Made by a program: the position numbers and the translations under genes. Below the pieces are notes generated by a model that saw only the letters and a program-made list of their open reading frames with translations, was not told where the DNA came from and made no database searches. 64,000 nt of DNA, taken from positions 16,562,032 through 16,626,031 of the forward strand of contig NC_080582.1 in the NCBI RefSeq assembly GCF_029962835.1, in the 5' to 3' direction. Shown here one piece after another: positions 1 through 64,000 of this stretch. Origin of the DNA: Magnolia sinica (Eukaryota; Streptophyta; Magnoliopsida; Magnoliales; Magnoliaceae). The stretch's first letter is position 1. Each line of letters opens with the position of its first letter.

Positions 1-3000
1 ACGGTTCCTGATACGAGATCAATACTGAAATCCACTTCTCTTCTGGGCAACAATCCAGGTATATCTCGAAAAACTTCGGAGTAGTCTTTCACGATCGGGA
101 TTATTGAAACATTAACTCTTGTGATTCTTCGTCCTTCAACACAAAATTGAGTTCTATGTGCTCGCTTTTATTCAAACCTCATATTTGAAAATGCTCTCTC
201 TAGAATAGAGAAAATTATTGCCTTGGAATGACAGTCAGTCAGTCTTGGCATGATATGAAGTAAGCCAATCCATTCCTAGGATAACATCATACCCCTTCAT
301 CTTCATTACTACTAAATCCACCGGCATCGAAACACCTTTGATACTAATTTCATAGAATTTACATATTTTGTTCAAATTGATGTTTTTCCCCATCGGTGAT
401 TCTACCAAATAAACTAAAGGTTATGGGTTGCATGCCTAATCGTTTAACTACCGTAGTTGTAACAAAAGATAATGAAGTTCCAAAATCAAACAATATGACA
501 ATCAGTTGATCGAACATGATAATTATACCTTTTATGACATTATTATCCACTTTTGGTTCTTCAGTAGATGTGACGATGTAAACCTTGTCTTGCGTGGTTT
601 ATTGTCTGAACATGTGTCCTCCTTGAGAATTCGTAGGTCGTGATGATTGTTGTAGCTGATTCTTCTAATTTTGAGCTGGTCGAGAAGGTGTGGAATGTGA
701 CGCTTAAGGGTATGAGTGTGGCGGTTTGGACACTTAGAATGATTGTACGGACTGCTTAGTTGGTGCAGGAGATTGTAATCGTGAGGATGAATGTCATAGT
801 GGTAGAAAATTTCCAATGTCTATAAGTTAAGTCATGCAAATCTATAGCTTATGCTCTTACTTCCTGCAATATGTACAATTTTTAGTAAATCGTCATTCCT
901 GATTATTCAATGTCATGTTGGTCCTTTGCCTCTTCATTAACAGTTGTTGTTGGGTGGGTGTAGTCCTATTCTGATGCTCTCTTATATGGGCACGGGTCCA
1001 CTCACTATCTCTTTTGGCTTGCAGGGCCTTATTAACGATTTCAAAGTACTTTACGATGTCTGCGCAACAAAATTTGGTTCTAATATTTTAATGGAGTCCT
1101 TAAAATTTTATAATCTTATATTCTTCATCTTCCACCACCTTCAAGACATAACAAGATAATTTTGTGAATTTCACCTCATACTAGGCCACTGTCATTGCTC
1201 TTTACTCCAACTTAAAAAATTCAGGCATCTTTTGAATACGATGGGCCTTGGGAAAATACTTCTCGTGGAACTTGCCTCTAAATTTGCTCTACGTCCACAT
1301 ATGTGCTATTGTGACTATTCTTTTTGCTGCTTTCTGTCATATATTTGTTTATCCCTAAAGTACGAATATCACCATCCTGACTATTTAGTTTCCTAAACAG
1401 TCCATTGCTTTGAGAATCTTCTCAACTTACGTTAACCAGTCTTCTGCTATTGTTAGATCGGAAGTGCAATTGAACACTGGTGTTGCAATTTTTTAAACTT
1501 TTTAAGTAGATCCACTTCTGCTTTTTTACGTCTACCTACAGTCGAATGTTACTGACCTTGAGGTGCTATCATATTTTATTGGGCAGTGCATAAGTCTTGT
1601 TATTGCTTCATCATAGCTGCCATCTGAGTAATGACTCCAAATGTAGGGTCCCATGGTTGGGAACTAGACCCTATATGAGTGCACATAATAGTGGGTGTAA
1701 TGGAAGCTGTGCGGTAGGCCCGACACCATCCACGTTTCCCACTTAAGGGGTAGGGTTCTTTGTTTCTTCTCCTTCTTCAATGTTTTCATCTCATTCTCTA
1801 TCTGCCGTTTCAAATTCTAACGGAACATTCGGGTTTATTGTCGGTTCAAGAGGGATAGTGGCAGTAGTCGACATGAATATATCGCGTAAGCTGCGCGTCT
1901 TCTATGGGGCCATCATGTCTTATTAAAAGAAGTAAAGTTTAGTACAAGAATAATCTTGATCGTCCATCTTTGTCCAACGAAGTGTTGCGATATAAAAGAA
2001 TTTAAATTTCAATTTTCTAAATCATGTACACATTTCGAAGTATTGGCAGCACCTAAATTTGGTTTTTAAGTTCTTTGTCAATCAACAAAATCAAAGGGGC
2101 AAATCCTAAGTATAGAATTTCTAATTTCAGGGATCTACCAATTATGTTAATGTGTATGGGTAACATGACTTATAGGTCTCTCTAGTTTAATGAAAGCCTC
2201 TGTATGATACCATTTTGTCACGCCCTGTAATTCGGATACAAAGTGTGCACCCTTAGACCCAAGTTATAGCCCATGACTCGTACATCAATTCCATTTGTCA
2301 TGTGGTTAATAAGAGATGGAATTTTAATACATTCTAGGTTTTCATCACATCAATTTACTTACATTTATTTGATTACATCTCTTTTATTGACTCTCATTCC
2401 ACCATATTCATAATCACAAAATAAACTTGAAAAAAAGAAACTATGTCCACTCATTTAGGACCTTATTGAACTAAAATAATCAATCATGGTTCAACAAGCT
2501 CATAACTATAAACAATTCTCAAATTTAGTTCAAACAACGGGAACTATAATGAATGCAAGGATGTCATGAGATGCATGTCAAGTAGGATGATCATCCAGTT
2601 GCTTGGGTTAAATATCCGTCAATCCGAAATTATACCCATCAAACATCTATCGTACGTATGCATGGGCAATACTCATCTACTCCATGAGTATGCTTCCACT
2701 TGCATGGGCATCTGCCAACGAATCTACCATGTGTAACTATCTAGAGAGATTCCCTAGGAACATAGGCACGCTGTGTGCATGCATTCGAGATTGATGCATG
2801 TACTGCATACTTAATGTCTATGCGTTAACATGTATAGTCAATAGATACATCTCTCTCTACGAGGAATGACAAGTATATAATATCAATGATTGTCATGTCC
2901 GAATACTCAATATACATTAAAAATCGTTTAGGACACATATCAAAACACAAGAATCATATTAAAAGAAGAATTACAATATAGCAACCATATCAATCTATCA

Positions 3001-4229
3001 ATCATATAATTGCATCATTTATCTTAATGATACAAGTATGAGAAACGTTGCGATTCACTCACCTATTCATAGTGAAGTCGATTCCTTCAAATGGTCAGAC
3101 GCTTTGGAATTTAAGCTTTGAATCTTTATTATGATAATTAACATGCTATAATTCAATTAAATTATCATAATATGTGGGGTCCACCTTTGAACAAAATAAG
3201 ATTACCCAACATGATTCATAAATTTTATTTGAAAGTCAAAATAGGGGACTATTGATCAATGCCATCGATCAATCGAGCCAGCTCGACGGCCTTCGATCAA
3301 TTATTTGATCGATCAACCAAGGATTGATGAAATTTAGATTAAATGGTTTAAGTTTCTAGACACTTTTGGCCACCTTCGATCAATTGAATCTTGCCCATCA
3401 ATTGATCGAACTCGATCGAATTTAGGTCAATTGCTCACTAGAAAAAATTGATCACCGTTGGTTGATCGAATTAAATCGATCGAGACTGCTTGAGGCCCTC
3501 CTTGATCAATCAAAACGGGTTACCAATTGTGGCTTTTGGTCTCTGGACAAAAATCAATCCGTTCGATTGATCAATCCTTTTGATCGATTAAAGTCAATTG
3601 GGTTCTGTTTTCATCACAAACCGTTTTTTCAAACTTTTAGGTTTTCTCCTTCTTTTCTTAATTTTGTGACTTTAATTGATTTTATGGTTTAGGTCCAACC
3701 CATCTAATGGTTTTTCTCTTCATTAAACTTGTTTTAACCAAAGTATCACTTGGATCCATAATACCTAGAATCTAAGTTGTTGATAAAAAGTTATATTTCA
3801 GCGAAGTCATGTATTGTTGTGGGAAATCTATCGATCGGATTAGTCTAGGATTCAAGACCCTAACATGATTTGACCTTTTGATCTTTGATTCAGTTTCCCT
3901 AGACTAAGATGATAGGATTTCTCATAGTCGTCCTTCTATGATTCAGATACTTGTGCAAAACTACTTTCTTTCATCAAAACTTCCCTGTAGATCAAAACAA
4001 TGATCGTGGGATTGATCATCTCTGATCATTGTTTAGATCAAGGACCCTTTTGTAAGAAATAAAAGGAGATGATAAACTTACCAGTGGAATCTCGTTCACG
4101 GGATTTTTCTCTCCCTCCTACGATTGCTCATATAATTTTAGGGTTTTCTATAGAGATTTCTAAGAGAGCCCTGATTCTAGAGGATTTCATTGGGTTTTGT
4201 GGATTTTAACAAAGTATAATTTCTACAAT
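1..4229 (-). mobile_element. Ty3/gypsy LTR retrotransposon fossil, cut by the window edge
   Basis: Read on the minus strand, the order is LTR (high coordinates), a primer-binding site, gag, protease, and the start of the reverse-transcriptase linker at the window edge. The protease region (about 359-550) has a gypsy-like FDFGTSLSFV active-site stretch, where FDSGASHSF is usual, and a zinc-knuckle-like patch lies near 720-760. The first 90 bases, read in reverse, give a DYSEVFRDIPG-like stretch typical of the segment before gypsy RT. The element is broken, with many breaks, and looks old. The family is Ty3/gypsy, perhaps the Tekay/Del group; that subgroup is a guess. The far LTR boundary is uncertain. 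Confidence 0.75.
2216..4229 (-). repeat. probable LTR of the gypsy fossil with adjacent primer-binding site
   Basis: On the plus strand the LTR begins TGTCACGCCC at 2216. Just before it, at 2205-2215, lies TGATACCATTT, the reverse complement of an initiator-Met-type primer-binding site (TGGTATCA). The proposed outer end is TTTCTACA at about 4229, giving TGT...ACA ends, but no target duplication was confirmed there. Inside, 3240-3620 is rich in overlapping GATCGATCAATTGATC-type motifs, a low-complexity pattern some plant LTRs carry. Confidence 0.5.
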
Positions 4230-4875
4230 GTTAGGAATCAATCCAATGACTTATCTTTCCACTAAGAGTTTACTCCTACTAACGAGGCTAATTGCTTGGT
4301 TTTTGTTATTAAATACAAAATTAAATTATTATTTGGTTAGTCCAGTTATTATTTGGCTTAAAAAATCAGGGTAATTAGGGGAATTATGCCTAAGGAAAAA
4401 ACAAAACAAAACAAAAGCTGTGTATACAAACTTATTGCATTTAGGAAATCTAATTTTCACTACTTGCTTCTTGACTTAACTTCAGATGTTGATATCGAAA
4501 ACTAGTCTCATTCATGATTTAGGTGGAACATGTTATTGGAAATAGTGTACTTAGTGATGCCAACCCTATAAACTTTTTCTCTCGGTGTGGCCCACCTGAA
4601 TCAAGCATTGTCTTGACTTTGGGGTCTTAGGCCTAAATGTTTTTTTGCATCCAATGGCGTGAGTGGATTTCACATAATCATCACGGTGGGCCAAACATAA
4701 AATCAATGGTGGACATCTCTTCCAAATATTTCCTTTGGTGTCACCTATTCAAATAACGGACGGCCCTGATTTTTTTTGGTTGTGGACCTAAGTTGGATTA
4801 CATGTATAAGAGTCTATGTGGATTTCACATACACATCAAAGAGGACCCTACAAAAATTGGCCATGGTGCCTTTAA
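4230..4875. other. intergenic DNA with degenerate MITE pieces
   Basis: No gene is visible. 4230-4540 is AT-rich with no recognisable element. From about 4560 the GTGGCCCACC, CATCACGGTGGGCC and TGGACATC phrases of the local foldback MITEs appear, without clear ends. Confidence 0.5.
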
Positions 4876-5335
4876 TAAGGGACACGGGTTGGGTAGATCT
4901 CTGTGGGGCCATCTTGATGTATGTATTTTGTCCATGTTGTCCATCCAATTTGAAAGATCATTTTAGTGCATGAGCCCATAAAGGAGATAGATTTAAGGCT
5001 CAAGTTGACCATACAACAGGAAATGGTGGGAATGGAACACTTACCAAAGAAACCTCTTGTGGTTCCCCGGAGGTTTTGGATCAAACTGATATTTATGTTT
5101 TCCCTTTATCCAAGTCTATTGACCTCAGGTTATATGGTAAATAAACATCATGGAGGGCCCTAAGGATGTTTCAATGGTGGGCATCAATATTGTCACCACT
5201 ATTTCATGTGGTGTGGTCCACTCAAGCCTTAGATTCGCCTCTTTTTTGGGACTGACTTGTCAAAATTAATGAATGGAAAGCGTGATGAAACACATACATC
5301 ATGGTGGGCCCCATAGAGCCCTTACTAAGACCATC
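4876..5335. mobile_element. foldback MITE copy
   Basis: It opens with a GGGGCCATCTTGATGTATGT phrase and closes with the reverse form, CATACATCATGGTGGGCCCC (about 5291-5310). Between them lie the phrases common to the whole family: ATCATTTTAG, a GACCATACAACAGGAAATGG-like block and its inverse TGTGGTGTGGTCCACTCAAG. The two halves are roughly inverted copies of each other. No coding capacity is visible. Confidence 0.6.
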
Positions 5336-5404
5336 TATCTCTATCTAGGCCCCGATAGGGTTAGTAACTGCGCGAATCGCATCCTTTGGAGACCATTATA
5401 AAGG

Positions 5405-5905
5405 GAAGCGGATTAGGTGAGATTGTACCTCGCCCAGACAGTTCGACCCTTACCGTGGGGCCCACCTATATCTATAATGTCCATAAAAAAATTCAGATCA
5501 TTTTAGGGTATTATCCAAAAATTGAAGCAGATCCAATTATCATATGGACAATATATTAGAAAACTGTGGTGATTGAATGCCCTACCTTTAAAAACTTCTT
5601 ATGGTGCACCTTAATGTTTTTGTAGTATTTATTTGTCATCTAATCTCTTAATGAGATCACATAAGCTTGAATGAAGGGAAAAATATATATATAAGCTTGA
5701 TTGAAAACTTTTGTGGTCCATTAATGGCCAATTACCATTGCTTACTTTGGTATGGTCCACATGATAATTGGATCTGTTTCATTTTTGAGATAATGCTCTG
5801 TAAAAACGGCTGGACAGCCTGGATACATAATACATATGTCAATGTGGGCTCCATGATAAGGTCCGCACCATCTTGATCAGCTCGAGTTCTCACCTAATCC
5901 GCTTC
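5405..5905. mobile_element. MITE with perfect 18-bp terminal inverted repeats
   Basis: The left end GAAGCGGATTAGGTGAGA (5405-5422) is the exact reverse complement of the right end TCTCACCTAATCCGCTTC (5888-5905). The 501-bp body carries the GTGGGGCCCACC and ATCATTTTAGG phrases and a second inverted half. I could not see a convincing target duplication for this copy, but related copies at 9052-9571 and 16164-16686 have 9-10-bp duplications, which points to a Mutator-like (MULE) origin. Confidence 0.8.
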
Positions 5906-6611
5906 TATTTTAATGGACTTCACCTCTCTTTCTAGGCAGCACCCACACACCCCACAATGGGTACTCGAACTCATAATGTATATGCAAAATCCACACCGAC
6001 TATTAGATGCATAATCCCACGTTAGGCTCAAGACCCAAACATCAAGCTGATATTTGAAATAGATGGGCCATAACAAAAGAAAGAGTAAGGAGAGAAGTCA
6101 ACCCCTTGGGGCAAAAAAATCAAAAACATATTTAATTAAAGTGAGTCACACTAAAGGGAAGCAATTTAAAGGCGAGCATCCACGTGTACAATGTTTTCAA
6201 TTGTACGGTCCACCTGAATAATGGATGGGGTTTGCTTTTGATACCTATGCTTGAAATTAACTCACTCAACTTATGATGAGGGTTTCTTAAACACACTAAG
6301 TTAGAGCTCACAAAGCTTTTAGGATTTTATTTTTTTATTTTTTTTTATTTTTTATTTTTTATTTTTATTATTATTATTTTTTTAAAAATAATGGTAAGTC
6401 CCTTTCTTACCTTTTTGTGAAGGGTAGCATGGACTTTGAAGGGTCAAAGCATGATATTGGATTGTCACAACTATAAGAAATTTTCAGCTAAAAATCTCCA
6501 TGACATAAATACTCTAGTACCTTTCTAAATTAAGTTTTCATTAAACTACCTCATTGATTAATTTACTATCAAGTGAGTACTTTCCATTAGATTTCTCTCA
6601 CGTCCTTCACA
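5906..6611. other. intergenic DNA, no gene seen
   Basis: A TTTTTTATTT-type low-complexity run occupies about 6325-6385. The rest is AT-rich and I recognise no coding signal. Confidence 0.5.
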
Positions 6612-7691
6612 GTTGGAGATTGGCGGGGTAAGACGCAATCCGCGTCTAAGTAAACCTTACGGTTGGGCTTAGAGGGTTTCAACTGGGGTTTATTCAATCC
6701 TCATTACTTTCAGTAGTATGGTTTAAATGAGCTTTGGATGTACCTCATTTTTTGGAAGGTGCTCAATAATGATCTAAAAAATTTGATGAACGGTGTGGAT
6801 CTAACACATAAATCATGATGGAGCTCAACGATGTTCCACATGTTGTGGAGTACGCAATCTATTGGGAACATGGCTTGTTTAATGAGCTCGTATCATCGGA
6901 ATCACGTGCTACAATGAGAAGCGAGGGCCCAAGCATTCTACGCAGAATATCCGTACTCAACTCAGGGAGCGAATTAGGTGAGAACTCCGATCCACTGAAT
7001 TGGGTGGGACCCTTGACTGCGGGGCCCACTGTGATGCACGTGACTACATCTACATCGTCCATCCATATTGGTGATTTGTGGGACTCACCATGATGTATCC
7101 ACGGCATCCACTTATTTTTCCAAATCATTTTAGAGCACCAGCTCAAAAACCAGGCATATCCAAATTTAAGGTGGACAATGCCATAAAAAATAGGTGGTGA
7201 TTGAATGGCCACCATTAAAAATCTCCCTAGGGCCTAAAATGATATGAAAAAAATAGATGGACAGTGTAGATATAACATATACATAATGATGAGCCCACCC
7301 AAATTCCACATAGCAACCCTTCTTTTATTCTCTCCGGAATATGCTGCACAACACAGCAAGAAACGTGTGCCCCGCTTATGACCTACTTCTTAGGTCTACG
7401 CCATTCACCTATTTTTTTTCGCATCATTATAGTATTTACAATCATTTTTTCTGATCATTCTAAGATAGATTTGAGCCCAAAAACAAGGAGGATCTATAGC
7501 TAAAGTGGACCACACCATAAGAAACAGTAGAAATTGGATGCCTACCTTTTAAAACTTCTTAAGGCCACCAAAGGCTCTGATCATACTGATATTGGTCATT
7601 TCACTTCGTCTTGGTCGGAGTAACCTTTCAAATAGGTTAGATGGCAAGTAAACCGGACGCGGATTCCGTCCTACCCCCGCTTGTCTCCAAC
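6612..7691. mobile_element. TIR element with about 35-bp imperfect inverted ends
   Basis: The left end (6612-6646, beginning GTTGGAGATTGGCGGGGTAA) is matched in reverse by 7656-7691 (ending CCCGCTTGTCTCCAAC), with a few mismatches. The body again contains MITE phrases and an internal start of the GGAGCGAATTAGGTGAGAAC type at about 6966. A second partial copy of the left part lies at 8115-8443. No transposase is visible, so it is a non-autonomous element or a composite. Confidence 0.6.
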
Positions 7692-7729
7692 TGGGGACGG
7701 TGAGGAGCTTCGAGCGGCCACTGTTATTT

Positions 7730-8095
7730 TTTTCATATTATTTTAGGATGTAAGCCCAAAAAAAGGAGAGAGAAGGTTCAGGTGGATTGGAGATTAAACT
7801 CCTATTGTTGAAAATTTCTTAGGGCCACAAGAGTTTTGGATGGAGCTGATATTTTTGTTTTCTGAGGTCCATGTAACTTTATAAATAAGTTAGATGACAA
7901 ATAAACATTATTGGTAGACCCTAGCAAGTTTCAACAATGAGAATCATTACCACCACTGCTTCCTATGGTGTGGTCCGTTTTAGCCTTGGATATGCATAAT
8001 TTTTTGGTTTATAACTTAAAACGATACCAAAAAAATGGATGGATGGTGTGGATAAGACTCATACATTACCGTGGCAACTGAAAGCTCCTGCCCGT
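7730..8095. mobile_element. foldback MITE fragment
   Basis: It carries the family phrases CATATTATTTTAGGATGTAA, CCTATGGTGTGGTCCGTTTT and a closing GGATGGTGTGGATAAGACTC. Ends are not clear. Confidence 0.45.
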
Positions 8096-8114
8096 TCACA
8101 GCTAGATGGGCAGG

Positions 8115-8443
8115 TAAGACGCCATCCGCGTCAAGTGAACCTTACGGTTGGGCTTAGGAGGGTATCAAATGTGGTTCGTTCAATTCCCATTACTTTCAGT
8201 GATATGGTTTAAATGAGCTTTGGATGTGCCTCATTTTTTCGAAACATGCTCAATAATGATCTGAAAAAATTGATGAACAGTGTGGATCTAACACATAAAT
8301 CATGATGGGCCAGCTAAGTTCCATATGTGGTGAAGTTCGCAATCTATTTAGGACGGGGAACATGGCTTGTTTCATGAGCTCGCATCATCGGAGTCACGTG
8401 GTCCAATGAGAAGCGAGGGCCCAGGCATTCAGCTTTCTACACT
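8115..8443. repeat. second copy of 6629-6950, interrupted by a nested MITE
   Basis: It starts TAAGACGCCATCCGCGTC and runs parallel to 6629 onward (CCTTACGGTTGGGCTTAG, GGTTTAAATGAGCTTTGGAT, AATGAGAAGCGAGGGCCCA). The similarity is interrupted at 8444 by the nested element 8444-9601 and resumes after it: TATCCGTACTCAATTAGGTG at about 9630 matches about 6950. Confidence 0.65.
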
Positions 8444-9601
8444 GGAAGCGGATTGGCTGGAGTACCACACACCAGTTATATAGCTGGTGTATTGATGTCA
8501 GCAAGTTCAGAGGCTCACATCATGCGGTATGTGTTATATCCAAACCCTCCATCCATTTTGTGAGCTTATCTAAAGGCTTGATCAGAAAAATAAGGCAGAT
8601 TTAAAGATCAAGTGGACCACACTACAAAAAACAGTGGAGGATTGAACATCTACCATTGAAACCCTTTTGGAGGTCACGGAAGTTTCAAATAAATATGAAA
8701 TTTGTTTTTCCTCTTAATCTGGGTATTTTTGACCTTATTAACAAATTCGATAGAAATAAATGTTACGGTGGGCCCTATGAATTTTTTAACAGTGAAAATC
8801 ATTACACTGATACTATTTTTGTTGTGCTCCATTTGAGCTTTGGATATGATTCATTTTTGGGCTAATACTTTAAAATGAAATCGAAAAATGAATTAACGGT
8901 GTGGATATGGTGTGGATATAATAAATACATCATCGCGGGCCATGTAACTTTGATATCCTTTGAACCGTTCGTACAACTCGGATCTCGAGGAGCGTCGGCG
9001 CTCGTCATCGAGCGGCGCGTATCTCCCCCCGCTATATAGCTGTTGTGTGGTGGAAACGGATTGGCTACTCCCCCGGCCCTGACACCAGCAAATGGCTGGT
9101 GGTCGGTGCTATGTGGGGCCAACACGATATATGTGTTTCATCCATGCAGTCCATCTATTCTTATGGATCATTTTACGGTGGGAGACCAAAAAAGAAAGAA
9201 TCTCAATCTCAATTGGACCACATTACAGGAATCAGTGTTGAATGAGTGTAGACCATTAAAAACATTCTGGGAGCATAAAAGTTTTGGATCAAGCTGATTT
9301 TTATTTTTTCCCTTCATCTAGGCCTGTATGACCTAATCAACAGATGGGATGTCAAATAAACAGTACAGTGGGCCTTAGCAGTATTTTAATGGTGGATATC
9401 CAATCACTATTGTTTTCATGAGGTGTGGTCCACATGAGATTTATATACCTCTCATTCTTTGGATAAGGCAATAAAATGATCTTTAAAAATGGATGAACGG
9501 AATGGATGAAGCACATACATAATGGTGGGACCCACAGAGCACCGACCAGGGGAAGTAGCCAATCCGTTTCCGTTGCGTGGTACACCAGCCAATCCGCTTC
9601 C
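8444..9601. mobile_element. MULE-type MITE (outer of a nested pair)
   Basis: The ends are perfect 17-bp inverted repeats: GGAAGCGGATTGGCTGG (8444-8460) and CCAGCCAATCCGCTTCC (9585-9601). The flanking 9-mers are TTCTACACT (left) and TTCAACACA (right), 7 of 9 matching, as expected of a worn Mutator-like target duplication. A second MITE (9052-9571) has inserted near its right end. The 1,158 bp include that guest. Confidence 0.75.
9052..9571. mobile_element. MULE-type MITE (inner, nested)
   Basis: The ends are perfect 18-bp inverted repeats: GGAAACGGATTGGCTACT and AGTAGCCAATCCGTTTCC. It is flanked by GTTGTGTGGT (9042-9051) and GTTGCGTGGT (9572-9581), a 9-10-bp target duplication with one mismatch. 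The body is the usual foldback with GTGGGGCC and GGTGGGACCCAC arms. Its low decay against the outer element fits a later insertion. Confidence 0.85.
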
Positions 9602-9639
9602 TTCAACACACCAGCTATATAGCTGATGTAGACTATCCG

Positions 9640-10165
9640 TACTCAATTAGGTGAGAACTCGGATCTACGAATTGGGTGGGACCCTTGACTGCGGGGCCCA
9701 CTGTGATGCACGTGATTACATCTACACCGTTCATCCATATTGAAATCTCATTTTAGGGCGTGATCCAAAAAATAAAGCAGTTCTAAATCTTAGATGGACC
9801 ATAGCACTGGAAACAGTGGTGATTGACCATTAAAAACTTCTTGTGGACCACAAAATCTTTGGATCAAGATGATATTTGTGTGGTCACTTCATCTATGTTT
9901 TTGTGACCTTATCAACATGTTGGATGGCAAATAAACAGTCCCATGGAATCCATAAAGTTTTTAATGGTGAAGATTCAATCACCACTGTTTCCTGTAGTGT
10001 GGTTCACCTAAGATTTGAGTTAACCTCATTTTTGGGATCATACCTAAAATGATCTTTCAAAATGGTTAGATGGTGTAGATTTAAGGCACATACATCACTG
10101 TGATCCCCACAATCAGGGTCCCACTTACCTTGGTGGATCTGGTTCTCACTTAATCCGCTCCCGAC
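9640..10165. mobile_element. MITE copy just upstream of NLR gene 1
   Basis: The left end is CAATTAGGTGAGAACTCGG and the right end is GGTTCTCACTTAATCCGCTC (10141-10160), imperfect inverted repeats of the AGCGGATTAGGTGAGA family. It lies within about 200 bp of the gene 1 start codon, so it occupies the proximal promoter region. Confidence 0.65.
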
Positions 10166-10326
10166 ATATCAATGGTCTGCATTCAATATGCATGGGTGGA
10201 CTAATCAAGGGTTAGATCGGCATGTACTAGGTTGGTGATGGGTGGGGCTGAAATGACTTGAGCACAAACACAGCTTGGAAGATTGATTTGGGTGCGTTGC
10301 CCGGCCCATTGCCACCCTTGCCCACG

Positions 10327-10350
10327 AAACTAGGAATTCGAATTTTGCAG
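10327..10350 (+). promoter_or_regulatory. conserved 5' block of the NLR family (possible 3' splice site)
   Basis: AAACTAGGAATTCGAATTTTGCAG sits shortly before the ATG. Near-identical blocks precede every NLR copy here: about 15338-15362, 18959-18981, 29743-29766, and in reverse 54348-54371. The TTTTGCAG end reads like a plant intron acceptor. It could instead simply be conserved 5' UTR carried along by duplication. Confidence 0.4.
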
Positions 10351-10373
10351 GAGGTCGAGCTCTAGCGTAGGCA

Positions 10374-13109
10374 ATGGCAGCTTCTAGGGACGATGATGAT
10401 CGACGGCTCAAAGGAGGAGGAGAGGTTGTGAGCGCTTTGTCACAACGCATGAGTCAACGGATATGGGATTGCTTGAGAGATGACAATATTTCAGTGTTCT
10501 CAGTTTGGGGATGGCAGGGTGTGGGGAAGTCACGGATCGTGAGACAGGTGGTCGCCGCAATGGAGGAATCCGGAGAATCTAGCCATCTGTTTGATGTGAT
10601 CATACGGGTAAGAGCGCCAGGGATCGAGAGTCTTGGAGAGAAGATGCCGTATATAATCAAAGGGAAAAGGAAGCATAGGCTTGACTATTTTGGGTATTAC
10701 ATTGCTAGTGAAGATGCTTTAATGTATTTGGCTATGAAGGGGAGAAGGAATCGGTTTATGGAGGTGCAGATGGGAATCCAGAAGGCATTGGAGATCCCAG
10801 AGTCCATACAAATCTCCGCAACTGCTAAGAGTATCAATGATAAGTTAAGCGGCCAAAGGTACCTCCTCATCTTTGAAGATGTTTGGGAAAGCTTTGACTT
10901 GAAAGAGATTGGAGTTTCGGTTACAAGTGGCAGCAAAGTCGTCATCACCACTCAATCCGATGAAGTCTGTTCTGAAATGGGAGCTCAATTAAAGATCAAG
11001 GTGGAGGAGTGGTCTGAAGAAGATGCCTGGGATTTTTTACTGGAAGAGACAGCTGATGTGGCTTCCAGCATTGGTTTTTCAAACAGAGATATGGTCTTCA
11101 AATGCTTTTCTTACGTTTCCTTTTTGTGTCAGAACGGAAGCTCCGTCGACCGAGATTCCTTGATAGAAGAGTATTGGAGGTCGGAGGGCTTTTTAGATGG
11201 ATTCTTCAATGAGGAGGAGAATAAAGAAGTGGCTTTCAAGAGACTGGGGAATGTACTGCTCAAAGAGTTCGCGAAGAGATGCATGGTTCTATTGTCCCTG
11301 ACGTCATCAAACCCAAATTACCTCTCTCTCTTTCTAGAGCAGACTAGAAAACTAGATTTAGATTTATGGGACAATCATCCTAAGGAAGCAGAATTTATGA
11401 ACTGGCTACAAGAGCAATTTACAATGGAGGAATCTTCAGGAGGACAATATCATGTGGATATGAATTCTCATGTGAGGCAAGTTATTGGTTCTCGAACGTT
11501 CCTAGTGAAAAACAACTTGGACGCAGAAGAAGCATGCCAATGGATCTCATTATCTCACAATCAGTTACAAACATTCCAATTCAGCTCTCCAAACTGCCCT
11601 CTTCTCTCGACGTTATTGCTTAATGATAATGATCGCTTGCAAGAAATCCCAGACAGTTTTTTCAAGAACATGACCAGACTCCGAGTCCTCGACCTTTCTT
11701 CTACAAGCATCACTTCCCTGCCATCCTCCATATCCTGCCTTTGTGAATTACGGTTGTTGAAGCTCCAAAGCTGCCACAAGCTAGAGGGTCTTCCTACGTT
11801 CTTAAAGTATATGCGGAAGCTTGAGATCCTTGATCTCCATCAAACTGCCCTGACAAAGATGCTGGAGGCATCCTTCAATAACATGCAAAGCCTCCGACGC
11901 CTCGACATCTCAGGTGCCTGCAACCTCAGTCAGCTCTCGCCCCAGGGTTGCCGCTCTCTAATGACACTGGCCAGCCTAGATAAACTTTCAAAACTTGAGG
12001 CACTTGATCTTTCAGGCACGAAATTGGAAGTTCTTCCGCACCAAATTTTCAATCTGACTAGCATGCAGTGCCTAGACCTGTTGGGAATGGAGCATCTCAA
12101 GACGGTTGACTGGACAAAGATAGATCGGCTTCCAGAAAAATTGAATTGGGATCGATGTGGCTTGGGCTTGGTCCATGAACAACTCCAAGACAGATGCAGA
12201 CGTCATATCTCGGTCAGTGATGCCAGTGTTTTTTCATCTTTGGACCGTAGCTCGAAACTGTGGAAATCCTGCTTTCTAGAATTCCACTTCTTGGTATGTC
12301 CCTGCAAGGGAGGGCGCAAGGATAGATATGGTCGTTTTAAAAGAAACCAATTTCTCTACCAGCATATTTATACTCAATCTGAACAGTCTTTGAGTTATGA
12401 AAGAGGACTGGAGGTTTGCGGTGGTAATAATTCCCTAGATGGTGTTAGAGGGGTTCTCTCTATGGCAAAATTCTTTCATTTGTATGGCAATGCGTTCATT
12501 AAGGCACTGTCCAATCTTGGCATGGAGATGGACAACCTTAAAGAATGCTGGATTGAGAAATGCCATCAATTGGAGCTTCTGTTCGTTGGAAGAATGGCAG
12601 ACATTGATGCAGCAGTTTGCTTAGAAAATCTAAGGGTGTCCAATCTTGCCAAATTAATAACAGTGTGCCGGGGGAAGTTGGGAAGAGGGAGCTTCGCATG
12701 CCTAAAGCATATATATTTGGAATGTTGTCCGAAGCTAATCAATTTCTTCTCTTCGAGCATTCGGTTACAGAATCTCAAATTACTTGAAATAAAATTCTGT
12801 TGTAGACTGGAGAAGGTCTTTGAAGAAGACAGCGAGGTGGGGCAAAATGCATTTCCACGGCTAGTTGATATATATCTTTGGGAGCTACGCAAACTGAAAA
12901 GCATTTGCAGTGGGCACTTGCCGATGCTGAAGAAGTTGAAGATTCGAGGATGCCCACTGCTGGAGAAGCTTCCTCTCGATAACACAAATGCTTCTGCAAC
13001 ACAAGTTGAGATCCAAGGTGAGCTGAAATGGTGGGAAAACATAAAATGGGAGGGCAGTATCAAGCCAAGCTACATCCGTTTCAAAGAATGTTGTCTATCA
13101 AGTAAGTGA
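10374..13109 (+). CDS. NB-LRR disease-resistance protein, CNL At4g27190-like, lacking GLPL/ARC1 (gene 1)
   Basis: This 911-residue single-exon gene would encode an intracellular immune receptor. The P-loop GWQGVGKS is at residues 46-53, kinase-2 YLLIFEDVW at 163-171, RNBS-B SKVVITTQS at 187-195 and an RNBS-C-like EEWSEEDAWDFL at 211-222. Only about 21 residues later comes the RNBS-D-like CFSYVSFLC (244-252), then the winged-helix LIEEYWRSEGFLDG (263-276). The GLPL motif and about 70 residues of ARC1 are not there. MNS (363-365) stands where MHD is expected. LRRs run from about 390 to the end, the last part having the RGCPLLEKLPL and WWENIKWEG pattern of At4g27190-type CNLs. Only about 45 residues precede the P-loop, so no coiled-coil or TIR domain is visible. 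The start GCAATGGCAG has good plant context and matches the ATG of pseudogene 3. Confidence 0.9.
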   Translation: MAASRDDDDRRLKGGGEVVSALSQRMSQRIWDCLRDDNISVFSVWGWQGVGKSRIVRQVVAAMEESGESSHLFDVIIRVRAPGIESLGEKMPYIIKGKRKHRLDYFGYYIASEDALMYLAMKGRRNRFMEVQMGIQKALEIPESIQISATAKSINDKLSGQRYLLIFEDVWESFDLKEIGVSVTSGSKVVITTQSDEVCSEMGAQLKIKVEEWSEEDAWDFLLEETADVASSIGFSNRDMVFKCFSYVSFLCQNGSSVDRDSLIEEYWRSEGFLDGFFNEEENKEVAFKRLGNVLLKEFAKRCMVLLSLTSSNPNYLSLFLEQTRKLDLDLWDNHPKEAEFMNWLQEQFTMEESSGGQYHVDMNSHVRQVIGSRTFLVKNNLDAEEACQWISLSHNQLQTFQFSSPNCPLLSTLLLNDNDRLQEIPDSFFKNMTRLRVLDLSSTSITSLPSSISCLCELRLLKLQSCHKLEGLPTFLKYMRKLEILDLHQTALTKMLEASFNNMQSLRRLDISGACNLSQLSPQGCRSLMTLASLDKLSKLEALDLSGTKLEVLPHQIFNLTSMQCLDLLGMEHLKTVDWTKIDRLPEKLNWDRCGLGLVHEQLQDRCRRHISVSDASVFSSLDRSSKLWKSCFLEFHFLVCPCKGGRKDRYGRFKRNQFLYQHIYTQSEQSLSYERGLEVCGGNNSLDGVRGVLSMAKFFHLYGNAFIKALSNLGMEMDNLKECWIEKCHQLELLFVGRMADIDAAVCLENLRVSNLAKLITVCRGKLGRGSFACLKHIYLECCPKLINFFSSSIRLQNLKLLEIKFCCRLEKVFEEDSEVGQNAFPRLVDIYLWELRKLKSICSGHLPMLKKLKIRGCPLLEKLPLDNTNASATQVEIQGELKWWENIKWEGSIKPSYIRFKECCLSSK

Positions 13110-13429
13110 TTCTTCTCTGTTTAAACTGTCCCTGTTTGCTGTGTTATTCTTCTCTTCCTGAACTACTACTATAATTCTCTTTTATTTGGGTTACTATGTA
13201 ATAGAAAGAAGAGGTTGTTCCATTGAACTTTGATTTAGTCTTAGTGGCTTCGAATTATGAATTTTAGAAAGAAATTATTGGATGTAGATCATCTTGGATT
13301 TGGAACTGCATCATTTTTTTATCATGCCCTAAAATGAGCTTTCAATATGGACGGACGGTGGAGGACAGTCGATACCATAGGAGTCCCACCCACCTCAGTG
13401 GATATGGGGTCTCACCTAATCTGCTCCCC
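13110..13429 (+). other. 3' flank of gene 1
   Basis: About 180 bp after the stop remain alignable with the 3' flanks of gene 2 and pseudogene 3 (TTCTCTTTTATTTG, CTTAGTGGCTTCGAATTATG), so the duplicated unit included the 3' UTR. After about 13290 similarity ends and MITE phrases begin. Confidence 0.55.
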
Positions 13430-13738
13430 CTTTGATATCGGTTACCCATCATGTGAGGCCCACCTTGGATGTGGGTCGTCCATCATGCGTGGCCACCTTA
13501 ATGTGGACCATTCATCATGCAGGCCCAACTTCAAAATGGGCTGTCCATTATGTGGGACTTGCCTTAAACGTTGGTCATTCATCACTAGCTAGGGGCAGAT
13601 CTTCGATGTGAATTGTCCTCATGTGGCCCACCTTGATATGGGTCATCCATCATGTGGGGCTTATAATCAATGTTATTATCCATCATGTGGTCCTCTATCT
13701 GTTGTCCATCATGTGGATCCCACCTTATAGTGTGGGCC
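13430..13738. repeat. GGCCCACC minisatellite, left part
   Basis: Imperfect tandem units of about 35 bp, built on CATCATGTGGGGCCCACCTT and GATGTGGGTCGTC, are repeated eight or so times with drift. The array is split by the solo LTR 13739-14384 and resumes to about 14645. Confidence 0.7.
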
Positions 13739-14384
13739 TGATGCAGAGCGGGTCGTGGATAGTTTCATGGCCAAGATGGACCAGAAAAGGCCCGATCAGA
13801 GATGGAGGTGATCCAGACCGTCAGAACTTCAAACATACGTATCTCACAAACCAGAATTAGCTATCAGATATACCATATATGATTTTCCCCAAGCCGAATT
13901 TGCAAAATACCATCACATCGTCAGTCGAATTCCTATTTTAATTTCATTTTTTATAATAAGTTTTAGTTTGATTATAACTCTTCATCCGTTGGATCTGCGA
14001 GTTGCGCCCAACATTAAAAGTGCTTAGAATAATTAGAAGAACAACATGCTGAAGCCAAATAGAACACTTACTATTTACTATTTTTGGCTGAAAACCATGC
14101 GCATAGTAGGAATCACGACTGTCTGTAAATAGTAAGTTTACTATTTATAGTAACTCGCGATTTCTAGGAGTTTTAGCTATAGTTTAATTCCGAAACTTCT
14201 TCCATGGCTTATTATCCCTATTTAAAGGATGTAAATTCATTTATTCAATCATTAATCAATTTACAAATTTTCTAGAGTATTATTTCTATTTTCTTTTCTT
14301 TTTTTCGTCGTGGATTCGAGAAGTCTCTGTGAGGACTCTAGAGAGGCTTCGTGGATCGACCTCATCATGTTCATCCCTGCGTCA
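13739..14384. mobile_element. solo LTR with 5-bp target duplication
   Basis: It runs TGATGCAGAG ... CCCTGCGTCA and is flanked on both sides by GGGCC (13734-13738 and 14385-14389). No internal retrotransposon region is visible, so this is a recombined solo LTR of undetermined superfamily. A related copy lies at 27419-28195 and its mirror at about 55949-56722. Confidence 0.8.
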
Positions 14385-14389
14385 GGGCC

Positions 14390-14645
14390 CTACCTTTGAT
14401 GTGGGTCGTCCATCATGCGGGCCCTACCTTGGATATAAACCATTAATCATTAGAGGTTGACCTTTGATGTGGGATGCCCATTATGTGGAGCCCAATTTGA
14501 TATAAGTCATCTATCATGTGAGCCCACCATCAATGTTAATTATCCATCATATGAAGCCCATTTTTGATGTGGATCATCCATCATGTGGGCCTCATTTTTT
14601 ATATGGGTTGTCCATCATACGCGGCCACCTTTTATGCGGAGTGTC
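14390..14645. repeat. GGCCCACC minisatellite, right part
   Basis: This continues the 13430-13738 array, with units such as GGGTCGTCCATCATGCGGGCC and GTGGATCATCCATCATGTGG. Confidence 0.65.
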
Positions 14646-14649
14646 CAAT

Positions 14650-15000
14650 TCTAGAGAATAGGTCCTTGGATCCCTTACTGTGTGGCCCACCATAAATTTC
14701 TTGGGGGATGCAGGAATGTTTATTTGCCACCTAACCTCTTGATGAGGTTACAAAGACATGAACGAAGGGACCACAAAAATATCAGCTTGATCCAAAACTT
14801 TCGTGGTCGAGAAGAAGTTTTTAATGATCAATCACCACTATTTCCTGTGGTGTGGTCCACTAGAGATTTGGATATGCTTCATTTTTTGGATCTTGCTCTA
14901 AAGTGATGTGTAAAATTGGATGGACACCGTGGATGTAAGTCTCACGCGTCACCATGGTGGGCTCCACAGTTAGGGATCCACCAAATCTGTGCCGCGAGAA
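14650..15000. mobile_element. foldback MITE copy
   Basis: It begins GGTCCTTGGATCCCTTACTG and ends with the rough inverse CAGTTAGGGATCCACC. The body carries TGTGGTGTGGTCCACTAGAG and CACCATGGTGGGCTCCACAG. Confidence 0.55.
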
Positions 15001-15304
15001 GGGGAGTAGAAAAGTAGAAAAACTTCCGAAAAAAAAAAGAAGAAAAATTAAGAAAATCTAATAGTGCTAATCAAGAAAAAGAAAATCTAATAGTGCTAAT
15101 CAAACTAACTTCCAAAAATAAATTTTTTATTTGCTAAAAGCTTTATATATATATATATAAACAAATAATAATAAAAAAAAAAGGGTTACTTGTTAGGTGT
15201 AGGTGATATTCAAACAGGCCCTTCAAGTCTAGAAATATATATTGGTGACATAACGGCTACATATGAAGTTTGGTCCCGATGGGTCAGTCTAAAATGACTA
15301 TTCC
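15001..15304. other. AT-rich spacer, no gene
   Basis: It contains a short direct repeat (AAGAAAATCTAATAGTGCTAATCAA occurs twice near 15050-15105; only the shared pattern is meant) and an AT dinucleotide run at about 15144-15160. Nothing else is recognised. Confidence 0.5.
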
Positions 15305-15460
15305 ATGTTTAGGCCATGCACTCATTTCCAATCTTACAAAACAAGGAATTCGAATTTTGCAGAAATATATCCTGCAGAGGTAATGGTAGATGATGGACAG
15401 CTTAGAAGAAGAGGAGAGATTGTGAACGCAGGACATAATAGGAGGCAAATACCAGGTATC
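15305..15460 (+). pseudogene. 5' relic of an NLR gene
   Basis: The segment aligns with the 5' end of the local NLRs: the conserved GGAATTCGAATTTTGCAG block, then GCAGAGGTAATGGTAGATGA in place of the ATGGCAGCTTC start region, then GACAGCTTAGAAGAAGAGGA and GAGATTGTGAACGCA, which match the RRL..GGEVVSA codons of the intact genes. Similarity fades after about 15460 and no P-loop follows, so only about 150 bp of this fourth family member remain. Confidence 0.65.
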
Positions 15461-15671
15461 TACATCTATTGGTTTTTCTATCTTTTCACTGTAAACCATT
15501 TTTGGAAGGTGTCGGAAGTGGGATAAGTTGCAGAGTGTGGATCGTCTGTGTTGAAGGCACAAAAATTTCCAGTGGTTGCTGTTGCTTTTCATTCCTCCAC
15601 GATATTTCTGATGACTCAGTCACTCAGCTAACGAGATACGACTGATTTCTATCTCATTACACAACACAACT

Positions 15672-16135
15672 CTTGAAGTGTGTGGAACTTTTTCTGGGTC
15701 CCATCATGATTTTTGTGCTAGATCTATACTGTTCATCAAGATTTTCAGATAAATATAGAGCATAATCCTAAAATGAGGTACGTCCAAAGATGAAGTAAAT
15801 AACCCCACAGAAAATAGTGGAGATTAAACAAATTACCGTTGAAACTTTCCTAAGGCCCATTGTGAGGCTGATTTTCCATCTGACATGTTCATAAGATCAC
15901 ACATATCTGCATCAAGTTAAAATACAAATATCAACTTGATTAGAAGGCTCTGTGGCCCCAATAAGTTTTCAACAGTAGCATGAATTCTTACTGTCTTCAG
16001 TGGGGTGGTCCACTTTAGCTTTGAATTTTCAATGTTTTTGGATTCATATTTTAGAATGATCTGAAAAAAATGGACGGACAGTGTGGATCTAAGAAATATA
16101 TCATAGCATGGCCTGCATAAAATTCACACTCCAAG
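15672..16135. mobile_element. MITE copy with short inverted ends
   Basis: The left end CTTGAAGTGTGTGGAACTTT and the right end AAAATTCACACTCCAAG are imperfect inverses. The body shows family phrases (TTCAGTGGGGTGGTCCACTT, AATGATCTGAAAAAAATGGA). Confidence 0.6.
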
Positions 16136-16163
16136 AAATTCGATGGCTTACTACGTGGTGCAC

Positions 16164-16686
16164 GTGAGATGATTAGTTGAGACCGGGCTTCACCCAAGAT
16201 GGTGCAGCCTTACCACGGAGCCCACCTTGATTTGTGTATTCTCTATCTACTCTGTCCATCCGTTTTTTGGATCATTTTAGATCATGATGCCAAAACTTAA
16301 GAAGATCCAATTACCCAGTGGATTATATTCTAGGAAACAAAGGTAATTGAGACGCTACATTAAAAACTTCTTAGGGCTCAACTTAATGTTTCCGTTTGTT
16401 TTATTTTCCATCAATCTGTTGATGAGTTCACATAAGCCTGGATGAAGAGGTAAACCAAATATATGCTTGACATAAAACTTTTGGGGCTTATTAATCATTA
16501 ATCACCGCTGTTTATTATGATATGGTCCACCTGATAATTGGATCTACTTTCTTGTTTTTATAATACCTTAGAATTATCTGGAAAAATGGATGAAAGGAGT
16601 GTATACAAAATAAACAAGTCAAGGTGAGCACCATGGTAACTACCGCAGTGTCTTGGTTTAGCCCGGGTCTCACCTAATCAGCTCCC
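16164..16686. mobile_element. MULE-type MITE with 9-bp target duplication
   Basis: The ends GTGAGATGATTAGTTGAGAC and GGTCTCACCTAATCAGCTCCC (reverse sense) are imperfect inverted repeats. The flanks are GTGGTGCAC (16155-16163) and GTGGTGCAG (16687-16695), 8 of 9 identical. The size (523 bp) and body match 5405-5905. Confidence 0.8.
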
Positions 16687-16695
16687 GTGGTGCAG

Positions 16696-17345
16696 CACAT
16701 TCCAAGTGCAGAGAAGAAGATGGGAAGTATTAGATCCAAACCGTCTATTCATTTTCCATACCATTTTATGGGATTAGACAGAAAATGATGTAGATCAAAG
16801 CTCAAGTGGCCACACTATAGAAATAGTGAGAATTGTACGCTTACTGTTGAAAATTTCTTAGGGCCACCAAAAACTCTAATCAAGTTAGTATTTTGTTTTT
16901 TTCCCTTTATCCATGTATATGTTATCTTACGAAGAAGTTAGATGGAAAAAAAAACCTAACAATGAACCCTAGGAAGGTTTTAATGGTGGTGGTTTATTCC
17001 CCACTATTTTTTATGTTGTGGTCTACTTCAGCTTTGGATGTGCCTTGATTTATGGCTTATTCTTTAGAATGATCTGTAAAAATTGATAATCTGTTTGGAT
17101 CTATAACATAAATCATTGTGGACATTAAAAGTCACCTTGTGTATCACGCAATCTATGGGTAGAGAGAAATCCAGTGATGAAGTGGATCAATCAGAAGCGG
17201 CCGCACTGAATTTTACTATCTTCAACACAGACAATCCGCACTCTCCACATCATTTCATGTTACTCTTCGTGGGTCCCACCTTGATGTTTGTGAGAAATCC
17301 ACCCCGTTCATCCATTATTTGAGATCATTTTAGGACTTGAGACCA
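16696..17345. mobile_element. further MITE fragments
   Basis: One copy covers about 16700-17130 (CATACCATTTTATGGGATTA, TTATGTTGTGGTCTACTTCA, TTGATAATCTGTTTGGATCT). The start of another is at 17260-17345 (GTGGGTCCCACCTTGATGTT, AGATCATTTTAGGACTTGAG). No gene is visible. Confidence 0.5.
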
Positions 17346-17606
17346 AAATTGAGCAGGATCCTCTCTCTCCGTGGATAGAGACCCTCATGACCTTGATCTT
17401 TACATTGTCCACCATCCATGATGATGATTATATGAAATCCACTTCAACCGTTGGATGCCACACCAAAATTTGACCCCGTGGCCCACAATTAAAGTCCATC
17501 CACAATTCAGGTGAGCCACACCAAGGGAAACATTTTGGATGATGAGTGTTGTCCTTATACATTGTTTCCAATCATATAGTCAGGGTAAATTTCACAAAAA
17601 CATCAT

Positions 17607-17711
17607 GGCCCACCTATCTCTAACAGCACACATGGCCCAATCAAATCCTTCCACATGGGTCACCGGCCCACCTATATCTAACAGCACACGTGGCCCAATC
17701 AAATCCTTCCA
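17607..17711. repeat. two direct copies of about 46 bp
   Basis: GGCCCACCTATCTCTAACAG ... CAAATCCTTCCA (17607-17652) recurs at 17665-17710 with two differences and a short spacer. Confidence 0.75.
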
Positions 17712-18932
17712 GGGTCACCACGCAATCCACCTCCATAAAAAATCCTTTTTAAATTGTACTCGATAACTCATGTAAGTACAGAAATGGTGTGAGAGATTTG
17801 TACCTGCTCATCAAAGCGGGCCTTTTTGTTGCATGTGGCCATGTGGTCTGGACCGGGCCAGGCACCATTAGGCCCAAGTTTGAAGCATGCATGGTCTTAA
17901 AGTAATGGGCCCAAGCCAAAACCCAAAAATCCATTAGGCCCAGCTTGACTTGGCTGTGGATTCCTCTCATCCAAACAAGCCCTTTGCAGAGCAAGGAGGA
18001 CACAAGTTGCCTGCTAATATTGTTGTGATGATGGACGATCATCCATGGAATTTGTGATTTCGTCGGTTTCAGTAAATCAGAGAAGCTACCACAGCTTCTT
18101 GTTTGTAGAATCAATACGGCTCCGATGTTTGGATATGCAACCATTACTTGGGAAGAAATATGGCCTCCGTAACAGCTGAACTAAGTATTCAAACAACCAT
18201 ATCCGACTAACCTGTAATATTGTAGTTCCTATTAAGATGAGCTTTAATACTATGTTTTAAGCCCTAGAACAGTGCTGTCAATGTGCCGGGCTCATTCCAG
18301 CAAAATCAAAATTTTGAATAGGGCCAAACTGTCAGGCTTTAACAGTTCAAAATACGAACAGATGCCAACCTCAAACCCGGCCCATTGACAGTCCTATCCA
18401 AGAAGACGTTTGGGACCTACAATGTGGCAAAGTTGAAAAATGATTGCGGAAATGGATTTTAATATGCAATGAAATAATGGTATTGCAACATTTTGTTGGC
18501 TAACGGTCCAGATTCAATATAACTATGGCCTATTTGGAAGTTGAGTTTTTTGGGCATTTTCCTTGTGAGAGAAATGGATTACATGGCATGGTTTGCACTT
18601 AATAGGAGGTGCGCACATATTTCCCAAACATCTGATATTGGTGGGCGGGCATCTTGACATAATTTCAAAATTGACGTTTCAAAACAAGTTCCCACCACCC
18701 TTCTTTTACCCGTTGCAGATAATTCATATGTTGACTTCTCCAATTCCCACTATGATTTTTTTTTTTTTGTATTAAATCCACACTGTTCATCAATATTTAT
18801 AGATAATTTCAGAGCATGGGCCGAAACACGAGGTATATCCAAAGCTCAAGTGGATGTAAGAAATACATCGTTGTGAGCCCACGTAATTTTCAGACATCGA
18901 TAAATTGATAGGGCGCAGAACGTGCCTGGCCC
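17712..18932. other. intergenic DNA upstream of gene 2
   Basis: No gene is recognised. 17830-17960 is rich in GGCCC and GGGCC. 18560-18900 holds a MITE-like piece (TAAATCCACACTGTTCATCA, GTGGATGTAAGAAATACATC). The proximal 100 bp before gene 2 (GATAGGGCGCAGAACGTGCC, CATGCTCTCAT) resemble the upstream DNA of pseudogene 3 (about 29686-29740). Confidence 0.5.
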
Positions 18933-21773
18933 ATGCTCTCATCATTTCCACCCTTACCAAACAAGGAATTCCATTTTGCAGAAAGTGATCGTGCGGAGGA
19001 GACGGCAGCTTCCAGGGATGGTGATGATCGACGGCTCAGACAAGGAGGAGAGGTTGTGAGTGCTTGCTCACGACGCATGAGGCAACAGATATGGGACTGT
19101 TTGAGAGATGACAATATTTCAGTGTTCTCAGTTTGGGGATGGCAGGGTGTGGGGAAGTCACGGATCATGAGACAGATGGTCTCAGAAATGGAGATATTCA
19201 GAGAATCTAGCCGTCTGTTTGATGTGATCATACGAGTAAGAGCACCAGGGAAAGAGAGTCTTGCTGAGAAGATGCAGGCGAGAATCAGAGGAGAATTGGA
19301 CCGTCTGACAAAAGAGTACAAAAGACCGAATGATTTGGATGTGTATTGGCAGACACAGCTTTTAAAGGGGATGGATGAAAAGGGGAGAAGGAATCGTTTA
19401 ATGGAGGTACAGATGGGAATGAAGGAGGCATTGGATATCCCAAAGTCCATGGACTTCTCCACAGCTGCTAAACAAATCTCGGCTAAGCTAAGCGGCCAGA
19501 GGTTCCTCCTCGTCTTAGAAGATGTTTGGGAAAGCATCAACTTGGAAGAGATGGGAGTTCCAGTCATGGCCCCTGCTTTCACCATCGACAGCAAAGTGGT
19601 GATTACAACTCGATCTCAAAAAGTTTGTAAGGAAATGAAAGCCCAAGTAAACATCAGGGTGGGGGAGTGGTCTAAAGAAGACGCCCGGGATTTTTTACAG
19701 GAAGAGGCAGCCGATGTTGCTGCCAGCATTGGTTTCTCAATAACCAGAGACATGGTCTTCAAATGCTTCTCTTACGTCGCCTTGCTCTGTCGAAATGGAG
19801 GCTCCATCGATGCAGATTCCTTGATAGAAGAGTATTGGAGGTCGGAGGGCATTTTAGATGGATCCTTCAATGAGGAGGAGAATAAAGAAGCTGCTTTCAA
19901 GAGAATGGGGAATATACTGCTCAAAGAGCTTGCAGAGAGATGCATGGTGCTATTGTCCCTGGTGTCATCAAACCTAAATTGGCTACACTCCTTTGTAAGT
20001 AGGTGGGATGAATATTATTGGGGAGACTTTTCAAAAGCTCAATCTATGGAAGGGGAATTTATGGATTGGCTACAAGAGCAATATACAATGGAGGGATCTT
20101 CAGGAGGACAATATCATGTGGATATGAATTCCCAGCTAATGGAAGTGATTGGTTCTCAGACGTTCCCAGTGAAGTACAACTTAGATAGGGAAGAATCATG
20201 CCAATGGATCTCATTATCCAATAATCAGGTAGAAACACTCCCATTCCGCTCTCCAAATTTCCCTCTTCTCTCGACATTGTTGCTCAACAATAATGATCGC
20301 TTGCAAGAAATCCCAGACGGTTTTTTCCAGAACATAACCAAACTCCGAGTCCTCGACCTTTCTTCCACAAGCATCACTTCCCTGCCCTCGTCCATGTCCT
20401 GCCTATGCGAATTACGGTTGTTGAAGCTTCAAAGCTGCTGCAAGCTAGAGGTTCTTCCTGCATTCTTAAAGGATATGCAGAAGCTTGAGATCCTCGATCT
20501 CCATCAAACTCCCTTGACGAAGATGGTGGAGGTATCCTTCCATAACATGCAAAGCCTCCGACGTCTCAACATCTCAGGTGCCTGCAACCTCAGCAGGCTC
20601 TCGCTCAAGGGTTGTCACTCTCTAGTGAAACTGGTCAGCCCAAATAAACATTCAAAACTTGAGGCACTTCATCTTTCAGGCACGAAAATGGAAGAGCTCC
20701 CACACGAAATTTTCAATCTGAATAGCTTGCGGTGCCTGGACCTGTTGGGAATGGAGCATCTCAAGACGGTTGACTGGAGAAAGATAAATCAGCTTCCAGA
20801 AAACTTGAATTGGGATCGATGTGGCTTGAACTTGCTGCATGAGCAGCTCCAAGACAGCAGCAGTCGTCACATCTCTGTCGGTGATGCAAGTGTTTTTGAG
20901 TCTTTGGACGAAAGCTCGGAACTGTGGAAATCCTGCTTTCAAAAATTCCATTTCTTGGTCTGTCCCTGCGAGGGAGGGCGCAAGGATAGATATCGTGATT
21001 TTAAAAGAAACCGATTTTTCTACCAGCGTATTTATACTCGATTTGAGCTGTCTTTGAGTTATGAAAGACAACTGGAGGTTTGCGGTGGTAAGAATTCCCT
21101 AGACGGTGTTAGAGGGGTTCTCTCAGTGACAGAATTCTTTCATTTGCATGGCAATGCGTTCATTAAGGCACTGTCCAATCTTGGCATGGAGATGGACAAC
21201 CTTAAAGAATGTTGGATTGAGAAATGCCATCAACTGGAGATTCTGTTCGTTGGAAGAATGGCAAACATTGATGCAGCGGTCTGTTTAGAAAATCTAAGGG
21301 TGTCCGATCTTGCCAAATTAAGAACAGTGTGCCGGTGGCAGTTGGGAAGAGGGAGCTTCGCATGCCTAAAGAATATATATTTGGAATGTTGCCCGAAGCT
21401 CGTGAACTTATTCTCTTCGAGCATTCAGTTACAGAATCTCAAATTACTTGAAATAAAATTTTGCTGTAGACTGGAGAAGGTCTTTGAAGAAGACCGCCTG
21501 GCAGGGCAGAATGCATTTCCACAGCTAGTTGATTTATGTCTTTGGGAGCTACGCAAACTGAAAAGCATTTGTGGTGGGCACTTGCCGATGCTGAAGAAGT
21601 TGAAGATTCGAGGATGCCCGCTGCTGGAGAAGCTTCCTCTCCATAACACAAATGCTTCTGCAGCAGAAGTCAAGATTGAAGGTGAGCTGAAATGGTGGGA
21701 AAGCATAAAATGGGAGGGTAGTGTCAAGCCACACAACATCCGTTTCAAAGAATGGTGTCCGTCAACCAAGTGA
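18933..21773 (+). CDS. NB-LRR protein, CNL At4g27190-like, lacking GLPL/ARC1 (gene 2)
   Basis: The open frame of 946 residues is the closest intact relative of gene 1. The P-loop GWQGVGKS is at 69-76, kinase-2 FLLVLEDVW at 191-199, RNBS-B SKVVITTRS at 220-228, CFSYVALLC at 278-286 and the winged-helix LIEEYWRSEGILDG at about 297-310. No GLPL block lies between. MNS (398-400) takes the MHD place, and an LRR tail runs to GCPLLEKLPL and WWESIKWEG. It keeps about 25 residues after the P-loop that gene 1 lacks. The start is doubtful: the ATG used by gene 1 and pseudogene 3 is ACG here (19002-19004). I use the upstream in-frame ATG at 18933, whose first 24 residues are translated 5' UTR in the other copies. 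It could instead use a non-AUG start, a later Met, or be silent. It begins the left arm of the large inverted repeat. Confidence 0.8.
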   Translation: MLSSFPPLPNKEFHFAESDRAEETAASRDGDDRRLRQGGEVVSACSRRMRQQIWDCLRDDNISVFSVWGWQGVGKSRIMRQMVSEMEIFRESSRLFDVIIRVRAPGKESLAEKMQARIRGELDRLTKEYKRPNDLDVYWQTQLLKGMDEKGRRNRLMEVQMGMKEALDIPKSMDFSTAAKQISAKLSGQRFLLVLEDVWESINLEEMGVPVMAPAFTIDSKVVITTRSQKVCKEMKAQVNIRVGEWSKEDARDFLQEEAADVAASIGFSITRDMVFKCFSYVALLCRNGGSIDADSLIEEYWRSEGILDGSFNEEENKEAAFKRMGNILLKELAERCMVLLSLVSSNLNWLHSFVSRWDEYYWGDFSKAQSMEGEFMDWLQEQYTMEGSSGGQYHVDMNSQLMEVIGSQTFPVKYNLDREESCQWISLSNNQVETLPFRSPNFPLLSTLLLNNNDRLQEIPDGFFQNITKLRVLDLSSTSITSLPSSMSCLCELRLLKLQSCCKLEVLPAFLKDMQKLEILDLHQTPLTKMVEVSFHNMQSLRRLNISGACNLSRLSLKGCHSLVKLVSPNKHSKLEALHLSGTKMEELPHEIFNLNSLRCLDLLGMEHLKTVDWRKINQLPENLNWDRCGLNLLHEQLQDSSSRHISVGDASVFESLDESSELWKSCFQKFHFLVCPCEGGRKDRYRDFKRNRFFYQRIYTRFELSLSYERQLEVCGGKNSLDGVRGVLSVTEFFHLHGNAFIKALSNLGMEMDNLKECWIEKCHQLEILFVGRMANIDAAVCLENLRVSDLAKLRTVCRWQLGRGSFACLKNIYLECCPKLVNLFSSSIQLQNLKLLEIKFCCRLEKVFEEDRLAGQNAFPQLVDLCLWELRKLKSICGGHLPMLKKLKIRGCPLLEKLPLHNTNASAAEVKIEGELKWWESIKWEGSVKPHNIRFKEWCPSTK

Positions 21774-23230
21774 TTCTTTTCTGCTTCAACTAGGATCTGT
21801 TTATTATGTTATTATTCTCTTATTGAACTATTGTAATTCTCTTTTATTTGTGCGATGCTGTGGTAGAAAGAGGGTGTTCCATAGGACTTAAGTGACTTAG
21901 TCGTAGTGGCTTCGAATTATGAATTTCATGAACAAATTGGATGTGTTACTCTTTAGCATGAATTTCGGAAAGTTAAACAAGTACTGGATTTGTTTTGTAA
22001 ATCATGCTTGCAGCAGTAAGGACACTTAATTTATTTATTTATTTTCTTTTATTTTCCTCGCGGAGGTGTTAGATGATTTTTGTTATGGGGCCTTTCTGCT
22101 TTGCATGAATTGGTTGGGTTTTTCAGGTTTCAGTTATGTTCCCTAATTTAGATGTAATTTTCTATTATATGAGAGAGAGAGAGAGAGAGAGAGGCATATG
22201 CTTATGACCTTAGCCAACCCGACTGGTCCACTCAATTGTTCCATGATGGGGATCCTTAATTCTTTATATCATTCTCTTAATCGTGTTTATCAAATCCAGA
22301 GAAATAGGCACTGTTGGATAAAAGTTAGGGTTGGGTCATGAGAAAATCTGTACGCTGAGTTTAGGTAAGCCTGAAAATTGGGTCCCATCACATATCCGAT
22401 TTGCAGTCTTAACCGGCGAGTCTTTTCTACTTTTGGCAATCGTTTGATGTTGACATCTCTCGTTTTATTTAGGGATTTTTACCACAAAATTCCACACAAA
22501 TAGAGCACTGAAATTACCACAATGCCCACCATGCACTTGTTTCTTTAGAAACTGGTAAAGTAGAAATTCTTGGGGCCCATTACATATTTTTATGATATCC
22601 AAGCCGTCCAATAGATGTAATCTCCTATAGTGTTGAGAAGTACCAAAAATTTCGTCAATCTAAAAGGAGGATGAGGCACACCATAAAAAATAATATACAC
22701 CACTTAAAAACATCAAAATATAATCGCAGCCCACTAGTGATTCAATAAAAAAATATTTTTGGTCCTTGTGATTATTATGTTTGGTTGAATACGTTTGGCA
22801 TGCTAATGTTATACACAAACTATGTGGGGCGGCCGCTTTTTTTTTCTGAGTTCATTACTTTCCAAAGAAAAACAATAAATAGGGTACTTCGGTACTTTTC
22901 CTTCTCAAAAAGGACGTACTTGATTAGTCATTATTAAAATCCTAAAATATTTATTAATTTATAAGAGAAATTTCAATTTTAGCAAGATTTTCCCATCAAT
23001 ATCCTGAGAAATTCTAGAGGGAATTTATTCCCGATAATGAGATTTGTCACTACAAAGACCTATAAATGGCCAAGGGCCAATCTTAGATGCACCGAGAAGA
23101 TGGTGACCGTTTGCCATCCAAATTGAGGATTGCAATGGAAACAGGTAGGACTTACTTTCATCCCATTATGTGGAAGGAACCATTCCTCTGGAATCCGAAT
23201 GCACAAGACAGTTATAATTACCAGATGCAT
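21774..23230. other. 3' flank of gene 2, paralogous to the 3' flank of pseudogene 3
   Basis: Non-coding DNA here aligns in order with 32833-35004 (GGATTTTTACCACAAAATTC, TTTTTATGATATCCAAGC-type, CTATAAATGGCCAAGGGCCA, CCCATTATGTGGAAGGAACC). The pseudogene 3 side has an extra MITE at 33567-34206. The block shows that gene 2 and pseudogene 3 arose by tandem duplication of a unit of about 4 kb. Confidence 0.75.
22171..22192. repeat. (GA)n microsatellite
   Basis: Eleven GA units lie here. The mirrored CT run in the right arm at about 62001-62019 is slightly shorter. Confidence 0.95.
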
Positions 23231-24732
23231 CCATACCAGTAGCTAGAGCTTTCAATCTCAGTATCTGCACTAAAGAATCAAATCCCTATCGTATTATTGT
23301 TTACACCACATTAGAATGAAAAGAGGCCAAGCTCCCTATCGTTTCCGAACCTGGTTGGTAAGTGTGGGGCTGATGGCTAATCTATCCAAGCCATTGATCT
23401 AACGTCCCCCATCATGGATGGACCATTCCCAGTATATCCTCCCAATTGGTCAACTCTAACCTCCTGTTGTTAAAAAGAAATGAACCAACAAACCACACTC
23501 ACTGGAGGAAAGGCCAAAGATTTGATGGCTAGGATCTTCTGATTTGGGAGATTTTGGGGCAATCGTCCATCCACGATGGGGGCCTACAGATCAATGGCTT
23601 GGAAAGATCAACCATGAACCCTGCATCTATGAACTTATTCCGAACAGGGAACTCGGCCTCCTCGAATGAAAACACACTAGAAAGTTGCTTTGAAATGACA
23701 ATACACTAATCACTTGCATTCAGACTTCAATTGTGCATAATAACCTAAGATCAAATCCGTTAACTCCGGATGCTCCAGTCCACATGCAAAAACTGTAAAA
23801 TGGCATTGTTGAAAGATGAAAACAAATGTAGTTAGAATCGTTTCCCTCAATTTCAGATTGATTTTGTACTGATCCCACAGAATGGATACAAAGGTTCAAC
23901 CGATGCATAACATCTGAATTTACAATCTTCCATTTTCATAGCTGCTGTTTATAGAGAGGTCCAAAAGGAAGCATATAGACCATGAAATCCTCCACTTTTT
24001 ATCTTCCATGAGTAGCGATAACGGTTTTCACAAGCTTACAACTTCAACCAGCTGTTCTCTACAATGTACGGTACCCTTTAGATGCTCAGGATCATTGCAA
24101 GGGTTCAAAATGGTTAGCCACTTCACTACATCTGCAACCAGTGCATCCAACATGCATTTGAATGTGACTCTGAGCAATTCATTGAAATCTTTTGATCAGT
24201 TTGGAATGAGCAATGGCCACGATAAAATTATGCATCAGTAACCATAACGGTCATTCAATGAGGTTTGCCCATCGCCCAATTGTTCTGGATGAAGTCAATG
24301 TGATTGATCACATATATTAAACAAGCGCATAGTCATCAAAATCCTACTATTTGCAATTTAGGATTTGAGTTGAATCTTAAGCAAAACTATTTGAATCTCA
24401 CCTTGAATCCCTCTTTATATGAATCCTACGATTCTATAATTTAAATCTTACAATTTACAATTCAAATTATACTTATTCTCTTCTATTTTAAGCTTCACTT
24501 GGCATTCATTTTATGTTTTTAAATTGCTGGGGGCATTTTAAGAATCATTTAGAAAAGGTAAATTACTTTATTTTGTTCATGATAAAAGATTAAACAGTAT
24601 ATACTCTCTTCAACATTAAATCATGGAGCTATTTTTTTTTTTTCTTAACTGTTGACCTATATTTATTGTGGAATGAATGAATGATGGTTAGAAATCAAAG
24701 TATCTTTTCTTGTTGTTGTCAGTCCATAGTAT
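23231..24732. other. non-coding DNA, no gene recognised
   Basis: Short open frames here (for example 24008-24241) are preserved in the other arm but have no family features I recognise; the preservation follows from the high identity of the arms. 24300-24660 is AT-rich. Confidence 0.45.
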
Positions 24733-25200
24733 CAAATGCCACTTTCCCAAATGTCAACAAAGTCGTCAGATTCATACATTTTTTGTGGCGCTTCATCATG
24801 TACATGTTGCTTCTCTTTCACTTACATGTCCTCTGTAGCACCAAGCCATATAGGCTTTGTGACCGTGTATGTGGCCACTTTGCTTTCTATGCCGTCACTA
24901 ACATCTTTATCACCTTCCGGAGGTTTACTTGTTTCTAAGGTAAGACTTTTATCTTTATGGGAGGAACCATTTGCAGGCTTTGCTAGCGTAGAGCTTTTCT
25001 TTTGCTCCACTAAAAGCCTTTTTTGTGACGTTGGAAACAGGAATATCTGGCTGGTTAGATTTTGATGCCTGGGCTTTTGAATCCCTCCTCCGAGCAGCTT
25101 CTCTTGTCGGATCAGCAATTTTCAGTAAGAATTGGATCCGATCCAATTCAGATTGCAGAGCAGACAGTGCCTTCTGAAGTTGCACAGTCGCATTGATCAC
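24733..25200 (-). pseudogene. fragment of a kanadaptin-like (FHA-domain protein) gene, C-terminal part
   Basis: Read on the minus strand, an exon opens just after a TACCAG acceptor (about 25200) and encodes LQSELDRIQFLLKIADPTRE and AARRRDSKAQ, then KVATYTVTKPIWLGATEDM, then ESDDFVD. These resemble the coiled-coil, the KPQWLGA motif and the acidic DDFVDYKDR tail that I recall for plant kanadaptin (SLC4A1AP-like). The reading shifts frame between the first and second parts near 25010, and a TAA follows the EDM residues, so this is broken. No FHA domain is nearby. It is duplicated in the other arm at 58938-59405. The family assignment is from memory and only moderately sure. Confidence 0.5.
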
Positions 25201-25423
25201 TGGTACATAAGTAATTAATGTCAGCAGATGGTTGGAAGAGTTGACTGTACGAATATATTCCTAAAACAGCAACAACACATGAGCACAACGTTGGACAAGA
25301 TGCATGGCTAAAAAGGGTGTCAGGATCAGGAGTGCAACTCGATCAGGTTGGGCCGGGTTGGGGGTCAAACTGAGCCCAAGCTGACCTCAAGAGGACCCAA
25401 CTCGCAGCCCAACCCAACCCGAC

Positions 25424-25920
25424 TTTTTTTTTTTATAGACATAACCCATTACTGATATTAAGAAAAGAAAAGATTAAAAAACGAAAAAAAAAAAATAAAA
25501 AAAATCAAGACCCAGGAGAATCGAGATAGAAATCCCAGTACAAAAGCTAACTCACCTACACTCGTTCCTGAAAAGAAGAAAAAAAAAAACTCCATATACA
25601 AGAAGCAAAAACAGAACCCACTCAAGACAAAACCCATTTACCCTATTTCTACCATTTTCAATCTCTATTATCTAATTCAACAGAGGAATCCAGACCCAGC
25701 ATCATCGAAATTCAATGCATAGCTGAAAGGGTCGTATTTGAAGCTGAACCTTCTCCTCGACCGCGCTTTCACCTGCCTCCTTATCTCTGCCCGAACCTTC
25801 CAGAACAAATTCCTGCATCTCCTCTTCCCATTGCTGAATGCCAGCGTTGTTGGCTCCAATATCACTGAAATCATCGCCATTCCCTCCGTCAAATCGAAGC
25901 GACGGATAGAAACTCAACAC
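25424..25920 (-). mobile_element. processed retrocopy with poly(A) tail and target duplication
   Basis: On the minus strand an intron-free transcript copy of about 497 bp ends in an A run (T at 25424-25434). It is flanked by AACCCAACCCGACTT on both sides (25411-25425 and 25921-25935). These are the hallmarks of LINE-mediated retroposition. The target is itself an (AACCC)-rich stretch, so part of the flank match could be chance. It includes a 3' UTR of about 240 bp and the intact coding frame 25677-25880. Confidence 0.75.
25677..25880 (-). CDS. small conserved plant protein, retrocopy (67 aa)
   Basis: The frame starts MAMISVILEPTTLAF and contains LFWKVRAEIRRQVKARS and FSFKYDPFSYALNFDDAGSG near the C-terminus. 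I recognise this W-(K/R)-RAEIRRQ ... F-YDP-SYALNFDD pattern as typical of small uncharacterised plant proteins; I do not know its function. The frame is intact although the copy is intron-less with a poly(A) tail. The mirror copy (58259-58462) is also open, with ALNFADAG at the end. Whether it is expressed cannot be told; no promoter of its own is expected for a retrocopy. Confidence 0.6.
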   Translation of the reverse strand: MAMISVILEPTTLAFSNGKRRCRNLFWKVRAEIRRQVKARSRRRFSFKYDPFSYALNFDDAGSGFLC

Positions 25921-25935
25921 AACCCAACCCGACTT

Positions 25936-26999
25936 ACACCATACTTGATCCAACTGGACCCAACCTGACCAGACCCCACCCAACCCAAATAGACGTAATT
26001 ATTCCCAACACATCCTAATCCAACCTGAATTTGCTCAACCCAAATCCAACCTGATATCAAATCAGGCTGGCTTTTCCAATACGAACCCAAACTGAGGACC
26101 TTGACAACCAGATCCAACACGACTTGAACTAGGGTGTTGGAAAGGGAGAAAAGAAATAAGAAGAAACAGGAATGTGAAGAAGTATGGATGGGTTATCACT
26201 GGGGGCCAACTTCCCAAGTTTATTCAAAATCAACTTGCAGAAAAAAGTGTCAGTTGATGGTAGACTGGAATGAAACTTGACATTCACAAGGAACCTTAAA
26301 GACAAAGGCTGAGGAATTCACCAGCTGTTAGGGAAACTAAAGCAGGTCACTCTCCCAGAAGTTGGGGAAGATTCCAGGAAAGGGGCTGGTGGGTAAAGGA
26401 CATCTTTATATAGAACTTCTGGGCTGTGTAATGCAGTCTGTCGAGTGGTGGACAAGTTCAAGGAGAGGGTCAGATTCTCATGTGGTGACAGGCAGCAAAT
26501 CAGTTCTGGAAAGACTTGTGGATCGGAGAGAGGTCCTTCCAGGAGTTGTTACCGAGGTTAGCAAGTCTTGCCCCAGATAGGGAGCTCTCCCTTGCTCAAT
26601 GTTTCTTCATCATCCGGATGTAGTAGTTTGGTCTCCCCCTTGTAGGAGGAATTTGTCAGACAAGGAAGCGGGCCTCTGCTTGTTCCTTCCATAGGATGAC
26701 GACTGACAGCATGGCACATAGGTGCAAGATCCAATCCATCCATCAGATTGGTCCGACCTTCTACATGTTCTACCAAAAATAAATCTGGTCCACTCATCAA
26801 GCGGGCCCCAATACTAGAAACAGGTGGATGGGTTAGAAAACTTTATCCATTTTTTTTAGAGTAGCTCATTTGTCTTGCAGACTGTGACCCACCTGACTGG
26901 TGGATCAACCTGATTCTCAGGATGGGGCCTCAATCTAGTGGTTCCTTTCTGATGGATGGATTCGATCTTGAACCTATCATGACATGCTGGCACATGAGT
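25936..26999. other. non-coding DNA with AACCC-rich and dispersed repeats
   Basis: 25936-26120 is an AACCCAACC-rich stretch. 26700-27000 belongs to a dispersed repeat also seen within the hAT element at about 37530-37745 (CTGCAAGACAAATG and GTTTTCTAACCC in the same relative order, opposite sense). No gene is recognised. Confidence 0.5.
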
Positions 27000-27185
27000 G
27001 GCGTGTACATGAGCTCTATTGCACACACGTGTGCACTTAGCAAAGCTCCATCCAAAGAAAAGAGGTATTAGCTTCCCAAACAAGTGCAATGAAGGAGAGG
27101 AATCAGTTCACCTATTCCTCCATTGTTCAGTGGCTTGTTTTTGCACTGTTTTTTTTTTTCCAATCACTTTGGAATTGCATGGACA
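27000..27185 (+). mobile_element. short LINE fragment (zinc-binding RT C-terminal region)
   Basis: The plus-strand reading gives RVHLAKLHPKKRG, FPNKCNEGEESVHLFLHCSV and ACFCTVF, the C...GEESV.HLFLHC pattern found downstream of reverse transcriptase in plant LINEs. It is broken and short. The mirror copy is at 56953-57141. Confidence 0.5.
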
Positions 27186-27418
27186 ATGAGGGAGAAGGTT
27201 GTAGCAGTCTCAAGTAATTGCGGAAACAGTCCTTTATAGGAAAGAGGAAAGTACTCTTGATTCGTTCTCTCTGGTGTTTTGTTGGAAAATCTGCAAGGAG
27301 TGGAATTACTGCATTTAGGGAGCAGTACCCTCCCAGGCATTACTGGAAAGAATTAAAGTACAATCATTTGGTCCCTTTCATCTCCAGTTTTTAGGAGAAT
27401 CACCGCATGGGACCTTCT

Positions 27419-28195
27419 CTAACGCGGACACTTTCATGGCCAAGATGGACCAGATAAGGCCTAATCGAAGGCAGAAGTGAGCAGGACCGTCAGAACCTTA
27501 AAACAATCGTATCTCACAAACCGGGATGAGTTTTTCGACATATCATATATATATTAGGATAAGATTAGCTACTTTAGCCAACTGACCCTATTATGCTGGG
27601 TTGCCCACACTTTGCGAGATTTCAAATCCACAGTCAAAAGTCCATTTTATTTTATTTTTTATAGTAAGTTATAGTTCAATCATAACTTTTGATCCTTTGA
27701 GTTGTAGTAGTCGTGGCCAACATGAAAATCGCTTAGAAAAGTTAGGAGAACAATGTGGTTAGGTTAAATTGGACACTTACTATTTTTGGCCGAAAACCAT
27801 TAGGTCTAATAGGAATGGTGACCGTATATAAATAATAAGTTAATTATTTATAGTAAGTCATGTTTTTTGGGAGTTTGAGTTGGAGTTTTGACTCTAAAAC
27901 TTCATCTTAGGTTCGAGTTCACTATTTAAAGGATTGTAATTTCTTTTCAAATTTATTAGAAATTATTCGAAAAGAAATTATTTCTTTTATTAGAATTCAC
28001 TATTATTATTATTATTATTATTATTATTTTTTTATCATCAATCAATTTCTTTTCGAATTTATTAGAATTTATTTCTATTTTATCCCTTGTGGATTCAAGG
28101 AAACTCTGTCAGGAATCCAGAGGAGCTCCGTAGATTCAAAGTAGTTATCCCTGAGGAAGACAGTGATCGACTTCATCACGTCCTTCCCGGCATCA
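27419..28195. mobile_element. solo LTR-like copy, same family as 13739-14384
   Basis: It shares TTTCATGGCCAAGATGGACC, CCGTCAGAAC, CGTATCTCACAAACC and the closing GGAAGACAGTGATCGAC...GGCATCA with the solo LTR at 13739. It has expanded with a (TAT)n tract at about 28002-28028. The ends are more worn and no clear 5-bp duplication remains. Confidence 0.65.
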
Positions 28196-28855
28196 CCCTC
28201 CTTTGGTAGGAGTATGAAAATTGAATTTTGATGGCACTTACATCAGTAATCCAAGCCCTTAAGGTATTGGAGTGTGCTTAGAGATGAAAACTGTCATATT
28301 CATATGGTATCATCAGTAATCCAGTCCCATTGAGTATTTTCTTGTCTTTTTTGTCAAATGAGAACTTTATTGCTAAATATGACAAAATGGTTAAAAAATT
28401 TCCCACCAACACATGAAGATGTTCCCAAGACCAAGATAAATTAGGAAATTCAATGATGAATAGATGATATTAGTCAATCTCATAGGAGCATATTATTAGT
28501 TACTCATACAGAAACCTAACAAAACTTTAAGTATCAAAGTGGGATAGCCCTAGAGCAGGGGTCCTGAGCATCAACATATACATAGTTGATGCACATGATC
28601 CTATACACTTGCACTAACCAAATTGTTGGGTCTGATGGGCACCACTATTGATGGGGGATCCCCTGCAGTCTTCTAGATTGTAAGATCCTAACAATTCAAT
28701 GTTTCTCCTGTACTGTTTAATGTGGAGTATTATTTTCATAATTTCTTTTCGTTGGAACGTGTCATTTCTCGACTCCGGTAACAAAATACCCAGAATTTCT
28801 CTCCAGGATAGATTGCCTGCTACACAATGCAAGTTTTAATTGTGAATCTTCTCCA
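28196..28855. other. spacer, no gene recognised
   Basis: No coding signal. Near 28552-28600 is a single copy of a stretch that is tandemly doubled in the right arm (55517-55594). Confidence 0.5.
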
Positions 28856-29600
28856 AGTGCCACTATGATTTTTGTGTTAGATCCACACTGTCCATCGAAT
28901 CTTCTAGATAATTCTCAAGCATGAGTTCATAAATGAGGTACATCCAAAGCTCAAGTGGACCACACAACAGACAGAAGTGAAGATTGAATAAACTACCCTT
29001 GAAACCTTCCTAGGGTCAATGTCAAGGCTTATTTTCTATATAACATGTTCACAAGGTCTCACGGGGCTGGACAAAGGTAAAACAAAAATATCAATTTGAT
29101 TAAAGCCTTCTATGGCCTCAAGAAGTTTTGGATGGTAGGGTCAATTTCTACTGTTTCTTATGGTGTGGTCCACTTTAGCTTTGGCTTGCCCTGTTTTTCA
29201 GAATGATCTGAAAAAATGGATGAATGGTGTGGATATAAGAAATACATAAATTTCATGCATCGATAAATTCAGCTGCTAGCTAGAGAAAGAAAACTGCACC
29301 GGGACTTGATATGTGGAACCTCCGTGGGCTCCATCATGATGTATGTATTAGATCCACATTGTCCATCCATTTTCATACCATTTAAGGGTATGAGATGCAA
29401 AACAAGGCGGATCAAAGGCTCAAGCGAGCCACACTATAGTTGTAAATTAGTCTTTCAACTCCCACTGCTACCTGTGGTGTGGTCCACTTGAGCTTTGGAT
29501 GTGCCTACTTTTTAGGATTGTTTGGATCTAACACATAAATCACAATGGGCCAGCAAAGTTCCACACGGTAAAAATTGGATTGTGTAATAGGCAATCCATT
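28856..29600. mobile_element. two adjacent foldback MITE copies
   Basis: The first covers about 28856-29270 (GTGCCACTATGATTTTTGTG ... GAATGGTGTGGATATAAGAA). The second covers about 29300-29600 (GGGCTCCATCATGATGTATG ... TAACACATAAATCACAATGG). Phrases such as TATGGTGTGGTCCACTTTAG are shared with all others. They form the distal promoter region of pseudogene 3. Confidence 0.6.
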
Positions 29601-29786
29601 AGCGAGAGAGAAAATCCGGTTGAAGTCAGGTCGGGATGGATTGGCCTAACATGACTCGAGCCTAATTATAAACCTGCTTGAAAATTGATAGGGCCAAGCT
29701 TGCAGGCCATGCCTAGCCCATGCTCTCATTTCCACCCTTACGAAACAAGGAATTCCAATTTTGCAGAAAGGGATCGTCCAGAGGGG

Positions 29787-32700
29787 ATGGCAGCTTCCAG
29801 GGATGGTGATGATCGAAGGCTCAGACGAGGAGAGGTTGTAAGTGCTTGGTCACGATGCATGAGGCAACAGATATGCGACTACTTGAGAGATGACAAGATT
29901 TCAGTGTTCTCAGTTTGGGGATGGGAGGGAGTGGGGAAGACGAGGAACATGAGACAAGTGGTTGCAGCAGTGATGGAGGAATCCAGAGAATCTAGTCATC
30001 CGTTTGATGTGATCATAAGAGTAAGAGCACCGGGGTCGAGAGTCTTTCAGAGAAGATGCAACTGAGATTCAGAGGAGAATTGGACCATTAGCAAAAAGAG
30101 CAGGAAGGATCGTTTAATTTTGATGAGTATTGGCAAACGCCGATTTTAATGGAGTTGGATGAAAAGGGGAAAGGGAATCGTTTAATGCAGGTACAGATGG
30201 GAATCAAGGAAGCATTGAAGATCCCAAAGTCCATGCACTTCTCCGCAGCTGATAAATGAATCTCAGCTAAGCTACGCACCCAGAGGTTCCTCATCGTCTT
30301 GGAGCTAAGCTAAGCAACCAGAGGTTCCTCATCGTCTTGGAAGATGTTTGGGAAGGCATCAACTTGAAAAAGATGGGAGTTCCCGTCATGGCCCCTGCTA
30401 TCACCATCGGCAGCAAAGTCGTGATCACAACTCAATCCCCAGAAGTTTGAAAGGAAATGGAAGCCTAAGTAAACATCACGCTGGGGGAGTGGTCTAAAGA
30501 AGACACCTGGGATTTTTTACAGAAAGTGGCAGCTGATGTGATGGCCGGCATTGGTTTCTCAACAACCAGAGACATGGTCTTGAAATGCTTCTCTTAAGTG
30601 TCCTTTTTCTGTCGAAATGGACGCTCCATCGATGGAGATTCCTTGACAGAAGAGTATTGGATGTCGGAGCGATTTTTAGATGGATCTTTCAACGAGGAGA
30701 ATAATGAAGTGGCTTTCAAGAGACCAGGGAATATGCAGAGAAATGCATGGTGCTATTGTCCTTGGTGTCATCAAGACCAAATTACCTAGGCTCTTAATCC
30801 AATCGGTCCTACTCTCCCTTACTAGCCCGTTGTGCACCTGCAAAACAAAGAGACGCTAGGGGCGCCGGTTGTACCTGGGGACCCTCCAATGCCTAAGTCA
30901 GGGTAGGCTCATAATGGGCGTAGTTGGATTAGGGCAGTTGTACATACCTTTCTAATGAGTAGGGTGCCTATTTATAAACCCTTTAGGTCACTTACATGTT
31001 GTGGTCTCAGTGAGCAGTCCCTCCCGCATACGGCGGTGATCCTCCCTGAATATTTTCTATTCTAAGGTACTGGTCAGTATCTGAGGCCGAGGTCATTGGT
31101 CGAAGGGAATTTATGGATTGGCTACAAGAGCAATTTACAATAGAAGGATCTTCAGGAGGACAATGTCATGTGGATATGAATTCTCATGTGATGGAAGTGA
31201 TTGATTCTCAGATGTTCCAAGAGAAGTACAACTTTCATTGGAAAGAATCATGCCAATGGATCTCATTATCCAATAATCAGGTAGAAACACTCCCATTGTG
31301 CTCTCCAGATTGCCCGCTTCTCTCGACATTGTTACTCAACAATAATGATCACTTGCAAGAAATCCCAGATGATTTTTTCCAGGAACATGACCAGACTCCG
31401 AGTCCTTGACCTTTCTTCCACAAGCATCTCTTCCCTGCCCTCGTCCATGTCCTGCCTTTGCGAATTACGGTTGTTGAAGCTCCAGAGCTGCTGCAAGCTA
31501 GACGCTCTGCCTGCATTCTTAAAGGGTATGCAGAAACTCAAGATCCTCGATCTCCATCAAACTCCCCTGACAAAGATGGTTGAGGTTTCCTTCCACAACA
31601 TGCAAAGCCTCCGACGTCTCAACATCTCAGGTGCCTGCGACTTCAGCCAACTCTCGCTCAAGGGTTGTCGCTCTCCATTGACACTGGTCATCCCAGATAA
31701 ACTTTCAAAACATGAGGCACTAGATCTATCAGGCACGAAAATGGAAGAGCGCCTGCATGAAATTTTCAATCTAACTACCATGCGATGCCTGGACCTATTG
31801 CGAATGGAGCATCTCAAGAAGATCGACTAGAGAAAGATAGATCGACTTCTAGAAGAATTGAATTGGGATCGATGTGGCTTGAATTCGTTGCACGAATAGC
31901 TCCAAGACAGCAGTAGACATCGCATCTCAGTCAGTGATGCCGGCATTTTCGAGTCTTTGGACCAAAGCCCTGATCTGTGGGAATCCTGCTTTCTAAAATT
32001 TCATTTCTTGGTCTGTCCCTGCGAGGGAGGCCACAAGGATATATATGCTCATTTTAAAAGAAAGTGATTTATCTACCAGCGTATTTATACTCGATTTGAT
32101 CAGTCTATGAGTTATGAGAGATGCCTGGAGGTTTGCAGTGGTAAGAATTCCCTGGATGGTGTTAGAGGGGTTCTCTCGGTGACAGAATTCTTTCTTTTGT
32201 ATCGAAATGTGTTTGTTAATGCACTGTCCGATGTCAGCATGAAGATGGACAACCTTAAAGAATGATGGATCGAGAAATGCCATCAATTGGAGTATCTCAT
32301 AGTCGGAGGAACTGCAGATGTTGATGCGGCAGTCAGTTTAGAAAATCTAAGGGTGTCCAATCTTGCCAAATTAAGAACAGTGTGCCGGGTTGGAATAGGG
32401 AGCTTCGCATGCCAAAAGCATATACATTTATACATTTGGAATGTTGCCAGAAGCTCGTCAACTTCTTCTCTTCAAGCATTCAGTTACATAATCTCAAATT
32501 ACTTGCAATAAAATTCTGTTGTAGACCGGAAAAGGTCTTTGCAGAAGACAACGTGGTGGGGCAAAATGCATTTCCTTCCACAGCTAGTCAATTTACGTCT
32601 TTGGGAGTTACACAAATTGAAAAGAATTCACAGTGGGCATGTGCTGATGCTGAAGAAGTTGAAGATTCAAGGATGCCCAATGCTGGATAAGCTTCCTCTC

Positions 32701-32832
32701 CATAACACAAATGATTCTGCAGCAGATGTCGAGATCCAAGGTGAGTTGAGATGGTGGGAAAGCATAAAATGGGTGGGTAGCGTCAAGCCTTGCAACATCC
32801 ATTTCAAAGAATGGCGTCCATCAACTAAATGA
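29787..32832 (+). pseudogene. NB-LRR pseudogene 3 (left arm)
   Basis: This is the third full-length family member, related to gene 2. It starts with an ancestral ATG (ATGGCAGCTTCC) and keeps the P-loop GWEGVGKT, but several frameshifts and stops interrupt it: after the RVRAPGSR segment, at the TGA in the AAEKCMDFG-equivalent region (about 30256), at the TAA after CFS (about 30595), and at TAG codons about 31828 and 31897. A direct duplication of about 38 bp around kinase-2 (about 30265-30340) adds another break, and a retroelement piece (30786-31105) splits it before the LRR. The LRR half is still readable (LSSTSISSLPSSMSC, GCPMLDKLPL). It matches the mirror copy 51319-54327, so most damage predates the arms' separation. 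Confidence 0.85.
30786..31105. mobile_element. LTR-derived fragment inside pseudogene 3
   Basis: This foreign block, absent from genes 1 and 2 at the same place, contains GGCGCCGGTTGTACCTGGGG, ACCCTCCAATGCCTAAGTCA and GTATCTGAGGCCGAGGTC. The same phrases occur in the solo LTR at 45538-46195, so the two are related. The mirror copy is at about 53003-53331. Confidence 0.6.
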
Positions 32833-33566
32833 TTCTTCTATGCTTAAACTACCTCTGTTTACTTTGTTATTCTTCTCTTCTTGAACTATTGTAATTCTCT
32901 TTTATTTGTGTTACAGTGTCGCAGAAAGACGAGGGTGTTCCATTGGATTTCGGTGATTTAGTCTTAGTGGCTTTGAATTATGAATTTAGGAAGAATTTGG
33001 ATGTGTTTCTCTTTCGCATGTATTTCGTAAAAGGTAAACAAGTACCAGGTTTGTTTGGCAAATCATGCATGCAGCAGTAAGCAGGACTCAATTTTTCCTT
33101 TTATTTTCCTGATAGACTGGGTCCACCTGTCTTTATTATTTATGGTTTTTATTATGGGGCCTAGCTATTTTGTATGAATTTGTTGGGTTTTTCAGGTTTG
33201 ATTTATGTTCCGCTAATGTAGATGTAATTTTCTATTATATCAATGAAATTATAGATGACAGTGTCTCAACAATTAAAAAAAGAAGAAAAAAGAGGCACAA
33301 GCCAATGAACTCAACCCAACCCATGGATAAGGCTAAAACTTGGGCCAGGCTCATCCCAATCCCAACTGGTCCAACCCAATCGTTCGATGGTGGGGATCTT
33401 TAATTCTTTAAATCAATGCTCTTAATCATGTTTATCCAATCCAGAGAAACAAGCACTGTTGGATAAAAGTTTGGGTTGGGTTAGGTGAAAATGCATCGGC
33501 TCAGGTGAGGTAGGTCTGGAAATTGGGTCCCATTACATGGCCAATTTGCAATCTTAACCAGTGAGT
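32833..33566. other. 3' flank of pseudogene 3
   Basis: It aligns with the 3' flanks of gene 2 and, for its first 180 bp, gene 1. No gene is visible. Confidence 0.6.
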
Positions 33567-34206
33567 CAGTCAGATAGGCCCTTATGGCCTGGTTGGGAGA
33601 TTGGATTTGGAACCCCTGGATTTAGAGCCCCCGGGATTTGGAACCCCCAGGATTTGAAATCCGCCCGTTGTGTTTGGCACCCTGGATTCAGAATCCCTAT
33701 AATCCAAAAGTAGCCATGCATGCTATATTTATAGGGGTTTGAATTTAATTACTAAATCAACCTTAATATCTCTAATTAGTGTACATATGTAATGTTTTGA
33801 CACAATGGTTGTAATAAGCCCGTTGAAATATATACTTTGCCCGAAGCACAGGATCACATCCGAGTGACTAACCAATGATTTTTAACCATTGATTTAAATG
33901 GACAATGTTTGGACGGAGCAGATTATCCTATTAAAGTAATTATAGCGAAGCAGTTGATAATCTAATTGATTTGAGATATCATCAGTGGGCCATGTGCCCA
34001 ATAGATTAATAGCCAAGTGACACACATGTTACACATGCAACTCTTGGAAGGATTTTAGATGTAAAAAAAGCTTCCACCTTGGATTTCAAACCCCCTCTTT
34101 GAGGGGATTTGAATCCCCTTGATTTGAAACCCCCGATCACTTTATGGTACCAAACATATTAGGAGATTTGAAATCCCCCCAAATCCATGGTGCCAAGTGA
34201 CCCCTT
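33567..34206. mobile_element. MITE-like insertion (about 640 bp)
   Basis: The block is missing from the paralogous flank of gene 2, where GGCGAG runs straight into TCTTTTCTAC (22415-22430). It begins TAGGCCCTTATGGCCTGGTT and ends ATGGTGCCAAGTGACCCCTT. Inside are repeated GGGATTTGAAATCC and GGGGATTTGAATCC motifs in both senses. The transposon superfamily is unclear. It is present in both arms (mirror 49943-50586). Confidence 0.65.
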
Positions 34207-35004
34207 GGTCTTTTCTACTTTTGGTAGTTGTTTGAGACAGACATCTCGCATTTTAATTATGGATTTTTACCACAAAATTCCTCGCAAATTAGGATTTACC
34301 AAATAATGCCCCTACCTACCGAAATGACTGTTTTTTAGCACTGAAATTACCATAATGCCCACATTGCACTTTTTTTTTTTTTTTTTTTAGATATTGGTGA
34401 AGTAGAAAATTATGGGGCACATTACATATTTTTATAATATCCAAGCTGTCCAACAGATGTACTACCTCTTAGTGTTGAGTAGAACCAAACATTTGGTCAA
34501 CCTAAAAGGATGATGAGGCACCATAACAAAATAATATACACCACTTAAAAACATCAAAAGAAAGATTTTTGGTCCATGCGATTATTATGTTTGGTTGCAA
34601 ATGTTTGACATGCTAATGTCATACACAAACTGTGGGGCTGCCACAAATTTTTTTTTACTTCATTACTTTCTAAAGAAAAACAATACAAGAGGATAGTTCG
34701 ACAATTTTCCTTCTCAACAAGGTTGAACTTAACTAGTTCATTATTAAAATCCTAAAATATTTATTTATTCATGATAAAAACTTTATTTTTTGTGAGATTT
34801 TCCCAACAATATCCTGAGAAATTCCGGAGCAAAGAAATTCCCGATAAAGAAATTTGTCACTACAAAGACTTATAAATGGCCAAGGGCCAATCTTAGGTGC
34901 ACCGAAAAGATGGTGACCATCTGCCATCCAAAATGAGGATTGCAATGGAAACAGGCCTGAGCTACTTTCATCCCATTATGTGGAAGGAACCATTTCTCTG
35001 AAAC
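34207..35004. other. continuation of the pseudogene 3 flank up to the LINE
   Basis: It aligns with 22421-23195. The alignment stops at AACCATTTCTCTGAAAC, where the LINE poly(A) tail enters. Confidence 0.6.
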
Positions 35005-35350
35005 TTTTTTTTTTTTTTTTTTTTCTGAAGGTGGGATCACACCCCCTATAACTTTGTTAATATGAACAGAGGATGTACAAACAGGACTTTTGGGTAGGCT
35101 CCACAAAAACATTGGGCCTCACCTATCATAACTCCTAATCAACAAAACAAAAGAAGAAAACAAAATGCCATAGCCACCCTGAAGAAAACAAAGATTCACA
35201 CCAGCCTCGCCTACCTGCAACAAAGAGACATTCTCTGCTCCTCTGATCAGGATTTAATCATTCCCACAGCTAGTTGCTGCTCCCAAGTCTATAAATACAA
35301 GGTACTTTTTTTTTTTTTAATGGGGATATCCCAAAATCAATTGGGGATCC

Positions 35351-35381
<31 letters not shown>

Positions 35382-36944
35382 TGTTTTGCAGCAAATGATA
35401 TCATATATAGACTCAACCCCACCATGAAACGGCTTCCCGTTACCAAAATGTTGAGAACCAGCACAAAATGCTTCACTTTGCTTCTGCAATCTTTCCCATT
35501 GCCACCTATAATCAACCAAAGCCCTCCGAACTTCCACTTTACACCTCACTGAACTATTTATTTCTAATAGGAAGCAACTACCGACATTTTACCCCACTTT
35601 ACAGCCCTCTCCCAAACCAGCTGACAGCCCACAACTACCGCCCATAAACTAGCTGACAGCCCACCAAACCTATAGAGCCACCTTCTCAGCCTAGCCCAAA
35701 GACCTCTGCTCCAATAGACGGCATGAACAAAAAACTGGGGCCAGCCAGGCACTCAACAACTCATCATCACTCTCTAGCTCCACCTGATGCACTTTGTTTT
35801 TAAACCAGCAGCCACAGACCACCACTCACAACACAAAACCAAACTTGCAGCAGCCTCCCAAAACACCAACTGCATAGATCACCGCCTCCAGCAAAGAACA
35901 ACAACTCCACCCACCAAACTACTCAACAACTCCCAAACAACAAAGCACAACATATGGCCACCAACCAACAACCTTCCCCCAAACAACATACAATTACTTA
36001 TCACAACATTCCTTAACCAAACAACAGGGCTAGATACAGCAGCTTACGGGATATATGCAAAGAGCAATCCGAACGGATAACTAGAACCACCTCAGGGTTC
36101 GAGACTGGCACCGAGATCTTCCTTGAAAGAGGCAACTGGTAGGAGCTTGAGACAGGGATCAACATAACCAATCTATAATTTCTTCATGGAATTGCTAATC
36201 AAATGACCGGAGAAATTAAACAGCTGGGCAGCTGGGAGACACCTGCTGTAGGTGCTACAAAACAAAACAACATCCAGCCCAACCTTGGACAATGATTCCT
36301 TATTTTAGCCATGACAAATTGCAGTACAGGGCAGAAAAAGGGCAAGGAAACAAGATTCCACGGCTGAGATCGCTATCCCCAGTGAAAGGTTCCCAAGCCT
36401 GCCTTGTCCATCATAAACATATCTCTCGCCTCCCTTGGAAGGGATGGGCGGAGCCTGTACAGCCTATCCGGGGCTCCACTGCTGCCTAAGCGGCTAAGTG
36501 ATCTGCTATCAAGTTGGATTCTCTGAAAATATGACTGAACTGGTGGTTAATACCTCCAATTTCCTGACAGATAGGGGTGCACATTTAACCGTTGGAACCG
36601 TGTAACCCGACCGGAACCGTTGGATCAGTCCGGTTCCAGGGTGCTAACGGTCCGGTTCCGGTTCCTAAATTTTGAAAATCGTTGATTACGGATCGGTTCT
36701 AGTTTAGGGTACTCCTGTAGAACCGAACTGAACCGTTGATCCAAACCGTTAATCGAACCGTAGAACTGAACCGTGATAAGAACCGTGGATCTGAACCATC
36801 GATCTGATGTATTTAAAACAAAAAAAAAAAACCCTAAGTTGCATCAGTCCACGCCCTGCCCTCTCTCGCACCGCACCCCCTGCCCCCTGCCCTCTCTCAC
36901 AGCACTCCCTGCCCTTTGCCCCTCTCCTAGCCTTTTTTTTTTTG

Positions 36945-37042
36945 TGACGAGAAAGGGGTTAGGGATTTGGGGCTTGCGACGAGAAAAGGGTTAGGGATTT
37001 GGGGCTTGCGATAAGAAAAGGGGTTAGAGATTTGGGGCTTGT
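36945..37042. repeat. four tandem units of about 32 bp inside the hAT element
   Basis: Units built on GACGAGAAAGGGGTTAGGGA plus TTTGGGGCTTGC are repeated about three to four times just before the captured gene segment. Confidence 0.75.
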
Positions 37043-37439
37043 GAACAGGAGTGGTTTCTCTGGCAGGATTCCGACTAGCATTGGTAATCTATTGAATCTA
37101 AGGGTGTTGGATTTGAGTGGCCAAAATCTGTCCAGCGAGCCACCAATGGAGCCATCTGGGTTGCCAAATCTGCAGGTTCTCGAGCTAGCTGATAACTCAT
37201 TTTCTGGCAATGTCGCAGTTTGTTGAGCTTATAGGTCCTGAATCTGACATCCAATGCCTTCTCCGGCAGCATTCCAATGACATACGGGTTTCTCCAATCT
37301 TTAGCGATTCTCTCCCTATTAGGCAACAACATATTGGGCCGGATTCCAGCAAAGCTTGGTAACTATTCCAATCTTGAAGTATTGCAGCTTCACTCAAACC
37401 ATTTAACTGGTCAGATTCCTACTCCATGAATCACTATTC
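37040..37439 (+). pseudogene. captured LRR receptor-like kinase fragment (At1g75640/At4g36180-like LRRs)
   Basis: The first reading segment gives SGFSGRIPTSIGNLLNLRVL, DLSGQNL and LPNLQVLELADNSFSGNV. A second, in another frame from 37238, gives LNLTSNAFSGSIPMTYGF, LQSLAILSLLGNN and SNLEVLQLHSNHLTGQIP up to a TGA at 37437. These are consecutive extracellular LRRs of the large leaf-expressed LRR-RLK group around Arabidopsis At1g75640. A frameshift and a TAG lie between the two parts. There is no transmembrane or kinase segment. This is a gene-fragment capture by the hAT element (Pack-type), not a functional gene. Confidence 0.8.
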
Positions 37440-40400
37440 CAAATTGCCCTGATTTTTATCCTTTTTTTTTTAATATTACTTTCATTCATGGTATATAACT
37501 ATAGATCACTAAATAGAGCTTTGTTAAGCCACACACATGGAATAAAACTCACGTACATGCCACTCATGTGCCACCATGGCGCACTAGATCTGAGATCCAA
37601 GCCATTCATTGGAATGGTGTTATTATGTTAATGCCCGAACCCAAGAATCTGGTTGACCAACTGGTCAGGTGGGAGACAGTTTGCAAGACAAATGTACAGC
37701 TCTGAAAAGCTTGGTTGAAGTTTTCTAACCCATCTTTCAGGTGGAAGATCATAGCCTTTTTTTGCTATTAGAGCAGATTATTCTTTTTCTTCTATTTCAT
37801 CCTCTTTTTTGTTTTTCTTTTTTTTTTCTTTTTTCTTTTTTTTTTTTTAATCCACTAACTGGGCTGGACTTTTAAAAGCCTAGAACCATGGATTCAATCC
37901 GGGACCGAATCGTTCTTCATGGTCCAATTTCGGTTCGGTTCTAGGATGCTAACGGTCTGGTTCCGGTTCCAATATTTGCAGAACCGTTAGGAACGGTTCG
38001 GTTCCGGTTTCACCCCAAAACCAGCCCGAACCGACCCGTGTGCACCCCTACTGACAGATCACTTTTATATCATACCAAATCTTCCAATGAGGCACTGATT
38101 GCAGATTTGTAATGCTTCTGAAAATGATTTTGGCTGATTCAATGATGATCCTTTGAAGGCCTTGGGATTTACATCACTTGATCCCCTTCAAAATTGCTCA
38201 CGCTCGCTTCCGTGTTTGTAACTCAATCAAAGTAATGGTGGAATTCGAAAATGAGGTTGCCTTGATGATCCCTACAAATTCCCCCTCCTCCTCCTCCCTC
38301 TCCTGGGTTTCCTTGAGACAATCCATCTGCATTGAGCTTCACTCATCCCTCTATCGGCGGAGTCCATATGAGATAGTGAGGTTTCCTTCAACTTCCCTGT
38401 GTGAATGTGTTATCCATCACCTGGAGGGCTACCTGTTGAAGGAAAGGGCAGAAACCGTCCTATGGCATTTGGTGAGATAACTCCCCAAGCCATCTTTTTA
38501 TTCTAGCAACAACTTCTGATGCAACGATGGGTTCGTTATCAAATCTATTTGCATTCCTAGCCAACTAGATTTCCCACAAAATGATGCTTGGGGATAGGCC
38601 TCGTAGTCTAAGAAATCTCAAGCTATCGCTGGCTCTATTGGTCCATATGCTTAGCCTTTGCTCCAGAGAGTGGATATGACCTTCGTGAACATAAAAAAAT
38701 GTTGCTGAAGAAAGACCACACCTCTTTTGCTAGTATACCTTTGCAAAAAAGGTGATCGATGGATTCCTCATCAATCCCTAAGGATGAACTACTGATCTGG
38801 AAAGGAGGCGCAACTGGGATGGGCTGTGTTTCTTTGTTGACTCCTTCAGAGGTGTTGTTCGCTCTGTGTGTTGGAACGGGGATGACGCGAACAACATTAG
38901 AGTTGTTATGCTGCTCCGTGACTGGCAAAGAGGACGATGGTTGGATTCCCTGAGAGGGCTGCCCATAGTGCAATTCATAGCATACACATTTTGAGAATGT
39001 GTGAACACCAAGGTGTTGCACTGCCTTTTCGACTGGGATCACTCTTTTCAGCGCCTTCCATGCCAGCATGGATATTTTCGGCAGGAGAAGCTTGTGCCAC
39101 ACCCATTTTTCCCAATCCTGGTTATGACTTTAAGTACGTAAGACGTTCCATGCTGATTTAACAGTGAATTTTTGTGATGGAGATGATGTTCATATCAGCT
39201 CATCTTCGTCATCTGATATGCTTATCTTGCTTGTTGCTATCCTGGCAAGAAGATGGGAACACACATGTTCTGCTAACATGGCTAAATTTCATCCATTAGG
39301 AGTGAAGTGGTTTACCTTCAAGGACATCATTTCAACCGGAACTCTAATGCCATCCACTTATGCAAGTAGCCCATTTCCTAGTCAGTTTTCCCTCCAGAGG
39401 TTTACCTCTCTGTTCACTCCCCAAGTATAGGGTTGTGATGTAGTAATAAACTCGGTGAGACCGAGGTCGAATCCCAAGGGACCGATACCTGTATGTTACC
39501 TGAAAATAACTAGAACTAGAAAAAAGATGAAATCTAAATCAGGTGGATTTGAGAAATAATGATGAAATAGTAAAATATGTAGAATTCAAAGGTAGGGAAC
39601 TAGGGATTTAGAGGATCCACTTGTAGAGATCAGGGAGATCTTGATACCTGCTTCAAAAATCATGGAACTTAAACTGAACTTCCTCTGATATAATTTTAAA
39701 GGGATGAAAGATATATGAATTAGAATGGATTCCATCACCAAACCATACCCAAGAGACAAAGTCAACAACAGAATTAAACTAATTACCAACCAATCAGATG
39801 ATTATGAAGGTTAGGAAGGGTACCGCCATCCAACCATGCCCAGGAGGCGATGGCGAACAACAGGGCTTCCTGACGCCATAATAAAAATAAGGAAAAAGAA
39901 ATACTCAAAGCTATTGCAAGCCCAGTGTAATTTCAGTCACAACAGGCCATTAAAAACTACAAATATTCCCATAATAAAATTAAATAAAAAATCCCTTCAA
40001 TCTAAATAAAAGGTACATGCATCAAGTTCTCCCATCACGCTACAAGCTTCACCTCTTAGCCCTAGCTAAGAGGTTCAGCCACATAGACATAACGGGGCTT
40101 ATCTCTTAGAAAATAAAGTAGAAACAAAAAGGAAGAAGAAAAAAAAAGTACAAACTCTGCTCCCTTCTGTCTATCCACGTTTAAGCCGAGACCTCCCTCT
40201 ATCTGCCCAAGTTCCTCATTCCCATTCTCTCTCTTTCTACCTTATAGGCAATGCCGGCCCTGGAGAGGTGTGCTGTCGTCCGTCATTCAGTTGGAGATGG
40301 TTTCGTGCTTGAGTTTACGCAGCAGAAGGCGGTCGCTGCGTAACAACGTGCGGAAGGACTTTCACACCGAAAAGATGATGCTGCCCTCCCTTTCTTCCCT

Positions 40401-41469
40401 TACTTTTTTTCTAAAAAGGATAACGTCACCTGGTATGTTATCGGTAGACCTACACGATGGACGGTACAGATCGGCTATCCGATCACCATCGAGATTACGC
40501 AACAGGCCGCAAAAACCGGATAGCGTTCGGCTGCGAAAACAGGGGTTGCGCTGATTCTTGATGGGGCCCACTTCAGCTGATGTTTGAGAGATCCCCTCCG
40601 TCCACCGGATTCATATCCAAAAACCATTTGGAAATGGTCAGATTTGGATCAGAGTCAATGTGGCCTACAGAACTTTTCTTTCCGCCGTTCGTTCCATGTT
40701 TGAACGGTTGAAAACCGATCAAGCTGTCCTCTTTAAATTTCGTCACCTACGCGATGATAAAATGGACCTTGGGATTCTAATGGACGGTCCAGATTCATCA
40801 TATGGACCATGATGGTGGCCCACAATCAAAACCGATGGAAGGCGTGGGCGGACGCTGTTTGAGAAACAATTGGACTGGGAGATATGTCGGTCAGCGTATG
40901 CTGACCGACTCTGGTGTGTTCGGTGCATGGCAAACGTGCCACTCCATATGCACGCCTGTACTGGTGTAGGGCACACTGTGATGTTGATGAGAAATCTACT
41001 CCGTCCATCTGTATTGTCATCTCATTTAACGCGTTGATACTATTTTTGAAGCATATCCAGATAGCAGGTGGGCCCAAAATCAGAGTTTTAGGGGCTGATC
41101 TATCCGTTGGGCTACTTCCCCAGGGATGTAATAGATGAAATTCGACGTGAATGGTTAATTTATGGTCTCAATCCCATGTATAAAGTTTCGAGCCAATCGG
41201 ATGGCGATAACCCTGTGATCTTGCATTCTGCGCCAGTTTCGGGCCTCTTTCACGTGAACGGCTTTATTCCTCGGATTGCTGGTGTGTAAATCCTTTAGTC
41301 TTAGTCCCCTGGGGTCTGTCTCATGCTTTGGTGAATTCAGAGCGTCAATCCATACATTTAGCACTATTTTTCAGTCCAAGCTCTTAAAGTCACCTTGCAA
41401 CACAAACACAAGTAAATCGGGCCATTAAATACAAGAATTAAAAAAGAGCTATTAGGCTTTGATACCACT

Positions 41470-43369
41470 TGAAAAGGCCTAGCTATATGTCCTAGAGGGG
41501 GTGAATAGGACAATGTCAAATAAAACTTATAACAGCGGAATTAAAAAGAATATGATATCCAAAATAAATCACAATGTAAGAAGGTAAAATAACCTCAAAA
41601 TTCAGATCTTGAGAGGTTGATACAAATGTTGTTCTAAGGATAACCTTACACCAAAACCGAGTTTATGGTAGGACAACCTTATTTCTAGAAAGATCTTTGT
41701 ATCAAATCTCAAATCGAAGAGGAATACAAATAAATACAAACCGAATTGAAATAAATTGTAATCACAAATGTATTGTTCAAGGGAAACCATACACCATAAA
41801 AATGGCGGGTAACTTTGTTGGAACAACTTTTAAAGGAAATTGAATATCAAGTCGATAAAGGAATAGCAGTAAAATAAATTCTAAACTATTACAAAATTCT
41901 CACAATGCTTGAATTAAATGATTACAACATTCACCACCATACATACATCCCACAAAAGAATAATTAAAGATCAGAAGTATAAATCATTCAACCACAACAC
42001 AAGGGATTATAGTGGTTCGCCTGTGTGTTCACCAACTGTTAAACAACAGCCACACAGAATGCTACTCCACTCCTAATATCCTCACACAGGGGATATTAGC
42101 GTTCACTAACAAAATAGGTTTTCCTAGGTTCACCCAAAACCTTTACAATTGTGTCTTTGTCTGTGGGCTTACACAATTAAAAAACCCCACTTCTGAGTTT
42201 TCTTGGCTCTCCTCAGATAACCAATACAATAAGATTTTTCTGGCAAATCTTGAAAGAAACTAAAATAGAAAGGAATTTACAATTAAATGTAAAATACATG
42301 ATTATCTCCTTCGTTGTAGCAGCCCGGTAGAACCAAATTAGAGTAGATGATTGAATGTCCAAGTTCAATGTCCAGTACTCAAGTACAATGGTTCTAATTC
42401 TAATAGATTTTAAATTAAACCAAACAGGGCTTGCCTTAATTGATTTTGATTCCAAAGAAAGGGAATAACAATTCCTCTTATCAAATTAGATTGGAATAAA
42501 CAAAATCAATTAAATAAAGCTAAGGAAAGAGAATATTAAATAAGCACACTTAGCTTAGATGGAGCACTGAATTATCTCTTAGAAGTTCGACGAAGATTGG
42601 CTTGAATGGATTAATTAATTCGATGATTTCTTCTGAGATTTTATATTTGAGCAGATCGCGTCTTCGACTAGTCTAGGAGCTCTTCGACTAGTCAAGCAAT
42701 CTCAGATATTTGAAAGATTCGGCGGGATAAGCTTTGACCGTTCTATGACTGGTCGAAGGTCTCCTTCGACTGGTTGAAGAACCTGAAAAACATCGCTGGA
42801 TTTTAAGTTGAAAATTTTCGACTGGTCGAAGATGCAGTCGACATTGTTCCTTCGACTGGTCGAACAGATTCCTGGACTAGTCGAAGCCTAACAGATTTTA
42901 TCTGAAATTTGTAACAAACTCACGACTGATCGAGGAATTTCTTAGACTGGTCGAAGAAACTCTAGGACTAGTCGAAGAACAGACCAAACTCATGTAAAAT
43001 AAACATTCGATTTATGTATCCAAAATGACCTACTTCTAAGGTCAACCTATGGTCAGTCAAACCTCAACCAAGAAGTAAGGACATTGAAACATTAGGAACT
43101 AGTGACCTTGAAGTATGAGCCTTGAAGACTTGATGTAGTTGAAATCTTGATGTAGCTCAATTCTTGAAAGAGTTTTGAGTTCTTTACAAACTGCCTTGTA
43201 CTCTTCTTGAAGTCTTGCAGCTTGAGTCTTGTCTTGTGAGTAGTTCTTGCATTCAAGATTGATCCTTGTACTTATGAGCTTTGCTTGTTTATGAATGTTG
43301 ATCCTTGAGAGAGCTTCACTTATGCAAGTAATATATAACAGTGATTTTGGCACCACAAATTTGACAACA
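41470..43369 (-). mobile_element. copia-type LTR with primer-binding site
   Basis: On the minus strand it runs TGTTGTCAAATTTGTGGTGC ... GGCCTTTTCA, and is directly followed by AGTGGTATCAAAGCC (41456-41470), which matches an initiator-Met primer-binding site. The 1.9-kb length and the repeated TTCGACTGGTCGAAG-like motifs (about 42655-42980) fit long copia LTRs such as the SIRE/Maximus group. No internal coding region follows, so it is a remnant. Confidence 0.65.
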
Positions 43370-43829
43370 GACAGGGATATAAACTATAGCACTTACATGA
43401 TATGCAATATTTGACCCTTAACACAACCCCCAACTAGCATCTTGCTAGTCCCGAGCAAGGTATGCGAAAAATAAGTTGAGAATTATGAAACAATTCCTGT
43501 GAAACCGAGTGATATTTTGAAAAATGATTCAGATACGAAAAATCTAAGATTTATGAATGTTGGACATAATTCTTCTCCTAGACTCAAGCACACGGTAACT
43601 TCATAATTAAGTTTAAAATATTAGTCCGTCAATTAGAACAATTCTAAACATTAAATTCTATGGATGTATAGTCTAATCTCAACTTATCAACATTAAGATT
43701 TACCCCTCTATTTAAGGATATTATTAGTAACCAATAAGAGAATTCACGATAACCCAAACTTGCCTTACACATTATCTTTTTGTTCTTTTAATTTTTTATT
43801 TTTATTTTCATTAAAAGTAATGCTAAGAA

Positions 43830-43952
43830 GGGGAATCGAATCCTCACCTATAGGGAGCAAACCTATGGTAAAGACTGCACACCCAACTCTTTTTCAAATA
43901 TCATGGGGAATCGAATCCTCACCTATAGGGAGCAAACCTATGGTAAAGACTG
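43830..43952. repeat. direct duplication of 48 bp, 75-bp period
   Basis: GGGGAATCGAATCCTCACCT ... GGTAAAGACTG occurs at 43830-43877 and again, unchanged, at 43905-43952. Confidence 0.9.
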
Positions 43953-44861
43953 TTCGCCCAATCCATTCAATTTTCCCAAGTTGGTTCCTTTCATGTTTAA
44001 TGATTGCCAAGTTAATCCTTCAATATCGAACTGAAATCTTAATGTGTAAGCGAAATGTGACATGTGAAATCATGACTCAATCAATGTTTAAAACCTCTAA
44101 CCATGGACTAACAATTTAAATTTAACTGTGAAATCTAATAGATAACTGAATCCAAGAGTCATAAAGTACCAACATCACGCATCTTGAAATTCTAAGTGCC
44201 CTAGATGGCCGTCAAAATCACTTCGAATTCATCAAAAATCCTAGAATTTTTTAAAAAAAATTTTCACAATTTTTGTTCAAGACCAAGAAAATGCTGATTA
44301 GGTCACCTAATCTCCCACCCCAACCTAAAATCTACATTGTCCTCGATGTAAAAGATATGAGTATGCAATGCACTTGGGACAACGAAAAGTAAATATGAAG
44401 TGATGGGAAGATAGTACCTAGATGATGAATCGAGAGACACTTTCCAAGAGATCGTAGCATGGGCGTCGGTCAGCACGAGAGAGAAGGCAACACAAAAATA
44501 ACAAAAATAAAATCCTACCGATACCACTTTCGTAGGTACTCTCGATTGCATTTAGCGTAAGCAACAAGCCTTTAAACCCCTAGGTTGCCCCTAGTGGACG
44601 AGTTGTAGTCTCGTGAGGGTTTGCAGTAATGTTATCCACAAACATTGAACTAACTAATGATAAAAACGAAATGAAATGAATAGCTAGGTTACCTCCCAGG
44701 AGCGCTAAGTTTACCGTCTTCAGCCAGACAAATAAAGTAACTACCCTATTCCTATGACAGCGATAAACCTACCTATACCTCCATCAAACTAGGAGATCAA
44801 TCCTGGTAAACAGGAGTAGTCAGGGGCATGAACATGTCCTCTGAATCAAATTTCTCGACAA

Positions 44862-44961
44862 NNNNNNNNNNNNNNNNNNNNNNNNNNNNNNNNNNNNNNN
44901 NNNNNNNNNNNNNNNNNNNNNNNNNNNNNNNNNNNNNNNNNNNNNNNNNNNNNNNNNNNNN
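44862..44961. other. assembly gap of 100 N
   Basis: Exactly 100 N, a conventional placeholder for a gap of unknown size. It lies between the two arms of the inverted repeat, so the order and orientation of the two sides rest on scaffolding, not on sequence. Confidence 1.
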
Positions 44962-45244
44962 TATAATAATTAGTTATCTTTTAATGTAGCCTGTTGATTG
45001 TTTTGTTAAAATTTATATAATATAATATAAGTAATTAAATATCAAACTTAATGAAACACTCAAACTATAATGAAATAACTCAATCCAATCATGTGTACTA
45101 ATCAGACAAGTTTTTCTCTATTTATTTTTAAGAATTTTTTCAAAATTTTTTTTTTACCTTTTTTTTTTTTTTTTTTTTCAAATTTTTATTATTTTTTAAA
45201 AAATATGCCATGGCATATGCGATTGTGCGATCGCATATGCGAAT
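44962..45244. other. AT-rich DNA after the gap
   Basis: A long T-rich stretch (45128-45200) is followed by an inverted motif around GCATATGCGATTGTGCGATC and GCATATGCG (about 45205-45242). No gene is visible. Confidence 0.5.
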
Positions 45245-48200
45245 TGATAACATTGATGTTCGTAGACTTTATGTGGGGAGAGATAGACAATAAAAAGAAA
45301 CATCACTGGGTTAGTTGGAGCAAGATATGCTACCCAAAAAAAAAGGTGGCTTGGGCGTCAGGAGGCTCCGAGAGGTCATGGTAAACTTCCGCATGAAAAT
45401 GTGCTTCTCCACTCTCAAAGGGCAGTCCTTGTGGGCAAAATTTATCCAAGTTAAATACTTTTCCCGTTTCATTCAAAACCTCACCTCGGCCATGCACTTC
45501 AGACCTAAGGTATGGAAGTCTATTGCTAAATACCTTCTGTTGATGCCGAAATCTGGTCGTGCTGCCTCACCTCCTGGTAGCCAAAGTATTTGCAATTTAC
45601 TGAAGAACAAGAGAAGATACAAGCGGCGCCAGTTAAGGCCGGGAACTCTCCAATGCTTAAGTCATGATATGGACTTATAGCAGGTGTAATAGAATCAGAG
45701 TATTTGTCGTACCTTTTACTGTAAATGAGGCCTTTATTTGTAGCCTTTGGTCTCAGAGACATATATGGCAAAAACTCTTGGATGGTGATTGTGTATTACA
45801 GAAGAGATCTTCCTCCAGACATATTGTGATTGACTTCCTAAGATCCTCGACGAATATCTCGGAAGATAATCCTATCTTTATATATTGTAAGTGTATTTGT
45901 ATTCTAAGGTGGTGGTCGATATCCGAGGCCGAGGTCGATATCCGAGGTTGAGGTCTTTAGTCAAGGCCGAACTCCGAGGTCGAGGTCATCCCTTGAGATC
46001 GTGGTCGGTACCACCTTAGGTCGGCCTCTAAGGCCGAGGTCGGTATCCGAGGCTTGTCATTGAGGCCGAGGTAGAAAATAGCTGACACCAAAGGTCAAGG
46101 TGATTTTCTGGACCTCAAGCAATCCATAGTCATCCGGTCTGCCTGCTCGGCTCATTTGTCTCATACATCTGGTCAGTCCATTTTTACCCATAACACCTTC
46201 CAGTTGCTATCCGTAGCTCCAGGTGTATGATCGGCGAAGGAGAGGTAAACCTCTGGAGGGAAAACTGACTAGGAAATGGGCTACCCGGTTGATGTCCTTG
46301 AAGGTAAAAGACCTTCTCACTCCTAACGGATGGAATTTAGCCCTGTTAGCAGAACATGTGTGTTCCCATCTTCTTGCTAGGATGGCAATGAGCAAAATAA
46401 GCATATCAGATTACGAAGATGAGCTGATCTGAACATCATTTCCATCACAAAAATTCACTATTAAATCAGCATGGAACGTCTTACGTACTTAAAGTCATAA
46501 CCAGGATTGGGAAAAATGGGTGTGGCACAAGCTTCTCCTGCCGAAAATATCCATGCTGGCATGGAAGGCGCTGAAAAGAGTGATCCCAGTCGAAAAGGCA
46601 GTGCAACACCTTGGTGTTCACACATTCTCAAAATGTGTATGCTATGAATTGCACTATGGGCAGCCCTCTCAGGGAATCCAACCATCGTCCTCTTTGCCAG
46701 TCACGGAGCAGCATAACAACTCTAATGTTGTTCGCGTCATCCCCGTTCCAACACACAGAGCGAACAACACCTCTGAAGGAGTCAACAAAGAAACACAGCC
46801 CATCCCAGTTGCGCCTCCTTTCCAGATCAGTAGTTCATCCTTAGGGATTGATGAGGAATCCATCGATCACCTTTTTTGCAAAGGTAGACTAGCAAAAGAG
46901 GTGTGGTCTTTCTTCAGCCACATTTTTTTTTTTTAATGTTCACGAAGGTCATATCCACTCTCTAGAGCAAAGGCTAAGCATATGGACCAACAAAGCCAGC
47001 GATAGCTTGAGATTTCTCAGACTACGAGGCCTATCTGCAAGCATCATTTTGTGGGAAATCTGGTTGGCTAGAAATGCAAATAGATTTGATAACAAACCCA
47101 TCTTTGCATCAAAAGTTGTTGCTAGAATCAAAAGCTGGCTTGGGGAGTTATCTCACCAAATGCCAGAGGACGGTTTCTGCCCTTTCCTTCAACAGGTGGC
47201 CCTCCAGGTGCTGGATAACACATTCACACAGGGAAGGCGAAGGAAACCTCACTATCTCATATGGACTCCGCCGATAGAGGGATGGGTGAAGCTCAATGTA
47301 GATGGATCGTCTCAAGGAAACCCAGGAGAGGGTGGAGGAGGATGGGGGAATTTGTAGGGATCATCAAGGCAACCTTATTTTCGAATTCCACCATTACTTT
47401 GATTGAGTTACAAACACGGAAGCGGAATCGCGAGCAATTTTGAAGGGGATCAAGCGATGTAAATCCCAAGGCCTTCATAGGATCATCATTGAATCAGACT
47501 CCAAAATCATTTTCAGAAGCATTACAAATCTGCAATCAGTGCCTCATTGGAAGATTTGGTATGATATAAAAGTGATCTGTCAGGAAATTGGAGGTATTAA
47601 CCACCAGTTCAGTCATATTTTCAGAGAATCCAACTCGATAGCGGATTGCTTAGCCGCTTAGGCAGCAGTGGAGCCCCGGATAGGCTGTACAGGCTCCGCT
47701 CATCCCTTCCAAGGGAGGCGAGAGGTATGTTTATGATGGACAGGGTAAGCTTGGGAACCTTTCGCTGGGGATAGTGATCTCAGCTGTGGAGTCTTGTCTC
47801 CTTGCCCTTTTTCTGCCCTGTACTGCAATTTTTCATGGCTAAAATAAGGAATCATTCTCTAAGGCTGGGCCAGATGTTGTTTTGTATGTTGTTTTGTTTT
47901 GTAGCACCTACAGCAGGCATCTCCCAGTTGCCCAGCTGTTTAATTTCTCCAGTCATTTGATTAGCAATCCTGTGAAGAAATTATAGATTGGTTATGTTGA
48001 TCCCTGTCTCACGCTCCTACTAGTTGCCTCTTTCACGGAAGATCTCGGTGCCAGTCTTGAACCCTGAGGTGGTTCTAGTTATTTTTTCGGATTGCTCTTT
48101 GCTTATATCCCGTAAGCTACTGTATCTAGCCCTGTTGTTTGGTTAAGGAATGTTGTGATAAGTAATTGTATGTTGTTTGGGGGAAGGTTGTTGGTTGGTG

Positions 48201-48777
48201 GCCATATGTTGTGCTTTGTTGTTTGGGAGTTGTTGAGTAGTTTGGTGGGTGGAGTTGTTGTTCTTTGCTGGAGGCGGTGATCTATGCAGTTGGTGTTTTG
48301 GGAGGCTGCTGCAAGTTTGGTTTTGTGTTGTGAGTGGTGGTCTGTGGCTGCTGGTTTAAAAACAAAGTGCATCAGGTGGAGCTAGAGAGTGATGATGAGT
48401 TGTTGAGTGCCTGGCTGGCCCCAGTTTTTTGTTCATGCCGTCTATTGGAGCAGAGGTCTTTGGGCTAGGCTGAGAAGGTGGCTCTATAGGTTTGGTGGGC
48501 TGTCAGCTAGTTTATGGGCGGTAGTTGTGGGCTGTCAGCTGGTTTGGGAGAGGGCTGTAAAGTGGGGTAAAATGTCGGTAGTTGCTTCCTATTAGAAATA
48601 AATAGTTCAGTGAGGTGTAAAGTGGAAGTTCGGAGGGCTTTGGTTGATTATAGGTGGCAATGGGAAAGATTGCAGAAGCAAAGTGAAGCATTTTGTGCTG
48701 GTTCTCAACATTTTGGTAACGGGAAGCCGTTTCATGGTGGGGTTGAGTCTATATATGATATCATTTGCTGCAAAACA

Positions 48778-48808
<31 letters not shown>

Positions 48809-49159
48809 GGATCCCCAATTGATTTTGGGATACCCCATTTTAAAAAAAAAAAAAAAAAGTACCTTGTATTTATAGACTTGGGAGCAGCAACTAGCTGTGG
48901 GAATGATTAAATCCTGATCAGAGGAGCAGAGAATGTCTCTTTGTTGCAGGTAGGCGAGGCTGGTGTGAATCTTTGTTTTCTTCAGGGTGGCTATGGCATT
49001 TTGTTTACTTCTTTTGTTTTCCTGATTAGGAGTTATGATAGGTGAGGCCCAATGTTTTTGTGGAGCCTATCCAAAAGTCCTGTTTGTACATCCTCTGTTC
49101 ATATTAACAAAGTTATAGGGGATGTGATCCCACCTTCATAAAAAAAAAAAAAAAAAAAA
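45245..49159 (+). mobile_element. LINE (L1-like), mirror copy, longer upstream
   Basis: The upstream part encodes HHWVSWSKICYP, GGLGVRRLREVM and RPKVWKSIAKYL, the post-RT linker typical of plant L1-like LINEs. A solo LTR (45538-46195) interrupts it, after which GEGEVNLWREN continues the same linker. Then come the zinc-binding region (46520-46936: WHKLLLPKISMLAWKALK, EESIDHLFCKG), RNase H (KLNVDGSSQGNPG about 47290; IIIESDSKI; FRESNSIADCLA about 47640), a 3' UTR of about 1.5 kb and a poly(A) tail at 49140-49159. Frameshifts and stops make it inactive. It lacks the hAT element found in the left arm. Confidence 0.85.
45538..46195. mobile_element. solo LTR inside the LINE, perfect 5-bp target duplication
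   Basis: It runs TGTTGATGCCGAAATCTGG ... TTTTTACCCATAACA, flanked by CCTTC at 45533-45537 and 46196-46200. It contains repeated CGAGGCCGAGGTCGATATC-type motifs (45910-46060) and GGCGCCAGTTAAGGCCGGGA. The LINE reading resumes after it. No internal region is present. It is related to the block inside pseudogene 3. Confidence 0.85.
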
Positions 49160-49942
49160 GTTTCAGAGAAATGGTTCCATTCCCAAGTAATGGGATAGAG
49201 TCCGGCCTTTCCCTTTCAATCCTCATTTTGGATGGCAGATGGTCACCATCTTTTCAGTGCACCTAAGATTGGCCCTTGGCCATTTATACGTTCGTTGTAG
49301 TGACAAATTTCTTTATCGGGAATTTCTTTTCTCCGGAATTTCTCAGGATATTGTTGGGAAAATCTCATAAAAAATAAAATTTTTATTATGAATAAATAAA
49401 TATTTTAGGATTTTAACAATGAACTAGTTAAGTTCAACCTTGTTGAGAAGGAAAATTGTTGAACTATCCTCTTGTATTGTTTTTCTTTAGAAAGAATGAA
49501 GTCAAAAAAATTTGTGGCAGCCCCACAGTTTGTGTATGACATTAGCATGTCAAACATTTGCAACCAAATATAATAATCGCATGGACCAAAAATCTTTCTT
49601 TTGATGTTTTTAAGTGGTGTATGTTATTTTGTTATGGTGCTTCATCATCCTCTCAGGTTGACCAAATGTTTGGTTCTACTCAACACCATGAGGTAGTACA
49701 TCTGTTGGACAGCTTGGATATTATAAAAATATGTAATGGACCCCATAATTTTCTACTTCACCAATTTCTATAAAAAAAACAAGTGCAATGTGGGCATTAT
49801 GGTAATTTCAGTGCTAAAAAACAGTCATTTCGGTAGGTAGGGGCATTATTTGGTAAATCCTAATTTGCGAGGAATTTTGTGGTAAAAATCCATAATTAAA
49901 ATGCGAGATGTCTGTCTCAAACAACTACCAAAAGTAGAAAAG
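49160..49942. other. flank between LINE and MITE, right arm
   Basis: Mirror of 34207-35004. Non-coding. Confidence 0.6.
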
Positions 49943-50586
49943 ACCAAGGGGTCACTTGGCACCATGGATTTGGGGGGATTTCAAATCTCCTAATATGTTT
50001 GGTACCATAAAGTGATCGGGGGTTTCAAATCAAGGGGATTCAAATCCCCTCAAAGAGGGGGTTTGAAATCCAAGGTGGAAGCTTGTATTACATCTAAAAT
50101 ACTTCCAAGAGTTGCATGTGTAACATGTGTGTCACTTGGCTATTAATCTATTGGGCACATGGCCCACTGATGATATCCCAAAACAATTAGATTATCAACT
50201 GCTTCACTATAATTACTTTAATAGGATAATCTGCTCCATCCAAACATTGTCCATTTAAATCAATGGTTAAAAATCATTGGTTAGTCACTCGGATGTGATC
50301 CTGTGCTTCGGGCAAAGTATATCTTTCAACGGGCTTATTACAACCATTGTGTCAAAACATTACATACGTACACTAATTAGAGATATTAAAGTTGATTTAG
50401 TAATTAAATTCAAACCCCTCTAAATATAGCATGCATGGCTACTTTGGATTACAGGGATTCTGAATCCAGGGTGCCAAACACAACGGGCGGATTTCAAATC
50501 CTGGGCGTTCCAAATCCAGGGGGTTCTGAATCCAGGGGTTCCAAATCCAATCTCCCAAACAGGCCATAAGGGCCTATTTGACTGAC
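49943..50586. mobile_element. MITE-like insertion, mirror copy
   Basis: Counterpart of 33567-34206, with the same ends (AAGGGGTCACTTGGCACCAT ... AAGGGCCTATTTGACTGAC) and a few substitutions. Confidence 0.65.
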
Positions 50587-51318
50587 TCACTGGTTAAGAT
50601 TGCAAATTGGCCATGTAATGGGACCCAATTTCCAGACCTACCTCAAGTTAGCCGATGCATTTTCACATAACCCAACCCAAACTTTTATCTAACAGTGCCT
50701 GTTTCTCTGGATTGGATAAACGCGATTAAGAGCATTGATTTAAAGAATTAAAGATCCCCACCATCGAACGATTAGGTTGGATTAGTTGGGATTGGGATGA
50801 GCCTGGCCCAAGTTTCAGCCTTATCCATGGGTTGGGTTGAGTTCATTGGCTTGTGCCTCTTTTTTCTTCTTTTTTTAATTGTTGAGACACTGTCATCTAT
50901 AATTTCATTGATATAATAGAAAATTACATCTACATTAGCGGAACATAAATCAAACCTGAAAAACCCAACAAATTCATACAAAATAGCTAGGCCCCATAAT
51001 AAAAACCATAAATAATAAAGACAGGTGGACCCAGTCTATCAGGAAAATAAAAGGAAAAATTGAGTCCTGCTTACTGCTGCATGCATGATTTGCCAAACAA
51101 ACCTGGTACTTGTTTACCTTTTACGAAATACATGCGAAAGAGAAACACATCCAAATTCTTCCTAAATTCATAATTCAAAGCCACTAAGACTAAATCACCT
51201 AAATCCAATGGAACACCCTCGTCTTTCTGCGACACTGTAACACAAATAAAAGAGAATTACAATAGTTCAAGAAGAGAAGAATAACAAAGTAAACAGAGGT
51301 AGTTTAAGCATAGAAGAA
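50587..51318. other. 3' flank of pseudogene 3', right arm
   Basis: Mirror of 32833-33566. Non-coding. Confidence 0.6.
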
Positions 51319-54300
51319 TCATTTAGTTGATGGACGCCATTCTTTGAAATGGATGTTGCAAGGCTTGACGCTACCCACCCATTTTATGCTTTCCCACCAT
51401 CTCAACTCACCTTGGATCTCGACATCTGCTGCAGAATCATTTGTGTTATGGAGAGGAAGCTTATCCAGCATTGGGCATCCTTGAATCTTCAACTTCTTCA
51501 GCATCAGCACATGCCCACTGTGAATTCTTTTCAATTTGTGTAACTCCCAAAGACGTAAATTGACTAGCTGTGGAAGGAAATGCATTTTGCCCCACCACGT
51601 TGTCTTCTGCAAAGACCTTTTCCGGTCTACAACAGAATTTTATTGCAAGTAATTTGAGATTCTATAACTGAATGCTCGAAGAAGTTGATGAGCTTCTGGC
51701 AACATTCCAAATGTATAAATGTATATGCTTTAGGCATGCGAAGCTCCCTATTCCAAACCCGGCACACTATTCTTAATTTGGCAAGATTGGACACCCTTAG
51801 ATTTTCTAAACTGACTGCCGCATCAACATCTGCAGTTCCTCTGACTATGAGATACTCCAATTGATGGCATTTCTCGATCCAGCATTCTTTAAGGTTGTCC
51901 ATCTTCATTTTGACATCGGACAATGCCTTAACAAACACATTTCGATACAAAAGAAAGAATTCTGTCACCGAGAGAACCCCTCTAACACCATCCAGGGAAT
52001 TCTTACCACCGCAAACCTCCAGGCATCTCTCATAACTCATAGACTGATCAAATCGAGTATAAATACGCTGGTAGATAAATCACTTTCTTTTAAAATGAGC
52101 ATATATATCCTTGTGGCCTCCCTCGCAGGGACAGACCAAGAAATGAAATTTTAGAAAGCAGGATTCCCACAGATCAGGGCTTTGGTCCAAAGACTTGAAA
52201 ATGATGGCATCATTGACTGAGATGCGATGTCTACTGCTGTCTTGGAGCTGTTCGTGCAGCAAATTCAAGCCACATCGATCCCAATTCAATTCTTCTGGAA
52301 GCCGATCTATCTTTCTCTAGTCGATCTTCTTGAGATGCTCCATTCGCAACAGGTCCAGGCATCGCATGGTAGTCAGATTGAAAATTTCGTGCGGGTGCTC
52401 TTCCATTTTCGTGCCTGATAGATCTAGTGCCTCATGTTTTGAAAGTTTATCTGGGATGACCAGTGTCAATAGAGAGCGACAACCCTTGAGCGAGAGTTGG
52501 CTGAAGTCGCAGGCACCTGAGATGTTGAGACGTCGGAGGCTTTGCATGTTGTGGAAGGATACCTCAACCATCTTTGTCGGGGGAGTTTGATGGAGATCGA
52601 GGATCTTGAGTTTCTGCATATCCTCTAAGAATGCAGGAAGAGCGTCTAGCTTGCAGCAGCTCCGGAGCTTCAACAACCGTAATTCGCAAAGGCAGGACAT
52701 GGACGAGGGCAGGGAAGAGATGCTTGTGGAAAAATCATCTGAGATTTCTTGCAAGTGATCATTATTGTTGAGTAACAATGTCGAGAGAAGAGGGCAATCT
52801 GGAGAGCAAAATGGGAGTGTTTCTACCTGATTATTGGATAATGAGATCCATTGGCATGATTCTTTCCTATGAAAGTTGTACTTCTCTAGGAACATCTGAG
52901 AATCAATCACTTCCATCACATGAGAATTCATATCCACATGACATTGTCCTCCTGAAGATCCTTCCATTGTAAATTGCTCTCGTAGCCAATCCATAAATTC
53001 CACTTCGACCAATGACCTTGGCCTTGGATATTGATCGCTACCTCAGAATAGAAAGGATCCAGATAGGATCCCCACCGTATGCAGGAGGGACTGCTCACTG
53101 AGACCACGACATGTAAGTGGCCCGTAAGGTTTATTGATAGACACCTTACTCAAGTCAAGAGAAAGGTATGCACAACTACTCTAATCCAACTACGCCCATT
53201 ATGTGCCTGGCCTGACTTAAGCATCGGAGGGTCCCCGGCCACAACCGGCGCCCCTAGTGTCTCTTTGTTTTGCAGGTGCGCTACCGGCTAACAAGAGGAA
53301 GGGTAGGATCGATTGGATTAAGAGCCTAGGTAATTTGGTCTTGATGACACCAAGGACAATAGCACCATGCATTTCTCTGCATATTCCCTGGTCTCTTGAA
53401 AGCCGCTTCATTATTCTCCTCGTTGAAAGATCCATCTAAAAACCACTCCTACCTCCAATACTCTTCTGTCAAGGAATCTCCATCGATGGAGCGTCCATTT
53501 CGACAGAAAAAGGACACTTAAGAGAAGCATTTCAAGACCATGTCTCTGGTTGTTGAGAAACCAATGCCGGCCATCACATCAGCTGCCACTTTCTGTAAAA
53601 AATCCCAGGTGTCTTCTTTAGACCACTCCCCCAGCGTGATGTTTACTTAGGCTTCCATTTCCTTTCAAACTTCTGGGGATTGAGTTGTGATCACGACTTT
53701 GCTGCCGATGGTGATAGCAGGGGCCATGACGGGAACTCCCATCTTTTTCAAGTTGATGCCTTCCCAAACATCTTCCAAGACGATGAGGAACCTCTGGTTG
53801 CTTAGCTTAGCTCCAAGACGATGAGGAACCTCTGGCTGCGTAGCTTAGCTGAGATTCGTTTATCAGCTGCGGAGAAGTGCATGGACTTTGGGATCTTCAA
53901 TGCTTCCTTGATTCCCATCTGTACCTGCATTAAACGATTCCCTTTCCCCTTTTCATCCAACTCCATAAAATCAGCGTTTGCAAATACTCATTAAAATTAA
54001 ACGATCCTTCCTGCTCTTTTTGCTAATGGTCCGATTCTCCTCTGAATCTCAGTTGCATCTTCTCTGAAAGACTCTCGACCCCCGGTGCTCTTACTCTTAT
54101 GATCACATCAAACGGATGACTAGATTCTCTGGATTCCTCCATCACTGCTGCAACCACCTGTCTCATGTTCCTCGTCTCACTCCCTCCCATCCCCAAACTG
54201 AGAACACTGAAATCTTGTCATCTTTCAAGTAGTCCCATATCTGTTGCCTCATGCATCGTGACCAAGCACTTACAACCTCTCCTCCTCGTCTGAGCCGTCG

Positions 54301-54327
54301 ATCATCACCATCCCTGGAAGCTGCCAT
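51319..54327 (-). pseudogene. NB-LRR pseudogene 3' (right arm)
   Basis: This is the mirror copy of pseudogene 3. It shares the kinase-2 duplication (about 53775-53860), the inserted retroelement piece and most frame breaks. Private changes include a 4-bp loss inside the P-loop, so that GWEGV is followed by a shifted frame where the left copy reads GVGKT, and loss of about 36 bp in the LRR (QEIS-DDF-STSISSLP at about 52730). One TAG of the left copy is not shared: the C-terminal stretch from SYERCLEVCGG is open over 137 residues. The N-terminal ATG (54325-54327, reverse) is retained. It is not functional in either arm. Confidence 0.85.
53003..53331. mobile_element. LTR-derived fragment inside pseudogene 3'
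   Basis: Mirror of 30786-31105, with GACTTAAGCATCGGAGGGTC and GGCGCCCCTAG in reverse sense. Confidence 0.6.
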
Positions 54328-54519
54328 CGCCTCCGGACGATCACTGTCTGCAAAATTGGAATTCCTTGTTTCGTAAGGGTGGAAATGAGAGCATGGGCTA
54401 GGCATGGCCTGCAAGCTTGGCCCTATCAATTTTCAAGCAGGTTTATAATCAGGCTCGAGTCATGTTAGACCAATCCATCCTGACTTGACTTCATCCGAAT
54501 TTTCTCTCTCGCTAATGGA

Positions 54520-55275
54520 TTGCCTATTACACAATCCAATTTTGACCGTGTGGAACTTTGCTGGCCCATTGTGATTTATGTGTTAGATCCAAACAATCCT
54601 AAAAAGTAGGCACATCCAAAGCTCAAGTAGACCACACCACAGGTAGCAGTGGGAGTTAAAAGACTAATTTACAACTATAGTGTGGCCCATTTGAGCTTTG
54701 GATTTGTCTCGCTTTTGGCCTCGTGTCTTACAAGGTATGGAAAAATGGATGGACGATGTGAATCTAATACATACATTATGATGGGGGCCATGGAAGTTCC
54801 ATATGTCAACACTCCGGGTTTTCTTCTCTCTAGCTAGCAGCTGAATTTATCGATGCATGAAATTTATGTATTTCTTATATCCACACCATTCATCCATTTT
54901 TTCAGATCATTCTGAAAAACAGGGCAAGCCAACACTCAAGTGGACCACACCACAAGAAATAGTAGGAATTGATGCTACCGTTGAAAACTTCCTGTGGCCA
55001 CAGAAGGCTCTGATCAAGCTGATATTTGTGTTTTAACTTCATCCAGGTATGGATGACCTTATGAACAGGGTAGATGAGAAGTAAGCATCATGGTTGGCAC
55101 TAGGAAGGTTTCAAGGGAAGTTTGTTCAATCCTCACTTCTTTCTATGGTGTGGTCCACTTGCACCTCATGTTTGGGTTCATGTTCTAAATTATCTGTAAA
55201 TATTGATGCAGTGTGAATTTAACACAAAAAATCATAGTGGCACTTGGAGAAGATTCACAATTAAAACTTGCATTG
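54520..55275. mobile_element. two foldback MITE copies, right arm
   Basis: Mirror of 28856-29600: TTGTGATTTATGTGTTAGAT, ACATTATGATGGGGGCCATG, then TTTCAGATCATTCTGAAAAA and GGTGTGGTCCACTTGCACCT. Confidence 0.6.
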
Positions 55276-55948
55276 TGTAGCAGGCAATCTATCCTGGAGA
55301 GAAATTCTGGGTATTTTGTTACTGGAGTCACGAGAAATGCCGCGTTCCAATGAAAAGAAATTATGAAAATAATACTCCACATTAAACAGTACAGGAGAAA
55401 CATTGAATGGTTAGGATCTTACAATCTAGAAGACTGCAGGGGATCCCCCATCAATAGTGGTGCCCATCAGACCCAACAATTTGGTTAATGCAAGTGTATA
55501 GGATCATGTGCATCAACTATGTATATGTTGATGCTCAGGACCCCTGCTGTAGGGACTATGTATATGTTGATGCTCAGGACCCCTGCTGTAGGGCTATCCC
55601 ACTTTGATACTTATAGTTTTGTTAGGTTTCTGTATGAGTAACTAATAATATGCTCCTATGAGATTGACTAATATCATCTATTCATCATTGAATTTCTTAA
55701 TTTATCTTGCTCTCTAGATGATCATTTCAGCCAAATAGTGGTCTTGGGAGCATCTTTATGTGTTTCTGGGAATTTTTTTAAACCATTTTGTCATATTTAG
55801 CAATAAAGTTCTCATTTGACAAAAAAAGACAAGAAAATACTCAATGGGACTGGATTACTGATGATACCATATGAATATGACAGTTTTCATCTCTAAGCAC
55901 ACTCCAATGCCATCAAAATTCAATTTTCAAACTCCTACCAAAGGAGGG
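55276..55948. other. spacer with a right-arm-only tandem duplication
   Basis: Non-coding mirror of 28196-28855. At 55517-55594 a 39-bp unit (CTATGTATATGTTGATGCTC plus AGGACCCCTGCTGTAGGG) is present twice; the left arm has it once. Confidence 0.7.
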
Positions 55949-56722
55949 TGATGTGGGGGAGGACGTGATGGGGTCAATCACCATCTTCCTCGAGGATAAC
56001 TACTTTGAATCTACGGAGCTCCTCTGGATTCCTGACAGAGTTTCCTTGAATCCACAAGGGATAAAGTAGAAATAAATTCTAATAAATTCGAAAAGAAATT
56101 GATTGATGATAAAAAAATAATAATAATAATAATAATAATAATAGTGAATTCTAATAAAAGAAATAATTTCTTTTCGAATAATTTCTAATAAATTTGAAAA
56201 GAAATTACAATCCTTTAAATAGTGAACTCGAACCTAAGATGAAGTTTTAGAGTCAAAACTCCAACTCAAACTCCCAAAAAACATGACTTACTATAAGTAG
56301 TAAAATTATTATTTATAACGGTGATGATTCCTATTAGACTTCATGGTTTTTGGCCAAAAATAGTAAGTGTCCAATTTAGCCTAACCACATTATTCTCCTA
56401 ATTTTTCTAAGCCCTTTTCATGTTGGGCACGACTCCTAAAACTCAAAGGATCAAAAGTTTTGATCGAACTAAAACTTACTATAAAAATAAAATAAATTGG
56501 ACTTTTGACTGTGGATTTGAAATCTCGCAAAGTGTGGGCAACCCAGCATAATAGGGTTGGTTGGCTAAAGTAGCTTATCTTATCCTAAAATATATATGAT
56601 ATGTCGAAAAACTCATCCCGGTTTGTGAGATACGATTGTTTTAAGGTTCTGACGGTCCTGCTCACTTCTGCCTTCGATTAGGCCTTATCTGGTCCATCTT
56701 GGCCATGAAAGTGTCCGCGTTA
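55949..56722. mobile_element. solo LTR-like copy, right arm
   Basis: Mirror of 27419-28195, including the (ATA)n tract at about 56115-56142. Confidence 0.6.
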
Positions 56723-56952
56723 GAGAAGGTCCCATGCGGTGATTCACCTAAAAACTGGAGATGAAAGGGACCAAATGATTGTACTTTAATTCTTTCCAGT
56801 AATGCCTGGGAGGGTACTGCTCCCTATATGCAGTAATTCCACTCCTTGCAGATTTTCCAACAAAACACTAGAGAGAACGAATCAAGAGTACTTTCCTCTT
56901 TCCTATAAAGGACTGTTTCTGCAATTACTTGAGACTGCTCCAACCTTCTCCC

Positions 56953-57141
56953 TCATAGTCCATGCAATTCCAAAGTGATTGGAAAAAAAACAGTGCAAAA
57001 ACAAGCCACTGAACAATGGAGGAATAGGTGAACTGATTCCTCTCCTTCATTGCACCTGTTTGGGAAGCTAACACCTCTTTTCTTTGGTTGGAGCTTTGCT
57101 AAGTGCACACGTGTGTGCAATAGAGCCCATGTACATGCCAC
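56953..57141 (-). mobile_element. short LINE fragment, mirror copy
   Basis: The minus strand reads RVHLAKLQPKKRGVSFPN, CNEGEESVHLFLHCSVA. Counterpart of 27000-27185. Confidence 0.5.
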
Positions 57142-58203
57142 TCGTGTGCCAGCATGTCATGATAGGTTCAAGATCCAATCCATCCATCAGAAAGGAACCA
57201 CTAGATTGAGGCCCTATCCTGATAATCAGGTTGATCCACTAGTCAGGTGGGTCACAGTCTGCAAGACAAATGAGTTACTCCAAAAAAATGGATAAAGTTT
57301 TCTAACCCGTCCACCTGTTTCTAGTATTGGGGCCCACTTGATGAGTGGACCAGATTTATTTTTGGGAGAACATGTAGAAGGTCGGACCAATCTGATGGAT
57401 GGATTGGATCTCGCACCTATGTGCCATGCTGTCAGTCATCATCCCATGGAAGGAGCGAGCAGAGGCCCGCTTCCTTGTCTGACAAATTCCTCCTACAAGG
57501 GGGAGACCAAACTACCACATCCGGATCATGAAGAAACATTGAGCAAGGGAGAGCTCCCCATCTGGGGCAAGACTTGCTAACCTCGGAAACTCCTCCTGGA
57601 GGGACCTCTCTCCGATCCACAGGTCTTTCCAGAACTGATTTGCTGCCTGTCACCGCATGAGAATCTGACCCTCTCCTTAAACTTGTCCACCACTCTACAG
57701 ACTGCCTTACACAGCCCAGAAGTTCTATATAAAGATGTCCTTTACCCACCAGCCCCTTTCCTGGAATCTTCCCCAACTTCTGGGAGAGTGACCTGCTTTA
57801 GTTTCCCTAACAGCTGGTGAATTCCTCAGCCTTTGTCTTTAAGGTTCCTTGTGAATGTCAAGTTTCATTCCAGTCTACCATCAACTGACACTTTTTTTCT
57901 GCAAGGTGATTTTGAATAAACTTGGGAAGTTGGCCCCCAGTGACAACCCATCCATACTTCTTCACATTCCTGTTTCTTCTTATTTCTTTTTTCCCTTTCC
58001 AACACCCTAGTTCAAGTCGTGTTGGATCTGGTTGTCAAGGTCCTCAGTTTGGGTTCGTATTGGAAAAGCCAGCCTGATTTGATATCAGGTTGGATTCGGG
58101 TTGAGCAAATTCAGGTTGGATTAGGATGTGTTGGGAATAATTACGTCTATTTGGGTTGGGTGGGGTCTGGTCAGGTTGGGTCCAGTTGGATCAAGTATGG
58201 TGT
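57142..58203. other. non-coding DNA, right arm
   Basis: Mirror of 25936-26999: dispersed repeat DNA followed by a GGTTGGGTTGGG-rich stretch (about 58090-58200). No gene is recognised. Confidence 0.5.
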
Positions 58204-58218
58204 AAGTCGGGTAGGGTT

Positions 58219-58715
58219 GTGTTGGGTTTCTATCCGTCGCTTCGATTTGACGGAGGGAATGGCGATGATTACAGTGATATTGGAGCCAACAACGCTGGCA
58301 TTCAGCAATGGGAAGAGGAGATGCAGGAGTTTGTTCTGGAAGGTTCGGGCAGAGATAAGGAGGCAGGTGAAAGCGCGGTCGAGGAGAAGGTTCAGCTTCA
58401 AATACGACCCTTTCAGCTATGCATTGAATTTCGCTGATGCTGGGTCTGGATTCCTCTGTTGAATTAGATAATAGAGATTGAAAATGGTAGAAATAGGGTA
58501 AATGGGTTTTGTCTTGGGTGGGTTCTGTTTTTGCTTCTTGTATATGGAGTTTTTTCTCTTCTTTTCAGGAACTGAGTGTAGGTGAGGTAGCTTTTGTACT
58601 GGGATTTCTATCTCGATTCTCCTGGGTCTCGATTTTATTTTTATTTTTTTTTCGTTTTTTAATCTTTTCTTTTCTTAATATCAGTAATGGGTTATGTCTA
58701 TATAAAAAAAAAAAA
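58219..58715 (+). mobile_element. processed retrocopy, mirror copy
   Basis: The same 497-bp intron-free copy. The A run ends at 58715. Flanks are AAGTCGGGTAGGGTT (58204-58218) and AAGTCGGGTTGGGTT (58714-58728), one mismatch, where the left arm's two copies are identical. Confidence 0.75.
58259..58462 (+). CDS. small conserved plant protein, retrocopy (67 aa), mirror copy
   Basis: The frame starts MAMITVILEPTTLAF and carries LFWKVRAEIRRQVKARS and KYDPFSYALNF. It differs from the left copy by S-to-T near residue 5, N-to-S in the CRSLFW stretch and D-to-A at FADAGSG. The last change hits the conserved NFDD motif, so this copy may be relaxing. It is open throughout. An upstream in-frame extension reaches 58019 but is repeat-derived, so I chose the ATG at 58259. 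Confidence 0.6.
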   Translation: MAMITVILEPTTLAFSNGKRRCRSLFWKVRAEIRRQVKARSRRRFSFKYDPFSYALNFADAGSGFLC

Positions 58716-58937
58716 GTCGGGTTGGGTTGGGCTGCGAGTTGGGTCCTCTTGATGTCAGCTTGGGCTCAGTTTGACCCCCAACCCGGCCCAACCTGATCGA
58801 GTTGCACTCCTGATCCTGACACCCTTTTTAGCCATGCATCTTGTCCAACGTTGTGCTTGTGTTGTTGCTGTTTTAGGAATATATTCGTACAGTCAACTCT
58901 TCCAACCATCTGCTGACATTAATTACTTATGTACCAG

Positions 58938-59405
58938 TGATCAATGCGACTGTGCAACTTCAGAAGGAACTGTCTGCTCTGCAATCTGAATTGGATCGGA
59001 TCCAATTCTTACTGAAAATTGCTGATCCGACAAGAGAAGCTGCTCGGAGGAGGGATTCAAAAGCCCAGACATCAAAATCTAACCAGCCAGATATTCCTAT
59101 TTCCAACGTCACAAAAAAGGCTTTTAGTGGAGCAAAAGAAAAGCTCTACGCTAGCAAAGCCTGCAAATGGTTCCTCCCATAAAGATAAAAGTCTTACCTT
59201 AGAAACAAGTAAACCTCCAGAAGGTGATAAAGATGTTAGTGACGGCATAGAAAGCAAAGTGGCCACATACACGGTCACAAAGCCTATATGGCTTGGTGCT
59301 ACAGAGGACATGTAAGTGAAAGAGAAGCAACATGTACATGATGAAGCGCCACAAAAAATGTATGAATCTGACGATTTTGTTGACATTTGGGAAAGTGGCA
59401 TTTGA
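58938..59405 (+). pseudogene. kanadaptin-like gene fragment, mirror copy
   Basis: Counterpart of 24733-25200. The exon begins after TATGTACCAG and reads LQKELSALQSELDRIQFLL, ADPTREAARRRD, then after a +1-type frame change TYTVTKPIWLGATEDM, a TAA, and YESDDFVD before a TGA at about 59403. GTAAGT at the TAA could be an unused donor site. Upstream, 58850-58936 looks like the end of an intron. It is not a functional gene. Confidence 0.5.
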
Positions 59406-62400
59406 TACTATGGACTGACAACAACAAGAAAAGATACTTTGATTTCTAACCATCATTCATTCATTCCACAATAAATATAGGTCAACAGTTAAGAAGTAGA
59501 AAAAAAAAAATTAGCTCCATGATTTAATGTTGAAGAGAGTATATACTGTTTAATCTTTTATCATGAACAAAATAAAGTAATTTACCTTTTACTAAATGAT
59601 TCTTAAAATGCCCCCAGCAATTTAAAAGCATAAAATGAATGCCAAGTGAAGCTTAAAATAGAAGAGAATAAGTATAATTTGAATTGTAAATTGTAAGATA
59701 TAAATTATAGAATCGTAGGATTCATATAAAGAGGGATTCAAGGTGAGATTCAAATAGTTTTGCTTAAGATTAAACTCAAATCCTAAATTGCAAATAGTAG
59801 GATTTTGATGACTATGCGCTTGTTTAATATATGTGACCAATCACATTGAATTCATGCAGAACAATTGGGCGATGAGCGAACCTCATTGAATGACCGTTAT
59901 GGTTACTGATGCATAATTTTATCGTGGCCATTGCTCATTCCAAACTGATCAAAAGATTTCAATGAATTGCTCAGAGTCACATTCAAATGCATGTTGGATG
60001 CACTGGTTGCAGATGTAGTGAAGTGGCTAACCATTTTGAACCCTTGCAATGATCCTGAGCATCTAAAGGGTACCGTACATTGTAGAGAACAGCTGGTTGA
60101 AGTTGTAAGCTTGTGAAAACCGTTATCGCTACTCATGGAAGATAAAAAGTGGAGGATTTCATGGTCTATATGCTTCCTTTTGGACCTCTCTATAAACAGC
60201 AGCTATGAAAATGGAAGATTGTAAATTCAGATGTTATGCATCGGTTGAACCTTTGTATCCATTCTGTGGAATCAGTACAAAATCAATCTGAAATTGAGGG
60301 AAACGATTCTAACCACATTTGTTTTCATCTTTCAACAATGCCATTTTACAGTTTTTGCATGTGGACTGGAGCATCCGGAGTTAACGGATTTGATCTTAGG
60401 TTATTATGCACAATTGAAGTCTGAATGCAAGTGATTAGTGTATTGTCATTTCAAAGCGGCTTTCTAGTGTGTTTTCATTCGAGGAGGCCGAGTTCCGTGT
60501 TCAGAAAAAGTTCATAGATGTAGGGTTCATGTTTGATCTTTCCAAGCCATTGATCTGTAGGCCCCCATCGTGGATGGACGATTGCCCCAAAATCTCCCAA
60601 ATCAGAAGATCCTAGCCATCAAATCTTTGGCCTTTCCTCCAGTGAGTGTGGTTTGTTGGTTCATTTCTTTTTAACAACAGGAGGTTAGAGTTGACCAATT
60701 GGGAGGATATACTGGGAATGGTCCATCCATGATGGGGGACGTTAGATCAATGGCTTGGATAGATTAGCCATCGGCCCCACACTTACCAACCAGGTTCGGA
60801 AACCGGTAGGGAGCTTGGCCTCTTTTCATTCATTCTAATGTGGTGTAAACAATAATACGATAGGGATTTGATTCTTTAGTGCAGATACTGAGATTGAAAG
60901 CTCTAGCTACTGGTATGGATGCATCTGGTAATTATTACTGTCTTGTGCATTCGGATTCCAGAGGAATGGTTCCTTCCACATAATGGGATGAAAGTAAGTC
61001 CTACCTGTTTCCATTGCAATCCTCAAATTGGATGGCAGACGGTCACCATCTTTTCGGTGCATCTAAGATTGGCCCTTGGCCATTTATAGGTCTTTGTAGT
61101 GACAAATCTCATTATCGGGAATTTCTTCTCTCTAGAATTTCTCAGGATATTGATGGGAAAATCTGGCTAAAATTGAAATTTCTCTTATAAATTAATAAAT
61201 ATTTTAGGATTTTAATAATGACTAATTAGGTACGTCCTTTTTGAGAAGGAAAAGTACCGAAGTACCCTATTTATTGTTTTTCTTTGGAAAGTAATGAAGT
61301 CAGAAAAAAAAAAAAAGTGGCCGCCCCACCTAGTTTGTGTATAACATTAGCATGCCAAACGTATTCAACCAAACATAATAATCACAAGGACCAAAAATAT
61401 TTTTTTATTGAATCACTAGTGGGCTGTGATTATATTTTGATGTTTTTAAGTGGTGTATATTATTTTTTATGGTGTGCCTCATCCTCCTTTTAGATTGACG
61501 AAATTTTTGGTACTTCTCAACACTATAGGAGATTACATCTATTGGACGGCTTGGATATCATAAAAATATGTAATGGGCCCCAAGAATTTCTACTTTACCA
61601 GTTTCTAAAGAAACAAGTGCATGGTTGGCATTGTGGTAATTTCAGTGCTCTATTTGTGTGGAATTTTGTGGTAAAAATCCCTAAATAAAACGAGAGATGT
61701 CAACATCAAACGATTGCCAAAAGTAGAAAAGACTCGCCGGTTAAGACTGCAAATCGGATATGTGATGGGACCCAATTTTCAGGCTTACCTAAACTCAGCG
61801 TACAGATTTTCTTATGACCCAACCCCAACTTTTATCCAACAGTGCCTATTTCTCTGGATTTGATAAACATGATTAAGAGAATGAAATAAAGAATTAAGGA
61901 TCCTCATCATGGAACAATTGAGTGGACCAGTCGGGATTGGGATGATCCTGGCCCAAGTTTCAGCCTTATCCATGGTTGGCTAAGGTCATAAGCATATGCC
62001 TCTCTCTCTCTCTCTCTCATATAATAGAAAATTACATCTAAATTAGGGAACATAACTGAAACCTGAAAAACCCAACCAATTCATGCAAAGCAGAAAGGCC
62101 CCATAACAAAAATCATCTAACACCTCTGCGAGGAAAATAAAAGAAAAAATTAAATAAATTAAGTGTCCTTACTGCTGCAAGCATGATTTACAAAACAAAT
62201 CCAGTACTTGTTTAACTTTCCGAAATTCATGCTAAAGAGTAACACATCCAATTTGTTCATGAAATTCATAATTCGAAGCCACTACGACTAAGTCACCTAA
62301 GTCCTATAGAACACCCTCTTTCTACCACAGCATCGCACAAATAAAAGAGAATTACAATAGTTCAATAAGAGAATAATAACATAATAAACAGATCCTAGTT

Positions 62401-62414
62401 GAAGCAGAAAAGAA
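59406..62414. other. non-coding right-arm DNA between the kanadaptin fragment and gene 2'
   Basis: Mirror of 21774-24732. It includes a CT microsatellite at about 62001-62019 and AT-rich DNA at 59500-59720. The frame 60236-60424 is conserved between arms but shows no family signature. No gene is recognised. Confidence 0.5.
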
Positions 62415-64000
62415 TCACTTGGTTGACGGACACCATTCTTTGAAACGGATGTTGTGTGGCTTGACACTACCTTCCCATTTTATGCTTTCCCACCATTTCA
62501 GCTCACCTTCAATCTTGACTTCTGCTGCAGAAGCATTTGTGTTATGGAGAGGAAGCTTCTCCAGCAGCGGGCATCCTCGAATCTTCAACTTCTTCAGCAT
62601 CGGCAAGTGCCCACCGCAAATGCTTTTCAGTTTGCGTAGCTCCCAAAGTCGTAAATCGACTAGCTTTGGAAATGCATTTTGTCCCACCACGCTGTCTTCT
62701 TCAAAGACCTTCTCCAGTCTACAACAGAATTTTATTTCTAGTAATTTGAGATTCTGTAACTGAATGCTCGAAGAGAAGAAGTTGATGAGCTTCGGGCAAC
62801 AGTCCAAATATATATTCTTTAGGCATGCGAAGCTCCCACTTCCCAATTGCCACTGGCACACTGTTCTTAATTTGGCAAGATCGGACACCCTTAGATTTTC
62901 TAAACAGACTGCTGCATCAACGTCTGCCACACCGATGTTTACATTTCGTCCGACAATCAGATACTCCAATTGATGGCATTTCTCAATCCAGCATTCTTTA
63001 AGGTTGTCCATCTTCATGCCGAGATCGGACAGTGCCTTAACAAACGCATTGCCATACAAATGAAAGAATTCTATCACCGAGATAACTCCTCTAATACCAT
63101 CCAGGGAATTCTCACCGCTGCAAACCTCCAACCATCTGTCATAGCTCAAAGACGGCTCAAATCGAGCATAAATACGGTGGTAGAGAAATCGGTTTCCTTT
63201 AAAACGACCATATCTATCCTTGCGCCCTCCCTTGCAGGTACAGACTACGAAATGGAATTTTAGAAAGCAGGATTTCCACAGCTTCGATCTTCGGTCCAAA
63301 GACTTGAAAACACTGGCATCACTGACTGAGATGCGACGTATGCTTCTGTCCTGTAGCTGTTCATGCAGTAAGTCCAATCCACATCGATCCCAATTCAAAT
63401 TTTCTGGAAGCTGATCTATCTTTCTCCAATCAACCGTCTTGAGATGCTCCATTCCCAACAGGTCCAGGCACCGCATGGTTGTCAGATTGAAAATTTCGTG
63501 CGGGAGCTCCTCCAATTTCGTGCTTGAAAGATCAAGTGCCTCAAGTTTTGAAAGTTTATCTAGGCTGACCAGTCTCACTAGAGATCGACAACCCTTGAGC
63601 GAGAGCCGGCTGAGGTTGCAGGCACCTGAGATGTTGAGACATCGGAGGCTTTGCATGTTGTGGAAGGATACCTCCACCATCTTCGTCAAGGGAGTTTGAT
63701 GGAGATCGAGGATCTCGAGCTTCTGCATATCCTTTAAGAATGAAGGAAGAGCCTCTAGCTTGCAGCAGCTTTGAAGCTTCAACAACCGTAATTCACATAG
63801 GCAGGACATGGACGAGGGCAGGGAAGTGATGCTTGTGAAAGAAATGTCAAGGACTCGGAGTTTGGTCATGTTCTGGAAAAAACCATCTGCGATTTCTTGC
63901 AAATGATCATTGTTTTTTAGCAACAATGTTGAGAGAAGAGGGCAATTTGGAGAGCGGAATGGGAGTGTTTCTACCTGATTATTGGATAATAAGATCCATT
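62415..64000 (-). CDS. NB-LRR gene 2' (right arm), LRR part only, cut by the window edge
   Basis: The open frame runs from the stop at 62415 to the window edge, over 500 residues of LRR. It ends with the same last 70 or so residues as gene 2 (GCPLLEKLPLHNTNASAAEV, WWESIKWEG). The middle differs markedly: QLEYLIVG resembles pseudogene 3, while SKLWKSCFL and CKGGRKDRYGRFK resemble gene 1. Relative to gene 2 it also has a few extra residues (VGRNVNIGVADVDAAV). The NB part lies beyond the window, so whether the gene is intact is unknown. It has no in-window stop. Confidence 0.8.
   Translation of the reverse strand, partial: WILLSNNQVETLPFRSPNCPLLSTLLLKNNDHLQEIADGFFQNMTKLRVLDISFTSITSLPSSMSCLCELRLLKLQSCCKLEALPSFLKDMQKLEILDLHQTPLTKMVEVSFHNMQSLRCLNISGACNLSRLSLKGCRSLVRLVSLDKLSKLEALDLSSTKLEELPHEIFNLTTMRCLDLLGMEHLKTVDWRKIDQLPENLNWDRCGLDLLHEQLQDRSIRRISVSDASVFKSLDRRSKLWKSCFLKFHFVVCTCKGGRKDRYGRFKGNRFLYHRIYARFEPSLSYDRWLEVCSGENSLDGIRGVISVIEFFHLYGNAFVKALSDLGMKMDNLKECWIEKCHQLEYLIVGRNVNIGVADVDAAVCLENLRVSDLAKLRTVCQWQLGSGSFACLKNIYLDCCPKLINFFSSSIQLQNLKLLEIKFCCRLEKVFEEDSVVGQNAFPKLVDLRLWELRKLKSICGGHLPMLKKLKIRGCPLLEKLPLHNTNASAAEVKIEGELKWWESIKWEGSVKPHNIRFKEWCPSTK

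Follow-up and report, generated by a model that had tools for sequence, protein, structure and literature searches.

The two arms of a large mirror repeat in the window (the whole stretch of 64,000 nucleotides that was analysed) are very probably two haplotypes of one NLR cluster, whose contigs were scaffolded end to end as a heterotype false duplication; this is our reading of the sequence itself. The mirror repeat does exist in the sequence, but it was most likely produced by the assembly rather than by biology. An earlier note on this DNA had left two readings open, a true duplication and a join of haplotypes. The haplotype join fits better and the true palindrome less so, because the gap lies on one scaffold, small indels and the precise presence or absence of a transposon separate the arms, their divergence is uneven, and no junction between them is assembled. 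The repeat and the gap are laid out as follows:

20203-39410, + strand: arm A (left) of the mirror repeat, in the contig that precedes the gap, identified by aligning it with reverse-complemented 46240-64000 in BLAST and MAFFT
44862-44961, no strand: 100-N gap, the sole N run in the window
46240-64000, - strand: right arm B of the mirror repeat, ending at the window end, found by BLAST and MAFFT

With BLAST, the two arms fall into a main mirror block (A 20203-36572 against B 64000-47575, 94.4% over 16,559 columns) and, past an insertion present only in A, a second mirror block (A 38051-39410 against B 47583-46240, 93.5% over 1,375 columns). Hits of fewer than 60 columns were excluded from this list; when the window was compared with itself, minus-strand hits below 100 columns and plus-strand hits below 150 columns were excluded. 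The layout from a separate repeat search of the window agrees with that from BLAST. Global alignment with MAFFT gave 17,572 sites with 688 mismatches (3.9%, sites gapped in either arm excluded) and 56 indel runs, and a second MAFFT setting gave identical counts. The longest identical tracts between the arms are 713, 461 and 426 bp. In 20 controls, where a dinucleotide-resampled A was compared with the real B, the longest exact mirror match was 13-16 bp compared with the observed 713 bp, and so a mirror repeat by chance is excluded. In the same orientation, the longest exact match between A and B is 23 bp. The claim that 20.2-39.4 kb recurs in mirror order at 46.2-64 kb is thus borne out by both the aligned sites and the 713-bp match, and the 100-N placeholder that had been reported between the arms was found at 44862-44961. 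The outer edge of the repeat coincides with the window end, where position 64000 pairs with 20203. Since the window end cuts arm B, the mirror repeat may be longer than the window shows. Rfam at gathering scores and ARAGORN each gave 0 matches in the window and therefore provide no synteny anchor.

On either side, mirror homology ends before the gap is reached, at 39410 in A and 46240 in B, leaving 5,451 bp unmatched in A and 1,278 bp in B. Three features describe this central region:

38051-39410, - strand: LINE fragment common to both arms, with zf-RVT (PF13966, E 6e-12) in the ORF 38638-39129
39411-44861, no strand: arm-A tail, from the end of homology to the gap; it begins with TG and starts TGTTCACTCCCC
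44962-46239, + strand: arm-B tail, from the gap to the end of homology

The two tails do not match each other. The only link between A and B is the N run, the assembled sequence having no junction base, and no breakpoint of an inverted duplication, inner or outer, was recognisable within the 64-kb window. Retroelements had been reported near the gap on both sides. This holds for the shared part of A, where zf-RVT, the sole retroelement match to Pfam, lies just before the loss of homology. For the tails themselves, the labels rest on motifs: the arm-A tail is presumably made of nested LTR-retroelement fragments, and in the arm-B tail we take about 45315-45540, which is Pfam-negative, to be a LINE-like RT carboxy-terminal stretch running in the same direction as the shared LINE. 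Among 54 ORFs of at least 50 aa at 39300-46300, the eight put to Pfam lie within or reach into the unmatched tails (three of them for the A tail), and none gave a match above the cut-offs, which leaves both tail labels, LINE and LTR, unconfirmed. The LTR primer-binding motif TGGTATCAGAGC and its complement were absent; a form shortened to 8 bases is present at 28305, and the complement of that form at three places (2205, 41460 and 55862). If the LINE label of the B tail is right, the B tail would be the older continuation and A would have been interrupted by an insertion. Under the same condition, the loss of homology at 39410/46240 would therefore not be a duplication breakpoint.

These observations bear directly on a real inverted duplication, in which one chromosome would carry both arms tail-to-tail around a repeat spacer, with later mutation, transposon insertion and exchange with other copies. 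We regard this as unlikely. The mirror order is complete over the 17,572 aligned sites, and the scaffold builder placed both contigs here on evidence outside this analysis. Real palindromes tend to carry an assembly gap at the centre, being hard to assemble, so that a gap at this spot is natural for them, and NLR clusters duplicate often. On the other hand, the arms have no assembled junction, the inner and outer breakpoints are not visible, and the loss of homology can be read as an insertion in A, partly from motifs.

Five NLR copies are visible in the window:

10371-13106, + strand: NLR copy A1, a 912-aa open frame with NB-ARC and LRR, not part of the mirror repeat within the limits of the window
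18912-21770, + strand: NLR copy A2, a 953-aa open frame that extends into arm A, from 20203 on, with its LRR part
29700-33240, + strand: NLR copy A3, a broken pseudogene in arm A
50911-54404, - strand: NLR copy B3, broken, the mirror partner of A3 in arm B
61974-64000, - strand: NLR copy B2, the mirror partner of A2, with a 527-aa LRR frame at 62418-63998, cut by the window end

The NB-ARC domain (PF00931) was found in A1 (E 3.9e-20) and A2 (E 2.8e-21), together with LRR families that include an RPS2-type LRR. The NB-ARC match is partial, covering profile positions 2-169 in A1 and 4-172 in A2 out of 248 and starting at frame residues 25 and 56, respectively; the ARC part of both genes looks shortened. 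No CC or TIR domain was matched at E 0.001 in the same frame as the NB-ARC of A1 or A2. The best solved relative of A2 by sequence is the NB-ARC protein 9h2l (phmmer E 2.3e-29). All the NLR copies read towards the gap, with the open frames of A1 and A2 on the + strand and that of B2 on the - strand. The arrangement is thus tail-to-tail, and not head-to-head as the earlier note had it.

The two mirrored gene pairs were compared at the codon level, with codons containing gaps or stops excluded. For the broken pair, a 38-bp tandem duplication is common to A3 (30265-30341) and B3 (53774-53850), and 9 stop codons are shared out of 12 in A3 and 11 in B3, as counted in ungapped codons on the A2 frame. 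Their divergence is nearly neutral (dN 0.021 and dS 0.028 over 897 codons of the whole gene). Shared breaks with near-neutral differences would be expected for alleles of one pseudogene, and would also be possible in a real duplication. For the open pair A2/B2, we obtained dS 0.175 and dN 0.064 over 518 LRR codons (20205-21770, the remainder of B2 lying beyond the window). Over the same stretch, the paralogues A1 and A2 gave dS 0.188 and dN 0.093. The silent-site divergence of the open pair in its LRR is about six times that of the neighbouring pseudogene pair, which was measured over the whole gene.

Apart from substitutions, the clearest difference between the arms is one element that is present in A and absent in B:

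36573-38050, no strand: hAT-like element of 1478 bp, in arm A only, with ends TAGGGGTGCAC/GTGCACCCCTA, its first T overlapping the flank, and CTGACAGA on either side

A hAT element is defined by an 8-bp target site duplication and short terminal inverted repeats. Here the 8-bp target copies CTGACAGA flank the element in A and the ends are of the TAGGGGTGCAC type, in agreement with this definition. Arm B near 47575-47584 has a single CTGACAGAT and no element, which is a clean empty site. Stop-to-stop frames of at least 150 aa were not found within 36573-38050. A 32-bp tandem array of 3.1 copies, containing GGGTTAGGG, lies inside the element at 36942-37041. Among the 56 indel runs between the arms, 46 are under 10 bp, many of them in homopolymers or short tandem units. 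The other ten are of 10 bp or more; six of these measure 30-40 bp and one is the hAT-like insertion. The statement that the arms differ the way alleles do, with one hAT present or absent, small indels and 1-3% substitutions, was thus correct for the hAT and the indels, and its substitution rate is true of the background only. None of these kinds of sequence difference is peculiar to alleles: a real duplication could show each of them between its arms, and the shared broken state of A3 and B3 as well.

The substitutions are distributed unevenly. A two-state rate model (HMM, with rates of 1.6% and 15.7%) fits better than a one-rate model, the gain in lnL being 247. From its segmentation, which also yielded many short high-rate segments, four tracts were chosen by eye:

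20203-21542, + strand: hyper-divergent LRR stretch of A2/B2, 125/1,340 mismatches (9.3%), merging several low- and high-rate segments
28877-29183, no strand: hyper-divergent tract, 68/293 mismatches (23%)
29284-29431, no strand: hyper-divergent tract, 44/146 mismatches (30%)
30804-31092, no strand: hyper-divergent tract, 48/289 mismatches (17%), within an insertion of A3/B3 that is not in A1/A2

Near the gap, B 45600-45716 is related to this A3/B3 insertion (30838-30951), with 69% identity to the A version and 74% to the B version. With the four tracts set aside, the arms differ at 403 of 15,504 sites (2.6%). The background is still uneven, with a variance/mean ratio of 4.2 per 250 bp (62 windows, the four tracts removed), a value reached by 0 of 10,000 Poisson simulations. 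For example, there are 2 mismatches in 740 sites at 35327-36066 and 32 in 1,219 at 33637-34864 (Fisher p 4e-5, for a pair chosen post hoc). CpG decay was ruled out as an explanation for the divergent tracts, because in the worst of them non-CpG mismatches and transversions increase as well. Local inversion of a foldback element was also rejected as the origin of the 23%, 30% and 17% tracts, where the mirror versus same-strand scores are 223/49, 107/15 and 324/17, respectively.

This uneven divergence speaks against a simple duplication of a single date, which predicts even divergence barring selection or conversion; here the background varies and two rates fit far better than one. The uneven background may also stem from uneven constraint, mutation or conversion. 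A palindrome with arm-to-arm gene conversion shares with this locus the two long inverted arms around a central spacer. It differs in that here no junction is assembled, the divergence is 3.9% and uneven, and the arms show no sign of homogenisation, being 2.6% apart even outside the tracts. A literature search on inverted or palindromic NLR clusters with gene conversion gave no match, which says nothing of print at large.

We return to the haplotype join. In a heterozygous plant, two alleles of one NLR cluster would have been assembled as separate contigs. Both contigs stop in a repeat-rich stretch slightly past the shared LINE fragment, presumably at the same place, and a scaffolder that paired these equivalent contig ends across a 100-N gap would have produced the mirror image. 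According to Rhie et al. 2021 (PMC8081667), separate contigs are common where haplotypes are highly diverged, and a scaffolder may bring such diverged haplotype contigs onto one scaffold, often separated by a gap. Two marks of heterotype false duplication are found here, namely near-identical copies on one scaffold (17,572 sites with 688 mismatches) and a gap between them. The small indels and the presence or absence of a transposon are further points of likeness to the class as described by the Vertebrate Genomes Project. The differences from that description are that our copies are mirror-oriented, and that the class is defined by read depth and k-mers while the present case is known from its sequence alone. 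Ko et al. 2022 (PMC9516828) give the share of false duplications on the same scaffold as only 7 to 24% in earlier assemblies, whereas for the VGP zebra finch it amounts to 22.2 of 24.1 Mbp; judging from these figures, it depends on the assembly whether same-scaffold placement is common. Both PMC9516828 and PMC8081667 are vertebrate studies, and the passages of them that concern us do not mention mirror orientation.

If the arms are alleles, the five NLR copies in the window do not stand for five loci: three of them (A1-A3) belong to one haplotype, and A2 and A3 are each seen again as their other allele. The NLR copies in view would then be too many by two (B2 and B3), and claims of a palindrome or an expansion made from this assembly would be false. 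Since the arms are most likely two parental versions of one locus, the NLR gene count here is probably overstated. Until reads decide, the locus is best counted as three visible NLR copies belonging to one haplotype, two of which are also present as their other allele. In that case a useful residue is left, an NLR haplotype pair in which the silent divergence of the open gene in its LRR is near the level of paralogues, beside a pseudogene pair and, for the most part, intergenic DNA differing by about 2-3%.

The divergent LRR stretch of A2/B2 was also compared with the other NLR copies. Past about 21,610, the difference between A2 and B2 falls to about 1%, whereas that between A1 and A2 remains 10% or more. 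Among the columns where all five copies are present with exactly two letters, A2 sides with B2 in 50. In 19 others A1 sides with A2 and in 11 with B2, and as judged by eye these 19 and 11 columns seem clustered. This pattern looks like exchange between NLR copies, as in RPP8 of Arabidopsis, where intergenic gene conversion among NLR copies is described, one locus being 2 Mb distant (PMC6771003). The likeness to RPP8 as reported there lies in an A2/B2 dS close to that of the paralogues A1/A2, a drop to about 1% downstream and some columns shared with A1. The differences are that we have one sequence with two versions per locus, no population sample or identified donor, and an exchange that is putative.

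Such exchange leads to a second alternative, which we consider still more doubtful than the plain inverted duplication: a young tail-to-tail NLR duplication, its arms unhomogenised, that has been rewritten in short tracts by third-party LRR or MITE-like copies. If this were true, the open gene would diversify while the pseudogene and the intergenic DNA stay about 2% apart. When the placement of the divergent tracts was compared with that of sequence having a third window copy, the observed difference was reached in 1,440 of 5,000 circular shifts, and so no concentration is supported; moreover, the gene body of A3/B3 is only 1.7-2.2% divergent despite its paralogues in the window. That divergent tracts favour sequence with a third window copy is therefore still an idea. 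The least probable alternative is a real second copy from elsewhere in the same haplotype (a segmental duplication, unlinked or further along) that the scaffolder misplaced or misoriented: the join across the gap is unverified and NLR paralogues can lie apart, as reported at RPP8 (PMC6771003), but the segment has kept its order throughout, in the pseudogene and the intergenic DNA too, at 2.6% outside the four tracts, which is simpler as alleles, and only chance would have brought the equivalent contig ends face to face.

Two of the hyper-divergent tracts, 28877-29183 and 29284-29431, are separated by 100 identical bp and flanked by divergence of about 1-2%. The region 28877-29431 belongs to a dispersed MITE-like family with further copies in the window. 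These show matches of about 65-84%, in stretches reaching about 400 columns, and higher values in some short pieces. At 28.9-29.4 kb, A and B differ from each other about as much as the members of this family do. No close donor for these tracts was found in the window, the best long match being 73% over 407 columns and shorter ones reaching up to 84% over 96 columns. Many matches to the MITE-like family also lie before and between the NLR copies of the left side, at 4900-10100 and 14700-18940.
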